Shown here piece after piece: positions 1-64,000 of a stretch of DNA of 64,000 nt. The DNA is taken from assembly GCF_001545075.1 (NCBI RefSeq), contig NZ_FCOB02000031.1, positions 1 to 64,000 on the forward strand, read 5' to 3'. Under the pieces are notes generated by a model. It was given only the letters and a program-made list of their open reading frames with translations, had not been told where the DNA came from and made no database searches. This DNA comes from Caballeronia ptereochthonis. GTDB taxonomy: Bacteria; Pseudomonadota; Gammaproteobacteria; Burkholderiales; Burkholderiaceae. Both the position numbers and the translations under genes were made by a program. Every line of letters starts with the position of its first letter. Position 1 is the first letter of the stretch.

Positions 1-92
1 ACGTTGGCGATATCGACTCCCGTGTTGTCCGACTTCACCCGGACCTTCACGTTGTAGTCGACCACCCTCTTGACTGGCACCAGAATTTTCAT
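1..92 (-). CDS. etfB: electron transfer flavoprotein beta subunit (partial, N-terminus only)
   Basis: Only the first 30 codons are in the window; the gene runs off the left edge. The N-terminus reads [20 protein letters not shown], which I recognise as the conserved start of the beta subunit of electron transfer flavoprotein. ETF accepts electrons from acyl-CoA dehydrogenases and passes them to ETF-ubiquinone oxidoreductase. A GGAAGGG ribosome binding site sits just upstream of the ATG. The gene follows the ABC transporter genes on the same strand after a 34 bp gap and may share their transcript. An ETF fits the acyl-CoA dehydrogenase at 10712, although etfBA is usually a housekeeping pair. 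Confidence 0.85.
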
Positions 93-126
93 GAGCAAAC
101 CCTTCCTTCAACAGATCCTTCCAAAC

Positions 127-1086
127 TCACTTGATGATCAGCACCTTCGAACGATCGAAAGCCACCGTCACCGCGACGATCAAAATCAGCCCGAACACGA
201 TCTGCTGCGCAAATACGCTGATGCCGACGAACGTCATGCCGACACGCGCCACCGACACCAGGAGCGCACCGACGAGTGTCCGGCCGATGCCGCCCGCACC
301 GCCCGTCAACGCCGTGCCGCCGACGATCACCGCGGCGATGGCGGGCAGCAGGAACTGATCTGCCAGCGTGGGCGACCCGCTTCCCAGACGCCCCGCCATT
401 ACGACACCCGCAAGCCCGGCGAAAAACGACGACGTTCCGAACACGAGGCATTTGGTTACCGACACGCGCACGCCCGCGGCGATCGCCGCTGGCTCGCCTG
501 CGCCGATCGCATCCGTGTGACGGCCGAAGACCGTCGAGCGATGCAGAAACACACAGAATGCGAACACCGCGATGCCCAGCAGGATTTCGTGCGGCACGCC
601 AAACGAAGAGCCCGTGGTCCAGCCGAGCGAGGCGTTGCGCATCTCGTCGCTGATGCCGATGGAGCGGGTACCGGAGAGCGTCAGCGCAGCGGCCGAAGCG
701 ATCCCGCCTACCGCGAGCGTCGCGATGAACGACGGAATGCGCAGCACAGTCTGGATCATGCCGGAGAGCAGTCCGATGCCGAACGATGCGGCGAGCGCGA
801 CGACCGCGGCCATCGTCCCATAACGCGGCAGCAACATGGCGACGATCACGCTGGACAACGACGCCACGGCCTGCAGCGAAAGATCGATACTGCCGAGCAA
901 CACGACGAAGGTCGTGCCCGCCGCCATGATGAAGAGCGTGGAGCTGTCGGCGAGCAAGCCAAGCTGTGTCGAAGGCGCCAGAAAGCTCGGCTGCGCGATC
1001 TCGATCAGCACATACAGCACGATGAGCGCGAGAAAGGGCGCGTTGTCGCGCAGCTTTGCCGCGAGTGATGCGTTCATTTGTGGCAT
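127..1086 (-). CDS. sugar-type ABC transporter permease (RbsC family)
   Basis: A 319-residue hydrophobic protein of the BPD_transp_2 (RbsC/XylH) family, the inner-membrane channel of ribose/xylose-class ABC importers. The family segments GSIDLS (after the second membrane helix) and VVGGTALTGGAGG (cytoplasmic loop that contacts the ATPase) are visible. The start is the ATG at 1086 (MPQMNASLAAK), preceded by GAGGT and 8 bp from the stop of the ATPase gene; a longer reading frame would run into that gene. It is the last transporter gene of the operon and pairs with the second permease at 2611-3630. The substrate cannot be read from the sequence. Confidence 0.88.
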   Translation of the reverse strand: MPQMNASLAAKLRDNAPFLALIVLYVLIEIAQPSFLAPSTQLGLLADSSTLFIMAAGTTFVVLLGSIDLSLQAVASLSSVIVAMLLPRYGTMAAVVALAASFGIGLLSGMIQTVLRIPSFIATLAVGGIASAAALTLSGTRSIGISDEMRNASLGWTTGSSFGVPHEILLGIAVFAFCVFLHRSTVFGRHTDAIGAGEPAAIAAGVRVSVTKCLVFGTSSFFAGLAGVVMAGRLGSGSPTLADQFLLPAIAAVIVGGTALTGGAGGIGRTLVGALLVSVARVGMTFVGISVFAQQIVFGLILIVAVTVAFDRSKVLIIK

Positions 1087-1093
1087 GTTGACC

Positions 1094-2593
1094 TCAGACC
1101 ATGTGTTCGACGATTTCGACCTGCGACGGCTTATGTCCAACCTCGCACGGCAGGATCTTCTCGGCGCGGCCGTCGCGCATCACCATCACGCGGTGGCTGA
1201 GCCCCAGGATCTCTTCGAGCGTGTCGCCGGTCAGCACGACAGCCACACCCTCCGCCGTCAGCTCGCGGATGAGCTGATAGACCTCTTCCTTCGCGCCGAC
1301 ATCGAGGCCGCGCGTCGGATGATCGAGCACGAGGATCCGGCTGCCCGCGAAACGCCACTTCGCGAGTACCACCTTCTGCTGATTTCCACCCGAGAGATTG
1401 CGGCAGGACGCGTCGGGACCCGGCGTCTTGATGTGCAGACGCTGGATCCACTCGTTGGCAAGCGCGCGCTCGCTCGCCTTGCGCACGACGCCGGCGCGGC
1501 TGACCGCACCCAGGCGAGGCAACGTGAGGTTTTGCGCGACGCTCATCTGCGTGACGAGCCCCTCCACCTTTCGCTCGCGCGGAACGTATCCGATTCCCAG
1601 GGCCACTGCATGATTCGCCTGCGGCTTGAGACGCGTAGCGCCCACCCTCACCTCGCCGGCATCGAGCTTTTCCAGCCCCGCGATGACCCGGCACAGTTCC
1701 TCGCGGCCGGACCCGACCACCCCCGCGACGCCGAATACTTCGCCGCAGCGCACGTCGAACGACACGTCGTTGAGCACGTGACCCAGCGAAGCGTTGCGCA
1801 CCGAGAGCGCCACCTCCGTGCGGCAGGGCTTTTGCAGGTTCTCGCGGTAATACTCGCTGTGCAGGGACCGGCCGACCATCAGCTCGTGGAGCTTCGTCAC
1901 GGATGCATCGCCCGATGACATCTCCGACACGACTTTCCCATCCTTCATCACGTACACGCGATCGCTGAGCGTCAGCAGTTCATCGAGCCGGTGCGAGACG
2001 AACACGAACGATGCCCGCGACTTGAGCTCGCGCACGAGCCCGAACAGAATCTCGATCTCCCCGGCCTCGAGCACGGAGGTCGGCTCGTCGAGCAGGATGA
2101 TCGGCGTACCGCCTGTCCGGCTCGCGAGCGACAGGGCTCTCGCGAGTTCCACCATCTGCCGCTGACCGAACGACAGGTCCTCGCACGGCGTCAGCGGGTC
2201 GACATCCAGATGCACTGTCGCGAGCTCCTTCTTCGCCGCCCGCTTGAGCTTGGTCCAGTTCACGCGGCCGAACGTGACGAACGCTTCCTCGCGGCCGAGG
2301 AACAGGTTTTCGGCAACCGTCAGGTTCGGCAGAATGGACTGCTCCTGATAGACCATCGCGATGCCCTTGGCCGTAGCGTCGCGCGGATTGCGGATCACGA
2401 GCGGCTTGCCGCCGAGTTCGATCTCGCCGCTGTCCTGGCGGTATGCGCCGGTCAGCAGCTTCATGAGCGTCGATTTGCCCGCGCCGTTCTCGCCGATCAG
2501 ACCGACGATCTCGTTCGGCCGGACTTCGATGGACACGTCGTTCAGGGCGAGCACGCCCGGAAATCGCTTGGTGACGTTCTTGAGTGACAGCAT
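1094..2593 (-). CDS. sugar-type ABC transporter ATP-binding protein (RbsA/MglA type, two ATPase domains)
   Basis: A 499-residue ATPase with two fused nucleotide-binding domains, the usual RbsA/MglA/XylG layout. Domain 1 has Walker A GENGAGKST, signature LSFGQRQMVELARAL and Walker B IILLDEPTS. Domain 2 has a degenerate P-loop (GVVGSGREEL), signature LSGGNQQKVVLAKW and LVLDHPTRGLD, in which His replaces the catalytic Glu. Such asymmetry is normal for the family. The start at 2593 (MLSLKNVTKRFPG) has AGGAG nine bases upstream; the longer frame to 2614 overlaps the upstream gene. It energises uptake through the two permeases in this operon. Confidence 0.9.
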   Translation of the reverse strand: MLSLKNVTKRFPGVLALNDVSIEVRPNEIVGLIGENGAGKSTLMKLLTGAYRQDSGEIELGGKPLVIRNPRDATAKGIAMVYQEQSILPNLTVAENLFLGREEAFVTFGRVNWTKLKRAAKKELATVHLDVDPLTPCEDLSFGQRQMVELARALSLASRTGGTPIILLDEPTSVLEAGEIEILFGLVRELKSRASFVFVSHRLDELLTLSDRVYVMKDGKVVSEMSSGDASVTKLHELMVGRSLHSEYYRENLQKPCRTEVALSVRNASLGHVLNDVSFDVRCGEVFGVAGVVGSGREELCRVIAGLEKLDAGEVRVGATRLKPQANHAVALGIGYVPRERKVEGLVTQMSVAQNLTLPRLGAVSRAGVVRKASERALANEWIQRLHIKTPGPDASCRNLSGGNQQKVVLAKWRFAGSRILVLDHPTRGLDVGAKEEVYQLIRELTAEGVAVVLTGDTLEEILGLSHRVMVMRDGRAEKILPCEVGHKPSQVEIVEHMV

Positions 2594-2610
2594 GTCTATT
2601 CTCCTCATGC

Positions 2611-3630
2611 TCACTTGACGATGCGCCGGCGCGAGCGATTGAGCGCGAGGGTCACGGCGGCGATGATCAATACGCCCTGGATTCCCTGCTGCACGTAGGG
2701 CGGGACGCCGAGCAGCACCATGCCGTTACCGAGCACGATGACGATCAGCGTGCCGATCAACGTATTCATCGGGCTGCCATTGCCGCCTGCCAGCGACGTG
2801 CCGCCCACCACGATCGCGGTAATCGCCACGAACAGCTGACCATCGGCGATACGTGCATGCCCCTGCCCGTATTGCGCGACGGCCAGGATGCCCGCCACGC
2901 CGTAGAACGCCCCGGCCAGCGCGAAGACCGCGATGCGCACGCGTGAGACTCTCACCCCGCTCAGGCGCGCCAGATCCTCGCCGCCGCCGATCGCCAGGGT
3001 ATGACGGCCGAGCAGCGTGTGCTTGTAGACGAACCACGCGATTCCAAGGACCAGCACCGCGATCCACACGGACAGAGGCAACCCGAGGTAGCGCGTGATC
3101 GAGATCGCGCGCAGCGAGGGGTCGCTCACACGAATCGTGTTCCCGGACAACCACGCAGTACCGATTCCCGTTGCGACGAAACCGATCGCCAACGTCGTGA
3201 TGAATGAGGGAATGCGCAGGAACACGTGCAGCACGCCATTGACGAGGCCGAGTACCGCGCCTGCGGCGATCGCCACTGCCAGCACCCATAGCCCGAAGTG
3301 GTTATCGTTATACGAGTTCTCGACGAGCATCGACACCGCAATCGCCGCCACCGCGACAATGCCTTCCGCCGAAAGGTCGATGCTGCCCAGTTGAATCACG
3401 AACGCAGCGCCCAATGCAATGGTGAGGGGAATCGCGGCACCCACCGCGATCCGCGACAGGTTCATCGGATCGAAGAAATCGTGGTTCAGCGCGCCGATGC
3501 AAAGACCGAGCGCCACCAGCACCAGCAGGGGCGCAAACCGTCGCACGAGCGCTTGCTTCGATTCCATCCTGGTCCCGGTTGTTGTTGTGGGTGCGGCCTG
3601 CCGGGTGGGCGCTACGGTCAGCTTGTTCAT
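2611..3630 (-). CDS. sugar-type ABC transporter permease (RbsC family)
   Basis: The second permease of the importer, 339 residues, again BPD_transp_2 family with GSIDLSAEG and VVGGTSLAGG segments and eight or more hydrophobic helices. The start ATG at 3630 overlaps the stop of the binding-protein gene by four bases (ATGA), which indicates translational coupling. The first 35 residues are polar and Thr/Ala-rich before the first helix. Two different permeases imply a heterodimeric channel, as in several rhizobial and Burkholderia polyol/sugar importers, rather than the homodimer of RbsC. Confidence 0.88.
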   Translation of the reverse strand: MNKLTVAPTRQAAPTTTTGTRMESKQALVRRFAPLLVLVALGLCIGALNHDFFDPMNLSRIAVGAAIPLTIALGAAFVIQLGSIDLSAEGIVAVAAIAVSMLVENSYNDNHFGLWVLAVAIAAGAVLGLVNGVLHVFLRIPSFITTLAIGFVATGIGTAWLSGNTIRVSDPSLRAISITRYLGLPLSVWIAVLVLGIAWFVYKHTLLGRHTLAIGGGEDLARLSGVRVSRVRIAVFALAGAFYGVAGILAVAQYGQGHARIADGQLFVAITAIVVGGTSLAGGNGSPMNTLIGTLIVIVLGNGMVLLGVPPYVQQGIQGVLIIAAVTLALNRSRRRIVK

Positions 3631-4706
3631 CGATACACCACGGGACCCGCGACGCGGGCATAGAGGTTGTTCCAGTCGCCATTTGGCGCAATCGCGCGCT
3701 TCAGGACGTCCTGCACATTCGCCTTGGTCACGAACGTTGCCTTGCAATACGACTCGCGCCGGTCCTTGGGCAACGTGGCCACGTCGATCTTCTTCTCCTT
3801 CGCCTGCAGACCCATCGACAGGCCGATCCCGCCCAGCCAGTACGGATCCCAGTCGACCGACGCGATCAGCTCGCCAGCCTTGATCGCGCTCAGTCCGGGC
3901 GGCGTGCCGTCCATGCCGGTCACCGGCATCTGGCCGGCGAGACCTTCGGCGCGCAGCGCCTCGATTGCGCCAAGCGCCATATCGTCGTTCGCGGCCCACA
4001 CACCCTTGATCTTCGCGTTGAAGCGCGTCATCCAGGCTTGCATGATCGGAAACGCCTTTTGCGAGTTCCAGTCGGCGACCTGGAAGTCGAGGAGTTGAAT
4101 GTCGGGAAACTTCTTCAGTGCCGCATCAAGGCCGGCCTTGCGTTCGATTGCCGGCACGTTGCTGAAAATGCCGCCGAGCGCGACGACGCCGCCCTTGCCG
4201 CCCATCGCCTTGAACAGTTGCGAGGCGGATTCCTCGCCATATGCGACACCGTCGTACGAAAGATGTGCAACGTAGTTCGGGTTGAAGTCCCACGGATGCA
4301 GATCTTTGGGCTTGTTCCAGATGGTCGTCACGAACGCGCCCGCCTTCGAGCACGCCTCGACGATCACGCGCGCGTCGGCCGAATCGTTCGGATCGACGTT
4401 GAGCACGAGATTGCCCCCCGTTCTTTGCAGCAGCGCACGAATATCGGCAATGCCCTTTTCGGAGCTTCCTTCAGTCGTGAGCGGCACATACGGCAAACCC
4501 ACGCTCGCGGCGAAGCTCTGCGCACCCTTGTTGAAAGCCGCGTGGTACGGGTTGGTGAGCGACCGGAAAGAACAGGCCAGGGTGGTCTGCCCTGCGCCGA
4601 ACGACAGGCCCGAGATGCCGCCGCCGGCCACGGCAAACGCGGCCCCGGCGCCGAGCTTCATGAAGTCCCGGCGGGAAACGGCCGAGCGGTGATCTTGTCT
4701 GGACAT
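3627..4706 (-). CDS. periplasmic sugar-binding protein of the ABC importer, Tat-exported
   Basis: A 359-residue Peripla_BP_4/RbsB-class binding protein. The N-terminus carries a twin-arginine motif, SRRDFMKLGAGAAFAVAGG, so export through the Tat pathway is likely. Family features include the segment SLTNPYHAAFNKGA near the start of the mature protein and a typical hinge region KGVWAANDDMALGAIEAL. Start ATG at 4706 has a TAGGAG site at the right distance; the frame extends to 4736 without a better signal. It is the first gene of the transporter operon, behind an AT-rich promoter. The presence of GMC and aldehyde dehydrogenases upstream suggests a polyol or sugar-like ligand; this is inference. 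Confidence 0.88.
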   Translation of the reverse strand: MSRQDHRSAVSRRDFMKLGAGAAFAVAGGGISGLSFGAGQTTLACSFRSLTNPYHAAFNKGAQSFAASVGLPYVPLTTEGSSEKGIADIRALLQRTGGNLVLNVDPNDSADARVIVEACSKAGAFVTTIWNKPKDLHPWDFNPNYVAHLSYDGVAYGEESASQLFKAMGGKGGVVALGGIFSNVPAIERKAGLDAALKKFPDIQLLDFQVADWNSQKAFPIMQAWMTRFNAKIKGVWAANDDMALGAIEALRAEGLAGQMPVTGMDGTPPGLSAIKAGELIASVDWDPYWLGGIGLSMGLQAKEKKIDVATLPKDRRESYCKATFVTKANVQDVLKRAIAPNGDWNNLYARVAGPVVYR

Positions 4707-4736
4707 GATGTCTCCTACGAATGACTGCCCATTCAC

Positions 4737-4765
4737 TTTATAAATAGACAGATAGTTATTAACGC
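4737..4765 (-). promoter_or_regulatory. AT-rich promoter and candidate TetR operator before the transporter operon
   Basis: In an otherwise GC-rich region this short stretch reads, on the minus strand, TAACTATCTG (4749-4758) followed by CTATTTATAAAG, which can serve as a -10 region 30-40 bases before the binding-protein start. The TAACYATCTG core recurs upstream of the acyl-CoA dehydrogenase at 10579-10588, and a weaker version (CAATCTG) lies between the TetR and aldehyde dehydrogenase genes. I infer a shared operator. Confidence 0.4.
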
Positions 4766-4811
4766 TTGCTGGAAGGCCAGGTTGAGCAAGGTCTCATTCA
4801 GGCGCTGCCTC

Positions 4812-6485
4812 TTACACGAGCGTCGCCGTGTTGTCGCGCAACGTGCGACCGGAATACGCGGCCAGCTGACCCGCCGCCGGCAACTGAGCCGCCACGCGCC
4901 CACGAATCAGATCCGAGGCCTTCTCGGCGATCATCAGCGTCGGTGCGTTGGTGTTGGAGCTGACGATACGCGGCATCACGGACGAATCCGCGACCCGCAG
5001 ACCCTCGATGCCGCGCACGCGCAACTCCGGATCGACCACCGACATCTCGTCCACGCCCATTTTGCAAGTCCCGACGGGGTGATAGCCCGTGCGCCCGTAG
5101 TGCTTCGCATACTCCTCGTATTGCGCCTGCGTGCGTACATCGCCTCCCGGGAAGTGCTCGCTCTTGATGTACTTGGAGAGCGCGTGCTGGCTCATGATTT
5201 CGCGACTCTGCCTGATCCCTTCCACCGCCACCTTGAGGTCGTATGGATCGCGAATGTAGGCAGGGTCGATGATCGGTGCGTCGGCGGGGTCGGCGCTGTT
5301 CAGCGTCACGCTCCCGCGGCTGTTCGGGCGCAGGAAGTAGGAGTTGAGCGTGCATCCGGAGCCTGAAGGCACCGGCGGCACGCCGGCTTCCACGCCCGCG
5401 CCCGGCAGAAAGTGGAACTGAAGATCCGGGGTCGGCACATCGCTGCCGGAGTACCAGAACGCCCCGCCCTCGGCGATGTTCGATGTGACGGGTCCCTTGT
5501 TGAAGATTTTGTATTCGAGCCCGGCGAGCAGCATCATGTGTTTCTTCGCGTACTTGTCGAGGCTGTAGGGACCGTTGAGCTCGTACACGATATCGATGTC
5601 GAAATGGTCCTGCAGGTTCGCGCCCACGCCATCGAGCGCATGCACGGGCCTGACGCCCGCGCGCTCGAGATCGGCCGCGCGACCGATGCCGGAGAGCATC
5701 AGCAGCTTCGGCGATCCGATCGCGCCCGCCGTCACGATCACCTCGCGCTCGGCGCGTGCAACGGCGACGTTCGAGCGCGCGTGCTGTTCGGCGAATTCGA
5801 CGCCCACCGCGCGGCCATTCTCGATCACGATGCGCGACACCAGGCAATTCGTCTTGACGGTCAGGTTGTTGCGCGAGCGGGCCTGCTGAAGATAGCCGAC
5901 CGCAGCGCTGCAACGCCGGCCACCGCGCTGGGTGACCTGATAGACCCCGACACCTTCCTGCTGCGCACCATTGAAATCGCTGTTATACGGCAAGCCTGCT
6001 TCCTGGCCGGCCAGCACGAAGGCCTTGGTCAGTTCGTTGACGCTGATGAGATCGGATACGCCCAGCGGTCCGCCGACGCCGTGATACTCATTGCACAGGC
6101 GCTCGTTGTCCTCCATGCGGCGCAGATACGGAAGCACTCCGTCACGAAAGCCCCAGCCCGTGCATCCGTCGCGTTCCCAGCCGTCATAGTCGGCTGGCTG
6201 GCCGCGCGTATAGACCATCGCATTGATGGAACCGCCGCCGCCCAGCACGCGCGCCTGCGCAAACGGAATCTGCCGGCGTTGCGTTTCCGCCGCCGCCACG
6301 GTGCGATAGCCCCACGTCAACGGCCCGCCCGTCATCTTGAAGAAACCGACGGGCATATGGATGTAGGGGTCGGTATCGGCGGGGCCCGCCTCGAGCAACA
6401 ACACCCGGCTGCCGGCGTCTTCGGTCAGACGCGCCGCCAGGGCGCAGCCTGCCGGGCCACCACCCACGATCACATAGTCATACAT
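4812..6485 (-). CDS. GMC-family FAD-dependent alcohol/choline dehydrogenase-like oxidoreductase
   Basis: A 557-residue glucose-methanol-choline oxidoreductase. It starts with the FAD dinucleotide motif VGGGPAGCALAARL, has the GMC signature region RVLGGGGSINAMVY, and near the C-terminus the active-site stretch HPVGTCKMG and the conserved NTNAPTLMIAEKASDLI. It should oxidise a primary alcohol to an aldehyde, passing electrons to a quinone or ETF rather than NAD. A GGAGACAGC site precedes the ATG. It lies directly after the aldehyde dehydrogenase gene on the same strand (61 bp gap), so the two probably act in sequence. BetA is the best known relative, but the substrate here is not choline by any direct evidence. 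Confidence 0.88.
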   Translation of the reverse strand: MYDYVIVGGGPAGCALAARLTEDAGSRVLLLEAGPADTDPYIHMPVGFFKMTGGPLTWGYRTVAAAETQRRQIPFAQARVLGGGGSINAMVYTRGQPADYDGWERDGCTGWGFRDGVLPYLRRMEDNERLCNEYHGVGGPLGVSDLISVNELTKAFVLAGQEAGLPYNSDFNGAQQEGVGVYQVTQRGGRRCSAAVGYLQQARSRNNLTVKTNCLVSRIVIENGRAVGVEFAEQHARSNVAVARAEREVIVTAGAIGSPKLLMLSGIGRAADLERAGVRPVHALDGVGANLQDHFDIDIVYELNGPYSLDKYAKKHMMLLAGLEYKIFNKGPVTSNIAEGGAFWYSGSDVPTPDLQFHFLPGAGVEAGVPPVPSGSGCTLNSYFLRPNSRGSVTLNSADPADAPIIDPAYIRDPYDLKVAVEGIRQSREIMSQHALSKYIKSEHFPGGDVRTQAQYEEYAKHYGRTGYHPVGTCKMGVDEMSVVDPELRVRGIEGLRVADSSVMPRIVSSNTNAPTLMIAEKASDLIRGRVAAQLPAAGQLAAYSGRTLRDNTATLV

Positions 6486-6546
6486 TGCTGTCTCCGATTC
6501 TGCGTTTCACACGGTTCTTCACGACCGCTTCCGTTGGAAATGCCGC

Positions 6547-8055
6547 TCACGCAATCCAGCGCGGCCGGTTGCCGAGCTGAACGTGCACGGACTTCAATTC
6601 CGTGTACTCCTCGACGCCATAGCGCCCCGTCTCCCGGCCGACACCCGATTGCTTGACGCCGCCGATCGGCAGCTCGGGGCCGCCAGTGATCGTGCAGTTC
6701 ACCCAGATGCGTCCGGCCTGCACATCGCGAAAGCTCTTGCACGCGCCTTGCAGATCGCGGGTCCAGATGCTCGCCGCGAGACCGTACGGCACGCCGTTCG
6801 CCAACTGGATCGCCTGCTCGAAGCTGTCGAACGCGGTGACCGACAGGACCGGCCCGAAGATTTCTTCCTGCGCGAGCGCACTGCCGGGCTGCACGTTGCG
6901 AAACACCGTCGGCTGGATGAAAAAGCGCTCGCCTTCATTGCTGGCGGTGCCGCCGCAGACGAGTTGCGCGCCATCGCGCGTGCCGGCGTCGATGAAGCCG
7001 CGAATCTTGTCGAACTGACGTGCTTCGACTATGGCGCCGACGTGATTGGACGCATCGAGCGGATCGCCGACGCGCACTTTTGCAAGCACGGCCTGCACGC
7101 GCTCGACGAGCTCCTGTTCGACCGACCGGTGCACGATGAGACGGCTGCCCGACACGCAGCACTGCCCCGCGTTGAAGGCGATGCCAAACGCGATCGCGTC
7201 GGCGGCGTCGTCGAGATCGGCGTCGGCGAAGACGATCTGCGGATTCTTGCCGCCCAGCTCGAGCCCGACCTTTTTCATGTTGCCGCCGGCAGCGGCAAGC
7301 ACCGAACGACCCACCGGCGTGGAGCCGGTGAACGAAATCATGTCGACGTCCATGTGCTCCGCAAGCGCCTGGCCGACCACCGAGCCAAGCCCCGTCACCA
7401 CGTTGACCACGCCATCGGGAAGCCCCGCCTCGGTGAGCAGCGCGGCAAGCTTGAGCGTCGTGGTCGAAGTCAGCTCCGCCGGCTTGACGACCACGGTGCA
7501 TCCCGCCGCCAGCGCGAACGGCAGGCGTTCAGAGAGAATGAAGAACGGAAAATTCCACGGCGTGACGATACCCACGACGCCAACCGGCTGCCGCAGAACC
7601 AATCCGAACATGTCGCGGCCGAGCGTGTCATGCGAGTCGCCATGCACGACTCGAGCGAGGCCCGCCGCATATTCCCAGATACCGGCCGCCGCGGTGACTT
7701 CGCCACGCGACTGGCCGATCGGCTTGCCGCTTTCGAGCGTTTCGAGATACGCCAGCGTCTCGACATTGTCGCGAATCGATTGAGCCGCTTTCAGCAGGAC
7801 CGCCGCGCGTTGCTCACCGGACAAACGCGACCAGCGGCCATCGTCGAACGCGCGCCGGGCGGCGGTCACTGCAACATCGAGGTCGCCGCCCGATGCACGC
7901 ATCGCGGCGGTGACAGGCACGCCGTGCCCGGGGCTCTTGCGCGCGACCCATTCACCCGTGCCGCCACGATAGTCCTTGCCATCAATGAACATCGACGTGC
8001 GTACCGGCTCGCTCGGCAAGCGCCGCGACGCCGCCAGTTCACTCAAGTTCTCCAT
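6547..8055 (-). CDS. NAD(P)-dependent aldehyde dehydrogenase
   Basis: A 502-residue aldehyde dehydrogenase of the betaine-aldehyde/general ALDH group. Visible landmarks are the NAD-binding TPWNFP segment near residue 165, the FTGSTPVGR turn near 242, the general-base Glu266 in GLELGGKNP and the nucleophile region GQCC with Cys299/Cys300. GGAGG lies four bases before the ATG. It is the first gene of the minus-strand run with the GMC oxidoreductase and divides a promoter region with the divergent TetR gene. Predicted role: oxidise the aldehyde made by the GMC enzyme to the carboxylic acid that the CoA-transferase could then activate. Confidence 0.9.
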   Translation of the reverse strand: MENLSELAASRRLPSEPVRTSMFIDGKDYRGGTGEWVARKSPGHGVPVTAAMRASGGDLDVAVTAARRAFDDGRWSRLSGEQRAAVLLKAAQSIRDNVETLAYLETLESGKPIGQSRGEVTAAAGIWEYAAGLARVVHGDSHDTLGRDMFGLVLRQPVGVVGIVTPWNFPFFILSERLPFALAAGCTVVVKPAELTSTTTLKLAALLTEAGLPDGVVNVVTGLGSVVGQALAEHMDVDMISFTGSTPVGRSVLAAAGGNMKKVGLELGGKNPQIVFADADLDDAADAIAFGIAFNAGQCCVSGSRLIVHRSVEQELVERVQAVLAKVRVGDPLDASNHVGAIVEARQFDKIRGFIDAGTRDGAQLVCGGTASNEGERFFIQPTVFRNVQPGSALAQEEIFGPVLSVTAFDSFEQAIQLANGVPYGLAASIWTRDLQGACKSFRDVQAGRIWVNCTITGGPELPIGGVKQSGVGRETGRYGVEEYTELKSVHVQLGNRPRWIA

Positions 8056-8145
8056 ACCGCCTCCAAAATAAGCCTTGCATGGCGATACCCGAAGTCATCG
8101 GACTTCTGGCATCGACATCGTGTTTTTCCGGCGCCCATTCTGCAC

Positions 8146-8186
8146 CACCCGGTTACTTCCTGACGACGGACAATCTGGTTTATAGT
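8146..8186. promoter_or_regulatory. divergent promoter region between aldehyde dehydrogenase and TetR regulator, candidate operator
   Basis: The 186 bp between the two divergent genes contains CCGGTTACTT at 8149-8158 and CAATCTGGTTTATAGT at 8171-8186. TTTATAGT can act as a -10 for the regulator, placing the transcription start near 8193. The TAACC (minus strand) and ATCTG words match those in the operator-like repeats at 10571-10588 and 4749-4758. Auto-control by the TetR protein is inferred. Confidence 0.35.
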
Positions 8187-8241
8187 CACCGGCATGGGCG
8201 CGGGCCGACGCGCGCCCCAAACCCTATCTCCCGACAAGCAC

Positions 8242-8925
8242 ATGACCGTAGCCACCACTGCCCAGCGTCGCGCGGCGAAACCCGAACAAACGGGTGTCAC
8301 GCGCCAACCCAGACAGCGTGACCCCGAGGTGACGCGGGCTCGCATCCTCGAAGCCGCGAAAAAGGAATTCTCGAAGTTCGGTCTTGCCGGAGCCCGCGTC
8401 GAAGCGATCGCGACGCGCTCCAAAGCCAACAAGCGGATGATCTATCACTACTTCGGCAGCAAGGAGGAGCTCTTCGTCGCCGTGCTCGAAGATGCCTACG
8501 CCGATATCCGCTCGGCGGAACTCAATCTGCATCTCGATCATCTTTCGCCGGAGGAGGCGCTCGTTGCCCTCACCACCCATACGTGGAACTACTACCTTCG
8601 CAATCCCGAGTTCATGACGCTCGTCAACAGTGAGAATCTTCATAAGGCACGTCACGTAAAGAAGTCTCAGCGGTTCAAGGAGCTGCATCACGATTTCATC
8701 TCGATGTTGCAGCGCATACTCGATCGCGGCGTCGAAGCCGGCGTGTTCCGAAGCGGCGTCGATGCGCGGCAACTGCATATCACCATGGCCGCGATCGGCT
8801 ACTACTACCTCACGAACCGGTTCACGAGCGGTGTCATCTTCGATATCGACTTCATGGACAAGGCCGCCCTGAAAAGCCGGCTCGACTTCAATATCGAGAC
8901 CATCCTCCGGCTCGTGCGTCCCTGA
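8242..8925 (+). CDS. TetR-family transcriptional regulator
   Basis: A 227-residue TetR/AcrR protein. The N-terminal helix-turn-helix is clear: ARILEAAKKEFSKFGLAGA then VEAIATRSKANKRMIYHYFG, the usual recognition-helix ending. The C-terminal half is the variable ligand-binding domain. I prefer the ATG at 8242 because the upstream -10-like element would put the transcription start on top of the alternative ATG at 8194. It sits divergent from the aldehyde dehydrogenase gene in the middle of the catabolic cluster, so it is the likely local repressor, with a pathway intermediate, perhaps an acyl-CoA, as inducer. Confidence 0.85.
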   Translation: MTVATTAQRRAAKPEQTGVTRQPRQRDPEVTRARILEAAKKEFSKFGLAGARVEAIATRSKANKRMIYHYFGSKEELFVAVLEDAYADIRSAELNLHLDHLSPEEALVALTTHTWNYYLRNPEFMTLVNSENLHKARHVKKSQRFKELHHDFISMLQRILDRGVEAGVFRSGVDARQLHITMAAIGYYYLTNRFTSGVIFDIDFMDKAALKSRLDFNIETILRLVRP

Positions 8926-8932
8926 ACGCTCT

Positions 8933-8967
8933 GGCGCGGGGAGCGCACAGCAGCCGCTCCCCGCGCC
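8933..8967. terminator. strong bidirectional hairpin between convergent genes
   Basis: A perfect 13 bp stem (GGCGCGGGGAGCG pairing with CGCTCCCCGCGCC) with a 9 nt loop lies exactly between the stop codons of the convergent tetR and CoA-transferase genes. No clear T-tract follows on either side, so it may act as a stability or Rho-assisted terminator. Confidence 0.65.
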
Positions 8968-8970
8968 ACG

Positions 8971-10509
8971 TCAAGCAACCTTCTCGCGGGAAGCAGCGCT
9001 CCTCGTCCGAGCCAGCAATGCCTCGTCGACGAGCGGGCGAAAAGCCATTCGCACCAGCACATCGCGCTCGACATCGACGCCTTCCGCGACTTCGATCAAG
9101 CGCACTCCTTCTGCCTCGAGTCGAAACACCGCGCGCTCGGTCACGTACAGCACTTCCTGCCTGCTTCGGCGCGCCTGCTCGCCGCTGAAGGTTACGTGCT
9201 GCACGCGCTCGACGAGCTTCGGCACACTGCCCGGCGAGACGATGTTCAAACGCGCCCCAACCTGTTCAACCGCGAGACCCTTTGCTTCGAAACTGCCGCA
9301 AAACACGATCTTTCGTGCGCCCTGCGTGATATCGATGAAACCGCCCGGCCCGACCACCGTCGAGCCGAGCTTCGACACGTTGATGTTGCCTTCGCCATCC
9401 ATCTCGCCCATACCCAGGAAAGTGACGTCGACACCGCCGCCGCTGTAGAAATCGAACTGATCGACACTCGACAGGATGGCGTCCGCGTTGCGCGCCGTGC
9501 CGAACATGGGACCATCGAGCATCGCGCCGTTGTGGATGCCCTGCTCGACCGATCCCCAGAAAGTGCCGAGCCGCCCCTGTTCCGCCAGCAAGGCGGGGAT
9601 GCCGCCGGGAATGCCGAAGCCGAAATTCGCCGACTGCCCGGCATGCAGCTCGGCCGCCGCGCGCGCGGCAATGATGCGGCGGATGCCCGTCGGCACTTCG
9701 TAGAATCCCTCGCCAATGGCACATGGCGCCTCGCCGCTGAGCGCCGGATCGTAATCCGACACCACGCATTGCACCTGCTCTGGCGCTTCGACGAGCGTAT
9801 CGACGAGGATGCCGGGAATGCGCACGAGCCGCGCCGGCACGTAGCCGGCAGGCTCGCGCTCCTTCACCTGCACGATCACGCGGCCGCCGCAGTTATGGGC
9901 CGCGAGCGCCGCGGCGTAGACGTCGAGATCGGCGGGCTCGCGGCGCAGCGTCACGTTGCCGCTCTCATCGGCCGACGAGCCTCGCACGATCGCGAAATCC
10001 ACCTTGAGCGGCTTGTAGCGAAGGTATTCCCGCCCATCCAGCTCGATCAGCTCGACCAGGTCCTCGGTTGCACGATCGTTGATCTTTCCGCCGTCCAGGC
10101 GCGGATCGACGAAGGTACGCAAGCCCACGTGCGTGACCAGACCGGGCCGGCCGGCGCCGATTTCCCGCAGCAGCGTCGAAATCACGCCAGCCGGGAAACT
10201 GTAAGCTTCGAAGGCGTTGTCCCTGGCCATCTGCTGCATCGCCGGCGCCCAGCTCCAGTGCCCGCCGATCACGCGCTTGACCATGCCGGGATGGGCGAAA
10301 CGCCCAAGCCCGCTACCCTTGCCGTCGCCGATGCCGAGCGCGTGCACCAGCGTCAGGTCGCGCGGATGTCCGGTCTCGAGAAAACGCTGTTCGAGCTTCG
10401 CGAGCACGGCATCCGCCTCGAGCACACCGCCACCGTTACTCGCCAGCGCGATCGTCGCGCCGTCGAAAATCTGCTCGACCGCGTCAGCAGAAGCCGCCCA
10501 CTTGTTCAC
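8971..10509 (-). CDS. family I CoA-transferase (YdiF/propionate CoA-transferase type, fused subunits)
   Basis: A 512-residue protein in which both halves of a class I CoA-transferase are fused, as in propionate/acetate CoA-transferase and E. coli YdiF. The N-terminal half has the glycine-rich ALASNGGGVLEAD region. The catalytic Glu is expected in FWGSVEQGIHNG, and the segment GGFIDITQGARKIVFCG is typical of the C-terminal half. It starts at a GTG (10509) with a very good AAAGGAGG site. It should move CoA from a donor such as acetyl- or succinyl-CoA to a carboxylic acid. It is divergent from the acyl-CoA dehydrogenase gene, which would act on the product. Confidence 0.87.
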   Translation of the reverse strand: MNKWAASADAVEQIFDGATIALASNGGGVLEADAVLAKLEQRFLETGHPRDLTLVHALGIGDGKGSGLGRFAHPGMVKRVIGGHWSWAPAMQQMARDNAFEAYSFPAGVISTLLREIGAGRPGLVTHVGLRTFVDPRLDGGKINDRATEDLVELIELDGREYLRYKPLKVDFAIVRGSSADESGNVTLRREPADLDVYAAALAAHNCGGRVIVQVKEREPAGYVPARLVRIPGILVDTLVEAPEQVQCVVSDYDPALSGEAPCAIGEGFYEVPTGIRRIIAARAAAELHAGQSANFGFGIPGGIPALLAEQGRLGTFWGSVEQGIHNGAMLDGPMFGTARNADAILSSVDQFDFYSGGGVDVTFLGMGEMDGEGNINVSKLGSTVVGPGGFIDITQGARKIVFCGSFEAKGLAVEQVGARLNIVSPGSVPKLVERVQHVTFSGEQARRSRQEVLYVTERAVFRLEAEGVRLIEVAEGVDVERDVLVRMAFRPLVDEALLARTRSAASREKVA

Positions 10510-10570
10510 TACACCCTCCTTTCAGATCGGCCGCGAAACCCATTGACAGCGGCCATTCGTTGGTCTTAAA

Positions 10571-10588
10571 TAACCCACCAGATGGTTA
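10571..10588. promoter_or_regulatory. inverted repeat TAACC-N8-GGTTA, candidate TetR operator between CoA-transferase and acyl-CoA dehydrogenase
   Basis: TAACC (10571-10575) and GGTTA (10584-10588) form an inverted repeat in the divergent intergenic region. The minus-strand sequence TAACCATCTGGT shares TAACYATCTG with the transporter promoter at 4749-4758. The size and symmetry suit a TetR-type operator. Confidence 0.45.
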
Positions 10589-10711
10589 CTTGTTGCGAAT
10601 GTTGGCACACGAAACATCTGAATTCAAGCGGTATTGAGCGGCGTTCGGGTTTACCTTCACGACGCGCGGCACCGCAAAAAAACCAGGTCGACCAATACCC
10701 ATGGAGACAGC

Positions 10712-11857
10712 ATGAAGCTCTCAGAAACGCACGAGCAAATCCGCGACACGACACGGCGCTTTGCACAGGAAGTCATTCGGCCTCTGGCTGAGGAACTGGA
10801 TCGCGAGGAGCGCTTTCCGGCGGAGATTTACAGGCAGATGGGCGAGCTTGGCCTGTTCGGCATCACGGTGCCGGAGGCGTTCGGCGGCGCCGGGCTCGAC
10901 GTCACCGCCTACGCGCTCGTGATGGAAGAGTTGTCGCGCGGGTACGCGTCGGTCGCCGATCAGTGCGGCCTGCTCGAACTGGTCGGCACACTGCTGAGCG
11001 TGCATGGCAGCGAGGCCCAGCGCGCGAAATACATGGAGCCGTTGTTGCGCGCCGAGCTCCGGCCGGCTTACTGCATCACCGAGTCGGACGCGGGCACGGA
11101 CGTCTCCGGCATCCGCACCACCGCGACGCGCACCGCCGACGGATGGGAACTGAACGGCGCCAAGCTCTGGATTCACAACGCACCGGTCGCCGATCTGGCC
11201 TTCGTGCTGGCGCGCACCGACCCGGCGGCGGGCAAGCGCGGCATGAGCATCTTTATCGTCGACTGTCATCTGGCGGGCGTATCGAAGGGCCCGAAGGAGC
11301 ACAAGATGGGGCAGCGCGCCTCGCAAGTCGGCGAGCTGCATTTCGATCGCGTGACATTGCCGCACGACGCCTTGCTCGGACAGGAAGGCCGCGGCTTTCA
11401 CATCATGATGAGCGCGCTCGACAAGGGCCGCGTCGGCATCGCGGCGCTGGCCGTCGGGATCGCGCAGGCGGGGCTGGAAGCCGCGCTGGAGTACGCGCAG
11501 ACGCGCAAGCAGTTCGGCAGCCATATCGCCGAATTTCAAGGAATCCAGTGGATGCTCGCCGACATGGCGAAGGACATTCAGGCTGCGCGCTTGCTCGTGC
11601 ACGACGCGGCCGAACGTCTCGAAGCCGGCGACCGCGCGAGCATCGCCTGCTCGATGGCGAAATGCTTCGCCGGCGACACGGCGGTCAAGCACAGCGCCAA
11701 CGCGGTGCAGATCTTCGGCGGCAGCGGCTACATTCGCGGCTACGAGGTCGAGCGGCTCTATCGCGATGCGAAGATCACGCAGATCTATGAAGGCACGAAC
11801 CAGATCCAGCGCACGATCATCGCGCGCGACCTGATCGCCAACGGAGCATCGTTATGA
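10712..11857 (+). CDS. acyl-CoA dehydrogenase
   Basis: A 381-residue FAD acyl-CoA dehydrogenase of the short-chain/glutaryl-like class. It has the first family signature CITESDAGTDVSG in the middle domain and the C-terminal QIYEGTNQIQRT, whose Glu is the catalytic base in short-chain members. The start is the ATG at 10712 (MKLSETHEQIRD) with GGAGA upstream; the frame extends 26 codons further without homology. It would introduce a C2-C3 double bond into the acyl-CoA made by the neighbouring CoA-transferase and pass electrons to ETF. It begins a plus-strand operon, and its stop overlaps the next start by four bases. Confidence 0.9.
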   Translation: MKLSETHEQIRDTTRRFAQEVIRPLAEELDREERFPAEIYRQMGELGLFGITVPEAFGGAGLDVTAYALVMEELSRGYASVADQCGLLELVGTLLSVHGSEAQRAKYMEPLLRAELRPAYCITESDAGTDVSGIRTTATRTADGWELNGAKLWIHNAPVADLAFVLARTDPAAGKRGMSIFIVDCHLAGVSKGPKEHKMGQRASQVGELHFDRVTLPHDALLGQEGRGFHIMMSALDKGRVGIAALAVGIAQAGLEAALEYAQTRKQFGSHIAEFQGIQWMLADMAKDIQAARLLVHDAAERLEAGDRASIACSMAKCFAGDTAVKHSANAVQIFGGSGYIRGYEVERLYRDAKITQIYEGTNQIQRTIIARDLIANGASL

Positions 11858-12645
11858 GCGCGCGCCCTGTTGCACGTCCCATTGCACTCGTCACCGGCAG
11901 CCGGCGCGGCATCGGCCGGGCGATCGCGCTCGAGCTCGGCCGCGCCGGGTTCGATGTGGCGCTCACCGATGCGGTAGCGTCCGACGAACTCGCGCAGACC
12001 GCCGCCGGGGTCGAACAGACTGGCGCCCGCGCGATCGCGGTCGTGTCCGATCTCGCCGACATCGACTCGCATCAGGCCACGCTGCTCGATGTCGAAGCGC
12101 GGCTCGACGGCCCGATCGATTGCCTCGTGAACAACGCGGGCGTATCGGTGATGTCGCGCGGCGACCTGCTCGATGTGACGCCCGAAAGCTTCGATCGCTG
12201 CATCGCCGTCAACACGCGCGGCACGTTCTTCCTGACCCAGACGTTTGCGAAGCACTTCCTCGCCCGCTCGCGAAAGAGCCTCGCGCCGCATCCGAGCATC
12301 ATCACGATCACCTCGTCGAACGCGGTCGCCGCCTCGCCCTTGCGCAGCGAATACTGCGTGTCGAAGGCCGGCCTGTCGATGGCGACCACCCTCTTCTCGC
12401 TGCGTCTCGCCGAGCATGGCGTCAGTGTCTATGAGGTGCAGCCCGGTTTGATCGAAACGGAGATGACCGCCCCGTCCCGCGCCCGCTATGACGTGCAGAT
12501 GGAACAGGGGCTCACGGCCATCAAGCGCTGGGGTGCCCCTCAGGAAGTGGCGACCACCGTGCGCACGCTCGCGACAGGCGGCCTGCCCTACAGCGTCGGA
12601 CAGGCCATCCGTGTCGACGGCGGCCTCCTCGTGACCAAATACTGA
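11854..12645 (+). CDS. short-chain dehydrogenase/reductase (FabG-like)
   Basis: A 263-residue classical SDR. The cofactor motif TGSRRGIG is near residue 15, NNAG near 93, and the catalytic triad appears as TSS plus YCVSK; the C-terminus VGQAIRVDGGLL is standard. The Arg residues after TGS suggest NADP preference. It overlaps the acyl-CoA dehydrogenase stop by ATGA, so the two are translationally coupled. It may oxidise or reduce a hydroxy/keto intermediate in the pathway. Most pipelines would name it 3-oxoacyl-ACP reductase, but its context points to catabolism. Confidence 0.85.
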   Translation: MSARPVARPIALVTGSRRGIGRAIALELGRAGFDVALTDAVASDELAQTAAGVEQTGARAIAVVSDLADIDSHQATLLDVEARLDGPIDCLVNNAGVSVMSRGDLLDVTPESFDRCIAVNTRGTFFLTQTFAKHFLARSRKSLAPHPSIITITSSNAVAASPLRSEYCVSKAGLSMATTLFSLRLAEHGVSVYEVQPGLIETEMTAPSRARYDVQMEQGLTAIKRWGAPQEVATTVRTLATGGLPYSVGQAIRVDGGLLVTKY

Positions 12646-12652
12646 TACGCAT

Positions 12653-13822
12653 ATGAACCTGACACTGAAGCTGCCGACCGCCCTCGGCACGATGGACAGC
12701 TATCGCCTGCAAGGAAGGCCGCTCGACGTTCGCGCACCCGCCCGGGCGTTCAACCGGATCGCCTATTCGGCCGCTCATGTGGTGGCCGATCCGCTGCGCG
12801 CCGGCGAACTGAACGCGGCGCCCGCAATCGACTGGGAGCGCACGCTCGAATACCGTCGCTATCTGCTCGAGCAAGGGCTAGGCATTGCCGAAGCGATGGA
12901 CACCGCGCAACGCGGCATGGGTCTGCCCTGGCAGAGCGCGCTCGAGTTGATCGCGCGCACGATCGAAGGCACGCGCGATATTCCCGGCGCCCTGATTGCC
13001 TCAGGCTGCGGCACGGATCACGTCGCGCTGAATTCGGTCACGAACTGCGATCAGGTGATCCGCGCCTACGCTGAGCAACTCGAAGCCGTGCAACGCGTGG
13101 GCGGACGCGTGATCCTGATGGCGAGCCGTGCACTGGCCCGGGTGGCGCGCTCGCCGGACGACTATCGTCGCGTCTATCGCGAAGTACTGGCGATGTGCGA
13201 TCAGCCGGTCATCCTGCACTGGCTGGGCGAGATGTTCGATCCGGAGCTTGCCGGCTACTGGGGCGCGCCGGACTACGAGAGCGCGGCGCAGGTCTGCCTC
13301 GACGTGATCGGCGGCAGCGTCGATCGCGTCGACGGCATCAAGATATCCTTGCTCGACGACGCCAAGGAAATCGCCTTCCGCCGCCAGCTGCCGCGCAGCG
13401 TGAAGATGTACACCGGCGACGATTTCAACTATCCCGATCTGATCGCGGGTGACGACGCCAGGTATTCCCACGCGCTGCTCGGCATCTTCGATGCGATCGC
13501 GCCGGCCGCGTCGCAGGCGCTTGGCGCGCTCGCCGCCGGCGATCTCGACACCTTCCATGCGCTGCTCGCGCCAACGGTGCCCTTATCGCGCCACATCTTC
13601 CGGGCGCCCACGCAATACTACAAGACCGGTGTCGTGTTCCTGGCTTATCTGAACGGGTTCCAGGACCACTTCTTCATGCTTGGCGGCCATCATGGCATGC
13701 GCCCGCCCGCCTATCTCGCGGATGTGTTCCGCCTCGCCGATCAGGCGGGCCTCCTGCGCGATCCGGCCGATGCACTCTCGCGCATGCGCCGTGTCATGAC
13801 GTCGCTCGGCTGCGGAGAGTGA
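12653..13822 (+). CDS. DUF993 family protein (dihydrodipicolinate-synthase-like TIM barrel)
   Basis: A 389-residue protein that I recognise as DUF993, a family with no firmly assigned reaction. Pieces recalling DapA-like aldolases are present, including a possible Schiff-base lysine in VDGIKISLLDD near residue 227 and a following KMYTGDDFNYPDLI stretch. The gene starts 8 bp after the SDR stop and its own stop meets the next gene, so it is within the operon. In other genomes DUF993 genes keep company with TIM-barrel isomerases and Gfo/Idh/MocA dehydrogenases, as here. A retro-aldol or keto-sugar cleavage is possible but unproved. Confidence 0.75.
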   Translation: MNLTLKLPTALGTMDSYRLQGRPLDVRAPARAFNRIAYSAAHVVADPLRAGELNAAPAIDWERTLEYRRYLLEQGLGIAEAMDTAQRGMGLPWQSALELIARTIEGTRDIPGALIASGCGTDHVALNSVTNCDQVIRAYAEQLEAVQRVGGRVILMASRALARVARSPDDYRRVYREVLAMCDQPVILHWLGEMFDPELAGYWGAPDYESAAQVCLDVIGGSVDRVDGIKISLLDDAKEIAFRRQLPRSVKMYTGDDFNYPDLIAGDDARYSHALLGIFDAIAPAASQALGALAAGDLDTFHALLAPTVPLSRHIFRAPTQYYKTGVVFLAYLNGFQDHFFMLGGHHGMRPPAYLADVFRLADQAGLLRDPADALSRMRRVMTSLGCGE

Positions 13823-13824
13823 CG

Positions 13825-14244
13825 ATGACCAGCGCCAAGGGGCCGGTGCGGCACATCGTGCTATGCCGCTTCCGCAGTGAAGTGGCGGCTGCGAGCCGCC
13901 TCGCCTTCTTCGAGCAGATCAGGCGGCTCGCCGAAATTCCCGGCATCGCATTCACGAACTTTCAGTGCGGACCCAACGTCTCGCCGGAAGGATACGGCCT
14001 GAACTTCGGCGATGGCTTCATGATGGATTTCGCGAGCCGCGACACATGCTTCGCCTACCTTGCGCATCCGACCCATCGCGCGATCGGCGCGCGGCTCATC
14101 GAAGCGCTGGAAGGCGGCATTCAAGGACTGCTCGTCTTCGATATCAATCTGGACAATCATGAGAAACCTGACGGGAAGACTCGACCTGTGCTCCATCAAC
14201 ACCGCGACGCTCGGTCATCGCGAACCGCTCGGCCGCACGATTGA
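13825..14244 (+). CDS. Dabb (stress-responsive alpha/beta-barrel) domain protein
   Basis: A small protein beginning VRHIVLCRFRSEV, the first strand of the Dabb dimeric alpha/beta barrel, and continuing through FTNFQCGPNVSPEG and a conserved HPTHRAIG region. Dabb proteins are usually about 100 residues; here the frame runs on to 139 because the tail after VFDINLDNHE reads through the start of the next gene, an 86 bp overlap. The last 25 residues therefore look non-native. The ATG at 13825 has GGAGAG at the right spacing; a GTG at 13819 overlapping the previous stop is an alternative. Function unknown; some members are cyclases or decarboxylases of polyketides. Confidence 0.7.
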   Translation: MTSAKGPVRHIVLCRFRSEVAAASRLAFFEQIRRLAEIPGIAFTNFQCGPNVSPEGYGLNFGDGFMMDFASRDTCFAYLAHPTHRAIGARLIEALEGGIQGLLVFDINLDNHEKPDGKTRPVLHQHRDARSSRTARPHD

Positions 14245-15010
14245 CCGTATCGCACGGGCCGGGTTCGGCGGCATCGCGCCGTGGCGTCACGAAGTGGAGA
14301 AAGCGGGCGTCAAAGAGATCGCAAAGCAGATCAAGGCGCTCGATCTGACTGTCACCGGTTATTGCCGCTCGACGTACTTGCCCGCATCTACACATGCACA
14401 ATTCGTGGCAAACATCGAAGCGAACAAGGCCGCCCTGCGTGACGCCGCGATGCTAGGCGCGAAATGCTTCGTGATGGTGGTCGGCGGTTTGCCGGAAGGC
14501 AGCCGCGACTTGAGCGGCGCGCGCGCGCAGGTCCGCGATGGCATTGCGGCGCTGCTCGAAACGGCTCGCGATTGCGGCGTGCCGCTTGCCCTCGAGCCCC
14601 TGCATCCGATGTATGCCGCTGACCGCGCCGTGCTCAACACGCTGGCACAGGCGGTGGATATTTGCGAAGCGCTCGATCCCGGGGGCTCCGGCTTTCTTGG
14701 CGTCGCCGTCGACGTCTATCACTGCTGGTGGGACCCTGCCCTTCAGGCATCGATCGCGGCGGCTGGCGGCGCCGATCGCATTCTCGCCTACCACGTGTGC
14801 GACTGGCTGCGCGAAACCCGCGATCTGCTGCTCGACCGCGGCATGATGGGCGACGGGGTCGTCGATCTGTCCGCAATGCGTGAAGGCGTCGAAGGGGCGG
14901 GCTACGATGGGTTGGTCGAGGTCGAGATCTTTTCGAAAGAGAACTGGTGGCGACGCGATCCGGATGAAGTGCTTCGCGTGTGTGCCGAACGGCTTCAGAC
15001 CGTATGTTGA
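14159..15010 (+). CDS. sugar phosphate isomerase/epimerase-like TIM-barrel protein
   Basis: A 283-residue AP_endonuc_2/xylose-isomerase-like TIM barrel. Metal-ligand positions typical of the family are visible: LALEPLHP (Glu on strand 5), VAVDVYHCWWDP (Asp/His), AYHVCDW (His) and the final VEVEIFS (Glu). The start is the ATG at 14159, inside the 3' end of the Dabb frame. Family members isomerise or epimerise sugars, inosose or hydroxypyruvate. Directly downstream is a Gfo/Idh/MocA dehydrogenase, a pairing common in inositol and rare-sugar catabolism, so a 2-keto sugar or cyclitol intermediate is a reasonable guess. Confidence 0.83.
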   Translation: MRNLTGRLDLCSINTATLGHREPLGRTIDRIARAGFGGIAPWRHEVEKAGVKEIAKQIKALDLTVTGYCRSTYLPASTHAQFVANIEANKAALRDAAMLGAKCFVMVVGGLPEGSRDLSGARAQVRDGIAALLETARDCGVPLALEPLHPMYAADRAVLNTLAQAVDICEALDPGGSGFLGVAVDVYHCWWDPALQASIAAAGGADRILAYHVCDWLRETRDLLLDRGMMGDGVVDLSAMREGVEGAGYDGLVEVEIFSKENWWRRDPDEVLRVCAERLQTVC

Positions 15011-15041
15011 TCAACGCATCGAACCACACGAGGAAAAGGCA

Positions 15042-16022
15042 ATGAGCGACATGATCCGATGGGGCGTGCTCGGCGCGGCGAGAATCGCCGACAGTTTCGT
15101 CGTGCCCGCAATCCAGCGATCGAGCAATGGACGCGTGGCATGCGTGGCCGCGCGCGATATCGAGCGTGCAGCCGCGTTCGCTGCGAGACACGGCATAGCG
15201 GACACATGCGCGAATTACGATGAAGTCATCGCGAACGATTCGGTCGATGCCGTATATATTCCATGGCCCACGGCCAATCACTTCGAGTGGTGCAAAAAGG
15301 CGCTTCTTGCCGGCAAGCATGTGTTGTGTGAAAAGCCGATCGCAATGACCGCCTCCCAGGTCCGCGAACTGATCGCGATTCGGGATGCGACCGGGCTCTT
15401 GTGCGGCGAGGCGTTCATGGTCGCGCACCATCCGCAATGGGCATTCGTGCGCGAACGTATCGCCGACGGATCGCTCGGCGATCTCGAACTCGTCGAAGGC
15501 TCCTTCACCTACTTCAACGACGATCCCAGGGCGCTCAAGAACGATCTGGCGCTTGGCGGTGGCGGCGTGCGGGACATCGGCGTCTATCCGGTCGTGACGA
15601 CGCGCATCGCGACCGGCATGGAACCGCTCTCGGTGCGCGCGGACATCGCGATCGACCCGCGCTATGGCACCGACAAGCTCGCGATCTGCGATCTGACCTT
15701 TCCCGGCTTCCGTCTGAACTTCTATTGCGGGACCCAGCTCGCGCGACGTCAGCACATGACTTTCCACGGTTCCAAGGCCTGGCTTTCGCTGGATGCGCCG
15801 TTCAATCCGGGCGCGTATGCCGAGGCGAGAATCAGGATTCGCTCCGATTCCAGTGGAAAAGTCGAGACTCTCGATTTCGGCAACGTCGACCAGTATCAGT
15901 TGATGGTGGAGAATTTCGCCTCGGTGCTGCTGGGGCATGGCAAGTCAATCGCATTTTCGCTCGAGAACTCGCTCGGCAACCAGCTCGTCATCGATCGGAT
16001 CCTGGAGCAAGCGAAGTGTTAG
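15042..16022 (+). CDS. Gfo/Idh/MocA family NAD(P)-dependent oxidoreductase
   Basis: A 326-residue dehydrogenase with the N-terminal Rossmann motif WGVLGAARIADSF and the family marker VLCEKPIAMTA. The C-terminal part (DIGVYPVVTTRIATG) is the substrate-binding beta-sheet domain. The start at 15042 (MSDMIRWG) has a GAGGAAAAGG ribosome binding region; the longer upstream frame overlaps the isomerase gene in another frame. It would oxidise a hydroxyl group of a sugar, cyclitol or related ring, and sits in the plus-strand operon with the isomerase-like gene. Confidence 0.88.
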   Translation: MSDMIRWGVLGAARIADSFVVPAIQRSSNGRVACVAARDIERAAAFAARHGIADTCANYDEVIANDSVDAVYIPWPTANHFEWCKKALLAGKHVLCEKPIAMTASQVRELIAIRDATGLLCGEAFMVAHHPQWAFVRERIADGSLGDLELVEGSFTYFNDDPRALKNDLALGGGGVRDIGVYPVVTTRIATGMEPLSVRADIAIDPRYGTDKLAICDLTFPGFRLNFYCGTQLARRQHMTFHGSKAWLSLDAPFNPGAYAEARIRIRSDSSGKVETLDFGNVDQYQLMVENFASVLLGHGKSIAFSLENSLGNQLVIDRILEQAKC

Positions 16023-16348
16023 TGTCCGTTATCAAAACCGAAGCACGCGTGATCGACGTTCAGAAACTTCGAGAGGCGCGCGCACTGGCCGCCGCATGCG
16101 CCAATGCCGAGGATGCTTCTGTATGGCGATGGTTTTCCGCACTAATGGAGGGCGGGAAGATTCGCTGGTGTTTATCGGACGATGGCTGGCGCGTCAGCGT
16201 CAACCACCGGCATGTAGCGACCGCCATGTCTTTCGACGAGGCGATTCGAACAGCGAAGGCACGATCGGACTTCTTGCTGCGTGACCTCGACCCGAGGCAC
16301 GACCGTCCGGTCATCATGCGTCAGTCGTCAGAGAGGTCCAAACCATGA
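16016..16348 (+). CDS. small hypothetical protein in the catabolic operon
   Basis: A 110-residue protein that I do not recognise. It probably starts at the GTG at 16016, with GGAG eight bases upstream, inside the last codons of the dehydrogenase gene; a GTG at 16022 is an alternative. Its stop overlaps the ATG of the thioesterase gene (ATGA). Overlaps on both sides and normal codon use argue that it is real. The centre, IRWCLSDDGWRVSVNHRHVA, looks like a small beta-rich fold, flanked by two Ala/Arg-rich helices. No signal peptide or membrane segment is visible. Confidence 0.6.
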   Translation: MLVSVIKTEARVIDVQKLREARALAAACANAEDASVWRWFSALMEGGKIRWCLSDDGWRVSVNHRHVATAMSFDEAIRTAKARSDFLLRDLDPRHDRPVIMRQSSERSKP

Positions 16349-16770
16349 CGACAAGCAAGGCATTCCACTGCGACAAGATCGTGCGATTCCAGCACTGTGA
16401 TCCCGCGGGAATCGTGTTTTATCCGCAGTACTTCGTCCTGTTCCATGAAGTGCTCGAAGACTGGTTCAATGACGGATTGGGCGTCGACTATGCGCGGTTC
16501 ATCGGGGCCGAGCACCTTGGCATTCCAACGGTCAGCATCCACGCCGATTTTGTCGCACCAAGCAAACATGGGGACACACTCCGATTTGGCCTGCGGGTGC
16601 TGGACATCGGAAGAAGTTCGGTCAAGCTGGGCATCACGGCGTGTGTCGGCGCGGAGCTACGCGCAAGGGTTGAACAGACCGTCGTACTTTTTTCGCTGAA
16701 GAATCGATGCAAGGTCGCGGTGCCGACAGCCCTCAGGGAACAGATGCTGAGGTTTGCAACCGATGAATGA
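16345..16770 (+). CDS. acyl-CoA thioesterase, 4-hydroxybenzoyl-CoA thioesterase type hotdog fold
   Basis: A 141-residue single hotdog protein. The signature VRFQHCDPAGIVFYPQYF near residue 13 is that of the 4-hydroxybenzoyl-CoA thioesterase/YbgC group, with the catalytic Asp in HCDPAGI. It hydrolyses an acyl- or aroyl-CoA to the free acid. It is the last gene of the operon and overlaps the small unknown gene by four bases. It may release a product or relieve CoA trapping in the pathway made up by the CoA-transferase and acyl-CoA dehydrogenase. Confidence 0.85.
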   Translation: MTTSKAFHCDKIVRFQHCDPAGIVFYPQYFVLFHEVLEDWFNDGLGVDYARFIGAEHLGIPTVSIHADFVAPSKHGDTLRFGLRVLDIGRSSVKLGITACVGAELRARVEQTVVLFSLKNRCKVAVPTALREQMLRFATDE

Positions 16771-16892
16771 GGTTCCCGCAGCCTTTTCAAGAGCTGGCGA
16801 CTGTCATTGACATCTCCGGCCAACGAAGTTGCCGCCTTGCCATTCCACGTCGCCCGACATCGAATCGGCTTTCGGCACGGAGCGTGCATTCA

Positions 16893-16906
16893 TTGACCCA
16901 GGTCAT
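16893..16906. promoter_or_regulatory. FNR-type box (TTGACCCAGGTCAT)
   Basis: A palindrome with one mismatch to TTGAC-N4-GTCAA, the first of a series in the island. A start site 41 bases downstream would fall near 16941, which suits the small gene fragment that begins at 16985. Confidence 0.5.
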
Positions 16907-16984
16907 GCATGTCTCTCGCGCTTCGGATCAAGCTTTCTGCTGAGCCTGCCCGACGATCCGGGCATGATTCGACGAAGAGCATTC

Positions 16985-17060
16985 ATGCGCATCACTGTTC
17001 ACCTCGACACGTTCGACCGCGTAAGCCCCCGCGCCTACGCGATTCTCGAACTCGACAAGC
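16985..17060 (+). pseudogene. 5' fragment of a paralogue of the gene at 36978
   Basis: The first 25 codons, MRITVHLDTFDRVSPRAYAI and the following LELDK, match the N-terminus of the protein encoded at 36978 (MRITIKLDGFDHAAALAYAV then LWLDK). After that the similarity stops and the frame runs, without a stop, through the next promoter into the universal stress protein gene. GAAGAG lies before the ATG. I read it as a remnant left by a deletion between two stress genes. Confidence 0.5.
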
Positions 17061-17164
17061 CCTCGAGACCCTGGATCCCTGCGTCGGACGCCGTCCAGCA
17101 TTGCATGCTCCGCGGCGCCGTGCGTGATTCATCTCACGACGACGCTTCGACTCCCGGAATCGGC

Positions 17165-17178
17165 GTGATCTGGATCAA
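17165..17178. promoter_or_regulatory. FNR-type box (GTGATCTGGATCAA) before a universal stress protein gene
   Basis: One mismatch to TTGAT-N4-ATCAA. With the usual 41 base spacing the transcript would start close to 17213, at or just before the first candidate ATG of the downstream gene. Confidence 0.5.
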
Positions 17179-17212
17179 GCGTCTCTCACGCGATCCGCGG
17201 CAACATAGACGC

Positions 17213-18289
17213 ATGTCAACGCAAGGAAGCAACGCCGCCGCGCTTGCTCCATGTCCGATGGAATCGATCCAGCCAACTGCCCCGGCGTATCGCCCGCGCA
17301 GAGTACTCATCGCAGTCGATACCTCGCCTGCATCGGAAAACGCGCTCTCTTACGCGTGCAAGCTCGTCTCGGCCGAAACGTCCGTGCGCATCGTCAGCGT
17401 GGTCGAGGACCTGAACGTGCCGCTTCCGCTTCCCGACACGATTCCGCGGTCGCTCGAGGCAGTCCACAAGGGCCTGGTGAGCGATGCCCGGGACATGCTG
17501 CACCACGCCCGGACGAAGTTCGTCGAAGCCGGCGCTAGCGTGGACACCGAGCTGCTCGATCTGTCGGCGCATGGCGGGGACGTCGTGCATGCGATCGCCG
17601 ACACAGCCGGACACTGGAACGCGGAGTTGCTCATCATCGGTGCGCGTCAGCATCATGGATTGTTGCGCTGGGTGGAGCACAGCGTAGCGGAGCCCCTGGC
17701 GAGAAACGTCAGGCTGCCCATTCTGATCGTTCCGGAGTCGTTCGAATCGCCTCTTTCGGACGGGCCGCGACGCATTCTCTTCGCTGTCGACGGCAGCACG
17801 GAAGTGCTTCCGGCCCTGCGCCTCGGCGCGAGGTTCTGCACACCCGAAACGCACGTCCGCGCGATCTACGTCATCGACAAGGCCGCGCGCTTCGGCAACC
17901 CGCTGCCCTTTGCCCTGCTCGAGCAGGCATTCGTCGAAGAAGGCAAGTCGGCCATCGCCATCGCGCGACGGGTGCTCGATCACGTTCCCGGCGAGAAGAC
18001 GACCGAGATCGTGAGCACGAACCAATGCAGGGACGACATCGCCCACACCATCGTGCGCGAGGCGAACGCATGGCGCGCCGACCTGCTCGTCATGGGCACG
18101 CATGGCCGGCGTGGCGCCGCGCGCTGGCTGCTCGGCAGCGTGGCGAGCCGGGTGGCGCGCATCACCCGCACGCCGCTGTTGCTCGTCAATACAGCGTTCG
18201 ACGAGCATGCGCGTCGCGGTGCGTCGGCACGCCCGGAGCAAGCCCGGTCAGGCACGCCACTCCGTCCGCGCGCCGACCACGAGGACTGA
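17213..18289 (+). CDS. tandem-domain universal stress protein
   Basis: Two UspA domains in one 358-residue cytoplasmic protein. Domain 1 begins RRVLIAVDTSPASENAL; domain 2 begins RRILFAVDGSTEVLPAL and ends with the ATP-binding signature MGTHGRRGAARWLLGSVAS. Domain 1 lacks a clean G-x2-G-x9-G motif, so only the second half is likely to bind ATP. The outermost sensible ATG is 17213; 17258 (MESIQPT) is an alternative that leaves a 40-45 base leader downstream of the predicted start site. It is the first intact member of the low-oxygen island. Confidence 0.82.
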   Translation: MSTQGSNAAALAPCPMESIQPTAPAYRPRRVLIAVDTSPASENALSYACKLVSAETSVRIVSVVEDLNVPLPLPDTIPRSLEAVHKGLVSDARDMLHHARTKFVEAGASVDTELLDLSAHGGDVVHAIADTAGHWNAELLIIGARQHHGLLRWVEHSVAEPLARNVRLPILIVPESFESPLSDGPRRILFAVDGSTEVLPALRLGARFCTPETHVRAIYVIDKAARFGNPLPFALLEQAFVEEGKSAIAIARRVLDHVPGEKTTEIVSTNQCRDDIAHTIVREANAWRADLLVMGTHGRRGAARWLLGSVASRVARITRTPLLLVNTAFDEHARRGASARPEQARSGTPLRPRADHED

Positions 18290-18299
18290 TCCAGATCAA
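18286..18299. promoter_or_regulatory. FNR-type box (CTGATCCAGATCAA) before the nitroreductase operon
   Basis: One mismatch to TTGAT-N4-ATCAA. The predicted start near 18334 gives a 39 base leader to the ATG at 18373. The box overlaps the stop codon of the preceding universal stress protein gene. Confidence 0.55.
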
Positions 18300-18372
18300 T
18301 CGCCCGCTCGCGCAGGGGGAAGAATCGGCTCATTCCCGCGCATCGATCGCTCGCGTCGGCGAGCATGCAGCC

Positions 18373-19024
18373 ATGATCAAACCGCTCTTTCGAATCGGCT
18401 CGGTGTTGAACGCGCCGGCGCCGCGTCCGCTGGACGTCACGCCGCCCGCCGTCATCCCGCTGCCACGGCCGCAGCGCTTCGGCGGCATGCCGCTGCTGGA
18501 TGCGCTCGCCGCGCGGCGTACGTCGCGCAACTTCTCGCCCGATCCCATCGATACCGTCGTGCTCGGCGAATTGCTGTGGGCCGCCGACGGCATCAACCGC
18601 GATGCGGACGGCGGACGCACCGCTCCCTCCGCGCTCGGCGGATACGAGATCGATATTTACGTGCTTCTCGCCACCGGGTCGTATCGATACGACGCGATCG
18701 AGCACCGTCTCATGCTCGTGGCGCCGTTCGACTTGCGCGACCACGGGCTACCAGGACTTCCTCGCCCATGCGCCCATCGATCTGGTCTATGTCGCCGATC
18801 TGAACCGCATGCAGGAGGTGCCGGCCCGCCAGCGCGAAAGCTTTGCGAGCGCCAGCGCCGGCGCGATCTTGCAGAACGTCTATCTGTATTGCGCGTCGGC
18901 GGGTCTCGCGGTGGCCGCGCGCGGCTGGATGAACCGCACGGCATTGGCCGTCAATCTGAAGCTGCCGGTCGGATCCAGCACGTTGCTGGCGCAAACCGTC
19001 GGGCACTTCGCCCGCGACCAGTGA
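18373..19024 (+). pseudogene. nitroreductase family protein, frameshifted
   Basis: The first 122 codons read as a nitroreductase N-terminus (LLDALAARRTSRNFSPDPID, then ELLWAADGINR). At about 18739, after PFDLR, the reading moves to the next frame, where TTGYQDFLAHAPIDLVYVAD and the C-terminal VAARGWMNRTALAVNLKLP continue to a stop at 19024. One inserted or two deleted bases explain it. The intact enzyme (about 217 residues) would be an FMN oxidoreductase of the SagB/thiazole-oxidase-like or NADH-nitroreductase type, often found in low-oxygen regulons. As it stands the gene is broken, unless the base call is wrong. Confidence 0.8.
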
Positions 19025-19058
19025 ACCGGGGAGCAATCCGTTCAATTCGGGTAATGCC

Positions 19059-19645
19059 ATGAACGACACGATAGAGCACACTGCATTACGCATCACCAAC
19101 GCCTTGCCGTGGTCACGACGGCCATGCTCGGCTTCGTGCAGACGCTCTGCGACGGCGGCCCGGTGCCCGATCCCATCGTGCTACGCGCGATGCTCTACTA
19201 CATACGCGAGTATCCGGAGCAGTTCCATCATCCATTCGAAGACCGCTACTTGTTCGCCGCATTACGCCACCGTACCGACAATCTCGACGACGTGCTCGAC
19301 GAACTGCAATGCGAGCACATCGAAGGCGACGTGCGCCTGCGCAATCTGGAGCATGCGCTCACTCGCTTTGAACTGAAGGGCGAGGCGGTTCTGCCCGGCT
19401 TGCGCACGCTGATGGAGCAATACGTCGCGTTCTGCGCGAACCACAGGCGCGTGGAGGAGACGCTCATTCTGCCCGCCGCCGGGCGCCTCCTTCCGGAGCG
19501 CGACTGGGCGCAGCTCGACGCGGCGCTGGAGAATCGCTCGGACCCGTTCGGCGAAGCGACCTTCGAAGGCGAGAGCCTGGAGAGCCTGTATCGCCTGGTT
19601 GCCCATGCGGTGCCCGCGCTCGGCGAAACGAGGCAGGACACATGA
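19059..19645 (+). pseudogene. hemerythrin-domain protein with damaged N-terminus
   Basis: An ATG at 19059 begins a natural-looking N-terminus (MNDTIEHTALRITNAL), but the frame then drifts into nonsense. From about 19109 a different frame encodes the rest of a hemerythrin HHE domain: AMLGFVQTLCDGG, QFHHPFEDRYLFAAL and NHRRVEETLILPAA. The first His-Asp-Glu motif expected between the two parts is missing, so a small deletion plus frameshift is likely. The remaining HHPFED and HRRVEE motifs could not complete a di-iron site. The C-terminal part overlaps the next gene by ATGA. A shorter GTG-initiated protein of 178 residues remains possible. Confidence 0.65.
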
Positions 19646-20286
19646 GCGCGACGCGCGATCCGGCGAACGCTCCCATGTGCGGCGACTCGGAGGCGCGGCG
19701 ACAATGCCCCGTACGCATGCGCCGGCTTCTCGCGCGGCGGACCTTCGCGAACATCGCTCGAACGATTGCCGAACTCGCATGGATGAGCGCGTACGGAAAC
19801 TGCCTCGCGTCCGGCACGCCCGAACCTGCGCGTCTGATCGATCGGCAACGCTGCATGTTCTGCCATACCGTCGATACGCCGTTTCGGGCGCCCTCATTTC
19901 AGCAGATCTCCGCCCGCTACCGCGGCGTGCCTGGCGCAAGCGACATGCTCGAAAGCAAGCTGCGCAAGGGCGGGGAGGCGCACTGGGGCAAGGTCGCCAT
20001 GCCGTCGGCCGCTGGACGGGGCGGCGGCCCGCTCTCGCGCGAAGACGCGCGCAGGCTCGTCCAGTGGGTGCTGAGCCAACGAGTAACCGACGTGCTCGTC
20101 CCGCGAGGCTCCGATGACCTACAAGACCGTTGCCGTCCAGCTCGATACGAGTGCGCACGCGGTGCGCCGCCTCGATGCCGCGGTGTCGCTCGCGGAGCGC
20201 TTCGATGCGCACCTGCTCGGCCTGTACTCCGACTTCACGCTCGATCCGCGCTTCTACTGTCAGGCGGATCTCTGGCACCGGTATGA
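19642..20286 (+). CDS. small c-type cytochrome, run-on frame, possibly damaged
   Basis: The core is a class I cytochrome c: CMFCHT haem-binding motif near residue 71 and a distal Met in KVAMPSAAGRG. It resembles the intact paralogue at 36569 (CMFCHT, GDMAMPSP). Two features look wrong. No Sec signal peptide precedes the haem site; the first 60 residues are polar and Arg-rich. And after the natural C-terminus LVQWVLSQ the frame continues for 67 codons into the next gene, an overlap of 173 bp. Both suggest small indels. If functional it would be periplasmic electron carriage at low oxygen. Confidence 0.5.
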   Translation: MSATRDPANAPMCGDSEARRQCPVRMRRLLARRTFANIARTIAELAWMSAYGNCLASGTPEPARLIDRQRCMFCHTVDTPFRAPSFQQISARYRGVPGASDMLESKLRKGGEAHWGKVAMPSAAGRGGGPLSREDARRLVQWVLSQRVTDVLVPRGSDDLQDRCRPARYECARGAPPRCRGVARGALRCAPARPVLRLHARSALLLSGGSLAPV

Positions 20287-20953
20287 AATGCCGCTTCAGG
20301 CGCTGTGCCTCGAGCGACGAGAGCGCGTCGAGCGCATGTTTCGCGGCAGGCTCGCCGCGTCGAAGGTGACGCGCGACTGGCTGGCGGATGAAATGACCGC
20401 AGGCTGTTCGCTGGTCGATCGCGCGCGCTGCGCCGGCCTGACTCTCGTCGGACAGCATGACAGCCAGGAGCCGGACGCTCACCTCGCCGACCGCTATCCC
20501 GAGCATACGATCATGGGCGCGGGCGGCCCGGTGCTGGTCTGGCCTCGTGAGCATGCTCCGAGCCCGCTCGACGGAATGGCGGTCATCGCCTGGGACGGAG
20601 GCCGGGAAGCGGCGCGCGCCGGGTTCGACGCCCTGCCGCTACTGCGTCGCGCGAGACGCGTCGACATTGTGTCGATTCGCGCCGAGCGGGACGCGCCCCT
20701 CGCCGACGGACGCGCCGCGCCGGACTTCATGCGCAGCCTGATCAGGCATGCAGTGAGCGTGAATGTCGTCGAGCTCACGGTGAGAGACAAGGCTCATGTC
20801 GAGGCCGCGCTGATGTCCTTCCTGCAGTCCGAACGCGCGCGGCTTTTGATCATGGGCGCGTTTCATCACAGCCGCCTGCGCGAAGCATTCCTCGGCGGTC
20901 TGACACGGGCAGCGCTGCGCGATGCGAATGTTCCCGTGCTGATGTCGAACTGA
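20114..20953 (+). CDS. tandem-domain universal stress protein
   Basis: 279 residues with two UspA folds. It starts MTYKTVAVQLDTSAHAVRRL and belongs with the proteins at 42049 and 42963: each has a second half opening with WDGGREAARAGFDALPLL-like sequence and ending in a G-x3-H-S/A-R-x3-x-LGG motif (here GAFHHSRLREAFLGG) in place of the common GTHGRRG. It is the last gene of the plus-strand nitroreductase/hemerythrin/cytochrome group and appears intact, in contrast to the genes before it. Confidence 0.85.
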   Translation: MTYKTVAVQLDTSAHAVRRLDAAVSLAERFDAHLLGLYSDFTLDPRFYCQADLWHRYEMPLQALCLERRERVERMFRGRLAASKVTRDWLADEMTAGCSLVDRARCAGLTLVGQHDSQEPDAHLADRYPEHTIMGAGGPVLVWPREHAPSPLDGMAVIAWDGGREAARAGFDALPLLRRARRVDIVSIRAERDAPLADGRAAPDFMRSLIRHAVSVNVVELTVRDKAHVEAALMSFLQSERARLLIMGAFHHSRLREAFLGGLTRAALRDANVPVLMSN

Positions 20954-20995
20954 CGCCGCGAGCGCGTAGCGTTCAACGAAGCAGGTCGGCAAGCG

Positions 20996-21244
20996 TCAGT
21001 TGAATCGGCGCGCTGCCTGGCCCCTGCTGGCGAGCTTGCGCGTCGCGACGAGCAGGAAATGCTCCGCGTCGGCCATGAAGAGATTTTTCATGCTCGCCTC
21101 TCCGATCCGCCTGACCTGCAGCAATTCCCTGAACACGCCTGCATCGACGCGAAAGACCTGTCGTCTCCCGTCGAGACTCCCGGTGAACTCCAGGAAATCC
21201 GGGTCAAGGCGCACCGGTGCGTCGAGCGTCAGTTCCTGAATCAT
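20996..21244 (-). CDS. small DUF1488-like protein
   Basis: 82 residues, starting at the ATG at 21244 (MIQELTLDAPVRLDP) behind a good GGAGGG site. The pattern of a beta strand with a polar loop followed by GRRQVFRVDAGVFREL resembles the DUF1488 family that is clearly present at 36085, but the match is weak. It follows the CBS-domain gene on the minus strand after a 55 bp gap and is probably co-transcribed with it. No signal peptide or membrane helix. Function unknown. Confidence 0.55.
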   Translation of the reverse strand: MIQELTLDAPVRLDPDFLEFTGSLDGRRQVFRVDAGVFRELLQVRRIGEASMKNLFMADAEHFLLVATRKLASRGQAARRFN

Positions 21245-21299
21245 CGCTTCGGCCCTCCGGACGCAGGAATTGCACGGCACGAAAGACCCGTGCCCATGC

Positions 21300-22001
21300 T
21301 CAGATGCCCGGCATGATCGGATAGGGAATCGTGTGATCCTCCACGCCCTTCACGCCCGGGATGTTCCACGACGCGATACGCATGGCGTCGAGTTGATCGC
21401 TCGACCACACCGTGCCCCACAGGTGCACGACGCCATCGCGCACGACGATATCGCGGCCCGGAAACGCCCAGCCGCGTCCGGTCAGCTCGCCCATCAGCAT
21501 TGCGCGAATCTCGGCATCGCTTGCCGATGCGCCCGGCACAGGCTCCGGCACGCTGGCAGACGCCAGCGCCTGCACGAGATTCGAACGGCTGACGACGCCG
21601 ACGAGCCGCCCGTCGCGCAGCACCGGCACGCGCTTGATGTGATGGCTTTCGAGAATGGACGCGATGTCCGCGAGCGAGGTGTCCTCCTTCACGCACACGG
21701 GCTCGCGGCTCATGATCTCCCCGACGGTGCGTGCGTGCGACCTGATGTAGTCGCCCGCGCCGCGATCCGTGCCAAGCAGCTCGAGCCACCACGACCGGCG
21801 CGTATGCTTCCTTTCGGTGTCGATCTCGTCCCGACGGAGCAAATCGCCCTCGCTGATCATGCCGATGACGTGCTCGCTTTCATCGACCACGGGTGCGGCG
21901 CTGATACGGTGCTGCGTCAGCAGCAGGGCCAACTCGTGCACCGTCGTTTCAGGCGTCACGGATACGACGGTGGAGGTCATTACATCGCGTGCTTGCATCA
22001 T
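21300..22001 (-). CDS. CBS-pair and BON domain protein
   Basis: 233 residues. A CBS pair occupies residues 1-150: the first repeat contains MTSTVVSVTPETTVHELALL and the second MSREPVCVKEDTSLADIASI. A C-terminal BON domain follows, recognisable by VVRDGVVHLWGTV. CBS pairs bind adenine nucleotides and sense energy charge; BON domains contact membranes or lipids. GGAG lies before the ATG and an FNR-type box is 80 bp upstream, so low-oxygen induction is expected. The same architecture occurs in the lxa locus of Burkholderia cenocepacia. Confidence 0.88.
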   Translation of the reverse strand: MMQARDVMTSTVVSVTPETTVHELALLLTQHRISAAPVVDESEHVIGMISEGDLLRRDEIDTERKHTRRSWWLELLGTDRGAGDYIRSHARTVGEIMSREPVCVKEDTSLADIASILESHHIKRVPVLRDGRLVGVVSRSNLVQALASASVPEPVPGASASDAEIRAMLMGELTGRGWAFPGRDIVVRDGVVHLWGTVWSSDQLDAMRIASWNIPGVKGVEDHTIPYPIMPGI

Positions 22002-22045
22002 GGACTCCGGAGGGTTGGGTCAGGGGCGCTTTTCCGCACGTGTTC

Positions 22046-22087
22046 ACGTTACGACCGGACACTTCGCGCGCCGTTGACGTGCATCAA
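22046..22087 (-). promoter_or_regulatory. FNR-type promoter of the CBS/BON gene
   Basis: The palindrome TTGACGTGCATCAA is at 22074-22087. On the minus strand a -10-like TAACGT (22046-22051) lies about 32 bases from its centre. The predicted start near 22039 gives a 38 base leader. Confidence 0.6.
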
Positions 22088-22108
22088 CCGCACGCGAACA
22101 TCGGCCAA

Positions 22109-22760
22109 TCAACCGAACTCCAGGTTATCGATCACTGCCGTCACGCCGCGCGTGGCCCACGCGGCGCCTCGTGCGGCATCACGTTCGGCTGCGCTGTCGA
22201 CCTTGCCCCGAGAGCGTGACGGTGCCGTCTTCCACCTTGATCTCGATGTGCTTCGCCTCGCGTTCGGCATGACGCCTGAGCGCGCGGGCAATCTCGTCGC
22301 CGATATCGACGGCGGCGAGATCGCCGCGCACTTGAATCAGGTTCGTCACGCCGGTCACGCCTCGCATATGAGCGATGCCGCTCGCGGCCTTGTGGCTTTG
22401 ATAAGCCCAGTCGACATCGCCGCGCAGTGTGACATGGCCCTTCTCCACCTGCACGTCGACGGCGCCTTCGGGCAGGCCGACCGTCCAGCGCAGCAGCGTA
22501 TCCGCCGCACTCGCGATGTCGGAGTCATAGCGCACGTCGTGGTGAGGCAGGCGAACCTGCATCTCGACGACTACCGCCCTCACCCCGGCCACGCGACACG
22601 CGGCCTTTTCGGCGGCGAGTTTCTCCGAATAGCTCGCGGGATGCCCCGACAGGGTCACGATGCCGTTCGCAACCTGCACTCCGATCCGCGTTGCAAGCAC
22701 TTCCGGCGTCCATTCGAGTTCCTCTTCCACGTCCTGCCTGATCTTCCAGTCCTCTTTCAT
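22109..22760 (-). pseudogene. BON-domain protein with a one-base insertion near the 3' end
   Basis: Three BON repeats are visible, each with the motif V-x2-G-x-V-T-L-x-G (VANGIVTLSGHP, VEKGHVTLRGDV, VEDGTVTLSG). After the third the main frame becomes GQGRQRSRT and stops at 22179, while the frame beginning GKVDSAAERDAARGAAW continues to a natural end at 22109. Removing one G from the run at 22206-22209 joins them into a 216-residue protein. The start is the ATG at 22760 with GGAGG. The gene follows hsp20 with a 56 bp gap and should share its promoter. A homopolymer base-calling error is the main alternative to a real mutation. Confidence 0.7.
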
Positions 22761-22816
22761 GAGGCGTACCTCCGGGCTTCGATCTTGCGCGCGCAAGGCT
22801 GCGCATGGTCCCGCCA

Positions 22817-23248
22817 TCAGTTGATCGGCAGGCGCTTCTGGTCCGCGGGCGTCTTCTTCGGCAGCGTCAGTGTCAGAATGCCGTCCTGATACTGTGCGCT
22901 CGCGCGGGTGTCGTCGATCTCGCTGGCGAGCGAGAACGTGCGACTGACTTCTCCCGTATGGCGTTCGCGGCGAATCACCCGCTCGCCTTCTTTTACTTCC
23001 TTGTGGCGCTCCGTCCTGGCGTGGATGGACACGGTGTTGCGGTCGAGCTTCACGTCGATGTCCTTCTTGTCGACGCCGGGCAATTCGGCCTTCACCTCAT
23101 AGGCCGCATCGGTTTCGCTCACGTCGATCCTGACGTGTCCGAGCGGCGACTCATCGAGCGAGAAACCGCGCAGCGGGCGCAGCAGCCCTTGAAACAGCTC
23201 GGATACGGGCTCGATGGAAAAGGGATCGAAACGAGTCGGATTGCTCAC
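22817..23248 (-). CDS. small heat shock protein Hsp20
   Basis: A 143-residue alpha-crystallin-type chaperone. The domain runs from HVRIDVSETDAAYEVKAELP to the C-terminal strand QDGILTLTLPKK. The N-terminus reads TRFDPFSIEPVSELFQGLL. I choose the GTG at 23248 because AAGGAG sits eight bases before it; the ATG at 23266 has no such site. It holds unfolding proteins in the cytoplasm. It has its own FNR-type promoter, and the BON gene follows it. Hsp20 induction with universal stress proteins at low oxygen is known in Burkholderia lxa. Confidence 0.9.
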   Translation of the reverse strand: MSNPTRFDPFSIEPVSELFQGLLRPLRGFSLDESPLGHVRIDVSETDAAYEVKAELPGVDKKDIDVKLDRNTVSIHARTERHKEVKEGERVIRRERHTGEVSRTFSLASEIDDTRASAQYQDGILTLTLPKKTPADQKRLPIN

Positions 23249-23349
23249 GGGAGTCTCCTTGAGCATGGAGAAGAGAGGGCCGGCCGACGCTTGTCTTGTC
23301 CGACCGGCTTCTGTCTGGATTCCACGACCTTGTGCAAGGGCACCGGGTC

Positions 23350-23390
23350 ACTTTAAAAGCCTTCGCCCTGGGGCGATTGACCTGCGTCAA
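23350..23390 (-). promoter_or_regulatory. FNR-type promoter of hsp20
   Basis: TTGACCTGCGTCAA at 23377-23390. On the minus strand the -10 element TAAAGT (23350-23355) has its centre exactly 31 bases from the palindrome centre, the spacing of a class II FNR/CRP promoter (box at -41.5). The leader to the GTG start is about 94 bases. Confidence 0.75.
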
Positions 23391-23415
23391 TCAGTACGCC
23401 TCGCATGGGCGATGC

Positions 23416-24393
23416 TCATGCAGCCCGGTTCAATTCGATCGGGCGACGGCGCGACAGCAGCAACGGCACCTCCGTAAGCTCGGTCACGCGGCCGGACACG
23501 GTCCCGAGCATCCAGCGCGCGACACCGCGCTGCCCGTGCGTGCCCATGAGGATCGCATCGGCGCTCCAGCGCGCCGCTTCGCGCACAATCGCATGCGCGA
23601 CGTCGTCGCCGGCTTCCTCGGTGCGTACGAGCGCGGTATCGAACGTGAAGTCCTGCGCGCCCCACGATTGCGCGAAGGCGGTGCGCGCCCGGGTCAATGC
23701 CGCCTGGCCTTCTTCGAAGAATGCATCCTGAAGCGAGCCATGCGAGACGGCTTCACTGCCGCGCGCCGAACGGTCCAGCACATAGATCACCCTTACGTGG
23801 GCGCCAGGACTCGCGATCCTGATCCCGGCTCGCAAGGATTCGAGCGAAGCGAGACTGCCGTCCATCGCGCAAAGCAATCGGCGAGGACGCGTGGTCAGAT
23901 CGTATGCGCGCCGCTGCGGCAGCACCAGCATCGAGCAACGCGCGAGGCCCGGCGCCTCTCGCGATGCACGCTCGGTCCATCGCAGCACGGACAAGTGCTG
24001 CCGCGCGCCGAGCACGACGAGGTCGGCGCCCCAGGCTTGGGCGGCTCGCGTAAGCGCATGGGCCGCGTCCCCGCCATCCTCGAACAGGTCGGCCATCTGC
24101 GCATCCGCGTCGATGCCCGCGTTCTTCAGACAGACCTGCGCCCGGCTCACGCTTGCCTCGACGCCGCGCCGCAACTGCGCATGGGCGGCGCTCAAGTTGA
24201 AGAAACCGAGCGGCGCGTGCGGGATCATCGCGCGTGCGTTCTCGAGCAATCCGACGATGCGCACGCTCGACCCGGCATCGGCGAGCGCGCTGACGAGCGC
24301 CGCGGCGTTCGCCCGGTCTTCCGTCGAATCGATGCATAGCAGAATGCGTCCGAAGGCCGCGCGCTGCTTGCCTTGGGCTGGCGTGTCGCTCAT
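23416..24393 (-). CDS. tandem-domain universal stress protein
   Basis: 325 residues with two UspA domains. Domain 1 begins GRILLCIDSTEDRANAAAL and ends GARQHLSVLRWTERAS; domain 2 begins RRLLCAMDGSLASLESL and carries the nucleotide-binding motif MGTHGQRGVARWMLGTVS. The layout matches the protein at 17213, with only the second half able to bind ATP. The ATG at 24393 follows a strong GGAGG. The gene lies downstream of the acetoacetyl-CoA reductase remnant and probably shared its promoter at 24947-24987. Confidence 0.87.
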   Translation of the reverse strand: MSDTPAQGKQRAAFGRILLCIDSTEDRANAAALVSALADAGSSVRIVGLLENARAMIPHAPLGFFNLSAAHAQLRRGVEASVSRAQVCLKNAGIDADAQMADLFEDGGDAAHALTRAAQAWGADLVVLGARQHLSVLRWTERASREAPGLARCSMLVLPQRRAYDLTTRPRRLLCAMDGSLASLESLRAGIRIASPGAHVRVIYVLDRSARGSEAVSHGSLQDAFFEEGQAALTRARTAFAQSWGAQDFTFDTALVRTEEAGDDVAHAIVREAARWSADAILMGTHGQRGVARWMLGTVSGRVTELTEVPLLLSRRRPIELNRAA

Positions 24394-24438
24394 GTGGACC
24401 TCCATGCGCTTGCCTCGCGATGAAGCGCCTGTCATGCG

Positions 24439-24890
24439 TCAGTGCATGTGCATGCCGCCGTTGATCGCGAGATCGGCGCCGGTGATGAACGCGGCCTCGC
24501 CGGTTCACAGGAACGCCACGAGCGCCGCCACTTCCTCGGGTCGGCCGAGCCTGCCGAGCGGAATCTGCGGCAGGATCTTCGTGCGCATCCCCTCCTCGGG
24601 CACGGACTGGACCATCGCCGTCGCCAGATAACCGGGCGAGACCGTGTTCGCCGTCACGCCCGCCTTCGCCACTTCGAGCGCGAGCGCCTTGGTGAAGCCG
24701 TGAATGCCCGCCTTGGCGGCCGCGTAATTTGCCTGGCCGAACGCGCCGCGCGCACCGTTCACGGAGCCGATGTTCACGACGCGCCCGAAGCCGCGCTGGA
24801 TCATCGCGCCGATGTATGGCTTGGTCATGTTGAAGAGCGCGTCGAGATCGGTGCGCATCACCGAATCCCAATCGGCCTTGCTCATCCTGA
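24439..24890 (-). pseudogene. phaB: acetoacetyl-CoA reductase (PhaB-type SDR), 5' deleted and with an internal stop
   Basis: The surviving sequence runs from MSKADWDSVMRTDLDALFNM through VNIGSVNGARGAFGQANYAAAKAG, with catalytic Ser, Tyr and Lys present, to PLGRLGRPEEVAALVAFL. It is then interrupted by TGA at 24505-24507, after which TGEAAFITGADLAINGGMHM continues to the natural stop at 24439. The first 90-110 codons, including the NADP-binding glycine motif, are absent; the upstream sequence is promoter DNA joined directly to mid-gene sequence. The intact enzyme makes 3-hydroxybutyryl-CoA for polyhydroxybutyrate. The remnant cannot bind cofactor, so the gene is dead. Confidence 0.85.
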
Positions 24891-25272
24891 CTGACGGACT
24901 CCCTCTTCGCCCTGCATGGCGCAATGACGCCGTGCACATGGCCCCAACTCTAAGCGCGAGTGCTCGAACGCCATTGATCCACGTCAACGGCCGATCACTC
25001 ATGAGGCGTTGGCGTGAATCAATCGAGCCGGCACACGGCGCATCACGATAGCGCGCATTTGAACGCACTCATGCGAGGGGCCGCCGTGGATTCGAACGCT
25101 TACGCCGCAGCGCGCGATACTGAAAACCATCTCATCGTGAGCAAGGCTTTTTTCCCCAGGCGTGACGGCACTTTCCGCTACGTCTAAACTGGAGACCCGC
25201 CGACAAATATCGCCGGAAAAGCGGCCTGTGCGTCGAACACTGTGTTTTTTCGCATCACCAGAGAGACCTCAG
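24891..25272. promoter_or_regulatory. gene-free stretch with an FNR-type promoter for the phaB remnant and the stress gene
   Basis: The palindrome TTGATCCACGTCAA is at 24974-24987. On the minus strand the -10 element TAGAGT (24947-24952) is centred exactly 31 bases from it. A start near 24939 would now read into the truncated reductase and then the universal stress gene. The right half (25000-25272) leads to the PAS sensor kinase on the plus strand; I see no FNR-type box there. Confidence 0.7.
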
Positions 25273-26385
25273 ATGCGCGATTCGAGCAACCTGCCGACGC
25301 AGACCGATGACGCGCCCCCTCAGAACGCATTGGCATCGATCTTGCAGACGGACGCGCACTTCCGACTTCTGGTGGAATCCGTTCAGGATTACGCGATCTT
25401 CCTGCTCGACACGCATGGCAACGTCGCGACCTGGAACAACGGCGCCAAGCGGATCAAGGGCTACGAGGCCCACGAGATCGTGGGCCGTCATTTTTCGGTG
25501 TTCTATCCGCTCGAGGACATTGCAAGCGGCAAACCGCAGAAGGAACTCGAAACGACAGCGCAAACGGGTCGTGTCGAGGACGAGGGCTGGCGCATCCGCA
25601 AGGATTCGACGCGTTTCCGGGCGAACGTCGTCATTACCGCGCTGCGCGACAAGCAAGGCAAGCTGATCGGCTTCGCCAAGGTCACCCGCGACATGACCGA
25701 CCGTCTGCGGCTCGCGGAACTGCAGCATGCGTGCGAGTTGTCCGCGCATGTCCAGGCGGCGCTCGAGAAGGAGCGCGCGTCCATCGCGCGGGAACTGCAT
25801 GACGATCTGGGCCAGCAGCTCGCGGCGCTCAAGATGCAGCTCGCCAATCTCGATTCCGGCAGCGGCAACGGCCCTGCACGGCAGACGCACGCACTGCAAG
25901 CGCAAATCGATACGATCATCGCATCGGTCCGAAGGATCGCGGCCGGCCTGCGTCCGCCCGTGCTCGACGAACTCGGCCTCTTCGCCGCGATCGAATGGCT
26001 CGTCAACGACGTGCGCCGCCGCTTCGGCCTCGCCATCGACCTGGATATCGAAGGCGAAGAAGCCGAATTTCAGGCGTCCGCGGCCACTTCGATCTTCCGT
26101 ATCGTGCAGGAAGCGCTCACCAACATCGTCCGGCATGCCCATGCGAGCGAGGTGCGCATCGCCATCGTCTGTGACGAGACCCGTTGCACCTTATCCATCG
26201 AGGACAACGGCCGTGGCGCGCAACCAGACAGGCCTCATGCCGCCAACACGTTCGGCCTGCTCGGCATGGGCGAGCGCGTGCGGCAATTGAACGGCGTCAT
26301 CGCGTTTCGCAGCGCGCCCGGCGATGGCTTTCGAATCGACGTCGACATTCCGGTGAACAGGCTCATCGCACGCGGCGCGGATTAG
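25273..26385 (+). CDS. cytoplasmic PAS-domain sensor histidine kinase (NarL-system type, HisKA_3)
   Basis: 370 residues without membrane segments. A PAS domain occupies roughly residues 30-150 (HFRLLVESVQDYAIFLLD, then WNNGAKRIKGYEAHEIVGRH). The HisKA_3 phospho-acceptor is in SIARELHDDLGQQLAALKMQ, and the ATPase part has the N box IVQEALTNIVRHAHA and G boxes ENDG-like EDNGRGA and GLLGMGERV. The ATG at 25273 follows GAGAG; the frame extends upstream without homology. PAS domains of this kind can bind haem or flavin. No response regulator is adjacent; the one at 34347 is a candidate partner. Confidence 0.85.
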   Translation: MRDSSNLPTQTDDAPPQNALASILQTDAHFRLLVESVQDYAIFLLDTHGNVATWNNGAKRIKGYEAHEIVGRHFSVFYPLEDIASGKPQKELETTAQTGRVEDEGWRIRKDSTRFRANVVITALRDKQGKLIGFAKVTRDMTDRLRLAELQHACELSAHVQAALEKERASIARELHDDLGQQLAALKMQLANLDSGSGNGPARQTHALQAQIDTIIASVRRIAAGLRPPVLDELGLFAAIEWLVNDVRRRFGLAIDLDIEGEEAEFQASAATSIFRIVQEALTNIVRHAHASEVRIAIVCDETRCTLSIEDNGRGAQPDRPHAANTFGLLGMGERVRQLNGVIAFRSAPGDGFRIDVDIPVNRLIARGAD

Positions 26386-26407
26386 CCGCACCGCGGATCA
26401 TTCGATG

Positions 26408-26430
26408 GAGGTCGGGCGCGCTGTGACCTC
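26408..26430. terminator. short hairpin between convergent kinase and ATPase genes
   Basis: GAGGTC and GACCTC form a 6 bp stem with an 11 nt GC-rich loop in the 43 bp gap between the convergent genes, overlapping the mgtA-type stop. No T-tract, so the call is weak. Confidence 0.3.
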
Positions 26431-29095
26431 AGCTCAGCCCGAACCGCCGCACGAACCAGCGTTTGAGGAAGTGCGTCGACAGCGCATAGCCCGCGAGAAT
26501 CGCGAAGAGCCCGGCCCAATAGGCTCCTGGCAAGGGCACGAAGCCCAGCAGCGCACCCGGCGACAGATAAGGCAGGACCATGCCGAACGCCGCGATTGCA
26601 AGGCTCGTGGCGATCAGCGCCGCACTCGCGCGACTCTCGATGAAGGGCACCTTCGCGGTGCGGATGATGTGAATGATGAGCGTCTGGCTCATCAGGGATT
26701 CGACGAACCAGCCCGTCTGGAACAGCGGCGCATTGCCCCAGGCATGGAACACATGGAGCATCATGAAGTAGGTGACGTAGTCGAACACCGAGCTGATGGG
26801 TCCGATCAGCACCACGAACTTGAAGATGGTGCCGATGTCCCAGCGCCTCGGCATCGCCAGATAGTCCTCGTCGACGTTGTCGGTCGGAATGGCCGCTTGC
26901 GAGAAGCCGTACAGAAGATTGTTGGTGAGCACCTGAATCGGCGCCATCGGCAGGAACGGCAGGATGATGCTCGCGCCGAGCACGCTGAACATGTTGCCGA
27001 AGTTCGAGCTCGCCCCCATCTTGATGTACTTGGTGATGTTGCCAAATACCTTTCTGCCTTCAAGCACCCCCTCGTTGAGCACGGCGAGGCTCTTCTCGAG
27101 CAGGATGATGTCAGCCGATTCCTTGGCGATGTCGACTGCGCCGTCCACCGATACGCCCACGTCCGCCGCCTTCAGCGCGGGACCGTCATTGATGCCGTCG
27201 CCCAGAAAGCCGACCACATGCCCGCGCCGGCGCAACGCATCGATAATGGCCGCTTTCTGCGCGGGCGAAACCTTGGCGAACACGCTCGCGCCTTCTGCGA
27301 GCGCCTCGAGCGCGTGCGGCGAGAGCGACTCGATGTCCCTGCCCAGCACGATGCGATCGGCCGCATGCCCCACCTCGTGGCAGATCTTGCGCGTGACGAT
27401 ATCGTTGTCGCCCGTGAGGATCTTCACCTGCACGCCGCTTGCCGCCAATGCCGCGAGCGCGGCCGCGCAGGTTTCCTTGGGCGGATCGAGAAACGCGATA
27501 TAGCCCAGCAGCGTCAGATCCTGCTCGTCGGCCGCACTATAAGGACGCGACTCTTCGGGCAAGCTCCTGCACGCGACCGCGACCACGCGAAAGCCGTCCG
27601 CGTTCAGCTCGGCAGTCGTGCGTTGCGCATCGGCGAAGTGACTTGCATCGAGGGAACCTTCTTCGGCGTCGGTCGCATAGCGCGTGCAGACCGCGAACAC
27701 CTCCTCCACCGCGCCCTTGCAGATGAGCAAGCGCTCGCCGTGCCCGCGTGACAGCACCACCGACATGCGCCGCCGCTCGAAATCGAACGGCATCTCGTCG
27801 ATCTTCCGGTACTCGCCCGATATCCTCAGGCGCTCTTCCATTTCCACGTGCTGGAGCACCGCCACATCGAGCAGATTCTTCAGGCCCGACTGATGCAGGC
27901 TGTTGAGATAGGCGTACTCGAGCACGCGGCCGGACTCGTCGCCATGCACGTCGAGATGCCGCTTCAGGATGATGCGGTCCTGCGTGAGCGTGCCGGTCTT
28001 GTCGGTGCAGAGCACATCCATCGCGCCGAAATTCTGGATCGAGTCGAGACGCTTGACGATCACCCGCTTCTTCGCCATCTCGATCGCGCCCTTGGCGAGA
28101 TTGACCGTCACGATCATGGGCAGCATTTCCGGCGTGAGTCCCACGGCGACCGCGACGGCGAAGAGCAATGCCTCGAACCAGTTTCCCTTCGTCAGACCGT
28201 TGATGAAGAACACGAGCGGAACCATCACCGCGATGAGGCCGATCATCATCCACGTGAAGCGCGTGATGCCGCGGTCGAAGCTCGTCAGCACGCGCTGCGC
28301 CGCGATCATGCCCGCGACATGGCCGAACGCGGTGCGCGGCCCGGTGAGCGCCACCACGCCGCAGCCGATGCCGCTCAACACCGAAGTGCCCGTAAAGCAG
28401 ATGTTCGAGAGATCGAATGGCGTTTGGGCGGCATCCGTGGCGGCATGCGCGAACTTCTCGACCGGCATCGATTCGCCGGTGAGCGCGGACTGGTTGACGA
28501 ACAAGTCCTTCGCCGAGAGGAGCCTGAGATCCGCGGGCACCATGTCTCCCGCGGAAAGCAGCACGATGTCGCCGGGCACGACATCCTCGATCGGCACTTC
28601 GACGTGACCGGCCGCATCGGCATCTGCTGCGCCGGTGCGACGGCGTACGGTGGCGGTCGTGCGCACCATGCGGCGCAGTGCATCGGCTGCCTTGCTGGAG
28701 CGATGCTCCTGAAGGAAGCCGAGCCCGACGCTCAGCACCACCATGACGACGATCACCGCGGCCGCGCGGCGGTCTCCGAGGTAGACCGAAACCGCCGCAA
28801 GCGACAGAAGAAGCCCGTTGAGCGGATTGACCGACCTGCCGACGAGTTCACGCAGCGCGCCGTGCCGCCGCACGCGCGCGAGATCGTTCGGCCCGTGCAG
28901 CCGCAGTCTTTCCGCGGCTTCCTCGGGTTCGAGTCCCGCTGCCGCGCTCGACAGTTTCGTGAGCGCCGCATCGGCATCGAGTTGCGAGAGTCCGTGCAGG
29001 ATCTCGGGCGACTCGCCGAGCTGCGTCACCGCCGCCGCCGCGTGCAGTCGATGCGCATCGTCGAAACGCCCGAGTGCCTGCCGGATATCGTGCAT
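26429..29095 (-). CDS. mgtA: magnesium-type P-type ATPase (MgtA/MgtB family)
   Basis: An 888-residue P3B ATPase. The A-domain motif TGES, the phosphorylation site CTDKTGTLTQ (Asp near residue 365), the hinge GDGINDGPALKAADVG and the membrane motif GLTPEMLPMIVTVNLAKGA identify it. Ten membrane helices are expected: two pairs before the catalytic domain and six after. I start at the ATG at 29095 because the FNR-type promoter upstream would begin transcription near 29129, leaving the ATG at 29146 outside the message. It imports Mg2+ into the cytoplasm. The related ATPase is part of the lxa locus. Confidence 0.9.
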   Translation of the reverse strand: MHDIRQALGRFDDAHRLHAAAAVTQLGESPEILHGLSQLDADAALTKLSSAAAGLEPEEAAERLRLHGPNDLARVRRHGALRELVGRSVNPLNGLLLSLAAVSVYLGDRRAAAVIVVMVVLSVGLGFLQEHRSSKAADALRRMVRTTATVRRRTGAADADAAGHVEVPIEDVVPGDIVLLSAGDMVPADLRLLSAKDLFVNQSALTGESMPVEKFAHAATDAAQTPFDLSNICFTGTSVLSGIGCGVVALTGPRTAFGHVAGMIAAQRVLTSFDRGITRFTWMMIGLIAVMVPLVFFINGLTKGNWFEALLFAVAVAVGLTPEMLPMIVTVNLAKGAIEMAKKRVIVKRLDSIQNFGAMDVLCTDKTGTLTQDRIILKRHLDVHGDESGRVLEYAYLNSLHQSGLKNLLDVAVLQHVEMEERLRISGEYRKIDEMPFDFERRRMSVVLSRGHGERLLICKGAVEEVFAVCTRYATDAEEGSLDASHFADAQRTTAELNADGFRVVAVACRSLPEESRPYSAADEQDLTLLGYIAFLDPPKETCAAALAALAASGVQVKILTGDNDIVTRKICHEVGHAADRIVLGRDIESLSPHALEALAEGASVFAKVSPAQKAAIIDALRRRGHVVGFLGDGINDGPALKAADVGVSVDGAVDIAKESADIILLEKSLAVLNEGVLEGRKVFGNITKYIKMGASSNFGNMFSVLGASIILPFLPMAPIQVLTNNLLYGFSQAAIPTDNVDEDYLAMPRRWDIGTIFKFVVLIGPISSVFDYVTYFMMLHVFHAWGNAPLFQTGWFVESLMSQTLIIHIIRTAKVPFIESRASAALIATSLAIAAFGMVLPYLSPGALLGFVPLPGAYWAGLFAILAGYALSTHFLKRWFVRRFGLS

Positions 29096-29163
29096 CGTCG
29101 TCGCGCGATGGATCACGCCGTCGTGGAGCCACGGCAAGCGTCGCACCGATCGGCGCGATGCGC

Positions 29164-29177
29164 TTGACGCACGTCAA
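29164..29177 (-). promoter_or_regulatory. FNR-type box (TTGACGCACGTCAA) before the Mg ATPase gene
   Basis: A perfect TTGAC-N4-GTCAA palindrome, 69-82 bases before the chosen ATG. No good -10 element is visible at the expected place (about 29139), so the promoter may be weak. Confidence 0.6.
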
Positions 29178-29211
29178 GCGAGGATCTCGCGAATCCCGAT
29201 GAGCTTCGCAT

Positions 29212-29610
29212 TCAGCGCACGCCATGGAAGCCCGGCTTGCCGACCTGCTCGGGAAACTGCACCACCTTTCTGAAGCGCGCCGTGTCGAAGCCCAGCGCAT
29301 CCAGCCTCGTCAGCATGGTCTGATAGGTCTCCTCGCTCATGCCGGGATGGCGCGAGAGTATCCACGCAAAATCCTTGTCGGGCGTTGCGCGCGCCGTGTA
29401 CTCGTAATCCGGATCCACGTACACCGTGAGCACGATGAACTCGAACGGCCACAACGGACGCACCCGCCACACGGAATTTTTCGCGCCGTGCTCGGGCTCG
29501 CGATGAACGTGCTGCCGCTCTCGGGCTGGTCGAAGCCGTGCTTGCGGCCGACGACGGCATCCTCGATGCGGCCCTCCTCGACGTACGTTCGCCTGATTCG
29601 ATCGCATCAT
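29212..29610 (-). pseudogene. lipocalin-family protein, 5' deleted and frameshifted
   Basis: The C-terminal half is intact in one frame: NSVWRVRPLWPFEFI, VYVDPDYEYTARATPDKDFA, WILSRHPGMSEETYQTML and FRKVVQFPEQVGKPGF, which match the end of bacterial lipocalins (Blc-like, about 180 residues). Upstream, a second frame gives VEEGRIEDAVVGRKHGFDQP, the middle of such a protein, so a frameshift lies near 29480. The first third and signal peptide are missing; the FNR-type box sits only 30 bases from the remnant. The gene appears to have lost its 5' end by deletion. Confidence 0.65.
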
Positions 29611-29636
29611 CCTGCCGCCAGTGCGCCGCAAGCCGC

Positions 29637-29650
29637 TTGACGTGTATCAA
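29637..29650 (-). promoter_or_regulatory. FNR-type box (TTGACGTGTATCAA) abutting the lipocalin remnant
   Basis: A good FNR-type palindrome, centre 53 bp from the neighbouring box that serves the divergent gene. The sequence that should hold the -10 and the gene start appears deleted. Confidence 0.55.
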
Positions 29651-29689
29651 ACCCCTCGCAGCCCCGATTGCTGCGCGATGAGCGAAGTG

Positions 29690-29731
29690 TTGACCTGAGT
29701 CAAGCGGCAGGCCCGGCCGTGCGCGCACAGT
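29690..29731 (+). promoter_or_regulatory. FNR-type promoter (TTGACCTGAGTCAA) of the small exported protein gene
   Basis: The palindrome is at 29690-29703. CACAGT at 29726-29731 lies 32 bases from its centre and can act as the -10. The predicted start near 29738 gives a 20 base leader with AAGGAG before the ATG at 29759. Confidence 0.65.
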
Positions 29732-29758
29732 CGCGGTCATGCCTGAAGGAGAAAGCGG

Positions 29759-30208
29759 ATGACGCACACACTCACGCCATCGTTCGAACCCGCGCCGATG
29801 GCCCGGAGACCTGCGGAACGACGCCCGCAAGCGGCGCACATCCGGCGGCGCGACGCGGTTGCGGCCGTCGCAGCCATATCGATGGCGCTGGCGTTTTGGG
29901 CGCCGTCCGCCATGGCGCAGCCCGACGCATCCGACGCCCCGTCGGGGGAACGTCGGATCGTCGCGCCCGCGACCACCGACCCTTTGGTAACGAGGCGCAA
30001 CGCCACCGCGCAAGCCAATGCCGAGTATCGCGCTTCCAGACAGCTATCCAAAGACGAACGACGCGCCGCCGTTGCCGAGGCGAACGCGCGCTACAAGGAA
30101 GAAGTCGCCAACGCCCGCATCAACCGCAAGGCGGATCACGCGGCCGCCAGCATCGCGCTCAAGGCAACTGAACTGGATCAGCCGTCCGCGCCGAACCGCT
30201 CACATTGA
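29759..30208 (+). CDS. small exported protein of unknown function
   Basis: 149 residues. A long n-region (MTHTLTPSFEPAPMARRPAE) is followed by a hydrophobic core AVAAVAAISMALAFWAPSAM and a likely signal peptidase I site after AMAQ. The mature part is Ala/Arg/Glu-rich and probably helical, with NARYKEEVANARINRKAD near the end. I do not recognise a domain. Similar small charged periplasmic proteins are common in stress regulons. AAGGAG is well placed. It is followed after 5 bp by the broken kinase gene, so the two form an operon. Confidence 0.65.
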   Translation: MTHTLTPSFEPAPMARRPAERRPQAAHIRRRDAVAAVAAISMALAFWAPSAMAQPDASDAPSGERRIVAPATTDPLVTRRNATAQANAEYRASRQLSKDERRAAVAEANARYKEEVANARINRKADHAAASIALKATELDQPSAPNRSH

Positions 30209-30213
30209 ACGTC

Positions 30214-31813
30214 ATGCCCGATACGCCGCGCAAGCGAGGCGGCCGGCATCACTTGCGCGCCGTCGATGCGGCGATGCGCCGGCCCCGAACCTATCCTCAC
30301 CCCGCCGGACGCATCGAGCGAATCGAGACGCACATCTCGCTCGTCTATCTGGCGGGCCGCTTCGCTTACAAGATCAAGAAGCCCGTCGACCTGGGGTTCC
30401 TGGACTTCTCCCGCGCCTCGGCGCGCCGCCGCGCATGCGAGGACGAATATCGTCTCAACCGCAGGCTCGCGCCGCGCATCTATCTGCGTGTCGTCTCCCT
30501 CGTGCGCCGCGGACGCGGTTTTTTGATCGGGCGCGCCGGCGATGCGGTCGAATACGCGGTGATGATGCGCCGCTTCGACGGCAAGCGGATCCTTGCGGCG
30601 CTGCTGAAAGCCGGAGCGCTCGACGGCAGGATCCTCGAAAACACGGCGCGTTGCATTGCGAGCTTTCATCGGGCCACGCCGCACGCGCCACCCGATCGCC
30701 TCTATGGATCAGCTTCCTTGTTCGCCGGCCAGCTTCGCGCGGTGCTCGAAAGTCTGCACAGGGAAGCGCTGGGTGCCGTGTCCAACGACCTCACCACCTG
30801 GTGCGAAGCGGAACTTCGTCGGCTCGGCACGTTTTTCGATGCGCGACGCGCACAAGGCTTCGTGCGTGAATGCCACGGCGATCTGCATCTGCAAAACATC
30901 GTTCTACAGGGTGCGAAGCCTGTGATCTTCGATTGCATCGAATTCGATGGGGCGTTGCGATGGATCGACGTCGTGAGCGACCTGGCCTCTCCTCGTCATG
31001 GATCTCGAGGCGCAAGGCTGCGACGCGCTGGCGGCACGCGCGTTGACTGCATGGCTTCTCGCGACCGGCGATTACGCGGGCTTGCGGGCGTTGCGGCTCT
31101 ATATCGTTTATCGGGCGCTCGTGCGAGCGCTGGTCGAGACATTGAAATCGCACGATGCCGATGCGCGGCGCTATTTGGACCTGGCATCGCGAACGGCGCG
31201 CGGCTCGTCACCGTGCCTGCTGCTTTGTCATGGCTTCTCGGGCTCCGGAAAATCTCGCGCGAGCGAGAGTCTCGCGCCGCTGATCGGCGCGGTGCGCCTC
31301 GTCAGTGATATCGAGCGCAAGCGCACGACGTCCTTCTCGCCGCCGGACTTCGAGCGGCTCCCCGGCGAGACGTACGACCCCGACAGCATCGACAGGCATT
31401 ACGATCATCTGCTCACGCTGACCCGTCATGTGCTGGACGCAGGTTTGGCGACTCTCGTCGACGCCACGTTTCTCAACCGCGTGCATCGCGAACGCTTCGT
31501 GCGGCTCGCGAGCGAGCTGGCCGTGCCCGTTCTCATACTGGACTTCCAGGCCCCGGACGCCACGTTGATCGCGCGCGTTGCGGCGCGTGCACGGTCTGCC
31601 CGTGCATTTTCGGATGCGGACGTGTCAGTGCTCGACTTGCAACGCCTGCATGCCGAGCCCTTGAGCCGCGACGAACAAGGCATCACGGCGGCGATCCGCA
31701 CGGACGTCGATCCCGCCATGTTCGATGACCGCGCGTACTGGCGCGAGCTGCTGGCGCGGCTGGATCGACTCCGCAGGCGAGCCGCTTGCCCGCCGCAGGC
31801 TGAACTCACCTAG
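30214..31813 (+). pseudogene. phosphotransferase plus P-loop kinase fusion protein, frameshifted
   Basis: The first 258 codons encode an aminoglycoside-phosphotransferase-like domain: FAYKIKKPVDLGFLDFS near the N-terminus and the catalytic ECHGDLHLQNIV and IFDCIEFDGALRWIDV. At about 30988, where DLAFLVMDLE is expected, the frame changes (GCC TCT CCT). The remainder, from VMDLEAQGCDALAARALT, contains the P-loop GFSGSGKSRASES and a zeta-toxin/AAA-type kinase fold to 31813. An intact protein of about 530 residues is well known in proteobacteria and in lxa-type loci. One extra or two missing bases at 30987-30991 break it. Two shorter proteins could still be made. Confidence 0.8.
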
Positions 31814-32049
31814 ACATCGATCGTTCTCGAGGCGCGCAGCCGGATCCAGGTCATGCCTTCCGCCAACCCGGCGAGCACGGCTTCGCGCTCGTCGTCGAAG
31901 GTGCGAGCGTGCCTGAACCGGTGCACGAAACGCCCGCCCTCCACATCGCGCTGTTCCACGCCAATCGAGCATACGACGCCTTCCGGCGTTTGCTCCGTGT
32001 TGCAGGTGACGCTCCAGTCCGCGTCGTCCACTTGTCCCTTGAGAGACAT
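31810..32049 (-). CDS. small conserved protein of unknown function in the low-oxygen island
   Basis: 79 residues, beginning MSLKGQVDDADWSVTCNTEQ, with a GGAAGGGG site before the ATG. The pattern of alternating hydrophobic residues (WSVTCN, GVVCSIGVEQ) followed by a long helix (DDEREAVLAGLAEGMTWI) suggests a two-strand/one-helix fold. I cannot name it. An FNR-type promoter with perfect spacing lies directly upstream, which supports it as a real gene. Its 3' end overlaps the stop of the convergent kinase by four bases. Confidence 0.65.
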   Translation of the reverse strand: MSLKGQVDDADWSVTCNTEQTPEGVVCSIGVEQRDVEGGRFVHRFRHARTFDDEREAVLAGLAEGMTWIRLRASRTIDV

Positions 32050-32117
32050 GACGATTCCCCTTCCACGATGAATGCATTGCTTGCAGCGCGTGATCCTGCA
32101 GAGCGCCGGCGATGTCG

Positions 32118-32158
32118 ACTCTACCGGCGGCGCTCCGTGCGGCTTTGAGCCAGGTCAA
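32118..32158 (-). promoter_or_regulatory. FNR-type promoter of the small protein gene
   Basis: TTGAGCCAGGTCAA at 32145-32158 (one mismatch in the left arm). On the minus strand TAGAGT (32118-32123) is centred exactly 31 bases from the palindrome centre. The predicted leader is about 61 bases. Confidence 0.7.
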
Positions 32159-32191
32159 CGGATCGCGGCGCGGCTTTCGTCATGAAATCGC

Positions 32192-32232
32192 TTGATTTGA
32201 GTCAAGGGCGTTCGGCCGGACGTCCGTAGACT
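32192..32232 (+). promoter_or_regulatory. FNR-type promoter of the single-domain universal stress protein
   Basis: TTGATTTGAGTCAA at 32192-32205, with TAGACT (32227-32232) centred exactly 31 bases away. The predicted start near 32240 gives a 49 base leader. It stands 47 bp from the box of the divergent gene. Confidence 0.75.
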
Positions 32233-32288
32233 CGGTTCCCAGCAATGTCGAATTGGACGTCGATTGCCGTCTCTTCGGAGGGTTCGCC

Positions 32289-32786
32289 ATGTACACCCGC
32301 ATTCTCGCGCCGATCGACGGCAGCATTACCTCCTCGCACGCGTTCGACGAGGCCCTGAAAATCGCGCGTGCGAACGGCGCGATGCTCCAGCCGCTCTATG
32401 TCGTCGACCCGCAGCCCCTCGCGTACGACGCCACGGCCACCTTTTATCCCGACATGCGCGACGCTCTTCTCGAAGAAGGCCGACGCCTGACGGCGCAAGC
32501 CGCCGAGCGCATGACGCAAGAAGGCGTGAAAGGCACACCGCGCGTGAGCGAAGTCGAGCTGACGGGCGACAACGTCGCTCAGCGCATCGAGACTTGCGCC
32601 GAGGATTTCGGCGCCGACCTCGTCGTCATGGGCACGCATGGGCGGCGCGGCTGGCGGCGCCTCGTGCTGGGCAGCGTCGCCGAGCGCTTCATGCGGCTGG
32701 CGCGCGTCCCGGTCATGCTCGTGCCGGGACGCGAAGCCGAGGCGCATGCAGAGCGTCAGGCGCAGACGGCGGAAGCAGCCGGTTGA
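32289..32786 (+). CDS. single-domain universal stress protein
   Basis: 165 residues, one UspA fold. It starts MYTRILAPIDGSITSSHAFD and has the ATP-binding motif MGTHGRRGWRRLVLGSVAER, so it should bind nucleotide and dimerise. GGAGG is seven bases before the ATG at 32289; a longer frame to 32253 has no signal. FNR-type control is expected from the upstream promoter. The C-terminal tail after LVPGREAE is Ala/Glu-rich. Confidence 0.9.
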   Translation: MYTRILAPIDGSITSSHAFDEALKIARANGAMLQPLYVVDPQPLAYDATATFYPDMRDALLEEGRRLTAQAAERMTQEGVKGTPRVSEVELTGDNVAQRIETCAEDFGADLVVMGTHGRRGWRRLVLGSVAERFMRLARVPVMLVPGREAEAHAERQAQTAEAAG

Positions 32787-32991
32787 GCGCAGCACCCGTC
32801 TTGCGCATGGCTGCGTGCTCTGCGCAGGTCGCAGGTGTCGAATCGGCCTTCCCGGCCGCAGTCAGCGAAGGGCAGCGAACGCGGGGCGCTTGCGCGGCCC
32901 GGTGATCGGTGATAATTAATTCGACTCCCCTTACGTGCGGTCTGACCACGTGCATCCGCGGACGACCGACTGTCGTCCGCCAAAGGCCCAT

Positions 32992-34350
32992 ATGAGCAAA
33001 AATGAAGGCCGGCATCACGCGCCGACGAACGGTCCGTCCGCTCGGCGCGCCGTGTCGCACCAGGCGATCGCACAGGCGGTAGTCGCAGCGGCGGCGCTGT
33101 TCGGCGTGTGGTGGGCCGGACTTCAGCACCTGTTCTCCGTTTGCGCGCTCGGCGAAATCGAGCAATTCTGGCTATGGGCGGGCGCGGCGACGTCCGCCTT
33201 GCTGCTGGCTGCTCTGATCCTGCTTCTTTCCGCGCAGCGCGCCGCACGCGCCCTCGTCGATAGAACCACCCTTGGCCAGAAGCGGCTGGACGGCATCATC
33301 CGATCCACGACGGAAGCCATCATCACGGTCGATTCGACGCAGCGCATCGTGATGTTCAACCCGATGGCCGAGAAGGTCTTCCGGTGCGCGGCGAGCGACG
33401 CGATCGGCGCACCGCTGTCGCGCCTGATTCCCGAACGCTATCGCGCCGGGCACGAGCAGCAGGTCCGGCATTTCGAAAGAACGGGCGTATCGGATCGCCG
33501 GATGGGTGCGAGTCGCGTGTTGTACGGGCTGCGCGCGGATGGCGAGGAGTTTCCCCTCGAGGCATCGATATCGCAGACCGAAGATGACGACGGCAAGCTC
33601 CTCACGGTCATCCTGCGCGACGTGACCGAGCGCGTGAAAGCCGACGCGGAACTCGAGCAGTCGCGCGAGGAATTGCGCGCGCTCTCCGCGAATCTCCAGC
33701 AAATGCGCGAGCAGGAAAAAAGCCGGATCGCGCGCGAATTGCATGATGATCTCGGACAGACGCTAAGCGCGCTCAAGATGGAAATATCCGCGCTCGAAAC
33801 GCAGCTTGACGCGCAGACCGCGCTCGACGAAAGCATCGCCGCCCAGTTGCAGCGCATGCTTGGCCTGATCGACCGCAATATCGCGTCGCTCAGGCGCATC
33901 GCGGCGCATCAGCGGCCCGTCATGCTCGACGACCTCGGACTGCCCGCGGCCATCGACTGGCTCGTCGACGATTTCGTTCAGCGCCACCGCATCGATGTCA
34001 GGCACGACCTCGATACCGGCGATCTCACGTTCAACGCGGACGCGGCGACGGCGGTTTTCCGCATCGTCGAGGAGGCGCTCACGAATATCGTGCGTCACGC
34101 GCATGCGAGCCGTGTCGATCTGTCGCTCAGCGCCGACGATGACAATTGCGTGCTGCGCGTGGGCGACGATGGAATCGGCGCCTCGGCCTTGCCGGCGGCG
34201 AGCGGGAAATCCTTCGGCTTGCTCGGCGTGCGCGAGCGGGCGAATGCGCTGGGCGGACGCGTCCTCATCGATTCGATGCCAGAAAACGGCTTCGTGCTGA
34301 CCGTAGTCCTGCCGCGCGAGGCCGTGCGGGAAAAGGAATCGCAACCATGA
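32992..34350 (+). CDS. membrane-bound PAS sensor histidine kinase (HisKA_3)
   Basis: 452 residues. Two hydrophobic helices (about residues 25-45 and 60-83: AVVAAAALFGVWWAGLQ and ATSALLLAALILLLSAQ) are followed by a PAS domain (RLDGIIRSTTEAIITVDS to TVILRDVTERV), a coiled region, the HisKA_3 site SRIARELHDDLGQTLSALKM and an HATPase with IVEEALTNIVRHAHA. The start at 32992 follows AAAGG. Its stop overlaps the response-regulator ATG by four bases, so the pair is a NarX/NarL-type two-component system. The location in the island suggests that it senses oxygen, redox or nitrogen oxides. Confidence 0.88.
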   Translation: MSKNEGRHHAPTNGPSARRAVSHQAIAQAVVAAAALFGVWWAGLQHLFSVCALGEIEQFWLWAGAATSALLLAALILLLSAQRAARALVDRTTLGQKRLDGIIRSTTEAIITVDSTQRIVMFNPMAEKVFRCAASDAIGAPLSRLIPERYRAGHEQQVRHFERTGVSDRRMGASRVLYGLRADGEEFPLEASISQTEDDDGKLLTVILRDVTERVKADAELEQSREELRALSANLQQMREQEKSRIARELHDDLGQTLSALKMEISALETQLDAQTALDESIAAQLQRMLGLIDRNIASLRRIAAHQRPVMLDDLGLPAAIDWLVDDFVQRHRIDVRHDLDTGDLTFNADAATAVFRIVEEALTNIVRHAHASRVDLSLSADDDNCVLRVGDDGIGASALPAASGKSFGLLGVRERANALGGRVLIDSMPENGFVLTVVLPREAVREKESQP

Positions 34351-35000
34351 CGACAAAAGTGCTGATCGCGGACGACCACACGCTCGTGCGCGACGGGCTG
34401 CGCCATATTCTCGCCAACGCGAGCGGGTTCGAGGTTGCCGGCGAAGCGAGCGATGCGCCGAGCACGCTCGCCCTCGCACGATCGACGCAGGCGCACGTGC
34501 TGGTGCTCGATCTGTCGATGCCGGGCCGCAGCGGCCTCGAGCTCCTCAAGCAGATCAAGGAAGAAAAGCCCGCGCTGCGCATCCTCGTGCTCACCATGCA
34601 TGCGGAACAGCAATATGCCGCGCGGGCGTTCAAGGCAGGCGCGTCGGGCTATCTCACCAAGGAAAGCGCGAGCGCGGAGCTCGTTTCCGCCGTCACCAAG
34701 GTGGCGGCGGGCGGCGCATACGTGAGCCTCGCGATGGCCGAGCGCTTCGCACAGAGCCTGACCGAGCCCGCCGACGCGCTGCCGCATCAGCGCCTGTCGG
34801 ACCGCGAGTTCGAAGTCTTCCGGCGGCTTTGCGCGGGCGAATCCATCAATCAGATCGGCGAGGCGCTGTGTGTGAGCGCGAAAACCATCAGCACCTACAA
34901 GGCGCGCATTCTCGAGAAGATGCAGATGCCGCACGAAGCGGCGCTCGTGCGTTACGCGGTCAAGCACAAGCTTTTTGACGACGAGAGCGACGACGTCTGA
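34347..35000 (+). CDS. NarL/FixJ-type response regulator
   Basis: 217 residues. The receiver domain starts KVLIADDHTLVRDGLRHIL and has the phospho-acceptor Asp in LVLDLSMPGRSG near residue 54, with Lys in YLTKESA. The C-terminal LuxR-type helix-turn-helix is LSDREFEVFRRLCAGESINQ to LCVSAKTISTYKARILEKMQ. It is translationally coupled to the kinase by ATGA. It probably controls stress and respiration genes in this island together with the FNR-type regulator that follows. Confidence 0.92.
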   Translation: MTTKVLIADDHTLVRDGLRHILANASGFEVAGEASDAPSTLALARSTQAHVLVLDLSMPGRSGLELLKQIKEEKPALRILVLTMHAEQQYAARAFKAGASGYLTKESASAELVSAVTKVAAGGAYVSLAMAERFAQSLTEPADALPHQRLSDREFEVFRRLCAGESINQIGEALCVSAKTISTYKARILEKMQMPHEAALVRYAVKHKLFDDESDDV

Positions 35001-35184
35001 ACATGTCGTCTGTCAGGATTTCCCTACACGCCTTCCCAAACCCCTACCGAACTTTCCACCACCGCCGATTTAATTTTGAGATAGCGCGGCCAATAATCGA
35101 TGCATGGATTCATCCGCCGCGCATCGAGACTCCAGTCTTCTGATCTGGCTCGTACGCGAACCGAGGTTCGACAGGAGGCACAGC

Positions 35185-35973
35185 ATGGTTCCCGTAAGCG
35201 AAGGCAGATCCGTCATCCCGCAACCCGAAGCGCCGGCGCTGCGCCGCGCCTTTCAGATCGCGGATGTCTCCCGGACGGCCACGACGCGCAAGGACGCACG
35301 CTGCTCGACCTGTTCGATGCAGCGAGTCTGCATGCCGAGCGGTCTCTCGTCGGAGGAATACGAGCGGCTCGACGCGATCATCTGCGCGACCCGGACCGTG
35401 CGGCGCGGCGACACGCTCTATCGGTGCGGCGATGCGTTCCGGAGCCTGTACGCCGTACGCAGCGGCTGCTTCAAGACCGTCGTCATGCATCGCGACGGGA
35501 ACGAGCAGGTCACGGGCTTTCATCTGGCGGGCGACGCGCTCGGGCTCGACGGCGTGAGCGCGGACCACCATAGCTGCGATGCGATCGCACTCGAGGACAG
35601 CGTCGTCTGCGTCATCCCGTTCGATCTGCTCGAACTGCTGTGCCGCGAGGTCAAGACGATCCAGCACCACGTGCATCGCCTGATGAGCAGCGAGATCGTG
35701 CGCGAATCCAGGCTCATGATGCTGCTCGGTACGATGTCGGCAGAGCAACGCGTCGCTGCATTCCTGCTCAATATCTCGACGCGCATGAAGGCGCGCGGCT
35801 ATTCGCCGGCGCAGTTCGTATTGCGGATGACGCGCGAGGAGATCGGAAGTTACCTGGGCCTCAAGCTGGAAACGGTGAGCCGGATGTTCTCCAGGCTGCA
35901 GAAGGCCGGCGTGGTCGATGCGTGCGGCAAGGAAGTGCGGATTCTGGATCAGGAGGGGCTCGAGAGGGTGTGA
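35185..35973 (+). CDS. FNR-type transcriptional regulator with iron-sulfur cysteine pattern
   Basis: 262 residues of the CRP/FNR family. Near residue 40 it has ARCSTCSMQRVC, giving Cys-x2-Cys-x5-Cys, the same spacing as the cluster ligands Cys20, 23 and 29 of E. coli FNR; a further Cys occurs in HHSCDAIAL or VVCVIPF. The effector-domain barrel is visible in RGDTLYRCGDAFRSLYAVRS. The helix-turn-helix reads MTREEIGSYLGLKLETVSRM, and the recognition helix ETVSR has the Glu, Ser and Arg that contact TTGAT. Start at 35185 with AGGAGG. It is the obvious candidate to act on the FNR-type boxes of this window when oxygen is low. Confidence 0.92.
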   Translation: MVPVSEGRSVIPQPEAPALRRAFQIADVSRTATTRKDARCSTCSMQRVCMPSGLSSEEYERLDAIICATRTVRRGDTLYRCGDAFRSLYAVRSGCFKTVVMHRDGNEQVTGFHLAGDALGLDGVSADHHSCDAIALEDSVVCVIPFDLLELLCREVKTIQHHVHRLMSSEIVRESRLMMLLGTMSAEQRVAAFLLNISTRMKARGYSPAQFVLRMTREEIGSYLGLKLETVSRMFSRLQKAGVVDACGKEVRILDQEGLERV

Positions 35974-36028
35974 GCGGCGAGTCAGGGAAAGACGGCCTGT
36001 CCCTCATATCGATCCCGCCGCATCCGAC

Positions 36029-36056
36029 CCGGGCGCGCCTTTAGGGGAGCGCCCGG
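36029..36056. terminator. hairpin between convergent FNR-type regulator and DUF1488 genes
   Basis: CCGGGCGC (36029-36036) pairs with GCGCCCGG (36049-36056) around a 12 nt loop. It lies between the two convergent stop codons and could end both transcripts, although no T-tract is present. Confidence 0.5.
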
Positions 36057-36084
36057 AAACGGCTGCCGTATTCGTCGGCCGGTC

Positions 36085-36387
36085 TTACGAGGCCACGCCT
36101 TGCATGGGTGCCCCGTCGCTGAACCGGAAGTATCCGCTGCGAAGCATCACCGGTCTGCGCCCGACGCTCGTCAGCAATTGTTCCGCCGCGCCTTCTATGA
36201 CGGCGCGGCTGTCCTCGAAAGCACGCTGCAAATCCTCCTCTCGCCACGACGTCGCGCCGAAGTGATCCTCCAGCGCTTCAGCGGATACCGTGCACGGGAC
36301 ACGCTCGCCGTCCGCGAGCGCCCAGAACGTGAGCGCGGGTTCATCACTCAGATAAACGGGCGCTTGCTGCGGGAATGTGATGTTCAT
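36085..36387 (-). CDS. DUF1488 family protein
   Basis: 100 residues. The N-terminus MNITFPQQAPVYLSDEPALT and the segment VPCTVSAEALEDHFGA are typical of DUF1488, a small family often linked to stress loci, without known reaction. AAAGGAT precedes the ATG at 36387. It is divergent from the cytochrome c gene, with a single FNR-type box between them that could serve both. No signal peptide, so it is cytoplasmic. Confidence 0.8.
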   Translation of the reverse strand: MNITFPQQAPVYLSDEPALTFWALADGERVPCTVSAEALEDHFGATSWREEDLQRAFEDSRAVIEGAAEQLLTSVGRRPVMLRSGYFRFSDGAPMQGVAS

Positions 36388-36471
36388 GGTCGGGTATCCT
36401 TTGTGCGCCATGATGCGTGGAACATGCGCGAACGGCGTATCCGCGCCCGGTGGGTCGAGGTACATAGCTTC

Positions 36472-36540
36472 AGTTTTCGCGTGTAAAGCAATACGCGCGT
36501 TGATGCAGATCAACAGCCCCGCGAACCGGACCCGCATGAT
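36472..36540. promoter_or_regulatory. FNR-type promoter between DUF1488 and cytochrome c genes
   Basis: TTGATGCAGATCAA at 36500-36513. On the plus strand CATGAT (36535-36540) is centred exactly 31 bases from its centre and would drive the cytochrome gene. On the minus strand AAAACT (36472-36477) lies 32 bases away and could drive the DUF1488 gene, so one box may serve two divergent promoters. Confidence 0.65.
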
Positions 36541-36568
36541 CACGGTGTGCCCGTTCCGCTTGTCCATC

Positions 36569-36955
36569 ATGCTCACTCGCCTTCCCCACGGCTGCCGCAC
36601 ACGATCGGAAGTTGTCCAGCTTCGCGCCCGTCACGTCGCGCTGGTGGCGCTTCTCGGCGCCCTCCTGTTCTGCGCCTCGCGCGCGCTCGCCCAATCCGAG
36701 CCGGGTGCGCTCATCGATCAGCAGCATTGCATGTTCTGCCACACCAACGATGCGCCTTTCCTCGCGCCGTCGTTCCAGCAGATCGCCAACCGTTATCGCG
36801 ATGTCCCGCATGCCCAGGTCATGCTGGAGCACAAGCTGCGCGAAGGCGGGCGGCCACATTGGGGCGACATGGCGATGCCATCGCCCGCGGAACGAGGCGG
36901 CCCTCTCTCGCCTGAAGATGCCCATACGCTCGTCGAATGGGTGTTGCGTCACTGA
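36569..36955 (+). CDS. small periplasmic c-type cytochrome
   Basis: 128 residues. A signal peptide with core HVALVALLGALLFCASRALA and cleavage after ALAQ precedes a class I cytochrome c: haem motif CMFCHT and distal Met in GDMAMPSPAERG; it ends naturally with LVEWVLRH. It carries electrons in the periplasm, probably to a terminal oxidase or reductase at low oxygen. A damaged paralogue lies at 19642. The start ATG at 36569 is the one that fits the predicted transcript; the ribosome site is weak. Confidence 0.82.
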   Translation: MLTRLPHGCRTRSEVVQLRARHVALVALLGALLFCASRALAQSEPGALIDQQHCMFCHTNDAPFLAPSFQQIANRYRDVPHAQVMLEHKLREGGRPHWGDMAMPSPAERGGPLSPEDAHTLVEWVLRH

Positions 36956-36977
36956 CACCTTCCCGAAGGAGATGACC

Positions 36978-37454
36978 ATGCGCATCACCATCAAGCTCGA
37001 TGGTTTCGATCACGCCGCCGCATTGGCGTATGCGGTGCTATGGCTGGACAAGGAACGCGGCCGCTGGTCGCGCGAAGCCCACGATGGCTTCGAACTTCCG
37101 CCGTGGGGCACGTGGCGGTCCGCGCCCGACGGAACGCTGCTGCTCGACCCCGACACGCTACAGGCTGTGCTCATGCTTCACGGCCTGAGGCTGAACGCAC
37201 CGGCCGGCATCGCGGGCGCGACCGGCACGGATGACCCATCGGCATGCGCGCCATCGGAATCGCAGAAAGGCCGCGCCAACTACTTTGGATGCGGCGCGGA
37301 CGGCGAGTCTCGCGCGCCGGATGCGGGACACTGGCATGTCCAGTGCATCGATCGCGAAAGCACCGTAGCCGAGCACGAGGTTTTCTCCGACGAGCCGGAT
37401 GCCGTCAGCGGGCAAAGCGCCCACGCCCACGATGCCGGCTCGCTCGCAATGTGA
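36978..37454 (+). CDS. hypothetical protein following the cytochrome c gene
   Basis: 158 residues, not recognised. It begins MRITIKLDGFDHAAALAYAV and has a clear ordered part to about residue 80 (WGTWRSAPDGTLLLDPDTLQ), then a polar, Gly/Ser/Asp-rich tail. I choose the ATG at 36978 because AAGGAG is six bases upstream; the ATG at 36972 touches the Shine-Dalgarno. It lies 22 bp after the cytochrome gene on the same strand. A 25-codon fragment of a paralogue is found at 16985. No signal peptide. Confidence 0.6.
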   Translation: MRITIKLDGFDHAAALAYAVLWLDKERGRWSREAHDGFELPPWGTWRSAPDGTLLLDPDTLQAVLMLHGLRLNAPAGIAGATGTDDPSACAPSESQKGRANYFGCGADGESRAPDAGHWHVQCIDRESTVAEHEVFSDEPDAVSGQSAHAHDAGSLAM

Positions 37455-37471
37455 GACGTGCTTTCTGCAGC

Positions 37472-37780
37472 TCACGCCGAAGCAATGCACCTTTGCCGAA
37501 GAAGGCGCACGGCATTCTCGAACGCCTGATGGATCGCCACTGCCACATCCGGATTCGAGCTTCTCTCGACAGGAATGAGATTGAACTCACGCGTCACCAG
37601 ATCGAGCCGGGCATCGTAGAGCCGGGCCCCTGACTGGTCGCGATACGCCTCGATCGTCAGATGGCAGTTGACGATGTCCTTCGCGACGCGTTCGAGCCGC
37701 ACGAGCTCGACGCCGGCTTCGCGCTCGACGTCATTGGAGCCGGCAAAGCCCTGACAGGCAATCTGCATTCCGAGGCCCAT
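37472..37780 (-). CDS. HPF/RaiA-like ribosome-associated protein
   Basis: 102 residues. The middle, LERVAKDIVNCHLTIEAYRD, then YDARLDLVTREFNLIPVE and the terminal VAVAIHQAFENAVRLLRQ, follow the beta-alpha-beta pattern of the sigma-54 modulation/ribosome hibernation family. These proteins sit in the 30S decoding centre and silence ribosomes during energy stress. The start at 37780 follows GGGGAGAG. The protein is a little shorter than usual after the final helix. A nearby FNR-type promoter suggests that ribosome hibernation is tied to low oxygen here. The assignment rests on pattern only. Confidence 0.65.
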   Translation of the reverse strand: MGLGMQIACQGFAGSNDVEREAGVELVRLERVAKDIVNCHLTIEAYRDQSGARLYDARLDLVTREFNLIPVERSSNPDVAVAIHQAFENAVRLLRQRCIASA

Positions 37781-37861
37781 GATCTTTCTCTCCCCATCCT
37801 TTCTCGTTGCCAGCATGCCCTGTGGACCTGGCGTTCGCCACCCGCATCGTGACGTCGATCC

Positions 37862-37902
37862 ATACTCCGCCATCGGCACGTCACTGGATTGACTCACATC
37901 AA
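37862..37902 (-). promoter_or_regulatory. FNR-type promoter of the HPF/RaiA-like gene
   Basis: TTGACTCACATCAA at 37889-37902, with GAGTAT (minus strand, 37862-37867) centred exactly 31 bases away. The leader is about 74 bases. Confidence 0.65.
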
Positions 37903-37913
37903 ACAGCGCACGA

Positions 37914-38384
37914 TCACGCCGCATCGTCCGTCGGACCTCGTGCCGGGGCCCCGACGAAGCCACGAAAGTTCATCTCGATGCTGCGTATCCGACTGGCGCA
38001 TTGCGCATATCGCCAGCCCGGACCGCCGTCCATTCCATACATGCCCCGGCACATGCCCTTGAGGCTTATCCGCGCGCGCTCGCCGCCGTTTCCCGTTGGC
38101 GTGCGTGTGGCCCACAGATAGACGACGCCGGCTTCGAGCGGACGGCCGGTTTCGATTTCAGCCGCATCCTCACGGCGTATGCGCGTTGCGGAGTAGCGCG
38201 CGACGTACTGCCGGGTGCGCTCCCAGAGCCGCGAGCATTCCTCAGGACCAAAGCAATCGATCGAGGCGAATTCTCGCGCCTGCACAAGCGCCGGCTCGGT
38301 CTGTCTGAATTCATTCCAGCGAGCGCCGGATGAGCATGCCGCGAGTCCGAGCAGCGATACTGCGCACAGCGCCGGCTTCCTCAT
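37914..38384 (-). CDS. small lipoprotein of unknown function
   Basis: 156 residues. The N-terminus MRKPALCAVSLLGLAACSSG is a lipoprotein signal with lipobox LAAC (Cys17), and the next residues Ser-Ser favour the outer membrane. The mature part contains four further Cys (CFGPEEC, MCRGMYG and YAQC), perhaps two disulfides, and a WATRTPTGNGGER turn. I do not recognise the family. GGAGCG precedes the ATG. It ends 12 bp before the FNR-type box of the HPF-like gene. Confidence 0.75.
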   Translation of the reverse strand: MRKPALCAVSLLGLAACSSGARWNEFRQTEPALVQAREFASIDCFGPEECSRLWERTRQYVARYSATRIRREDAAEIETGRPLEAGVVYLWATRTPTGNGGERARISLKGMCRGMYGMDGGPGWRYAQCASRIRSIEMNFRGFVGAPARGPTDDAA

Positions 38385-38609
38385 CTTGCGCTCCGTTCCG
38401 ATGGGCTTCGTCGATGAAGCGACGATACTGTTGCGTCGCCCTTCGACGATTGATCTGGCTCAGCAGACCGCGGCGCGGGTACGAAACGGAGTTGCGATCG
38501 TGAATGTTCTTCGCGACCGGTTGATTTCCCTCGAGCGTTGGCGCCACCGGTGCGCATGGAGTCGATCCGACGCTTCTGGACCCCGCGTTTGCGACAAGCC
38601 GGAAACTTC

Positions 38610-39677
38610 GACACGTGCTGCACGAATCAGAAGGGCGACGTCGTCCTGCCCGGTGATGCGACGGTCATCGCGCCTGCGCACGCTGTGACATGGACGGCTG
38701 CCCCGAACCGGATATCTACGTGCGCCAGCACGACCGCTATGCCCGTTTCGTGCGCGAAGCGCAGGAACGTTCGCCGATGCGCACGGCCATCGTTCACCCG
38801 TGCTCGCCGGAATCGCTCACCGCCGCCATCGAGGCGCGCGATGAAGGCCTCATCGACCCTTTGCTGGTCGGACCGATCTGCAGGATTCATGCTGCCGCGG
38901 AAACAGCGCATCTCGACTTGTCCGGGATTTCGATCGAAGCGGTCGAACATAGCCACGCGGCGGCGGCCCGCGCCGCGCAGCTGGGTGACGAGCGAGGTGG
39001 CCGCGCTGATGAAAGGCAGCCAGCACACCGATGAACCGCTGTGGGCTGTGGGCTGCGGGCCGTGGTCGCAAGAGGCTCCGGCCTGAGAACGGACCGCCGC
39101 ATGAGCCACGTCTATGGGATGGACGTGCCCACGTATGCGAAGCCGCTCATCGTCACCGATGCGGCCGTGAACATCGCGCCCACGCTCGAGCACAAGCGCG
39201 ACATCTGCCAGAATGCCGTCGACCTGCTGCATCTGCTCGGCAACGAACGTCCGAGCGTCGCGGTGCTGGCCGCCGTCGAGACCGTCAACCCGAGGATGTC
39301 CGCCACGATCGACGCCGCGGCGCTCACGGCGATGGCCGCGCGCGGGCAGATCAGCGGCGCGACGGTCGACGCGCCGCTCGCCTTCGATAACGCTGTCAGC
39401 GCCGCGGCCGCGTCGGCGAAGGGCATCGTTTCTCCCGCCGCCGGGGACGCCGACGTCCTTCTGATGCCGGACCTCGAAGCAGGCAATAGGCTGGCCAAAC
39501 AGATGATGGACTTCGGAGCCGCGGACGCCGCGGGCCTCGTGCTCGGTGCGCGCATTCCGATCGTCATCACCAGTCGCGGACAGATTGCGGGTGCGGCTCG
39601 CGTCGGTCGCGCTCGCCAAGCTGGTCGCCGAGCGCACATCGCACAAAGCCGGCTCACGGAACGCCGACGAGTCATGA
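38610..39677 (+). pseudogene. MaoC-phosphate acetyl/butyryltransferase fusion, multiply frameshifted and 5' deleted
   Basis: Pieces of one protein lie in successive frames: the end of a MaoC hydratase domain (TNQKGDVVLPGDATVIAPAH), then EPDIYVRQHDRYARFVREAQ and AAIEARDEGLIDPLLVGP, then VAALMKGSQHTDE, then SHVYGMDVPTYAKPLIVTDA through VETVNPRMSATIDAAALTAM to VLGARIPIVITSR, and last RLASVALAKLVAERTSHKAG to the stop. Changes of frame fall near 38700, 38985, 39080 and 39588. About 125 N-terminal residues are missing. The intact enzyme would interconvert acyl-CoA and acyl phosphate for acetate fermentation. No acetate kinase gene is in the window. Confidence 0.85.
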
Positions 39678-39707
39678 TGCCCCGGCGGTGCCGCAACCCC
39701 GTCTCGT

Positions 39708-40148
39708 TCAAGCCTGAGGAAGCGAGCGGATCAGAAGCACAGGACATGTCGAATGCCGCAGGAACGCTTCTGCAACGCTGCCGAGCACCAGCCGCCGAAA
39801 TCCGGCCCGGCCGTGCGTACCCATCACCACGAGATCGGCCGGCAATTGCGCCGCGCAGCGCTGGAGGCAACGCGCGACCGAATCGGTGGTGCTTTGCGTT
39901 TCCAGCAATTGTGTCTCGCATTCCGTGCCGGCCGCGCGCAAACGCGTCTGTGCATCGTCGAGCATGCGGCGCGCATCGCCGAAAACTTCCGAGCGATAGC
40001 GCACCGGGTACGATGCGAGCGCCGCCGCGTCCGCAACGAAGACCATGCGCACCCGCGCCCCCGAACACTTCGCGATATGACCCGCTTCGTCCAGTGCGCG
40101 CTGCGACGATTCGCTCCCATCGAGCGCGACCATGATATTCCGGTACAT
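39708..40148 (-). CDS. single-domain universal stress protein
   Basis: 146 residues, one UspA domain from MYRNIMVALDGSESSQRALD to the motif MGTHGRAGFRRLVLGSVAEA and the end strand CPVLLIR. ATP binding is expected. AAGGAG lies before the ATG. It follows the flavodoxin gene (27 bp) and the alcohol dehydrogenase gene on the minus strand, so it is probably the third gene of the FNR-controlled operon that begins at 41862-41902. Confidence 0.92.
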   Translation of the reverse strand: MYRNIMVALDGSESSQRALDEAGHIAKCSGARVRMVFVADAAALASYPVRYRSEVFGDARRMLDDAQTRLRAAGTECETQLLETQSTTDSVARCLQRCAAQLPADLVVMGTHGRAGFRRLVLGSVAEAFLRHSTCPVLLIRSLPQA

Positions 40149-40175
40149 GATGGCTCCTTTTGCGCGTGGGCTCGC

Positions 40176-40682
40176 TCAGGCTACCCATTCGAGGCTATCG
40201 ATACGCGCGAGCCTGTGCTCGACCCGATCCACGAAGATGTCGATGGCGCGCCGCTCGTCGTCCGCGCGAGGCGTGCCTGTGATCGCGCAACGCGCAACGG
40301 GTTGCTTGCCGGCGAGCTTCGTCATGTCCGCGAAGGCCGTGGCGGCGCCTCGCGCGTGCTGCGTGCAGAAGAAGGCCACATGCGGCAGCCTGCGCCGGTT
40401 GGCCGCGAGCCATGCGCGCACCGGCGCGCTGACCGTGCCGGCCCATACAGGCGTGCCGATGACGACGACGTCGTAACGCGCCACATCATGCTCCGGCGGA
40501 TCGATACGCACGCTTCGTCCGCAGATGGCATCGGCAAGCGAGCGCACATATCCCTGCATGCCCGAGCGATCCGCCGGCTCGGTGATCGCCTCGAAATCGG
40601 CGGACAGACGCCCGGCGAGCGTCGCGCCCAGGGCGCGCGTCCGGCCGCTGCGTGAAAAGCAAACGACGAGCACTTTCGACAC
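40176..40682 (-). CDS. flavodoxin-like protein
   Basis: 168 residues. The FMN phosphate loop CFSRSGRTRALG is at the N-terminus, and GTPVWAGTVSAPVRAWL forms the second flavin-contact loop. The start is a GTG at 40682 (VSKVLVVCFSR) with GGAG seven bases upstream; the longer frame to 40808 encodes unlikely Arg-rich sequence. It lies between the alcohol dehydrogenase and a universal stress protein gene. It may be an electron carrier or a WrbA/NQO-like quinone reductase subunit. Confidence 0.82.
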   Translation of the reverse strand: MSKVLVVCFSRSGRTRALGATLAGRLSADFEAITEPADRSGMQGYVRSLADAICGRSVRIDPPEHDVARYDVVVIGTPVWAGTVSAPVRAWLAANRRRLPHVAFFCTQHARGAATAFADMTKLAGKQPVARCAITGTPRADDERRAIDIFVDRVEHRLARIDSLEWVA

Positions 40683-40776
40683 GTGCGTTCTCCGCAAGCC
40701 GCGTGACTGGCGAGCGGCAGTGGCGGCGCGGCTCCGCAACTGCCCGCCTTCTGTCGCGCATGCCGCCGCGAGCGAT

Positions 40777-41817
40777 TCATGAGACCTCGATGAGGACCTT
40801 GAGCGCATTGGTGTCGGCCGCGTTGCTGAAGGTCGCGTACGCTTCGAGCACGTGGTCCAACGTGAAGTGGTGCGTGATGAGCCGCTGCGGATCCAGGCGG
40901 CCCGAGCGCACGGTCTTGAGCAGCATGGGCGTGCTGACCGTATCGACGAGCCGCGTGGTGATCGTGATGTTGCGGTCCCACAGCGTTTCGAGATGCAGAT
41001 CGGCCTTCACGCCATGCACGCCGACGTTCGCGATGGTCCCGCCTGCCGCGATGATCGACTCGCACAGTTCGAAGGTCGAAGGCACGCCGACCGCCTCGAC
41101 CGCGCAATCCACGCCCGCGCCATCCGTCAGGCGCAGGACCTCGGCAACAGGTTCCGTTTGCACAATGTCGACGCATGCGCTCGCGCCGAAGGTGCGCGCC
41201 ACTTCGAGACGATGCTTGTCGCGATCGATCATGATGATCTGCGCCGGCGCATAGAACTGCGCGGTGAGCAAGGCCGCAAGCCCGATCGGCCCCGCGCCGA
41301 CTATCGCGACCGTGCTGCCGGGCTGCACACGGCCGTTGAGCACGCCGCATTCGAAGCCCGTCGGAAGAATGTCCGACAGCATGACGAGCGCCTCTTCCGC
41401 AACGCCGGGCGGAATCGGGTAAAGGCTCGTGTCGGCATGCGGAATGCGGACATACTCGGCCTGCGTGCCGTCGATCCTGTTGCCGAGTATCCAGCCGCCC
41501 GTCGCGCAATGCGAGTACATGCCGCGCCGGCATGCGTCACATTTGCCGCAAGAGGAGATGCACGAGATCAGCACGCGATCGCCCGGCTTGAACGCGGCAA
41601 CGGCCACGCCTACCTGCTCCACGATGCCGACGCCCTCGTGCCCGAGCACGCGGCCGGGCTCGCAGCTCGGCACGTCGCCCTTGAGGATGTGCAGATCGGT
41701 GCCGCAGATCGTCGTTCGCGTCACGCGCACGACTGCGTCCGTGGCGGCCACGAGCGTCGGAACGGGGCGCTCGTCGAGCGACTTCTGTCCCGGGCCGTGG
41801 TAGACGAGTGCTTTCAT
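40777..41817 (-). CDS. zinc-dependent alcohol dehydrogenase (MDR family)
   Basis: 346 residues. Catalytic zinc ligands lie in TICGTDLHILKGD and GHEGVG, the structural zinc site in SCGKCDACRRGMYSHC, and the NAD motif in GAGPIGLAALL. GGWILG and LSDILPTGFECGV are typical of the AdhT/alpha group close to threonine/secondary-alcohol dehydrogenases. The start at 41817 follows AGGGAG. It likely reoxidises NADH by reducing an aldehyde or ketone at low oxygen, and heads an operon with flavodoxin and a universal stress protein. Unlike the nitroreductase, PhaB and Pta genes it is intact. Confidence 0.9.
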   Translation of the reverse strand: MKALVYHGPGQKSLDERPVPTLVAATDAVVRVTRTTICGTDLHILKGDVPSCEPGRVLGHEGVGIVEQVGVAVAAFKPGDRVLISCISSCGKCDACRRGMYSHCATGGWILGNRIDGTQAEYVRIPHADTSLYPIPPGVAEEALVMLSDILPTGFECGVLNGRVQPGSTVAIVGAGPIGLAALLTAQFYAPAQIIMIDRDKHRLEVARTFGASACVDIVQTEPVAEVLRLTDGAGVDCAVEAVGVPSTFELCESIIAAGGTIANVGVHGVKADLHLETLWDRNITITTRLVDTVSTPMLLKTVRSGRLDPQRLITHHFTLDHVLEAYATFSNAADTNALKVLIEVS

Positions 41818-41861
41818 CTTCGAACTCCCTTGTGTGCGCATGACGTCGAGTCAACGCGGCC

Positions 41862-41902
41862 ACTGTATGCCCGGGAAGGCTTTGGCGATTGACCTGAGTC
41901 AA
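41862..41902 (-). promoter_or_regulatory. FNR-type promoter of the alcohol dehydrogenase operon
   Basis: TTGACCTGAGTCAA at 41889-41902; on the minus strand TACAGT (41862-41867) is centred exactly 31 bases from its centre. The leader is about 37 bases. Confidence 0.75.
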
Positions 41903-41936
41903 TCGAAACGGATGGCTCTGACGAAGCGCCGTGCCG

Positions 41937-41978
41937 TTGACCTGAGTCAACCGGATCCGTATGGCGCATCCCTACACT
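41937..41978 (+). promoter_or_regulatory. FNR-type promoter of the double universal stress operon
   Basis: The same 14-mer, TTGACCTGAGTCAA, at 41937-41950, with TACACT (41973-41978) centred 32 bases away. The predicted start near 41985 gives a 64 base leader. The box is 48 bp from that of the divergent alcohol dehydrogenase operon. Confidence 0.7.
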
Positions 41979-42048
41979 CGTTGCCTGTCAGGACCCGTCG
42001 GACGTTCGAGTTCACATACCCGCAGGTTTCGATTCAAGGAGTGACGTG

Positions 42049-42888
42049 ATGAGTTACAAGACTGTTCTCGTGCATCTCGACACCAGCGTGCGCGCGCATC
42101 CGAGGCTGGAAACCACATTGCAACTGGCAAAGCGCTTCGACGCGCATGTCATCGGAGTGTTTGCGATCTTCGAACCCGACCCGCGCACCTTCGAGGTCAT
42201 GGCGGGCACCGCCGGGTATTACGAGCAGCACGCGGCCATGCGGCGCGAACAGCGCGGTGCCATCGAGCGGCTCTTTCATGCGGAGCTGAAGCGCGCGGGC
42301 GTGTCGGGCGACTGGATCGAAACGCAAGAGCGGGCGAGCGTCGCCGTGCCGCGTTTCGCGCGCTGCGCGGATCTGGTAGTCGTGGGCCAGGACGATCCGA
42401 CCGATCCCGAGGCTTACGTCGGCGATCATTTTCCCGAGACGCTCGTCCTGTCCTCGGGGCGTCCGGTCTTGCTCATCCCGTACACGGGCTTCTTCGCCGC
42501 GCTCGGCAAGCATCCGATGATCGCCTGGGACGGCAGCCGCGAAGCGGCCCGCGCCGTTCACGACGCCCTGCCCTTGCTCAAGGCGGCCGAGCGCGTCTCG
42601 ATCGTCAGCATCGATACGGCCCGAGGCGAAGCATACGGCGACCGCATCCCGGGCGCGGACATCGCGGCATGCATCGCGCGGCACGGCGTGAAAGCCGAGG
42701 TCTCGTCGAGCGTCGGCGCGGCGGACGCTTCGGCGGGCGAGCTGCTGCTTTCCCGCGCGGCCGACCTGAATGCGGACCTCGTGGTGATGGGCGGTTATGG
42801 ACACGCGCGCTGGCAGGAACTCGTGCTCGGCGGCGCCACGCGAACCTTCCTCGCGTCGATGACGGTTCCCGTGCTCATGTCTCACTGA
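42049..42888 (+). CDS. tandem-domain universal stress protein
   Basis: 279 residues, two UspA folds. It starts MSYKTVLVHLDTSVRAHPRL, close to the protein at 20114. The second half begins MIAWDGSREAARAVHDALPL and ends MGGYGHARWQELVLGGATR, a G-x2-G-H-x-R variant of the nucleotide motif. AAGGAG precedes the ATG at 42049. It is the first gene of a plus-strand pair with the next universal stress protein and has an FNR-type promoter. Confidence 0.9.
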   Translation: MSYKTVLVHLDTSVRAHPRLETTLQLAKRFDAHVIGVFAIFEPDPRTFEVMAGTAGYYEQHAAMRREQRGAIERLFHAELKRAGVSGDWIETQERASVAVPRFARCADLVVVGQDDPTDPEAYVGDHFPETLVLSSGRPVLLIPYTGFFAALGKHPMIAWDGSREAARAVHDALPLLKAAERVSIVSIDTARGEAYGDRIPGADIAACIARHGVKAEVSSSVGAADASAGELLLSRAADLNADLVVMGGYGHARWQELVLGGATRTFLASMTVPVLMSH

Positions 42889-42962
42889 GCCGCCGATCAC
42901 GCGCGGAGCGCATCCGAAGCGGATTCTCAACGAGCGCGACCGCGCAACAAGGAGCCGATGTC

Positions 42963-43790
42963 ATGAACTGGAAGTCGATTCTCGTCCATCTGGACAACAG
43001 CCGGCGCTGTGACGCACGAACACGGCTCGCGTTCGACATCGCAAGTCGTTTCGATGCTCACGTCATCGGGCTCTATCTGGTCTGCCAGGATCTGCTTCAT
43101 CACGTGTTCGATCCGTCGGACAGGCTGCAACACGAGGCCTACGCGGAGCAACGTCGGGCGGCGCTCGAGAAGGCACGCGACACGTTCGAGCACGCGGCAA
43201 GGCTCGCGGGCGTCAGCGCGGAGTGGCGTGCGCCGGGCAGCCCTGTCTTCGATGCGGCCACGCTGCACGGCCGTCATGCGGATGTGATCGTGCTCGGACA
43301 GGACGACCCCGACGACCCCGCTGCGTTCGTCGCGCTGCACTTCGTCGAGGACGTCGTGATCAGTGTCGGCCGGCCGGTGCTGATCGTGCCACGGGCCGGG
43401 GACATCCCTACGTTCGGCGAAAACGTCCTCATCGGGTGGGACGACAGCCGCGAAGCCGCGCGTGCCGTTTTCGATGCGCTGCCCATTCTTCGGCGTGCGC
43501 GTTTCATCGAGGTCGCGACCGTCGAACGGCATCGATACGAAGAAGCGCCCGCGGGCATCGAGATTTCCGCTTATCTGGATCGGCAGGGCGTGCGCGCCAG
43601 CTTTTCCTCGACGCCGCGCATTCGCGGCGAAAACACCGGTATGACGTTGGTGGACAAAGCGAGCAGCGCGCACGCGGACTTGCTCGTCGCGGGCGCCTAT
43701 GCGCATTCGCGCGGACTGGAACGCGTGCTCGGCGGTGTGACGCGCGCACTTCTCGAGATGTCGCCGCTTCCGGTTCTGCTATCGCATTGA
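42963..43790 (+). CDS. tandem-domain universal stress protein
   Basis: 275 residues, in the same subfamily as its neighbour: MNWKSILVHLDNSRRCDART at the start, GWDDSREAARAVFDALPIL at the beginning of the second half and AGAYAHSRGLERVLGGVTRA at the end. AAGGAG lies about ten bases before the ATG. A 74 bp gap separates it from the previous gene, and it probably shares the transcript. It is the right-hand end of the low-oxygen island. Confidence 0.9.
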   Translation: MNWKSILVHLDNSRRCDARTRLAFDIASRFDAHVIGLYLVCQDLLHHVFDPSDRLQHEAYAEQRRAALEKARDTFEHAARLAGVSAEWRAPGSPVFDAATLHGRHADVIVLGQDDPDDPAAFVALHFVEDVVISVGRPVLIVPRAGDIPTFGENVLIGWDDSREAARAVFDALPILRRARFIEVATVERHRYEEAPAGIEISAYLDRQGVRASFSSTPRIRGENTGMTLVDKASSAHADLLVAGAYAHSRGLERVLGGVTRALLEMSPLPVLLSH

Positions 43791-43826
43791 ATCAGCTTCG
43801 GACGCATCGCATCGCAGTGGGAAAGC

Positions 43827-43862
43827 GGCCGGATTTCATCCTTTTGGTCGTTTGATCCGGCC
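43827..43862. terminator. hairpin between convergent stress protein and cytochrome b561 genes
   Basis: GGCCGGAT (43827-43834) pairs with ATCCGGCC (43855-43862) around a 20 nt loop that contains CCTTTTGG. It lies between the convergent stops and could end both transcripts. Confidence 0.45.
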
Positions 43863-43872
43863 ATGCCCGGTT

Positions 43873-44424
43873 TCATGGCTTTTCGATGGGCGGCAGCATG
43901 CGCTTCAAGGTTCCATCGCGCAGAATGAAGTGATGAAACAGCGCCGCGCCGATGTGCATCACAGCGAGCGCCAGCAGCACCCACGCAAGGTTTCGGTGCC
44001 AGTCGCCGAGCGCGTGTCCGAGCGCCGAGCCGGTGGGAGACAGCGGCGGCATGGGCATGACGCCGAACAGCGAAACCGGCCAGCCACGCGACGAGGCGTT
44101 GGCCCACCCCATCATGGGAACCACGATCAGGAGCAGATAGAGCGCCCTATGGGTCAGGCGTGCAAACGCGCGCAAGGCCGGCGGCAACGTCACCACATCG
44201 GGCGGGACCACGTGCGTGCTCCGCCAGAGGAAGCGTATCAGCACGAATAGAAGAATCACCATGCCGATGCCCAGATGCCAGGCGATCAGCCCCACCGGCT
44301 TCGTGTCGCGATGCACGTCCGGCATGGTCCACGCGATCACGAACTGGATGAGCAACAGTGCGGCAGTCAACCAGTGAAGCACGCGCGCAGGCGCGTTGTA
44401 GACGAGAATGGGTTCCGTTTGCAT
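43873..44424 (-). CDS. cytochrome b561 family protein
   Basis: 183 residues with four membrane helices (for example VLHWLTAALLLIQFVIAWTM and LAWHLGIG-like IAWHLGIGMVILLFVLIRF). Conserved His residues in the first, second and fourth helices (HWL, WHLG, DWHRN and MHIGAALFHH) would bind two haems b. Such proteins oxidise quinol and handle superoxide at the inner membrane (CybB family). A CTTAA-N6-CTTAA box lies upstream, and FNR-type boxes are absent, so it stands outside the low-oxygen regulon. Confidence 0.88.
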   Translation of the reverse strand: MQTEPILVYNAPARVLHWLTAALLLIQFVIAWTMPDVHRDTKPVGLIAWHLGIGMVILLFVLIRFLWRSTHVVPPDVVTLPPALRAFARLTHRALYLLLIVVPMMGWANASSRGWPVSLFGVMPMPPLSPTGSALGHALGDWHRNLAWVLLALAVMHIGAALFHHFILRDGTLKRMLPPIEKP

Positions 44425-44469
44425 CAGGCCTCCTCTAGAAAACAGCCGCGTGCGCTTGAACAGAGCGCC

Positions 44470-44504
44470 ATACTATGTCCAAGGAACCTTAAGAGAACGT
44501 TAAG
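44470..44504 (-). promoter_or_regulatory. PmrA/QseB-like direct repeat and -10 element before cytochrome b561
   Basis: On the minus strand CTTAA-N6-CTTAA occupies 44489-44504, followed 13 bases later by TAGTAT (44470-44475) as -10. This is the known pattern for PmrA/QseB-class response regulators, which often control cytochrome b561 genes. No such regulator gene is in the window. Confidence 0.55.
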
Positions 44505-44690
44505 GAACATTTCCAATGCTCCGGTTTCACACTTCTGAGAGACGACGAGAAGAGTAGCGCAGGATTGTTTTGAAGCAAGCGATTCCGATGTCTGCAACCG
44601 GACCGGGCTCAGTCGTAGCCGCGCTCGATCCCCGCGATTGAGCCTGATGGAAGCATATCGATCCTTTCGACCATACGTCCTGTTTCAGGA

Positions 44691-45638
44691 TTACGATCTT
44701 TTTTGCACCGGCCTGGTTTTGCGCACTTGCGGCGCCGTGTCCGCGAACAGATCGCTCACCACCCCGCGCAGCCAGCGATTGCCTTCGTCCTGCTGGACGC
44801 GCGCATGCCAGAGGAGATGGATCGGCGCGGCTGGCAAAGCCATGGGCAACGCGCGCAGGCTGAGCGAGAACGGCAGCGCGAGTTGCGAGGCCAGTCGCTC
44901 CGGCACCGTGGCAATCAGATCGGTGCGTTGCAGGATGTAGCCGACACTCATGAAGTGCGGCACCGTCAATCTCACCTGGCGCTGCACGCCGCGCCGTTTC
45001 AGCCAATCTTCCACTTGTCCGTGTCCGGTACCGGCGGACACCACGACCAGATGCTCTGCCTCACGCCAGGCAGCCAGCGTCAGCGGCGTGTCCTCAAGCG
45101 CGTGGCCCCGCCTGAACAGGCAGACATACCGCTGATCGAACAGGCGCCGCTGATAGAAGCCGCCCTTGAGTTGCGGCAGCAGGCCAATGGCGAGATCGAC
45201 CCGGCCGTCGGCCATCTCGTCGCTCAGATTGACGCTCGTGTCGCGAACGGTATTCAGCGCGATGCCCGGGGCCTCGCGCGACAACCGTTCGACCAGCGCG
45301 GGCAGGAAGACGACTTCGCCGATATCGGTCATTCCAATCGTCATCGTGCGCGTGGCAAGCAGCGGATCGAAACCAGTCTCGGGATTGAGCGCCGCGTGCA
45401 GAGTCGCAAGCGCCTGTGAGACCGGTTCAGCCAGACGCAGCGCGAACGGCGTGGGCACCACGCCGCCCGGCCCGCGCACGAACAGCGGATCGCCGAGCCG
45501 GCGGCGCAGCTTGGCGAGCGCATTGCTGACCCCGGGCTGACTCATGTTCATCTGCTCGGCCACGGTCGATACGCGCCGCTCCTGCATCAATCGCTGGAAA
45601 AGCAGCAGCAGATTGAGATCGACGTCGCTCAGTTCCAT
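44691..45638 (-). CDS. LysR-family transcriptional regulator (NahR/NodD-like branch)
   Basis: 315 residues. The N-terminal winged helix reads DLNLLLLFQRLMQERRVSTV then AEQMNMSQPGVSNALAKLRR, and the effector domain has TMTIGMTDIGEVVFLPALVE. The spelling of the helix-turn-helix (LxxFQxLMxERxVxxAA) is that of the NahR/NodD/SyrM branch, which often responds to aromatic compounds. It is divergent from an FAD monooxygenase with a 159 bp shared promoter region, so it probably activates that gene. Confidence 0.9.
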   Translation of the reverse strand: MELSDVDLNLLLLFQRLMQERRVSTVAEQMNMSQPGVSNALAKLRRRLGDPLFVRGPGGVVPTPFALRLAEPVSQALATLHAALNPETGFDPLLATRTMTIGMTDIGEVVFLPALVERLSREAPGIALNTVRDTSVNLSDEMADGRVDLAIGLLPQLKGGFYQRRLFDQRYVCLFRRGHALEDTPLTLAAWREAEHLVVVSAGTGHGQVEDWLKRRGVQRQVRLTVPHFMSVGYILQRTDLIATVPERLASQLALPFSLSLRALPMALPAAPIHLLWHARVQQDEGNRWLRGVVSDLFADTAPQVRKTRPVQKRS

Positions 45639-45797
45639 AGGTTTGCCATCGCAGGCTCATTGATTCGGGTGATGATGCAGATTCATTGCATTTTATTGTG
45701 GAATGGATCTCCGGTGCCGAGAATACAGACACGACGCACGCATCCGGCTCGAACACAGTACGCATGCCGTGCCGACTCAAACACACGGAGACACACC
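45639..45797. promoter_or_regulatory. divergent LysR/monooxygenase promoter region
   Basis: The AT-rich part at about 45675-45705 holds ATTCATTGCATTTTATTGTG followed by GAAT, an imperfect ATTC/GAAT repeat of the kind bound by NahR-type regulators. The assignment is tentative. Confidence 0.35.
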
Positions 45798-47015
45798 ATG
45801 GAACAGCCGGATCTGAAGATTGCCATCGTCGGTGCGGGCATCGGCGGCCTCACGCTTGCACTCGCGCTGCGAGAGTACGGCATCGACGCGCAGCTCTACG
45901 AGCAGACCGACGAGCTTCGCGAGGTGGGCGCGGCCGTCGCGCTCTCGGCGAATGCGACGCGGTTTTACGAGCGCATGGGACTGCGTTCAGCCTTCGACGC
46001 GGTGTGCGCTGAAATACCCGCGCTGATCTATCGGGACGGGCGCAGCGGCGAAGTCATCGGGCAGCATCGTGGCGAGCCGAGCTACCGCCGGCAGTTCGGC
46101 GGTTCGTATTGGGGCGTGCATCGCGCGGATCTGCAGGCCGTGCTGTCGAAAGCGGTCGGCCTCGAGCGCATCAATCTCAGCCATCGGCTGATCGATCTCG
46201 TGCAGCATGCGGATCGCATGAGTCTGAGCTTCGCCAATGGTCGGCACATCGACGCCGATCTGGTGATCGGCGCGGATGGGGCGCGCTCGATCACGCGGCG
46301 CTGGATGCTCGGCTACGACGATGCCCTGTATTCGGGCTGCTCGGGCTTTCGTGGCGTGGTACCGGCTGATTGCATGGATCTGCTGCCCGATCCCGAAGCC
46401 ATTCAGTTCTGGGTCGGACCGCAGGGCCATCTGCTTCACTATCCGATCGGCGACAAAGGCGACCAGAACTTTCTGCTCGTCGAGCGTCATCCATCGCCGT
46501 GGCCGTCGCGCGACTGGGTCACGCCGGCGAGCGAGGGTGAGCAGTTGCGCCTGTTCGAGGACTGGCATCCGGCGGTGGTGCAGATGATCACGGCAGTGCC
46601 GGTCAGTCAGCGTTGGGGCCTGTTCCATCGTCCCCCGCTCGGACGCTGGAGCCGGGGACGCGTGACGCTCATCGGCGATGCCGCGCATGCGCTCGTGCCG
46701 CACCACGGCCAGGGCGCCAATCAGTCGGTCGAAGATGCCGTGGTGCTGGCCGCGCAACTGGCCAAGGCGGGCCCAGGACGCTGGCGCGAGGCGCAGGAGG
46801 CCTACGAACGGCTGCGCCGGGGCCGCACGCGCAAGGTCCAATACGCCTCGATATCCACGGCGGACGTGCTGCATCTGCCCGACGGGCCCGAAGCGCAGGC
46901 TCGCAACGCTCGCCTCCGCGCGCGCGACAGCCTGCTGCATCACCTGGACTGGATTCACGATTTCGACGCCCTTGCACAAGAGCCGAGCGAACGTCAGGGC
47001 GGCACCTGGCTTTGA
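45798..47015 (+). CDS. FAD-dependent aromatic monooxygenase (salicylate/3-hydroxybenzoate hydroxylase-like)
   Basis: 405 residues of class A flavoprotein monooxygenase. Motifs: GxGxxG in IVGAGIGGLTLALAL, the DG motif in VIGADGARSITRR and the GD motif in VTLIGDAAHALVPHHGQGAN. GGAG precedes the ATG at 45798. These enzymes hydroxylate an aromatic acid or heteroaromatic ring with NAD(P)H and O2. The divergent LysR regulator and the adjacent amino-acid-type ABC transporter suggest that the transporter may import the substrate. Its last 22 bases overlap the convergent permease gene. 6-hydroxynicotinate 3-monooxygenase is another possible function. Confidence 0.88.
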   Translation: MEQPDLKIAIVGAGIGGLTLALALREYGIDAQLYEQTDELREVGAAVALSANATRFYERMGLRSAFDAVCAEIPALIYRDGRSGEVIGQHRGEPSYRRQFGGSYWGVHRADLQAVLSKAVGLERINLSHRLIDLVQHADRMSLSFANGRHIDADLVIGADGARSITRRWMLGYDDALYSGCSGFRGVVPADCMDLLPDPEAIQFWVGPQGHLLHYPIGDKGDQNFLLVERHPSPWPSRDWVTPASEGEQLRLFEDWHPAVVQMITAVPVSQRWGLFHRPPLGRWSRGRVTLIGDAAHALVPHHGQGANQSVEDAVVLAAQLAKAGPGRWREAQEAYERLRRGRTRKVQYASISTADVLHLPDGPEAQARNARLRARDSLLHHLDWIHDFDALAQEPSERQGGTWL

Positions 47016-47734
47016 GCAGCGCGCTCAGGCCTCCGGGCGGCGGCGTTGGAGCATGTCGAGAGAGCGCCGCGAACGAGCAACGCGTGCGCGATCCATTGCA
47101 ACGCCCCGCACAGCATCAGATACACGAAACCGACGAACAGGAAGATCTGGGCCGGATAGACCATCAGGCGGTTGTTGAGCTGGTTGGCAAGGAACGTGAA
47201 CTCCGGCACGCCGACGATGTATGCGAGCGACGTATCCTTGATGAGCGATACCCATTGATTGACGAACGACGGCATCATCACGCGCACGGCTTGCGGCAGG
47301 ATGACTTCCCGTAACGCCTGCCAGCGCGTCAGCCCGAGCGACAGCGCCGCCTGTCGCTGACCTTCCCCGATCGACACGATGCCCGCATGCACCGAATGCG
47401 ACAGATACGCGCCGCCGATCAGCGCCAGGGCGCATACGACCGTCGCGAGGCCCGGCACGTTCACGTGCAGCAGGATCGGCATCAGGAAGAAGGTCCAGAA
47501 GATCAGCATCAGCACGGGAATGGCGCGAAAGAATGCGACCACCGCCGTCAGCGCGAGATGCGCGAGGCCGCGTGTCATGGCGAGCGCGATACCGCCCGCG
47601 AGCCCGATCATCGCCGCGAGCAGCGCCGACACGATCGAGAGCGCCACCGTCAGCGCCACGCCGCCCAGCGGTCCGGCGGGAAATGCGCCCAGCAGCAAAT
47701 AGCGCAGCGACGCGAACCAGTCGAAATCGTTCAT
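46994..47734 (-). CDS. polar amino-acid ABC transporter permease (HisM family)
   Basis: 246 residues with the HisMQ pattern: VALTVALSIVSALLAAMIGL, FFRAIPVLMLIFW and the EAA loop AALSLGLTRWQALREVILPQ. The ATG at 47734 overlaps the stop of the partner permease (ATGA). The C-terminus after ALLVRGALSTCSNAA is polar. It forms a heterodimeric channel with the next gene's product. No ATPase gene follows; downstream is the convergent monooxygenase. Confidence 0.87.
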   Translation of the reverse strand: MNDFDWFASLRYLLLGAFPAGPLGGVALTVALSIVSALLAAMIGLAGGIALAMTRGLAHLALTAVVAFFRAIPVLMLIFWTFFLMPILLHVNVPGLATVVCALALIGGAYLSHSVHAGIVSIGEGQRQAALSLGLTRWQALREVILPQAVRVMMPSFVNQWVSLIKDTSLAYIVGVPEFTFLANQLNNRLMVYPAQIFLFVGFVYLMLCGALQWIAHALLVRGALSTCSNAAARRPERAAQSQVPP

Positions 47735-48462
47735 GCGCGCCCCCGCTGCAATGCGCGCACGCCCGTGCGCTGCCAGACGACCAGCGCCACCTCGATGACC
47801 GCGATGGTCAGCACATAAAACACCGTGGCCGTGCCGAAGGCCTGAAAGGTCCTGAAGGTCTCGGTATCGACCTGGCGCGACATGTAGGAGAGCTCCGCGA
47901 CGCCGATCGCCATCGTGAGCGACGAGTTCTTCGCCACGTTCATGTATTGCCCCGCGAGCGGCGGCATCGCGATGCGCAGCGCCTGCGGCAGGACGACGTG
48001 GCGCAGCGTCGCGTAACGGCCCATGCCGAGCGCGGCGGCGGCCTGCTCCTGTGCATGGCTCACGCCGCGCATTCCCGCGCGAAACTCCTCGCCGATGAAT
48101 GCCGTGGTGTAGCAGGTCAGCCCGATCCAGCCGGCGAACAGCTCGAAGCTCGGCCAGCGCAAGGCGACCGGACCGAGCGTCGCCGCATGCGGCGTGTTGA
48201 GCCACGTCATCCAGTCGGATGGCAGCAAGGCGGCCGCGCCGAAGTACCAGAACAGCAACTGCACCAGCAGCGGCGAATTTCGAAACACGAAGACGTAGAG
48301 CGCCGCCCCGCGCGCCACCGCCCGACTGCGCGACGTGCGCGCGACGGCCAGCACGAAGCCGAACAGCGTCGCGCAGATTCCGGCGCACGCGGAAAGCATC
48401 AGCGTGACGGCGAATCCCTGTTCCAGCCAGGCGAAATACTTCGGTTCAAGCCAGCTTTGCAT
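47731..48462 (-). CDS. polar amino-acid ABC transporter permease (HisQ family)
   Basis: 243 residues. VTLMLSACAGICATLFGFVL, YVFVFRNSPLLVQLLFWYF and the EAA loop AAAALGMGRYATLRHVVLPQ identify it. It starts MQSWLEPKYFAWLEQG at 48462 and lies 95 bp downstream of the binding-protein gene on the same strand. It partners with the permease at 46994. Confidence 0.88.
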   Translation of the reverse strand: MQSWLEPKYFAWLEQGFAVTLMLSACAGICATLFGFVLAVARTSRSRAVARGAALYVFVFRNSPLLVQLLFWYFGAAALLPSDWMTWLNTPHAATLGPVALRWPSFELFAGWIGLTCYTTAFIGEEFRAGMRGVSHAQEQAAAALGMGRYATLRHVVLPQALRIAMPPLAGQYMNVAKNSSLTMAIGVAELSYMSRQVDTETFRTFQAFGTATVFYVLTIAVIEVALVVWQRTGVRALQRGRA

Positions 48463-48557
48463 GATCGACCATCAGAACCCGACGGAAAGCGGAAAGCACG
48501 AAGCCCGGGACGCCCGACGTCTGCGAGCGGCCCGGGCCAGCACGGCGATGACGACGA

Positions 48558-49379
48558 TCAACTGCTCTTTTGCGGATCGCCGATCTTGAACAGACGCGGC
48601 AGCGGCGCGGCGCTCTGCGGGCCGAACCACTTGTCGTAGATTCGCGCGGCCTCGCCGTCCGCTTCGAGCTTCGTGAGCGTACCGTTCACGGCATCGAGCA
48701 GACGTGTCTCGCCCTTGGACACGCCAACGCCTTCGTAGTCGTTGGAAATCGTGAACGGAGGAATCTCGTAGCCGGCCTTGTCCGGCACGCGTGCGAGCAG
48801 CGCGACCAGCTTCGGCCCGTCCTGCGTGATCGCCTGCACGTTGCCCGTGCGCAGTGCGGCGAAGGCGAACGGCGTGTCGTCATAGGCGACGATGGTCGCG
48901 TTCGGGAATTTCGCCCGCACCTGCTGCTCGTTGGTCGTGCCCTTGTCCGCACCGATGCGCAGGCTGTTGACCTGATCGGGTGACTTGAGCACTCCCTTCT
49001 TCGCGATGAACTGCGTGCCCGATGCGAAATATGGCGTGCTGAAGTCGACTTCCTTCTTGCGCTCGTCGGTGATCGTGAAGTTGGCGAAGACCAGATCGAC
49101 CTTGCCCGACTTCAGGAACGCGATACGGTTCGCGGGATTGGTCGGCTGCACTTCGAGCCTGACGCCCAGGCTTTTCGCCACGGCGCGCGCGTAATCGACA
49201 TCGAGCCCGACGATCTGGTTGTCCTTCGGATCGACGAAACCGAAGGGCGGATTGCTATCGAATGCGGCCACGCGCAGCACGCCGGCCTTCTTGATGTCGT
49301 CGAGTCGATCCGCGTGCGCGGCGTTCGATGCCACGACCAGCAATGCCGCGAGCACCGCGCCCCAAGTTCTGATTTTCAT
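48558..49379 (-). CDS. polar amino-acid ABC transporter periplasmic binding protein
   Basis: 273 residues. A Sec signal peptide (MKIRTWGAVLAALLVVASNA, cleavage near AHA-D) precedes a SBP_bac_3 domain: LDDIKKAGVLRVAAFDSNPP, FGFVDPKDNQIVGLDVDYAR and DLVFANFTITDERKKEVDFS. The start at 49379 gives a standard signal; the frame extends to 49445. It delivers an amino acid or similar small polar ligand to the two permeases. The ATPase must be encoded elsewhere. Confidence 0.9.
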   Translation of the reverse strand: MKIRTWGAVLAALLVVASNAAHADRLDDIKKAGVLRVAAFDSNPPFGFVDPKDNQIVGLDVDYARAVAKSLGVRLEVQPTNPANRIAFLKSGKVDLVFANFTITDERKKEVDFSTPYFASGTQFIAKKGVLKSPDQVNSLRIGADKGTTNEQQVRAKFPNATIVAYDDTPFAFAALRTGNVQAITQDGPKLVALLARVPDKAGYEIPPFTISNDYEGVGVSKGETRLLDAVNGTLTKLEADGEAARIYDKWFGPQSAAPLPRLFKIGDPQKSS

Positions 49380-49714
49380 TGCTTGAATTCCCATGTTCGT
49401 TGCGCCGGTGCGCCATTGCAGACGGCAAGCGCGGTGGCGAGGCACGCACTCTAGCGGTGCGGCGCGCGCGAGGGAACGAAGTTTTTGTCAGGTCGAAAGC
49501 TATCGCCGAGATTTGGCGCGGAAGCCCGCGTCATGCCGGTTCGCAAAGGGAGCCGCGAGCGGCGAGGCATCGGGCGCTCATCGCACAGGAATGCATATGA
49601 GGACAATCGTCATAGCGTTATGTCGATTGCTACGTTGGTCGGAACATCCCCGCGTTCTAGCATCGGATGCTCCCGAACTGCGCTCGTCGCGCCCATCATC
49701 GCCTGATCCTCGCC
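49380..49714. other. gene-free divergent intergenic region
   Basis: 335 bp between two divergent binding-protein genes. It should contain both promoters; I see no strong repeat, box or small gene. The stretch around 49610-49640 (GTTATGTCGATTGCTACGTT) is the least GC-rich part and may hold the promoter of the SsuA-like gene. Confidence 0.4.
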
Positions 49715-50704
49715 ATGTCCAACACCAGAAAACCTATTGACCGCCGCGCATTCCTGTCTCTTTCCGCCAACGCGGCGATAACCGCCGCGACCTTCGCGGC
49801 CATGCCGGCCTCATTCGCGCAACAAGCCGCGCAGGGACAGGCGCGCGTGCTGCGCGTCGGTAACCAGAAGGGTTATCTGAATCTGCTCAAAGGACGCGGA
49901 ACGCTCGAGAAGCGGCTCGCTCCGCTCGGCGTATCCGTGAGCTGGACGGAGTTCTCCGCCGGCCCCGTGCAACTGGAAGCCCTGAACGTCGGCTCGATCG
50001 ACTTCGGCGACGTGGGGGAAGCGCCGCCCATCTTCGCGCAAGCCGCCGGCGCGCCGCTTGCCTATGTGGCCGCCACGCCGGCGCGGCCGAAATCCGAAGC
50101 CGTGCTGGTCCCGGCGCAATCGTCCATCAGAACGGTGGCCGATCTGAAGGGCAAGCGCGTCGCGCTGAACAAAGGCAGCAACGTCCATTATTTTCTGGTC
50201 AGGCTGCTGCGCCTGCACGGCCTGCAATATGGCGACATCGAGCCGGCCTTCCTCGCCCCCGCCGATGCGCGCGCCGCGTTCGAGCGCGGCTCGATCGATG
50301 CGTGGGTCATCTGGGATCCGTTCCTCGCCGCCGCGCAGAAGTCGCTGAATGCGCGCATCGTGGCGGATGCGAGCGGCGTGGTGGGCAATCGCGCCTACTA
50401 CTTCTCGTCGCAGCGCTATGTGGCGAAGAATCCCGATGTGATTCGCGTGGTCATCGAGGAAATCAAGGCGGTCGATCAATGGGGCAAGCTGAATCCGGAC
50501 GAACTCGCGAGCGAGCTCGCGCGGCTCTGGGGTCTGCCCAAGCCCGTGGTCGATCTCGCCGTGAGCCGCCAGGCGTTCGGCACCGAACCCATCACGCGCG
50601 CGATCATCGGTGAGCAACCGCAGATCGCGGATACGTTCGTCGAGCTGGGCCTCATACCGAAGCATGTCGACGTGCTGAAGGCCGCGCCGCCCGATCTCGC
50701 GTGA
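49715..50704 (+). CDS. aliphatic sulfonate-type ABC transporter binding protein (SsuA-like), orphan
   Basis: 329 residues. A twin-arginine-like signal (DRRAFLSLSANAAITAATFA) precedes an NMT1/SsuA fold: LRVGNQKGYLNLLKGRGTLE, FSAGPVQLEALNVGSIDFGD and DAWVIWDPFLAAAQKSL. SsuA-type proteins bind alkanesulfonates or taurine for sulfur scavenging. The start at 49715 (MSNTRKPIDRRAF) has a weak ribosome site. No SsuB, SsuC or SsuD gene is adjacent, which is unusual. Confidence 0.85.
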   Translation: MSNTRKPIDRRAFLSLSANAAITAATFAAMPASFAQQAAQGQARVLRVGNQKGYLNLLKGRGTLEKRLAPLGVSVSWTEFSAGPVQLEALNVGSIDFGDVGEAPPIFAQAAGAPLAYVAATPARPKSEAVLVPAQSSIRTVADLKGKRVALNKGSNVHYFLVRLLRLHGLQYGDIEPAFLAPADARAAFERGSIDAWVIWDPFLAAAQKSLNARIVADASGVVGNRAYYFSSQRYVAKNPDVIRVVIEEIKAVDQWGKLNPDELASELARLWGLPKPVVDLAVSRQAFGTEPITRAIIGEQPQIADTFVELGLIPKHVDVLKAAPPDLA

Positions 50705-50946
50705 GTCATGGACTCACGGGCCGCCGCGCGCCCGAGGAACGCATCGACGCAAGCAAACGAGCGACGGCATCGGTTCGTCATCACGATGCCGTGCGCGACC
50801 TTCGGTGATTTGCAGCCATGCTTCGCATTGCAAATGACTCGACGGAATCATTACACATGAGAAATTGATCGTTCGGATTTAGTAAGCGCGACCGTAAGAT
50901 CGGCTTCCCCAAAAACTCGTGGTTGACACGTAAACAAAGGAAGCGA

Positions 50947-52140
50947 ATGAAACGAGTCGCACTCGCCGGCACCGCCGGCATTCTGGTCGCCCTTCCGGGC
51001 ATCGTGCAGGCGCAGAGTTCGGTCACGCTGTACGGGCTCATCGATGCCGGCATCGCATACACGAACAATCAGCGCGGCGCGCACAACGTTCAGGCGACGA
51101 GCGGCAAGCTCAATGGCAGCCGTTGGGGCCTCAAAGGCGTCGAGGATCTGGGCGGCGGCTACAAGGCGCTCTTCACACTGGAAAACGGCTTTCGCGTCAA
51201 CGACGGCACGCTCGCCCAGGGCGGCCGTGAATTCGGCCGGCAGGCCTTCGCAGGAATCGCGAAGACCGGCGTGGGCACCCTCACGCTCGGCCGTCAGTAC
51301 GATCCCAACACCGATCTGCTCTCCGCTTATGCGGGCCCCGGCTTCTGGTCGCCGGCCACGCACATCGGCGACAACGACAACCTGAATCAGACCTTCCGCA
51401 TCAACAACGCCGTGAAGTTCCGCAGCGACACCATCGCGGGCTTCACCGTCGATGCGCTCTATGCGTTCAGCAATCAGGCGAGCAACGGCGCGGGACAAGG
51501 CTTCGGCAACAACCGCGCATGGGGCGTCGCGGCGAACTACGTCAACGGGCCGCTTTCCGTCGGCGGCGGCTATGTGCGGCTGGATCATCCGAATGTCGCG
51601 TCCAACACGGGCGGCGCCGTGGGCGGCGCATCGACCACGGCCGGCGACGACTACAGCGGCGCGTTCTTCTACGGCCTGAACGGCGGCGTCGAGCGTCAGC
51701 AGATCGCTGTGGCAGGCGCGAACTACGCGTTCGGCACGGTGGCGACGGTCGGCTTCGCGTGGAGTCACACGCAGCTCGACTATATCGACGGCTCTTCGCG
51801 CAAGTTCAACAACTACGACGTCAACGCGCGCTACAACGTCACGCCGGCGACGACGCTGGTCGGTGTCTACACCTTCACCGATGGCCGCGCCAACAGCCTG
51901 CCGGGCACGAATGGCGCAACGCTCAAGCCGCGCTGGCATCAGTTCACGCTCGGCGTCGATTACGCGCTGTCGAAGCGCACCGACCTCTATTTGTCGGCGG
52001 TGTACCAGCTCGCCTCGGGCGATGCGTCGACCCGCGTGGGCAGCGGCTATCAGAAGATCGCGGCGATTGCGGATGCGGGCACGCCTTCGTCGACGAACCG
52101 GCAGGTGGCGGCCTTCGGCGGGGTGCGCGTGCGCTTCTGA
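50947..52140 (+). CDS. general outer-membrane porin (gram-negative porin family)
   Basis: 397 residues. The signal peptide MKRVALAGTAGILVALPGIV, cleaved after QAQ, is followed by SSVTLYGLIDAGIAYTNNQR, the standard first strand of Burkholderia trimeric porins (Omp38/OpcP type). SRWGLKGVEDLGGGYKALF and the C-terminal FGGVRVRF (terminal Phe needed for BAM assembly) confirm the family. AAGGAAG lies before the ATG at 50947. It forms a 16-stranded diffusion channel. Regulation is not visible in the 242 bp upstream region. Confidence 0.92.
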   Translation: MKRVALAGTAGILVALPGIVQAQSSVTLYGLIDAGIAYTNNQRGAHNVQATSGKLNGSRWGLKGVEDLGGGYKALFTLENGFRVNDGTLAQGGREFGRQAFAGIAKTGVGTLTLGRQYDPNTDLLSAYAGPGFWSPATHIGDNDNLNQTFRINNAVKFRSDTIAGFTVDALYAFSNQASNGAGQGFGNNRAWGVAANYVNGPLSVGGGYVRLDHPNVASNTGGAVGGASTTAGDDYSGAFFYGLNGGVERQQIAVAGANYAFGTVATVGFAWSHTQLDYIDGSSRKFNNYDVNARYNVTPATTLVGVYTFTDGRANSLPGTNGATLKPRWHQFTLGVDYALSKRTDLYLSAVYQLASGDASTRVGSGYQKIAAIADAGTPSSTNRQVAAFGGVRVRF

Positions 52141-52402
52141 AGCAGACCGCCTCTCGAACCTCGCTTCGGCAAGTGCCGGGAATGACGATCGAAGCATCCA
52201 ATCGTTCGCGCGGAAGCGGGGCTCGCGTATCGTGTATTTTGTGCTGCGAGGAGGGAGAAGGAGCAGCGCTTGCGGACCCGACAGCAACGGAGCACCCGGT
52301 GCGAAACGCCTACGTCGAGGTCCGCCCTCAACTCAGCAAGGACAGATACGGCTTCGTCACGCCGGATGACGACGAACAATGGCTTCCCCGGGAAGCCTTG
52401 AC

Positions 52403-52498
52403 TGGCGGAAGGCAGCCGGAGTCGAACCGACCAGGGAGTGTCTGACACCCCCTACTGGGTTTGAAGCCCAGCCGCACCACCGGATACGGATGCCTTCC
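52403..52498 (-). tRNA. selC: tRNA-Sec (anticodon TCA)
   Basis: On the minus strand a 96 nt tRNA with encoded CCA. The acceptor stem is 8 bp long (GGAAGGCA with TGCCTTCC), the anticodon loop GGGCTTCAAACCC contains TCA, and the long variable arm GGGGGTGTCAGACACTCCC is characteristic of selenocysteine tRNA; the T arm is GGTCGGTTCGACTCC. The gene lies upstream of selB, selA and a respiratory formate dehydrogenase, which is the expected selenoprotein. Confidence 0.95.
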
Positions 52499-52549
52499 TT
52501 TCGCGCGCACGATCAAACATGCCGGCAAGGAAATTCGACCGGGCGTCCG

Positions 52550-52555
52550 ATTATA
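52550..52555 (-). promoter_or_regulatory. selC: -10 element of the tRNA-Sec gene
   Basis: A perfect TATAAT on the minus strand, 52 bases before the tRNA 5' end, in otherwise GC-rich DNA. A -35 element is not clear. Confidence 0.5.
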
Positions 52556-52593
52556 ACGGCGATAACGGCGTCGCATTCGGGGCACGCGTGATA

Positions 52594-53220
52594 TCAGCAG
52601 CCCTCGTCCCGCGAGCGCCGGCGAGGGTGCCGCCGCCGCATCAGCAGCCGGTAGGCGCAATACAGCACCGCCGCCGCCACCAGCAAATCGACGACCGTCG
52701 CACCGTGCGACTGCAACTCGAGCAGCGCCAGATGCAGTTGCCGCTGGAACAGCGCGCCGCCCAGCAGCCAGAACGCCGCCCACGCGACGATCCCCGCCGT
52801 GTCCCAGAAGAAGAACGCGAGCACCGCGATCTGCGTCGTGCCCATCAGCGGCGGCGTGACGAGCCCGAGCCCCGGCACGAACTTCGATACCGCGACGATC
52901 GGCGCGCCATGCCGCTCGAACAATTCGCCGGTCGTGCGCATGCCCGTATCGACCGCATACGACCTGCGCGAAAGCGCCGCGACGAGCCTGCGCCCGTAAA
53001 TTCGCCCCGCCGAGAACCAGACGCTGTCGCCGAGCAGCGCGCCGCACACTGCCGCGAACAACACATGCGCGAACGACAGCCGCCCGCTCGCCACCACCGA
53101 GCCCGCGAATACGAGCAGCGGCGCAGACGGCAGCGGCACGCCCAGGCGCGTGAGCAGGACGTTCGCGAACACGGCCGCGCCGCCCCATTGCACGATCGCC
53201 GACGGCGGAATCTGGATCAA
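52594..53220 (-). CDS. DedA family membrane protein
   Basis: 208 residues of the DedA/SNARE-associated family, with four or five membrane helices. Family motifs are FAGSVVASGRLSFAHVLF, the DSVWFSAGRIYGRR loop and the basic SKFVPGLGLVTPPLMG region; the C-terminus is an Arg-rich cytoplasmic tail. DedA proteins flip or recycle undecaprenyl phosphate or other lipids and support pH and membrane-potential balance. It lies between tRNA-Sec and a larger DedA fusion gene on the same strand. Confidence 0.87.
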   Translation of the reverse strand: MIQIPPSAIVQWGGAAVFANVLLTRLGVPLPSAPLLVFAGSVVASGRLSFAHVLFAAVCGALLGDSVWFSAGRIYGRRLVAALSRRSYAVDTGMRTTGELFERHGAPIVAVSKFVPGLGLVTPPLMGTTQIAVLAFFFWDTAGIVAWAAFWLLGGALFQRQLHLALLELQSHGATVVDLLVAAAVLYCAYRLLMRRRHPRRRSRDEGC

Positions 53221-53251
53221 GCGGCACCTCGCGATCGCTGGCTTCGATGGG

Positions 53252-55255
53252 TCATTCGGATCTCGATTCGACGAGCATCACCGGCACGCTTCCACATCCC
53301 GCACTGCGCGCAATTTCGATGCCCTGCCACGGCGAAGCCTTGCCGTGATCGAACGCCATCGGATCGACGCGCCGGTCCGGCCGCAGCACGTTGAAGGGCC
53401 ATGACGGACGCCGCAAACGCTCGTGCACGACCGAGCCGAGCCAGATCGGCGTGGGCGTCGCGCCCGGACGTTCACGCACTTCATAGTTCGTCGGCCAGAA
53501 GCGCAGCACGTCGCGCTCCTCGGGTCCGAGCGGCGAGCGCGCGAACACGAGCTTCGACGGCTCGCCGTTGTTCAGCCGCGGCAGCGCCGGCAGCGCGATC
53601 GCGGGCGCATTCGGCAAGACCACGGACATCACGCTCTTGAGCGTCACGTGCGACACCTCCGTCCAGCCGCGCGCGACGAGTTGCGCGCGAATCTGCTCGG
53701 GCGTCGCCGCCCATTGCACGGTGATCGGCTCGCGCCGGTCGCCTTCCATGCTCGATCGATAGCACGAAAACGTGCGCCACACGGAATCGGTCCACTCGAT
53801 CGGCGTGATGACGACGGTCGCGGGCGCCGCGCTGTGCGCCTCGGTGTCGTCGCTCAGTTGCAGCGCGACGCTCGCGCAGATCACGACGAGCACCGCGACC
53901 GGCATGAACGGCCGCGGCTTCGGCTTGCCCGGGTTGCGCCACACCGCCGTGAGCGCGATCAGGAAAACCCACGTGGCCGCGAGCGCCACGCTGCCGAGCG
54001 CATCGGAAATCGTGAAACGGCCGAAGTACAGCCCCGCCAGCGCGACCGCCGTGACGATGCCCGAGGTCGCCGTCGCGACGAACACGCCCGCCAGCAGGCC
54101 CACGCGCCGCAGCAGCAGGAACGCGAGAAAGCCGTAGATGACGACCGTCGCCGCGATGTGGCTGCTCGGGAAGCGATGCTCCGACGGCGCGAAGGAGACG
54201 AGGATCGGCTCGTGCGCGGTAAAGCGGATCGCGGCGACGAGCAACTGCGAGAACGCGATGGCCACGACCCAGTACGCAACCGTGCGCCAGCGCCGCTCGA
54301 AGCTCATCCACACGATGACCATCGCGCCGAGCGCGAGCAGGGTCTGCGTGCTGCCGAGCGTGGCGGCGGCGTCGAGGATCGAGTCGGTCCAGGTCGAGCG
54401 GAACGATTGCAGCAGCCGATAGGTCGATGCATCCACCTGCACGATCGATGCGCCGCGCTCGACGTTCGTGAGCACCGAGAAGAACGCGAGCGCCGAGACC
54501 AGCAGCAGCACCGAGATCACCACGATGAGCCCGGTCGCGGGATTGCCGGGATCGAGCGCGCGCGCGACGAGCCGCGCGGGCAGGCCGCGGCCCTTCTGCG
54601 CCCATCCGAGCAGCGCCTCGCGCGACGCGATGGTCCAGCGCATCGCGTGCGAGACGATCACACGCACCAGATTGAACATGAGCCAGGCGAGCGCCGTGAC
54701 GATGACGAGTATCACGACGAGGCGGATCGACACCGCGCCCGCGAGTTCGATCGACGCGCCGAACACGACGCCCGGCAGGATATGCGTGGGCGCCCAGAGC
54801 AGCGCGCTCAGGATGTTGACCGCCAGAAAGCGCGCGGGGGTCATGCCGGCGACGCCCGCGACCACCGGCACGACCGCGCGCATCGGGGCGACGAAGCGGG
54901 CAAGCACGACGCTTTTCGCGCCGTGCGCGTCGAAGTACTTCCTGCCGGCGGCGAGCGCGCCGGGATGCGTGCGAAACGGCCACATCTGGGAGATCGTGTC
55001 CGCGTAGCGCTGGCCGAACCAGAAGCTCGCGGCGTCGCCGGCGATGGCGCCCGCGATCGCGCAGACGAATACCCAGCCGAGATTCAGCGCGCCGGTGCCG
55101 ACGAGCGCGCCCGCGATGAACATCGCGGTGCTGCCCGGCACGAACGTACCGATGAACGCGACCGATTCGAGGAACGACGCGAGCAGCACGACCGCGAGCG
55201 CCCACTCCGGGTGGCCCGACAGGAGGTGCAGCAGCTTGAAGTAGGAATGCTCCAT
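53252..55255 (-). CDS. DedA-PAP2-LssY_C fusion membrane protein
   Basis: 667 residues combining three modules. Residues 1-200 are a DedA domain (ESVAFIGTFVPGSTAMFIAG and the ARFVAPMRAVVPVVAGVAGM loop). Residues 285-450 are a PAP2 phosphatase: PSSHIAATVV and YFGRFTISDALG give the catalytic Ser-His-type motifs. The rest is an LssY_C-like domain (ITPIEWTDSVWRTFSCYR onwards). Start ATG at 55255. The architecture suggests a lipid-phosphate phosphatase joined to a lipid transporter, probably recycling undecaprenyl or phosphatidic substrates. It sits directly before selB with only a 34 bp gap. Confidence 0.85.
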   Translation of the reverse strand: MEHSYFKLLHLLSGHPEWALAVVLLASFLESVAFIGTFVPGSTAMFIAGALVGTGALNLGWVFVCAIAGAIAGDAASFWFGQRYADTISQMWPFRTHPGALAAGRKYFDAHGAKSVVLARFVAPMRAVVPVVAGVAGMTPARFLAVNILSALLWAPTHILPGVVFGASIELAGAVSIRLVVILVIVTALAWLMFNLVRVIVSHAMRWTIASREALLGWAQKGRGLPARLVARALDPGNPATGLIVVISVLLLVSALAFFSVLTNVERGASIVQVDASTYRLLQSFRSTWTDSILDAAATLGSTQTLLALGAMVIVWMSFERRWRTVAYWVVAIAFSQLLVAAIRFTAHEPILVSFAPSEHRFPSSHIAATVVIYGFLAFLLLRRVGLLAGVFVATATSGIVTAVALAGLYFGRFTISDALGSVALAATWVFLIALTAVWRNPGKPKPRPFMPVAVLVVICASVALQLSDDTEAHSAAPATVVITPIEWTDSVWRTFSCYRSSMEGDRREPITVQWAATPEQIRAQLVARGWTEVSHVTLKSVMSVVLPNAPAIALPALPRLNNGEPSKLVFARSPLGPEERDVLRFWPTNYEVRERPGATPTPIWLGSVVHERLRRPSWPFNVLRPDRRVDPMAFDHGKASPWQGIEIARSAGCGSVPVMLVESRSE

Positions 55256-55289
55256 CGTGATCGACAGACGAAAGCGCGGCGCGCGATCG

Positions 55290-57209
55290 TCAGACGGACT
55301 CGTGCCAGCGGCTGTCGGTTCGCAACAGATGAAGGTCGCGGTGGAATCGAGTGTACCCAACCCTGTCGAAGAACTCCAAAATCTGTATCGCGCGCTTGCG
55401 GCCGAGCGCGCTCGCATCGCGGAAGGCGGCAGCGCCGATCGCGCCGCCCTGCGCTTGCGCCTGCTCCGCCGCGAGCCGCGCCAGCGCGCCGATCGACGCG
55501 CGGCAATAGAAGAGATCACGCACCACCTGATACACGTCGCCGCGCCGCGCGAGCTTCTTCAGCAGCCTGCGCATGTCGTCTTCCGCAATGCCGTGCGTGC
55601 CGGCCAGATCCCGCACCCACGGAGGATCGAAGCGGGCGCCTTCGAGCGATGCGAGCACCGCGCGCGCGAGCGCTTCCTCCTTTTCGTCGAGCGTCACCGC
55701 GTGCGACGGCAGATGCAGCCAGGGGCCGCTCTTCGAGAGCCTGCCGCTCACGACCGCGTCATCGACGAGCGCGCGCCACAGCGCATCCGGCGCGAGCGGC
55801 GCGGCCATGCGGCGCAGACGCGCGGCGTCGGGGCCCTGCTCGTCCGGAAAGCGCTCGTGGAAGGCGGCGAGCACATCGAGCAGGCGCCCGCTCAGGGCGC
55901 GCCAGTGCGATGCGGCGACGAGCAATGCATCGTCCTGCAAGGGAACGATGTGCGCATCGTCCGGCAATGCAATCGATGCCGCCGGTATGCCGCACAGATG
56001 CTCGATGAGCGAGCGCGGCAGGCCGTAAGGCGCCTGATCGAACAGCGCATCGACACGTCCGGTGTCGAGCAGCGCGGCAAGCGCATCGAGCCAGGCGCGG
56101 CGCTGCGGCGTGCGGCGCTTTCTCGCGGGCGCGAACGGATCGAGCACGCGGCCGCCGCCAACGGTCCGGTTCGCCTGCGCGTTGCGCACGATGAAACGAT
56201 CGCCGGGCAGCGCGCCAACGGGTGCATCGAAGACGAGCTGCACGCGCGCGGTTTGCCCCGCGGCGAGCGTGTCGGCTTCGAGGAGCGCGGCGTGCGCCAC
56301 GCGATGTGTCGTGCCGAGATGCACGTGCAGCGGCGCCCAGTGCGAGAGCGTGAGCGGCGCATCCGGCAGCAATGTCAACTCGACGTCGAGACGGGCGGAC
56401 GCGCGCGCGAGCCGCGCATCGACGATCCAGTCGCCGCGCGACAGCGCGTCCTTGTCGACGCCCGCGAGATTCAGCGCGCAGCGCTCGCCCGCGCGGCCCG
56501 TGTGCACCGCGCGATTCTGCGCGTGGATGCTGCGCAGGCGCACGGGCTCGCCGCATGGATCGCGCGGGGCGAGCACGAGCATGTCCCCGACGTTCGCGCG
56601 CCCCGCGAACACCGTGCCCGTCGCGATCGTGCCCTGGCCGGACAGCGTGAAGACGCGATCGACGGCGAGGCGGAAGAAGCCGTCGTCGCGGCGCGTGCGC
56701 CAGTGCGCGGCGGCATCGTGCAGATGCGCGTCGAGCGCGGCGACGCCCGCGTCGCTTTCCCTGGTGGCGTCGGTGTCGAACAGGGGCGCGCCGCGCAACG
56801 GACTCTCGGCGAGCAGCGCTTCGATTTCCGCGTGCACCTCGCGCACGCGCGACGCTTCCACGCGATCGCACTTGGTCACCGCGACCGCGCCCTGCGTCAC
56901 GCCGAGCAGTTCGAGTATCGCGAGATGCTCGCGCGTCTGCGGCATGACGCCATCGTCGACGGCGATCACGAGGAGCGCGAAATCGATGCCGCACGCGCCC
57001 GCCGCCATCGTGTGCACGAGCTTTTCGTGGCCCGGAACGTCGATGAAGCCGAGCACGCCGCCATCCGCGAGCGGCACGTACGCGTAGCCCAGCTCGATCG
57101 AGATGCCGCGCGCCTTCTCTTCCTTCAGGCGATCGGTGTCGACGCCCGAGAGCGCGCGCACGAGCGTGGTCTTGCCGTGGTCGATGTGTCCCGCCGTGCC
57201 GACGATCAT
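55290..57209 (-). CDS. selB: selenocysteine-specific translation elongation factor SelB
   Basis: 639 residues. The GTPase domain has G1 [19 protein letters not shown] and VTKCDRV; domains 2-3 follow, and the C-terminal winged-helix repeats (for example [20 protein letters not shown]) bind the SECIS hairpin. The ATG at 57209 overlaps the selA stop by four bases. SelB delivers Sec-tRNA-Sec to the ribosome at UGA codons next to a SECIS element. Its own client is likely the formate dehydrogenase alpha subunit at the right edge. Confidence 0.95.
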
Positions 57210-58651
57210 GCGCCTTCGCTCCGCGCGTCCAGTTGCGCGATGAACGCGGCCTCGTCCGCTTCCTCGAGACAGCGCAGATCGAGCCGCAGTGCACCGTCCG
57301 CGATGCGCCCGATCACCGGCCGCGGCAACTCGCGCAGCCGCTTCTCGATGTGGTTCAGCTGGCCACCCGGACGCTTGCCGCTCGCGAGGCGCACCGCGAG
57401 GCCGTAGCTCGGCAAGACGTCGACGGGCAACGCGCCGCTGCCGATCTGGCTGAACATCGGCTCGGCGCTCACGGCGAATTCGTCGCCGGCCCAACGCTGC
57501 AGCGCGGGCTGGATACGTTCGGCGGCGATGCGCATCGCATCGGCGGGGCGCGTGAGCAGGCGCAGCGTCGTCAGGCGCTCGGCCAGCGTCTCGGGCGCGC
57601 GATAAAGACGCAGCACCGCTTCGAGCGCCGCGAGCGTCAGCTTGCCGACGCGCAGCGCGCGCTTCAGCGGATGCTTCTTGATCTTCGCGATGAGATCCTT
57701 GCGGCCGACGATCAGTCCCGCCTGCGGCCCGCCCAGCAGCTTGTCGCCGCTGAAGGTGACGAGGTCCGCGCCCGCCGCGACGGTCTCGCGCACGGTCGCT
57801 TCGCGCGGCAAGCCCCATTGCGCGAGATCGACGAGCGTGCCGCTGCCCAGATCCATCGCCAGGGGCAGGCCGCGCGCCTTCGCGAGCGGCGCGAGCTCGG
57901 CGAGCGTCACTTCCTTGGTAAATCCGGTCACCGCGTAGTTGCTGCAATGGACCTTCATCAGCAGCGCGGTTTTCGGGCCGATCGCTTCGTCGTAGTCTTT
58001 CAGATGCGTGCGGTTGGTCGTGCCGACTTCGTGCAGCTTCGCGCCCGCGCGGCTCATGATGTCCGGAATGCGAAACGCGCCGCCGATCTCCACGAGCTCG
58101 CCGCGCGACACGATCACTTCCTTGCGCGACGCGAGCGCCGAGAGCGTGAGCAGCACCGCCGCCGCGTTGTTGTTCACGACGGTCGCGGCTTCGGCGCCCG
58201 TCAGTTCGCAGATCAGCCCGTTGATGAGATCGTCGCGGTCGCCGCGCGCGCCCGTGGCGAGATCGAATTCGAGATTCGCGGGGCGCGTGAGGATCTCCGC
58301 CACCGCCTTCACCGCCTCGTCCGGCAGGAGCGCGCGGCCGAGGTTCGTGTGCAGCACCGTGCCGGTGAGATTGAAGACGCTGCGCACATTGCCTCGCGCG
58401 CGCTTCGCGAGACCTGCGCCGACGGTTTGCGCGAGCGCCGCGTCGCCCAGCGCATCCACGGAAGCGCGGCCTGCCTGCACGTCGCCGCGCCACGCATCGA
58501 GCGCCGCACGCAACGCGGCAAGCGTCTGCGTGCGCCCGTATGCGGCGATGACCGGCTCGAATTCCTGCGACGCCAGCACGCGCTCGACCGACGGCACGCG
58601 GGTCATCAATGCGCGCAGTTCGCCGCCATCGTTTCCCTTGACGTCGCTCAT
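57206..58651 (-). CDS. selA: L-seryl-tRNA(Sec) selenium transferase SelA
   Basis: 481 residues, a fold-type I PLP enzyme. The PLP lysine is in [20 protein letters not shown], and [18 protein letters not shown] and [19 protein letters not shown] are typical of SelA. It converts Ser-tRNA-Sec to Sec-tRNA-Sec with selenophosphate. I start at 58651 ([12 protein letters not shown]), 7 bp after the fdhE stop. No selD is visible in the window. Confidence 0.95.
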
Positions 58652-58658
58652 GCGTCGC

Positions 58659-59666
58659 TCATCGCTCGTCTTTCGGCTGTTCCGGCCACAGCCACGGATG
58701 GGGCGCCGCGCGCCGATAGCCCGCATCGCCCATCAGCAGATCGAGCGTGAGGCTCGCGAGATCGTCCGCGTAGGGCTCGAAGTCGAAGGCCTTGTCCTGA
58801 TAGCCGATCTTGCGATACGTGCCGCATTCGTCGCACGACTCGGCCTTGAGCGGCGCCTTGCGCGCGAGTTCCGTCTTGTCTTCGTCGCGGGCGTCGACCG
58901 CGCTCATCGCGTGATAGGCGATGCCCTTGGTCGAATCGCAGTTCGAGCATTTCGCGCGCACGACGTGCAGTTCGGTCGCGCACAGCCCGCATTGCACATA
59001 GCGATAGCCTTCGTACGCGCCGCCCACGCGCACGATGCTCGCCACCGGCACGGAGCCGCACACCGGACAAACGCCGGGCGTGTCGAGATACGGCACGTCT
59101 TTCATGTCGATGCGGCTCGCGAGATCGGTCCACACGACCTGCAGCGCGGCCATGATGAAGGGCGCGGCGGCGGGATCGATTTCGGCGAAGCGCAGTGAGA
59201 GGATCGCGTCGGCTTGCGCATCGAGCGCGGCCGCATCCGTCGTGCGCAGGCGGACGACGAGTTGCACGAGCGCCGGCGTCAGCGCGCCCGCGGCGTCGAT
59301 ATCGTCGAGCAGCATGAACAGGACGTCGCGCCAGGCGGGATCGCGGGCATCCGTGAGCGCGGGGACGATCGGCATCGAATGGCGTTGATTCAATTCGATC
59401 GATTCGCGCGAAGGCATCGGCGCGTGGAAGTTCGTGAGCACGCGCTGCTGGGCATCGGCGAGCGCGGCCATCAGGTGCAGATAGCCGGAGATGGGATTGC
59501 TCGCGTCGGCAAGCTGCAGGAGACGCGCGGCGCGCGCGGCGAAGACGGTGGCGCGCTCGGGCATGCGCAGGCGCGGAATGGCCGATTGATCGAGCGATTC
59601 GATTTGCGCGGCTTCGACGATGCGTTGGACCACGGGTGGTTCCTCGCGGAGGGGGCGGTCGATCAA
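58659..59666 (-). CDS. fdhE: formate dehydrogenase accessory protein FdhE
   Basis: 335 residues. The C-terminal rubredoxin-like part has four Cys pairs: CPVCGS, CGLC, CSNC and CDEC, the signature of FdhE, which is needed to mature or test the respiratory formate dehydrogenase before Tat export. The N-terminal domain is helical. The gene forms a cluster with selA and selB (same strand, small gaps) and follows the formate dehydrogenase subunit genes after the mazEF remnant. Confidence 0.93.
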
Positions 59667-59689
59667 GCATATCAGCTTATATGCGCGGG

Positions 59690-59957
59690 ATCAGAGTGGT
59701 CCGAAACTTCTCCGCATCTTCTGATATGGGGCAACAGCGCGGCCGTCCGCCCGCCAGCGGCTCTGCTCGATCAGGTTCATCTCACGCTGGGTGACAAGCT
59801 GATCGTGGATATCCGTCCGGAAGGAATCATGCTCGCTCCGGCACGCCCCAAATATTCGCTGGAAGAACGCGTCGCGCAATGCGACCTGAAGGCGTCCGTT
59901 CCAGAGGATCTGGCCGACTGGAACGGCACCAGGCCGGTGGGACGCGAAGCATGGTAA
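59690..59957 (+). pseudogene. mazE: MazE/AbrB-type antitoxin remnant without a start codon
   Basis: The frame reads LLIWGNSAAVRPPAALLDQV, LTLGDKLIVDIRPEGIMLAP and ends NGTRPVGREAW, which match a MazE-type antitoxin almost to its end. Before LLIWGNS no ATG, GTG or TTG lies in the frame within a plausible distance, and the expected N-terminal residues are in another frame, so the 5' end is damaged. Its stop overlaps the mazF ATG, the normal arrangement. Confidence 0.7.
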
Positions 59958-60123
59958 GGCGTGTCAAATTCGAACGGGGCGACATCGTGCGTGTAAGTTT
60001 GAATCCGGCAATGAGGCACGACAAACGGGGTGACTTCCCCCCGCGCGGCGCCCGCAAGATCGAACGCGCCCCGTCGAGGTGATCAACGACGCCCTCGCGC
60101 GCCTTCAGACCATTCTCGACTGA
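59951..60123 (+). pseudogene. mazF: MazF-type toxin remnant with internal deletion
   Basis: The N-terminus MVRRVKFERGDIVRVSLNPA is that of a MazF/PemK endoribonuclease. After about 30 codons the sequence jumps to the natural C-terminal VEVINDALARLQTILD in another frame, ending at 60123. The catalytic core is missing (about 57 codons remain of some 110). The toxin is dead. Confidence 0.75.
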
Positions 60124-60132
60124 CCTTCACGC

Positions 60133-60783
60133 CTACTTCCCGATAATCTCTCTGAACCACCTGGGATGATGCTTCCTCGCCCATCCATAAGTGACGGTGC
60201 CGCGCGTCATCGCGCCGATCGACCCCTTGACCCACAGCGCCGCGTAAATATGCACGATGATCGACACGATCAGCACGAACGCCGTCGCCGCATGCACGAC
60301 TGACGCGATGCGGATCACCGTGATCGGGAAGTAGAACGCGAAATACGCGCGCCAGATCACGATCCCGCTCAGCAGCAGCAACACGAGACTCGCCACCATC
60401 ACGAAGAACAGGATCTTCTGTCCCGCGTTGTACTTGCCGATCTCCGGCAGCCGGTCTTCGCGATTGGCGAGCACGTCGTTCATCTGTTTCATCCACTGGA
60501 CGTCGTTCTTGTCCAGATAGTTGTGATGCCAGAAGCGCAATGCGAGGATCAGGAACGAGACGAACATGACGCAGCCGACGAACGGATGCAGGATGCGCGT
60601 CCACTGCCCGCCGCCGAACACCGCGTAAAGCCATGACATCGACGGATGGAACATCGCGAGCCCGGAAAGCGCGAGCAGGACGAACGTGATCGCGGTGATC
60701 CAGTGGTTCGTGCGCTCGTTCGGCGTGTAGCGCAGGATCAGGCGATTGCCCTTGACATCACGCAGTTCGCTATCGTGTTTCAT
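60133..60783 (-). CDS. fdnI: formate dehydrogenase gamma subunit, cytochrome b556
   Basis: 216 residues with four membrane helices. The first contains [20 protein letters not shown] and others contain [18 protein letters not shown] and [20 protein letters not shown]; the His residues are haem b ligands. It takes electrons from the beta subunit to reduce ubiquinone at the inner membrane. It overlaps the beta-subunit gene by 14 bp. Confidence 0.93.
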
Positions 60784-61714
60784 CTGAATGCTCCTGTCCG
60801 CCTTCGCGCCGGCGCCGCACTTCCTCGGCTTCGCGCTGCGCGTCGAGTTCTTCTTCCTCGCTCACTTCGTTCGGTCCCACACGCGTGTAATGGAAGAAGC
60901 CCGCGAGCGCCGCGAGCCCGATGCCGATCATCGCGAGCGGCTTCGTCACGCCCTTCCAGACCGACACGAGCGGGCTGATGTGCGGGTCCTTCGCGAGACC
61001 GTGATATAGCTCAGGCTGGTCCGCGTGATGCAGCACGTACATCACGTGCGTGCCGCCCACGCCGGCCGGATCGTACAAACCGGCGTTGGCGAAACCGCGC
61101 TCCTTCAGATCCTCGACGCGCTCGGCCGCCTGCGCCTGCATGTCCACCTTGGTGCCGAACATGATCGCGCCGGTCGGGCACGTCTTCACGCACGCGGGCT
61201 CCTGCCCGACCGCGACGCGATCCGAACAGAGCGTGCACTTATAGACGCGATGATCCTCCTTCGACAGACGCGGAATATTGAACGGGCAACCGGTGATGCA
61301 GTAACCGCAGCCGATGCAGTTCTCCTCGTGAAAATCCACGATGCCGTTCGTGTACTGCACGATCGCGCCCGGCGAGGGACACGCCTTGAGACAACCCGGG
61401 TCCTCGCAATGCATGCAGCCGTCCTTGCGGATCAGCCATTCGAGATCGCCCTTCGGATTCTCGTATTCGGTGAAGCGCATCACCGTCCACGAGTGCTCCG
61501 TGAGGTCGCGCGGGTTGTCGTAGATGCCGGTCGTGTAGCCGATGTCGTCGCGCAGGTCGTTCCACTCCATGCACGCCGTCTGGCACGCCTTGCAGCCGAT
61601 GCACTTCGACACGTCGATCAGTTTCGCCACCGTGCCCGTCGACGGATCGCGCACCTGCGGGGCCGGCGTGGTGGTGGCCGAGAGCCGCTTGATATCCAGC
61701 GATTGCAGTGCCAT
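60770..61714 (-). CDS. fdxH: formate dehydrogenase beta subunit, iron-sulfur protein
   Basis: 314 residues with four [4Fe-4S] sites: [42 protein letters not shown] and [22 protein letters not shown]-terminal membrane anchor ([20 protein letters not shown]) ties it to the periplasmic side. It relays electrons from the alpha subunit to cytochrome b556. It lies between the alpha and gamma genes, as in fdnGHI/fdoGHI. Confidence 0.95.
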
Positions 61715-61724
61715 CTCGTTCTCC

Positions 61725-64000
61725 CTATGCTTTCTCGACCTTCACGAGAAACGACTTGAACTCCGGCGTCTGCGAGTTCCCGTCGCCCACGGAAGGCGTC
61801 AGCGTATTGACGAGATAGCCCGGCTGCGTGAGGCCCTTGAAGCCCCAGTGCAGCGGCAGGCCGACGGTGTGCACCTTCTTGCCCTCCACCATCAATGGCT
61901 TGATGCGCTTGGTGACGAGCGCCACCGCGACGATATGCCCGCGATTGCTCGACACCTTCACGCGATCGCCCGCGACGACGCCCACTTCCTTCGCATGCTC
62001 CTCGCCGATCTCCACGAACTGCTGCGGCTGAATGATCGCGTTCAGGCGCGCATGCTTGGTCCAGTAGTGGAAGTGCTCGGTCAGGCGATAAGTGGTCGCC
62101 GTGTTCGGGAACTTGTCGGCGGTGCCGAACGCGGCGCGATCATCCGGGAACACGCGCGCGGCCGGGTTGCTCGTGACCGCCTTGTTGTCCGGGAAGAACG
62201 GGTTGTAGCCGAGCGGCGTCTCGAACGGCTCGTAATGCGCCGGGAACGGCCCTTCGTTCATGCCGTCGCGCGCGAAGAAACGCGCCACGCCCTCCGGATT
62301 CATGATGAACGGGCTCATGCCCTTGTCGGGCGGCTCGTCCACCTTGAAATCGGGGACGTCCGGCCCCGACCATGCGCGTCCATTCCACGCGACCAGCTTG
62401 CGGGACGGATCGAACGGCTTGCCGTTGAGATCGCACGATGCGCGGTTGTACAGCACGCGCCGGTTCGCCGGCCACGCCCATGCCCAGCCGAGCGTCTGGC
62501 CGATGCCCGTCGGGTCCGAGTTGTCGCGGCGGCCCATCTGGTTGCCCGCCTGCGTCCACGAGCCGCAGAAAATCCAGCAGCCGCTCGAAGTCGAGCCGTC
62601 GTCGCGCAACTGCGCGAAGCTCGCGAGTTGCTCGCCGCGTTTCACCAGCACTTTCGTCTGATCCGCCGGATCGGTGACGTCGGCGAGTGCGCGGCCGTTG
62701 AACTCCATCGCGAGCTCTTCGGGCGTGGGGCTTTCGGGGTCCGCATACGGCCAGGTCATCTTCAGGATCGGATCGGGATACTTGCCGCCCTTCTCCTGAT
62801 ACGCCTTTCTCATGCGCAGCCACAGCCCCGACATGATTTCCAGATCGCTCTTCGCTTCGCCGGGGCCGGCCGCGCCTTGCCAGTGCCATTGCAACACGCG
62901 CGACGAACTTACGAGCGAGCCGCGCTCCTCCGCGAAACACGTCGTTGGCAGGCGGAAGACTTCGGTCTGGATCTTCGATGCGTCGACGTCGTTGAACTCG
63001 CCGTGATTCTTCCAGAACTCCGAGGTCTCCGTCGCGAGCGGATCCATAATGACGAGCCACTTCAGCTTCGACAGCCCGAGCCCGATCTTCGCCTTGTTGG
63101 GCGCCGCGGCGAGCGGATTGAAGCCCTGCGCGATGTAGCCGTTCATCTTGCCCGCGGCCATCAGCTCGAAGACCTGCAGCATGTCGTAGGACTTGTCGAG
63201 CTTCGGCAACCAGTCATAGCCGAAGTTGTTCTCGGCGGTCGCGTTGTCGCCCCACCACGACTTCATGAAGCTCACGTAGAAGGCGCGATAGTTCTTCCAG
63301 TAGCTCAGCTGGTTCGGCCGCAGCGGCTGCGCCGCGCGCTTCCTGATGTACTCCTCGTAGTCCTGCTCGCCTTCCATCGGCAGCGTCATGTAGCCGGGCA
63401 GAAGGTTCGACATCAACCCGAGATCCGTCAGACCCTGGATGTTCGAGTGCCCCCGCAGCGCATTCATGCCGCCGCCCGCGATGCCGATGTTGCCGAGCAG
63501 AAGCTGCACCATCGCGCCCGTGCGGATCATCTGCGCGCCGACCGAGTGATGCGTCCAGCCGAGCGCGTAGAGGATCGTGGCCGCGCGATTCGGCACGGCG
63601 GTCGTCGCGAGCATCTCGCAGACCTTCAGGAACTTGTCGGTCGGCGTGCCGCACACCTTCGTCACCATTTCCGGCGTATAGGCGGCGTAATGCTGCTTCA
63701 TCAGGTTGTAGACGCAGCGCGGATGGGCAAGCGTCGGATCGGTCTTGACGTAGCCGTCCTCGCCGCGCTCGTAGTCCCAGCTCGTCTTGTCGTACTTGCG
63801 GTGCTCCGCGTCATAGCCCGAGAACAGGCCGTCCTTGAACGCGAAGTCCTCGCGCACGATGAACGACATGTCCGTGTAGTTCTTCACGTACTCGTGCTGG
63901 ATCTTGTCGTGCGTGAGCAGATAGTTGATCACGCCGCCCAGGAACGCGATGTCCGTGCCGGTGCGAATCGGCGCGTAGAAATCCGCGACCGATGCGGTGC
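61725..64000 (-). CDS. fdnG: formate dehydrogenase alpha subunit, molybdopterin enzyme (partial, N-terminus outside)
   Basis: The C-terminal 757 codons of an FdnG/FdoG-type subunit. The open frame reaches the window edge; the residues before the GTG at 63932 ([17 protein letters not shown]) continue the protein, so 63932 is not the start. [32 protein letters not shown] and [20 protein letters not shown] match E. coli FdnG closely. By comparison with E. coli (Sec196) the selenocysteine UGA, the Fe-S site and the Tat signal should all lie beyond position 64000. It oxidises formate in the periplasm. Confidence 0.95.

Follow-up and report, generated by a model that had tools for sequence, protein, structure and literature searches.

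Does the 27-kb block at positions 16893..43790 of contig NZ_FCOB02000031.1 of Caballeronia ptereochthonis, with its roughly 32 gene families, correspond to the lxa locus of Burkholderia cenocepacia, as the original prediction had guessed, and how would it be controlled? Within the window, the stretch of 64,000 nucleotides that was analysed, we consider this block very probably the Caballeronia version of lxa, an FNR-controlled and self-regulated island for persistence at low oxygen, the genes of which would be induced as oxygen becomes scarce.

Gene content and the relation to lxa

The lxa locus (BCAM0275a-BCAM0323) was found in B. cenocepacia NCTC13227 via the published BCAM0292 primer, and for twelve matched lxa ORFs starts can be assigned that reproduce the published protein masses. 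Eighteen of the 32 island families have counterparts there, at 44% identity or more and with coverage of 48-100%, and their order is kept in blocks; the guess thus withstood the synteny comparison. Common to both loci are USPs, Hsp20, BON, DUF1488, cytochrome c, phbB, Pta, ZnADH, a concentration of FNR boxes and the HK2-RR-FNR block, so that the island, as lxa, has its own FNR, sensor kinase and response regulator. Whereas lxa comprises about 50 genes, the island holds about 32 families in 27 kb in a rearranged order in which only blocks are kept. For CBS-BON, hemerythrin, flavodoxin, DUF3564, lipocalin, the HPF-like protein, APH-AAA, 20996 and 29759 no counterpart was found in NCTC13227 lxa, HK1 and MgtA match there only at paralogue level, and neither PFK nor metallo-beta-lactamase was found among the scanned window ORFs. 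By its sequence, we see in the island a relative of lxa that has been rearranged and has partly eroded. Since an FNR-box-like motif was linked before to many low-oxygen-induced genes of B. cenocepacia (in the part of PMC4505428 considered here), the FNR-box principle is not new; the island adds another member to a known class.

Pfam bears out most of the gene list proposed at the outset (Table 1). All seven predicted USP genes carry PF00582, where at least six per lxa-type cluster were looked for, and like the regulators they are open frames; of 19 Usp-domain matches across the genome, 11 lie in the window, one of these 11 under the family cut-off. Hsp20, the CBS+BON and three-BON proteins, the P-type ATPase, Zn-ADH, the two PAS-HisKA_3 kinases, the NarL-type response regulator and the Crp/Fnr regulator were all matched, and the MgtA-type call is confirmed by TIGR01524 and NF011702, the cut-offs of which it exceeds. 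Other calls hold in part. The flavodoxin has the family likeness at a score under the Pfam cut-offs, and both small cytochromes c carry CMFCH, one scoring under and one barely over the cut-off. The HPF-like protein, as the trimmed ORF 37475-37780, falls under the PF02482 cut-off (E=0.0044), while the Pfam scan of its longer ORF version gave no match; 11 of 17 aligned members match PF02482 at E<=1 (best 2.4e-5), and a profile search matches a solved ribosome hibernation factor at E=7.5e-7. One of five small proteins described as having no known role, 36978, is a DUF3564 protein; ORFs 31810, 36978 and 37914 are conserved in many of the compared loci. Two corrections are needed: ORF 30998 is no separate gene but forms the 3' half of an APH+AAA_33 gene with a disrupted frame, which in relatives encodes 535 aa, and the list had omitted the nitroreductase and the MaoC-Pta remnant on the + strand.

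Table 1. Features of the island. Percentages are identities; G numbers are handles of compared genomes; distances run from the FNR box to the gene start.
Feature	Position	Strand	Evidence and relatives	FNR box upstream
USP1, two Usp domains	17258..18289	+	Pfam; counterpart BCAM0319 (48%)	1 mismatch, 86.5 bp
Nitroreductase, interrupted, frame change near 18742	18268..19024	+	Pfam N-part and C-part in two frames	
Hemerythrin (HHE) protein	19109..19645	+	Pfam; 73-80% in 4 Caballeronia loci	
Cytochrome c-like ORF, CMFCH	19642..20286	+	Pfam under cut-off; 62% to BCAM0284 counterpart	
USP2	20114..20953	+	Pfam; 69-71% in G008, G054, G004	
Small protein	20996..21244	-	Downstream of CBS-BON, same strand; 64-71% in 3 Caballeronia loci	
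CBS pair + BON protein	21300..22001	-	Pfam	79.5 bp
Three-BON-domain protein	22179..22760	-	Pfam; counterpart BCAM0280 (62%)	
Hsp20	22817..23248	-	Pfam; counterpart BCAM0278 (64-65%)	135.5 bp
USP3, two Usp domains	23416..24393	-	Pfam; 73-76% in NK8, G008, G018	
phbB (acetoacetyl-CoA reductase) remnant	24442..25068	-	Counterpart BCAM0296; stop ~20 codons early	
HK1, PAS-HisKA_3 kinase	25162..26385	+	Pfam; 65-80% in five other Caballeronia loci	
MgtA-type P-type ATPase, start ATG 29095 assumed	26429..29095	-	TIGR01524 over cut-off	75.5 bp before 29095
Lipocalin-like C-terminal part	29212..29631	-	Pfam; equally short match in NK8, G008, G018	
Small protein, N-terminal hydrophobic stretch	29759..30208	+	56-69% in three Caballeronia loci	62.5 bp
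APH-like + AAA_33 protein, interrupted, frame change near 30988	30205..31813	+	Single 535-aa ORF in NK8, G018	
79-aa protein	31810..32049	-	15-row alignment over related loci	102.5 bp (1 mismatch) and 149.5 bp
USP4	32289..32786	+	Pfam; counterpart BCAM0292 (50%)	90.5 bp
HK2, PAS-HisKA_3 kinase, FixL-type PAS	32992..34350	+	Pfam; counterpart of lxa kinase (54-58%)	
NarL/FixJ-type response regulator (RR)	34347..35000	+	Pfam; 77% to lxa, 81% to second B. cenocepacia locus	
FNR	35185..35973	+	C40, C43, C49, C142; NCBIfam NF008365, 246 bits over 228	
DUF1488 protein, start 36387 assumed	36085..36387	-	Pfam 1.7e-18; counterpart BCAM0277 (57%)	119.5 bp
Cytochrome c, CMFCH, signal-like N-terminus, start GTG 36614 assumed	36614..36955	+		107.5 bp
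DUF3564 protein	36978..37454	+	Pfam 7.8e-32	
HPF/RaiA-like protein	37472..37780	-		115.5 bp
Putative lipoprotein	37914..38384	-	Counterpart 5' of BCAM0276 in lxa (44%)	
MaoC-Pta remnant, in-frame stop	38690..39721	+	Counterpart BCAM0298 by position and family	
USP5	39708..40148	-	Pfam; counterpart BCAM0276 (46%)	
Flavodoxin-like protein	40176..40682	-	Pfam under cut-off; 60-74% in Caballeronia loci	
Zn-alcohol dehydrogenase	40777..41817	-	Pfam; counterpart BCAM0299 (77%)	78.5 bp
USP6	42049..42888	+	Pfam; counterpart BCAM0294 (57%)	105.5 and 153.5 bp
USP7	42963..43790	+	Pfam; counterpart BCAM0291 (53%)	
FNR box	22074..22087			
FNR box	23377..23390			
FNR box	24974..24987			
FNR box	29164..29177			
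FNR box	29637..29650			
FNR box	29690..29703			
FNR box	32192..32205			
FNR box	36500..36513			
FNR box	37889..37902			
FNR boxes, pair 48 bp apart	41889..41902 and 41937..41950			

FNR boxes cluster in the island

With the perfect box defined as TTGAYN4RTCAA, the genome contains 24 and the island, 0.35% of the genome, contains 11 of them, where 0.08 would be expected (binomial P=2e-21). In B. cenocepacia NCTC13227, 15 of 36 perfect boxes lie within lxa. Seven Caballeronia genomes without the island, which were our own choice, have 54 boxes against 52 in a reversed control, that is background, and twelve genomes that bear it have 304 against 128. Concentration is less pronounced in these relatives, with 87 of the 304 inside the fetched stretches and a range from 4/36 in G043, where the contig ends, to 13/29 in G008. 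Box position recurs: all 19 of the loci sets in which USP6 is full-length have a box before at least one copy of it, the nearest centre lying 72-139 bp from the estimated start and, in 18 of the 19, within 72-103 bp. USP1, the nitroreductase, HHE, the first cytochrome c, USP2, Pta and 37914 have imperfect boxes only, or none nearby. The same promoter type had been claimed for five small proteins, which holds for 29759 and 31810 (perfect boxes) and for 36978 and 20996 (perfect box before the presumed transcription unit) and fails for 37914, with only a 2-mismatch site at 38450.

Box clustering also bears on the alternative that the island serves growth arrest and stationary phase in general, its USPs, Hsp20, HPF-like, BON and MgtA proteins answering slow growth or envelope stress, with oxygen as one cue among others. 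USPs, Hsp20 and HPF are indeed typical growth-arrest proteins. In addition, six USP genes, of which four are neighbours, go down in anoxic stationary cells of B. thailandensis, a finding that also speaks against the low-oxygen reading; the authors, in the portion of PMC3966863 cited here, invoke growth rate. Yet the share of perfect boxes in the island and their recurring positions argue against this reading, as does the induction of lxa at 6% oxygen described in parts of PMC4505428 and PMC9104464, the former also giving 17-fold low-oxygen induction of the lxa FNR, BCAM0287. We regard a general growth-arrest island as unlikely.

Regulators and the proposed oxygen response

The island FNR aligns with the solved FNR at 1.5e-57 with all four cysteines matching, which we take to hold the Fe-S cluster, and ETVSR of its DNA-reading helix aligns with ETISR. 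Of four B. cenocepacia matches, the lxa FNR is the closest (66%, the others 62, 57 and 30%). The four cysteines and the concentration of boxes independently strengthen the assignment to hypoxia. The nearest solved structure to the PAS domain of HK2 in the PDB is FixL (4.5e-13), with H154 and R175 as candidates for the haem histidine and distal arginine known from FixL; among alignment rows with a complete PAS, HK2 included and HK1 left out, the histidine is found in 29/29 and the arginine in 28/29, a motif that by itself is no proof of haem. As a FixL equivalog HK2 was rejected (NF041777, 64.5 bits against a cut-off of 850).

In its kinase half HK2 gives scores with NarX/NarQ models, and its partner is NarL-type; both would suit a nitrosative or nitrate-responsive island with HK2-RR acting as NarX-NarL and the boxes, which DNR proteins use as well, serving a DNR/NO-type regulator. 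As the HK2 PAS is nearest to FixL, the local regulator carries the four FNR cysteines and the scanned ORFs include no nitrate or nitrite reductase, we find this reading highly improbable.

For the low-oxygen island we propose the following. As oxygen falls, FNR would acquire a [4Fe-4S] cluster and dimerise, perhaps helped or primed by the two FNR paralogues encoded elsewhere in the genome, and would bind the boxes some 60-135 bp before most presumed transcription units and activate them. Since a box precedes USP4, which itself lies upstream of HK2-RR-FNR on the same strand, the FNR loop is probably positive. HK2, possibly binding haem through its FixL-type PAS, and its NarL/FixJ-type partner probably contribute a further signal, of redox state or oxygen. 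In a putative survival role, the products may establish a protected, slow cell state through USPs, Hsp20, BON/CBS proteins, an HPF-like ribosome-parking factor, Mg2+ uptake, small cytochromes c and electron-disposing reductases or dehydrogenases.

Interrupted genes, spread and comparison with known systems

Four genes of the island, nitroreductase, phbB, MaoC-Pta and APH-AAA, look interrupted (Table 1). About the first 93 residues of phbB and the MaoC part of MaoC-Pta were not found at the locus, and the nitroreductase is one ORF in NK8 and B. cenocepacia. That the island was transferred in, lost its metabolic genes and is inactive in this strain is most improbable: the interruptions, a lipocalin short also in relatives and a possibly degenerate cytochrome c (19642..20286, long-tailed and lacking a clear signal sequence) would fit decay, but open frames remain for all seven USPs, the two kinases, RR, FNR, Hsp20 and MgtA, the 11 perfect boxes are retained, and assembly errors could also account for the four interruptions.

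Plasmid pNK82 of Caballeronia sp. NK8 carries a collinear locus, its gene order mostly that of the island, with 14 perfect FNR boxes. Unlike in the island, phbB, nitroreductase, Pta and APH-AAA are open there; MgtA is partly missing, the flavodoxin is split, USP copies are additional, and counterparts of hemerythrin, CBS-BON and 20996 were not found in it. The island occurs in a minority of Caballeronia, and its flanking genes vary among species. Work on lxa has concerned B. cenocepacia, mostly in the setting of the cystic fibrosis lung. Its presence in Caballeronia in rearranged form, limited to that minority and marked by FNR sites of its own, suggests a module of environmental low-oxygen survival and not a lung trait. 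More speculatively, and with considerable doubt, it may be a portable regulon, with its own oxygen sensor (FNR and a FixL-like PAS on a NarX/DesK-type kinase body), in which a large share of the host's strong FNR sites moves jointly with the target genes between Burkholderiaceae replicons and genera. If so, a single event would confer on a bacterium, or take from it, much of its strong-box FNR response. Independently of this, a large part of the perfect-FNR-box genes of C. ptereochthonis is predicted to be this single island.

Counting against our main reading, HK2 and RR resemble a second B. cenocepacia locus (G316:C4:30604-50906, probably BCAM1483-BCAM1500 by its deduced numbering) no less than lxa. 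This second locus shares with the island HK2, RR (81%), FNR, DUF1488, the HPF-like and 79-aa proteins and two USPs, spread across 20 kb, and the 40 kb fetched around it contain two perfect FNR boxes; Hsp20, BON3, phbB and ZnADH had no matches there. Fnr1 of Herbaspirillum seropedicae acts together with Fnr3 in activating cytochrome c and two uspA genes (according to part of PMC5934665). The FixL-FixJ-FixK cascade of rhizobia and Burkholderia dolosa likewise has a PAS kinase, a FixJ/NarL-type and an FNR/FixK-type regulator in a row, whereas HK2 has a HisKA_3-type kinase and misses the FixL model cut-off. The DosR regulon of mycobacteria has an unrelated regulator and scattered genes. As far as the cited section of PMC5234846 describes it, the FixLJ target of B. 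dolosa is fixK, the homologue of BCAM0049, and not the lxa FNR. The DosR dormancy regulon, too, is a USP-rich low-oxygen set with an alpha-crystallin, a parallel drawn in PMC6127331.

FNR boxes and the regulators of the island

What we find most interesting is that a large share of the genome's perfect FNR boxes is gathered in a single block that also contains an FNR gene. The island has 11 copies of the palindrome TTGAYN4RTCAA and the remaining 37 kb of the window none, and genome-wide there are 24 copies against 9 of the reversed pattern; 0.08 were expected in the island (binomial P = 2e-21, a test that, like the reversed-pattern control, ignores composition differences between regions). Likewise, 15 of the 36 perfect boxes of Burkholderia cenocepacia fall inside the 48-kb stretch of its low-oxygen-activated locus, lxa. 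An FNR-box-like motif at B. cenocepacia low-oxygen genes has already been published, as the accessible text of PMC4505428 has it; the genome-wide share of boxes inside such an island was not found stated in the literature searched, which did not extend to Sass et al. 2013. A sigma-70 scan of 16-31 kb of the window found no promoter (1.9 expected).

Boxes were also counted in 19 other Caballeronia genomes. The 12 that carry an orthologue of the PAS-HisKA_3 kinase HK2 (partial in G012) hold 13 to 45 each, 304 in total against 128 for the control, and the seven lacking it hold 1 to 13 each, 54 against 52, these seven being hand-picked among genomes without an HK2 orthologue or a match to the universal stress protein USP6, and several of them small. 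As 87 of the 304 boxes lie within the island stretches fetched, a good part of the relatives' boxes must lie elsewhere; some HK2-bearing relatives seem to possess a second such locus. Contigs G018:C30, G004:C48 and G052:C4 seem to bear a second island with USP6, the kinase HK1 or FNR, that of G004 seemingly with several further boxes. With starts extrapolated from alignments, a box precedes at least one USP6 copy in all 19 loci sets having full-length USP6, and nine relatives again have two boxes beside USP6 at a spacing of 46-48 bp, the divergent gene being the Zn-alcohol dehydrogenase or flavodoxin.

The alignment of the island FNR with solved FNR spans both the reading helix and the cluster of cysteines, and its two paralogues elsewhere in the genome are 51% and 55% identical. 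Control of the island by FNR is most likely. Among solved structures, HK2 is best matched by FixL haem-PAS domains. Across 29 complete-PAS rows (window included, HK1 not counted), the column of the FixL haem histidine is always His, and 28 have the distal Arg. As the kinase half is of the HisKA_3 type and scores under the FixL model cut-off, FixL-like working of HK2, judged from sequence, may serve as a lead only.

Features of the island and its surroundings
Feature	Position	Strand
Island	16893-43790	
DUF3564-like start	16893-17260	
Kinase HK1	25162-26385	
APH-AAA gene, interrupted	30205-31813	+
79-aa protein	31810-32049	-
Similar box pair, one imperfect and one perfect	32145/32192	
Kinase HK2	32992-34350	
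NarL/FixJ-type regulator RR	34347-35000	
FNR	35185-35973	
Putative lipoprotein	37914-38384	-
Shadow ORF, rejected	38627-39646	-
MaoC-Pta remnant	38690-39721	+
Zn-alcohol dehydrogenase	40777-41817	-
Box pair by USP6	41889-41950	
Putative selenocysteine block	52403-63932	
ORFs adjoining tRNA-Sec	55290-57209, 57206-58651	

Spread, interrupted genes and the right flank

HK2 orthologues of at least 65% over near-full length occur in 11 of 57 other genomes of the genus, with a partial one in G012, and USP6-type proteins (E 1e-40 or better) in 127 of 299 genomes and 10 of 25 genera of the family. The part of the island that varies least is HK2 with its neighbours, the cargo being variable, with different members lost in different genomes; exceptions are a stretch of G004, in which HK2 is present and RR and FNR are absent, and one of G041, in which RR and FNR are accompanied by a paralogue-level HK2 match only. 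The question of an empty site was addressed through two flanking genes only. The three relatives that carry the island along with close copies of these two genes are G034, G012 and G016. In them, the right-flank LysR gene and the left-flank oxidoreductase lie on contigs other than the island's, which in draft assemblies is no proof of separate places; the G034 assembly has just seven contigs, and its HK2 match has exactly the coordinates of that on plasmid pNK82 of Caballeronia sp. NK8. Viral contigs gave a single weak response-regulator match.

Compared with single ORFs of relatives, the nitroreductase and APH-AAA genes have a frame change, phbB lacks its first part and has an early stop, and an in-frame stop interrupts MaoC-Pta, whose first domain is missing; the USP and regulator frames are open. 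These four apparent interruptions, read from the assembled sequence, could also be assembly errors. The ORFs at 30018 and 30998 are not two genes, being a single 535-aa ORF in Caballeronia sp. NK8 and G018, and the minus-strand ORF over the MaoC-Pta remnant is conserved as the opposite-strand shadow of that gene. The DUF3564-like start (MRITVHLDTFDR) runs open into USP1, with a one-mismatch FNR box 84 bp upstream; it was not seen in the USP1 relatives compared, among the matches listed.

To the right of the island, tRNA-Sec (minus strand) was the sole match of an Rfam gathering search. It adjoins two ORFs, after which a formate dehydrogenase-like block reaches 63932; from sequence and position we read these genes as putative selB, selA and Sec-type fdh.

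Comparison with lxa

The source genome comprises 7.71 Mb in 117 contigs, the window being contig C24. All gene families named in the original prediction of an lxa-like island were found, some through weak calls. The lxa locus was located by the BCAM0292 primer printed in the accessible part of PMC9733578, which matched a single contig in the whole genome collection, that of B. cenocepacia NCTC13227, and the 60 kb around the match were compared. Among the ORFs there that island proteins match, twelve can be started at a codon that reproduces the published mass of an lxa protein to two decimals (BCAM0276, 0277, 0278, 0280, 0284, 0290, 0291, 0292, 0294, 0296, 0299 and 0319), most of them offering several possible starts, one of which fits; masses were taken from PMC6127331, section 7, and from Table 1 of PMC9733578.

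The matrix compared covers 32 island families, for four of which NK8 proteins stand in for the interrupted copies of the window. Of the 32, 18 have an lxa counterpart at 44% identity or more, four (USP2, USP3, HK1 and MgtA) have paralogue-level matches only, and ten have none in NCTC13227 lxa. Among these ten, the 79-aa protein gave a weak 33% match in a separate comparison. The two cytochromes c may have one common counterpart. Hsp20 has one strong match in B. cenocepacia, inside lxa, and two weak ones elsewhere.

A kinase match in CMCC(B)23006 (H4, L041) was rejected as lxa, being a second B. cenocepacia FNR/USP locus: the surrounding 50 kb hold two USP genes and no matches to Hsp20, BON or phbB, and its replicon, the one searched, has just five Usp-domain matches. 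The second locus, at L117-L118 (G316:C4:30604-50906), has its own HK2-RR pair (RR 81%) and an HPF-like protein, and is probably the BCAM1483-1500 region. We likewise dropped the idea that the island is linked to the bug-symbiont region of PMC9088363, a term search there giving no match for oxygen or universal stress.

We predict that the island is induced at low oxygen, keeping in view the chief contrary evidence, the decrease in USP transcripts that the accessible part of PMC3966863 reports for B. thailandensis under anoxia. The island FNR is closest to that of lxa (66%; other B. cenocepacia proteins 62, 57 and 30%), BCAM0287, which according to the accessible text of PMC4505428 is induced 17-fold at low oxygen. 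The HK2-RR-FNR block is retained between the island and lxa, the USP6-USP4-USP7 order of lxa is also present in NK8 and G018, and the island of the window is an lxa-type island of Caballeronia.
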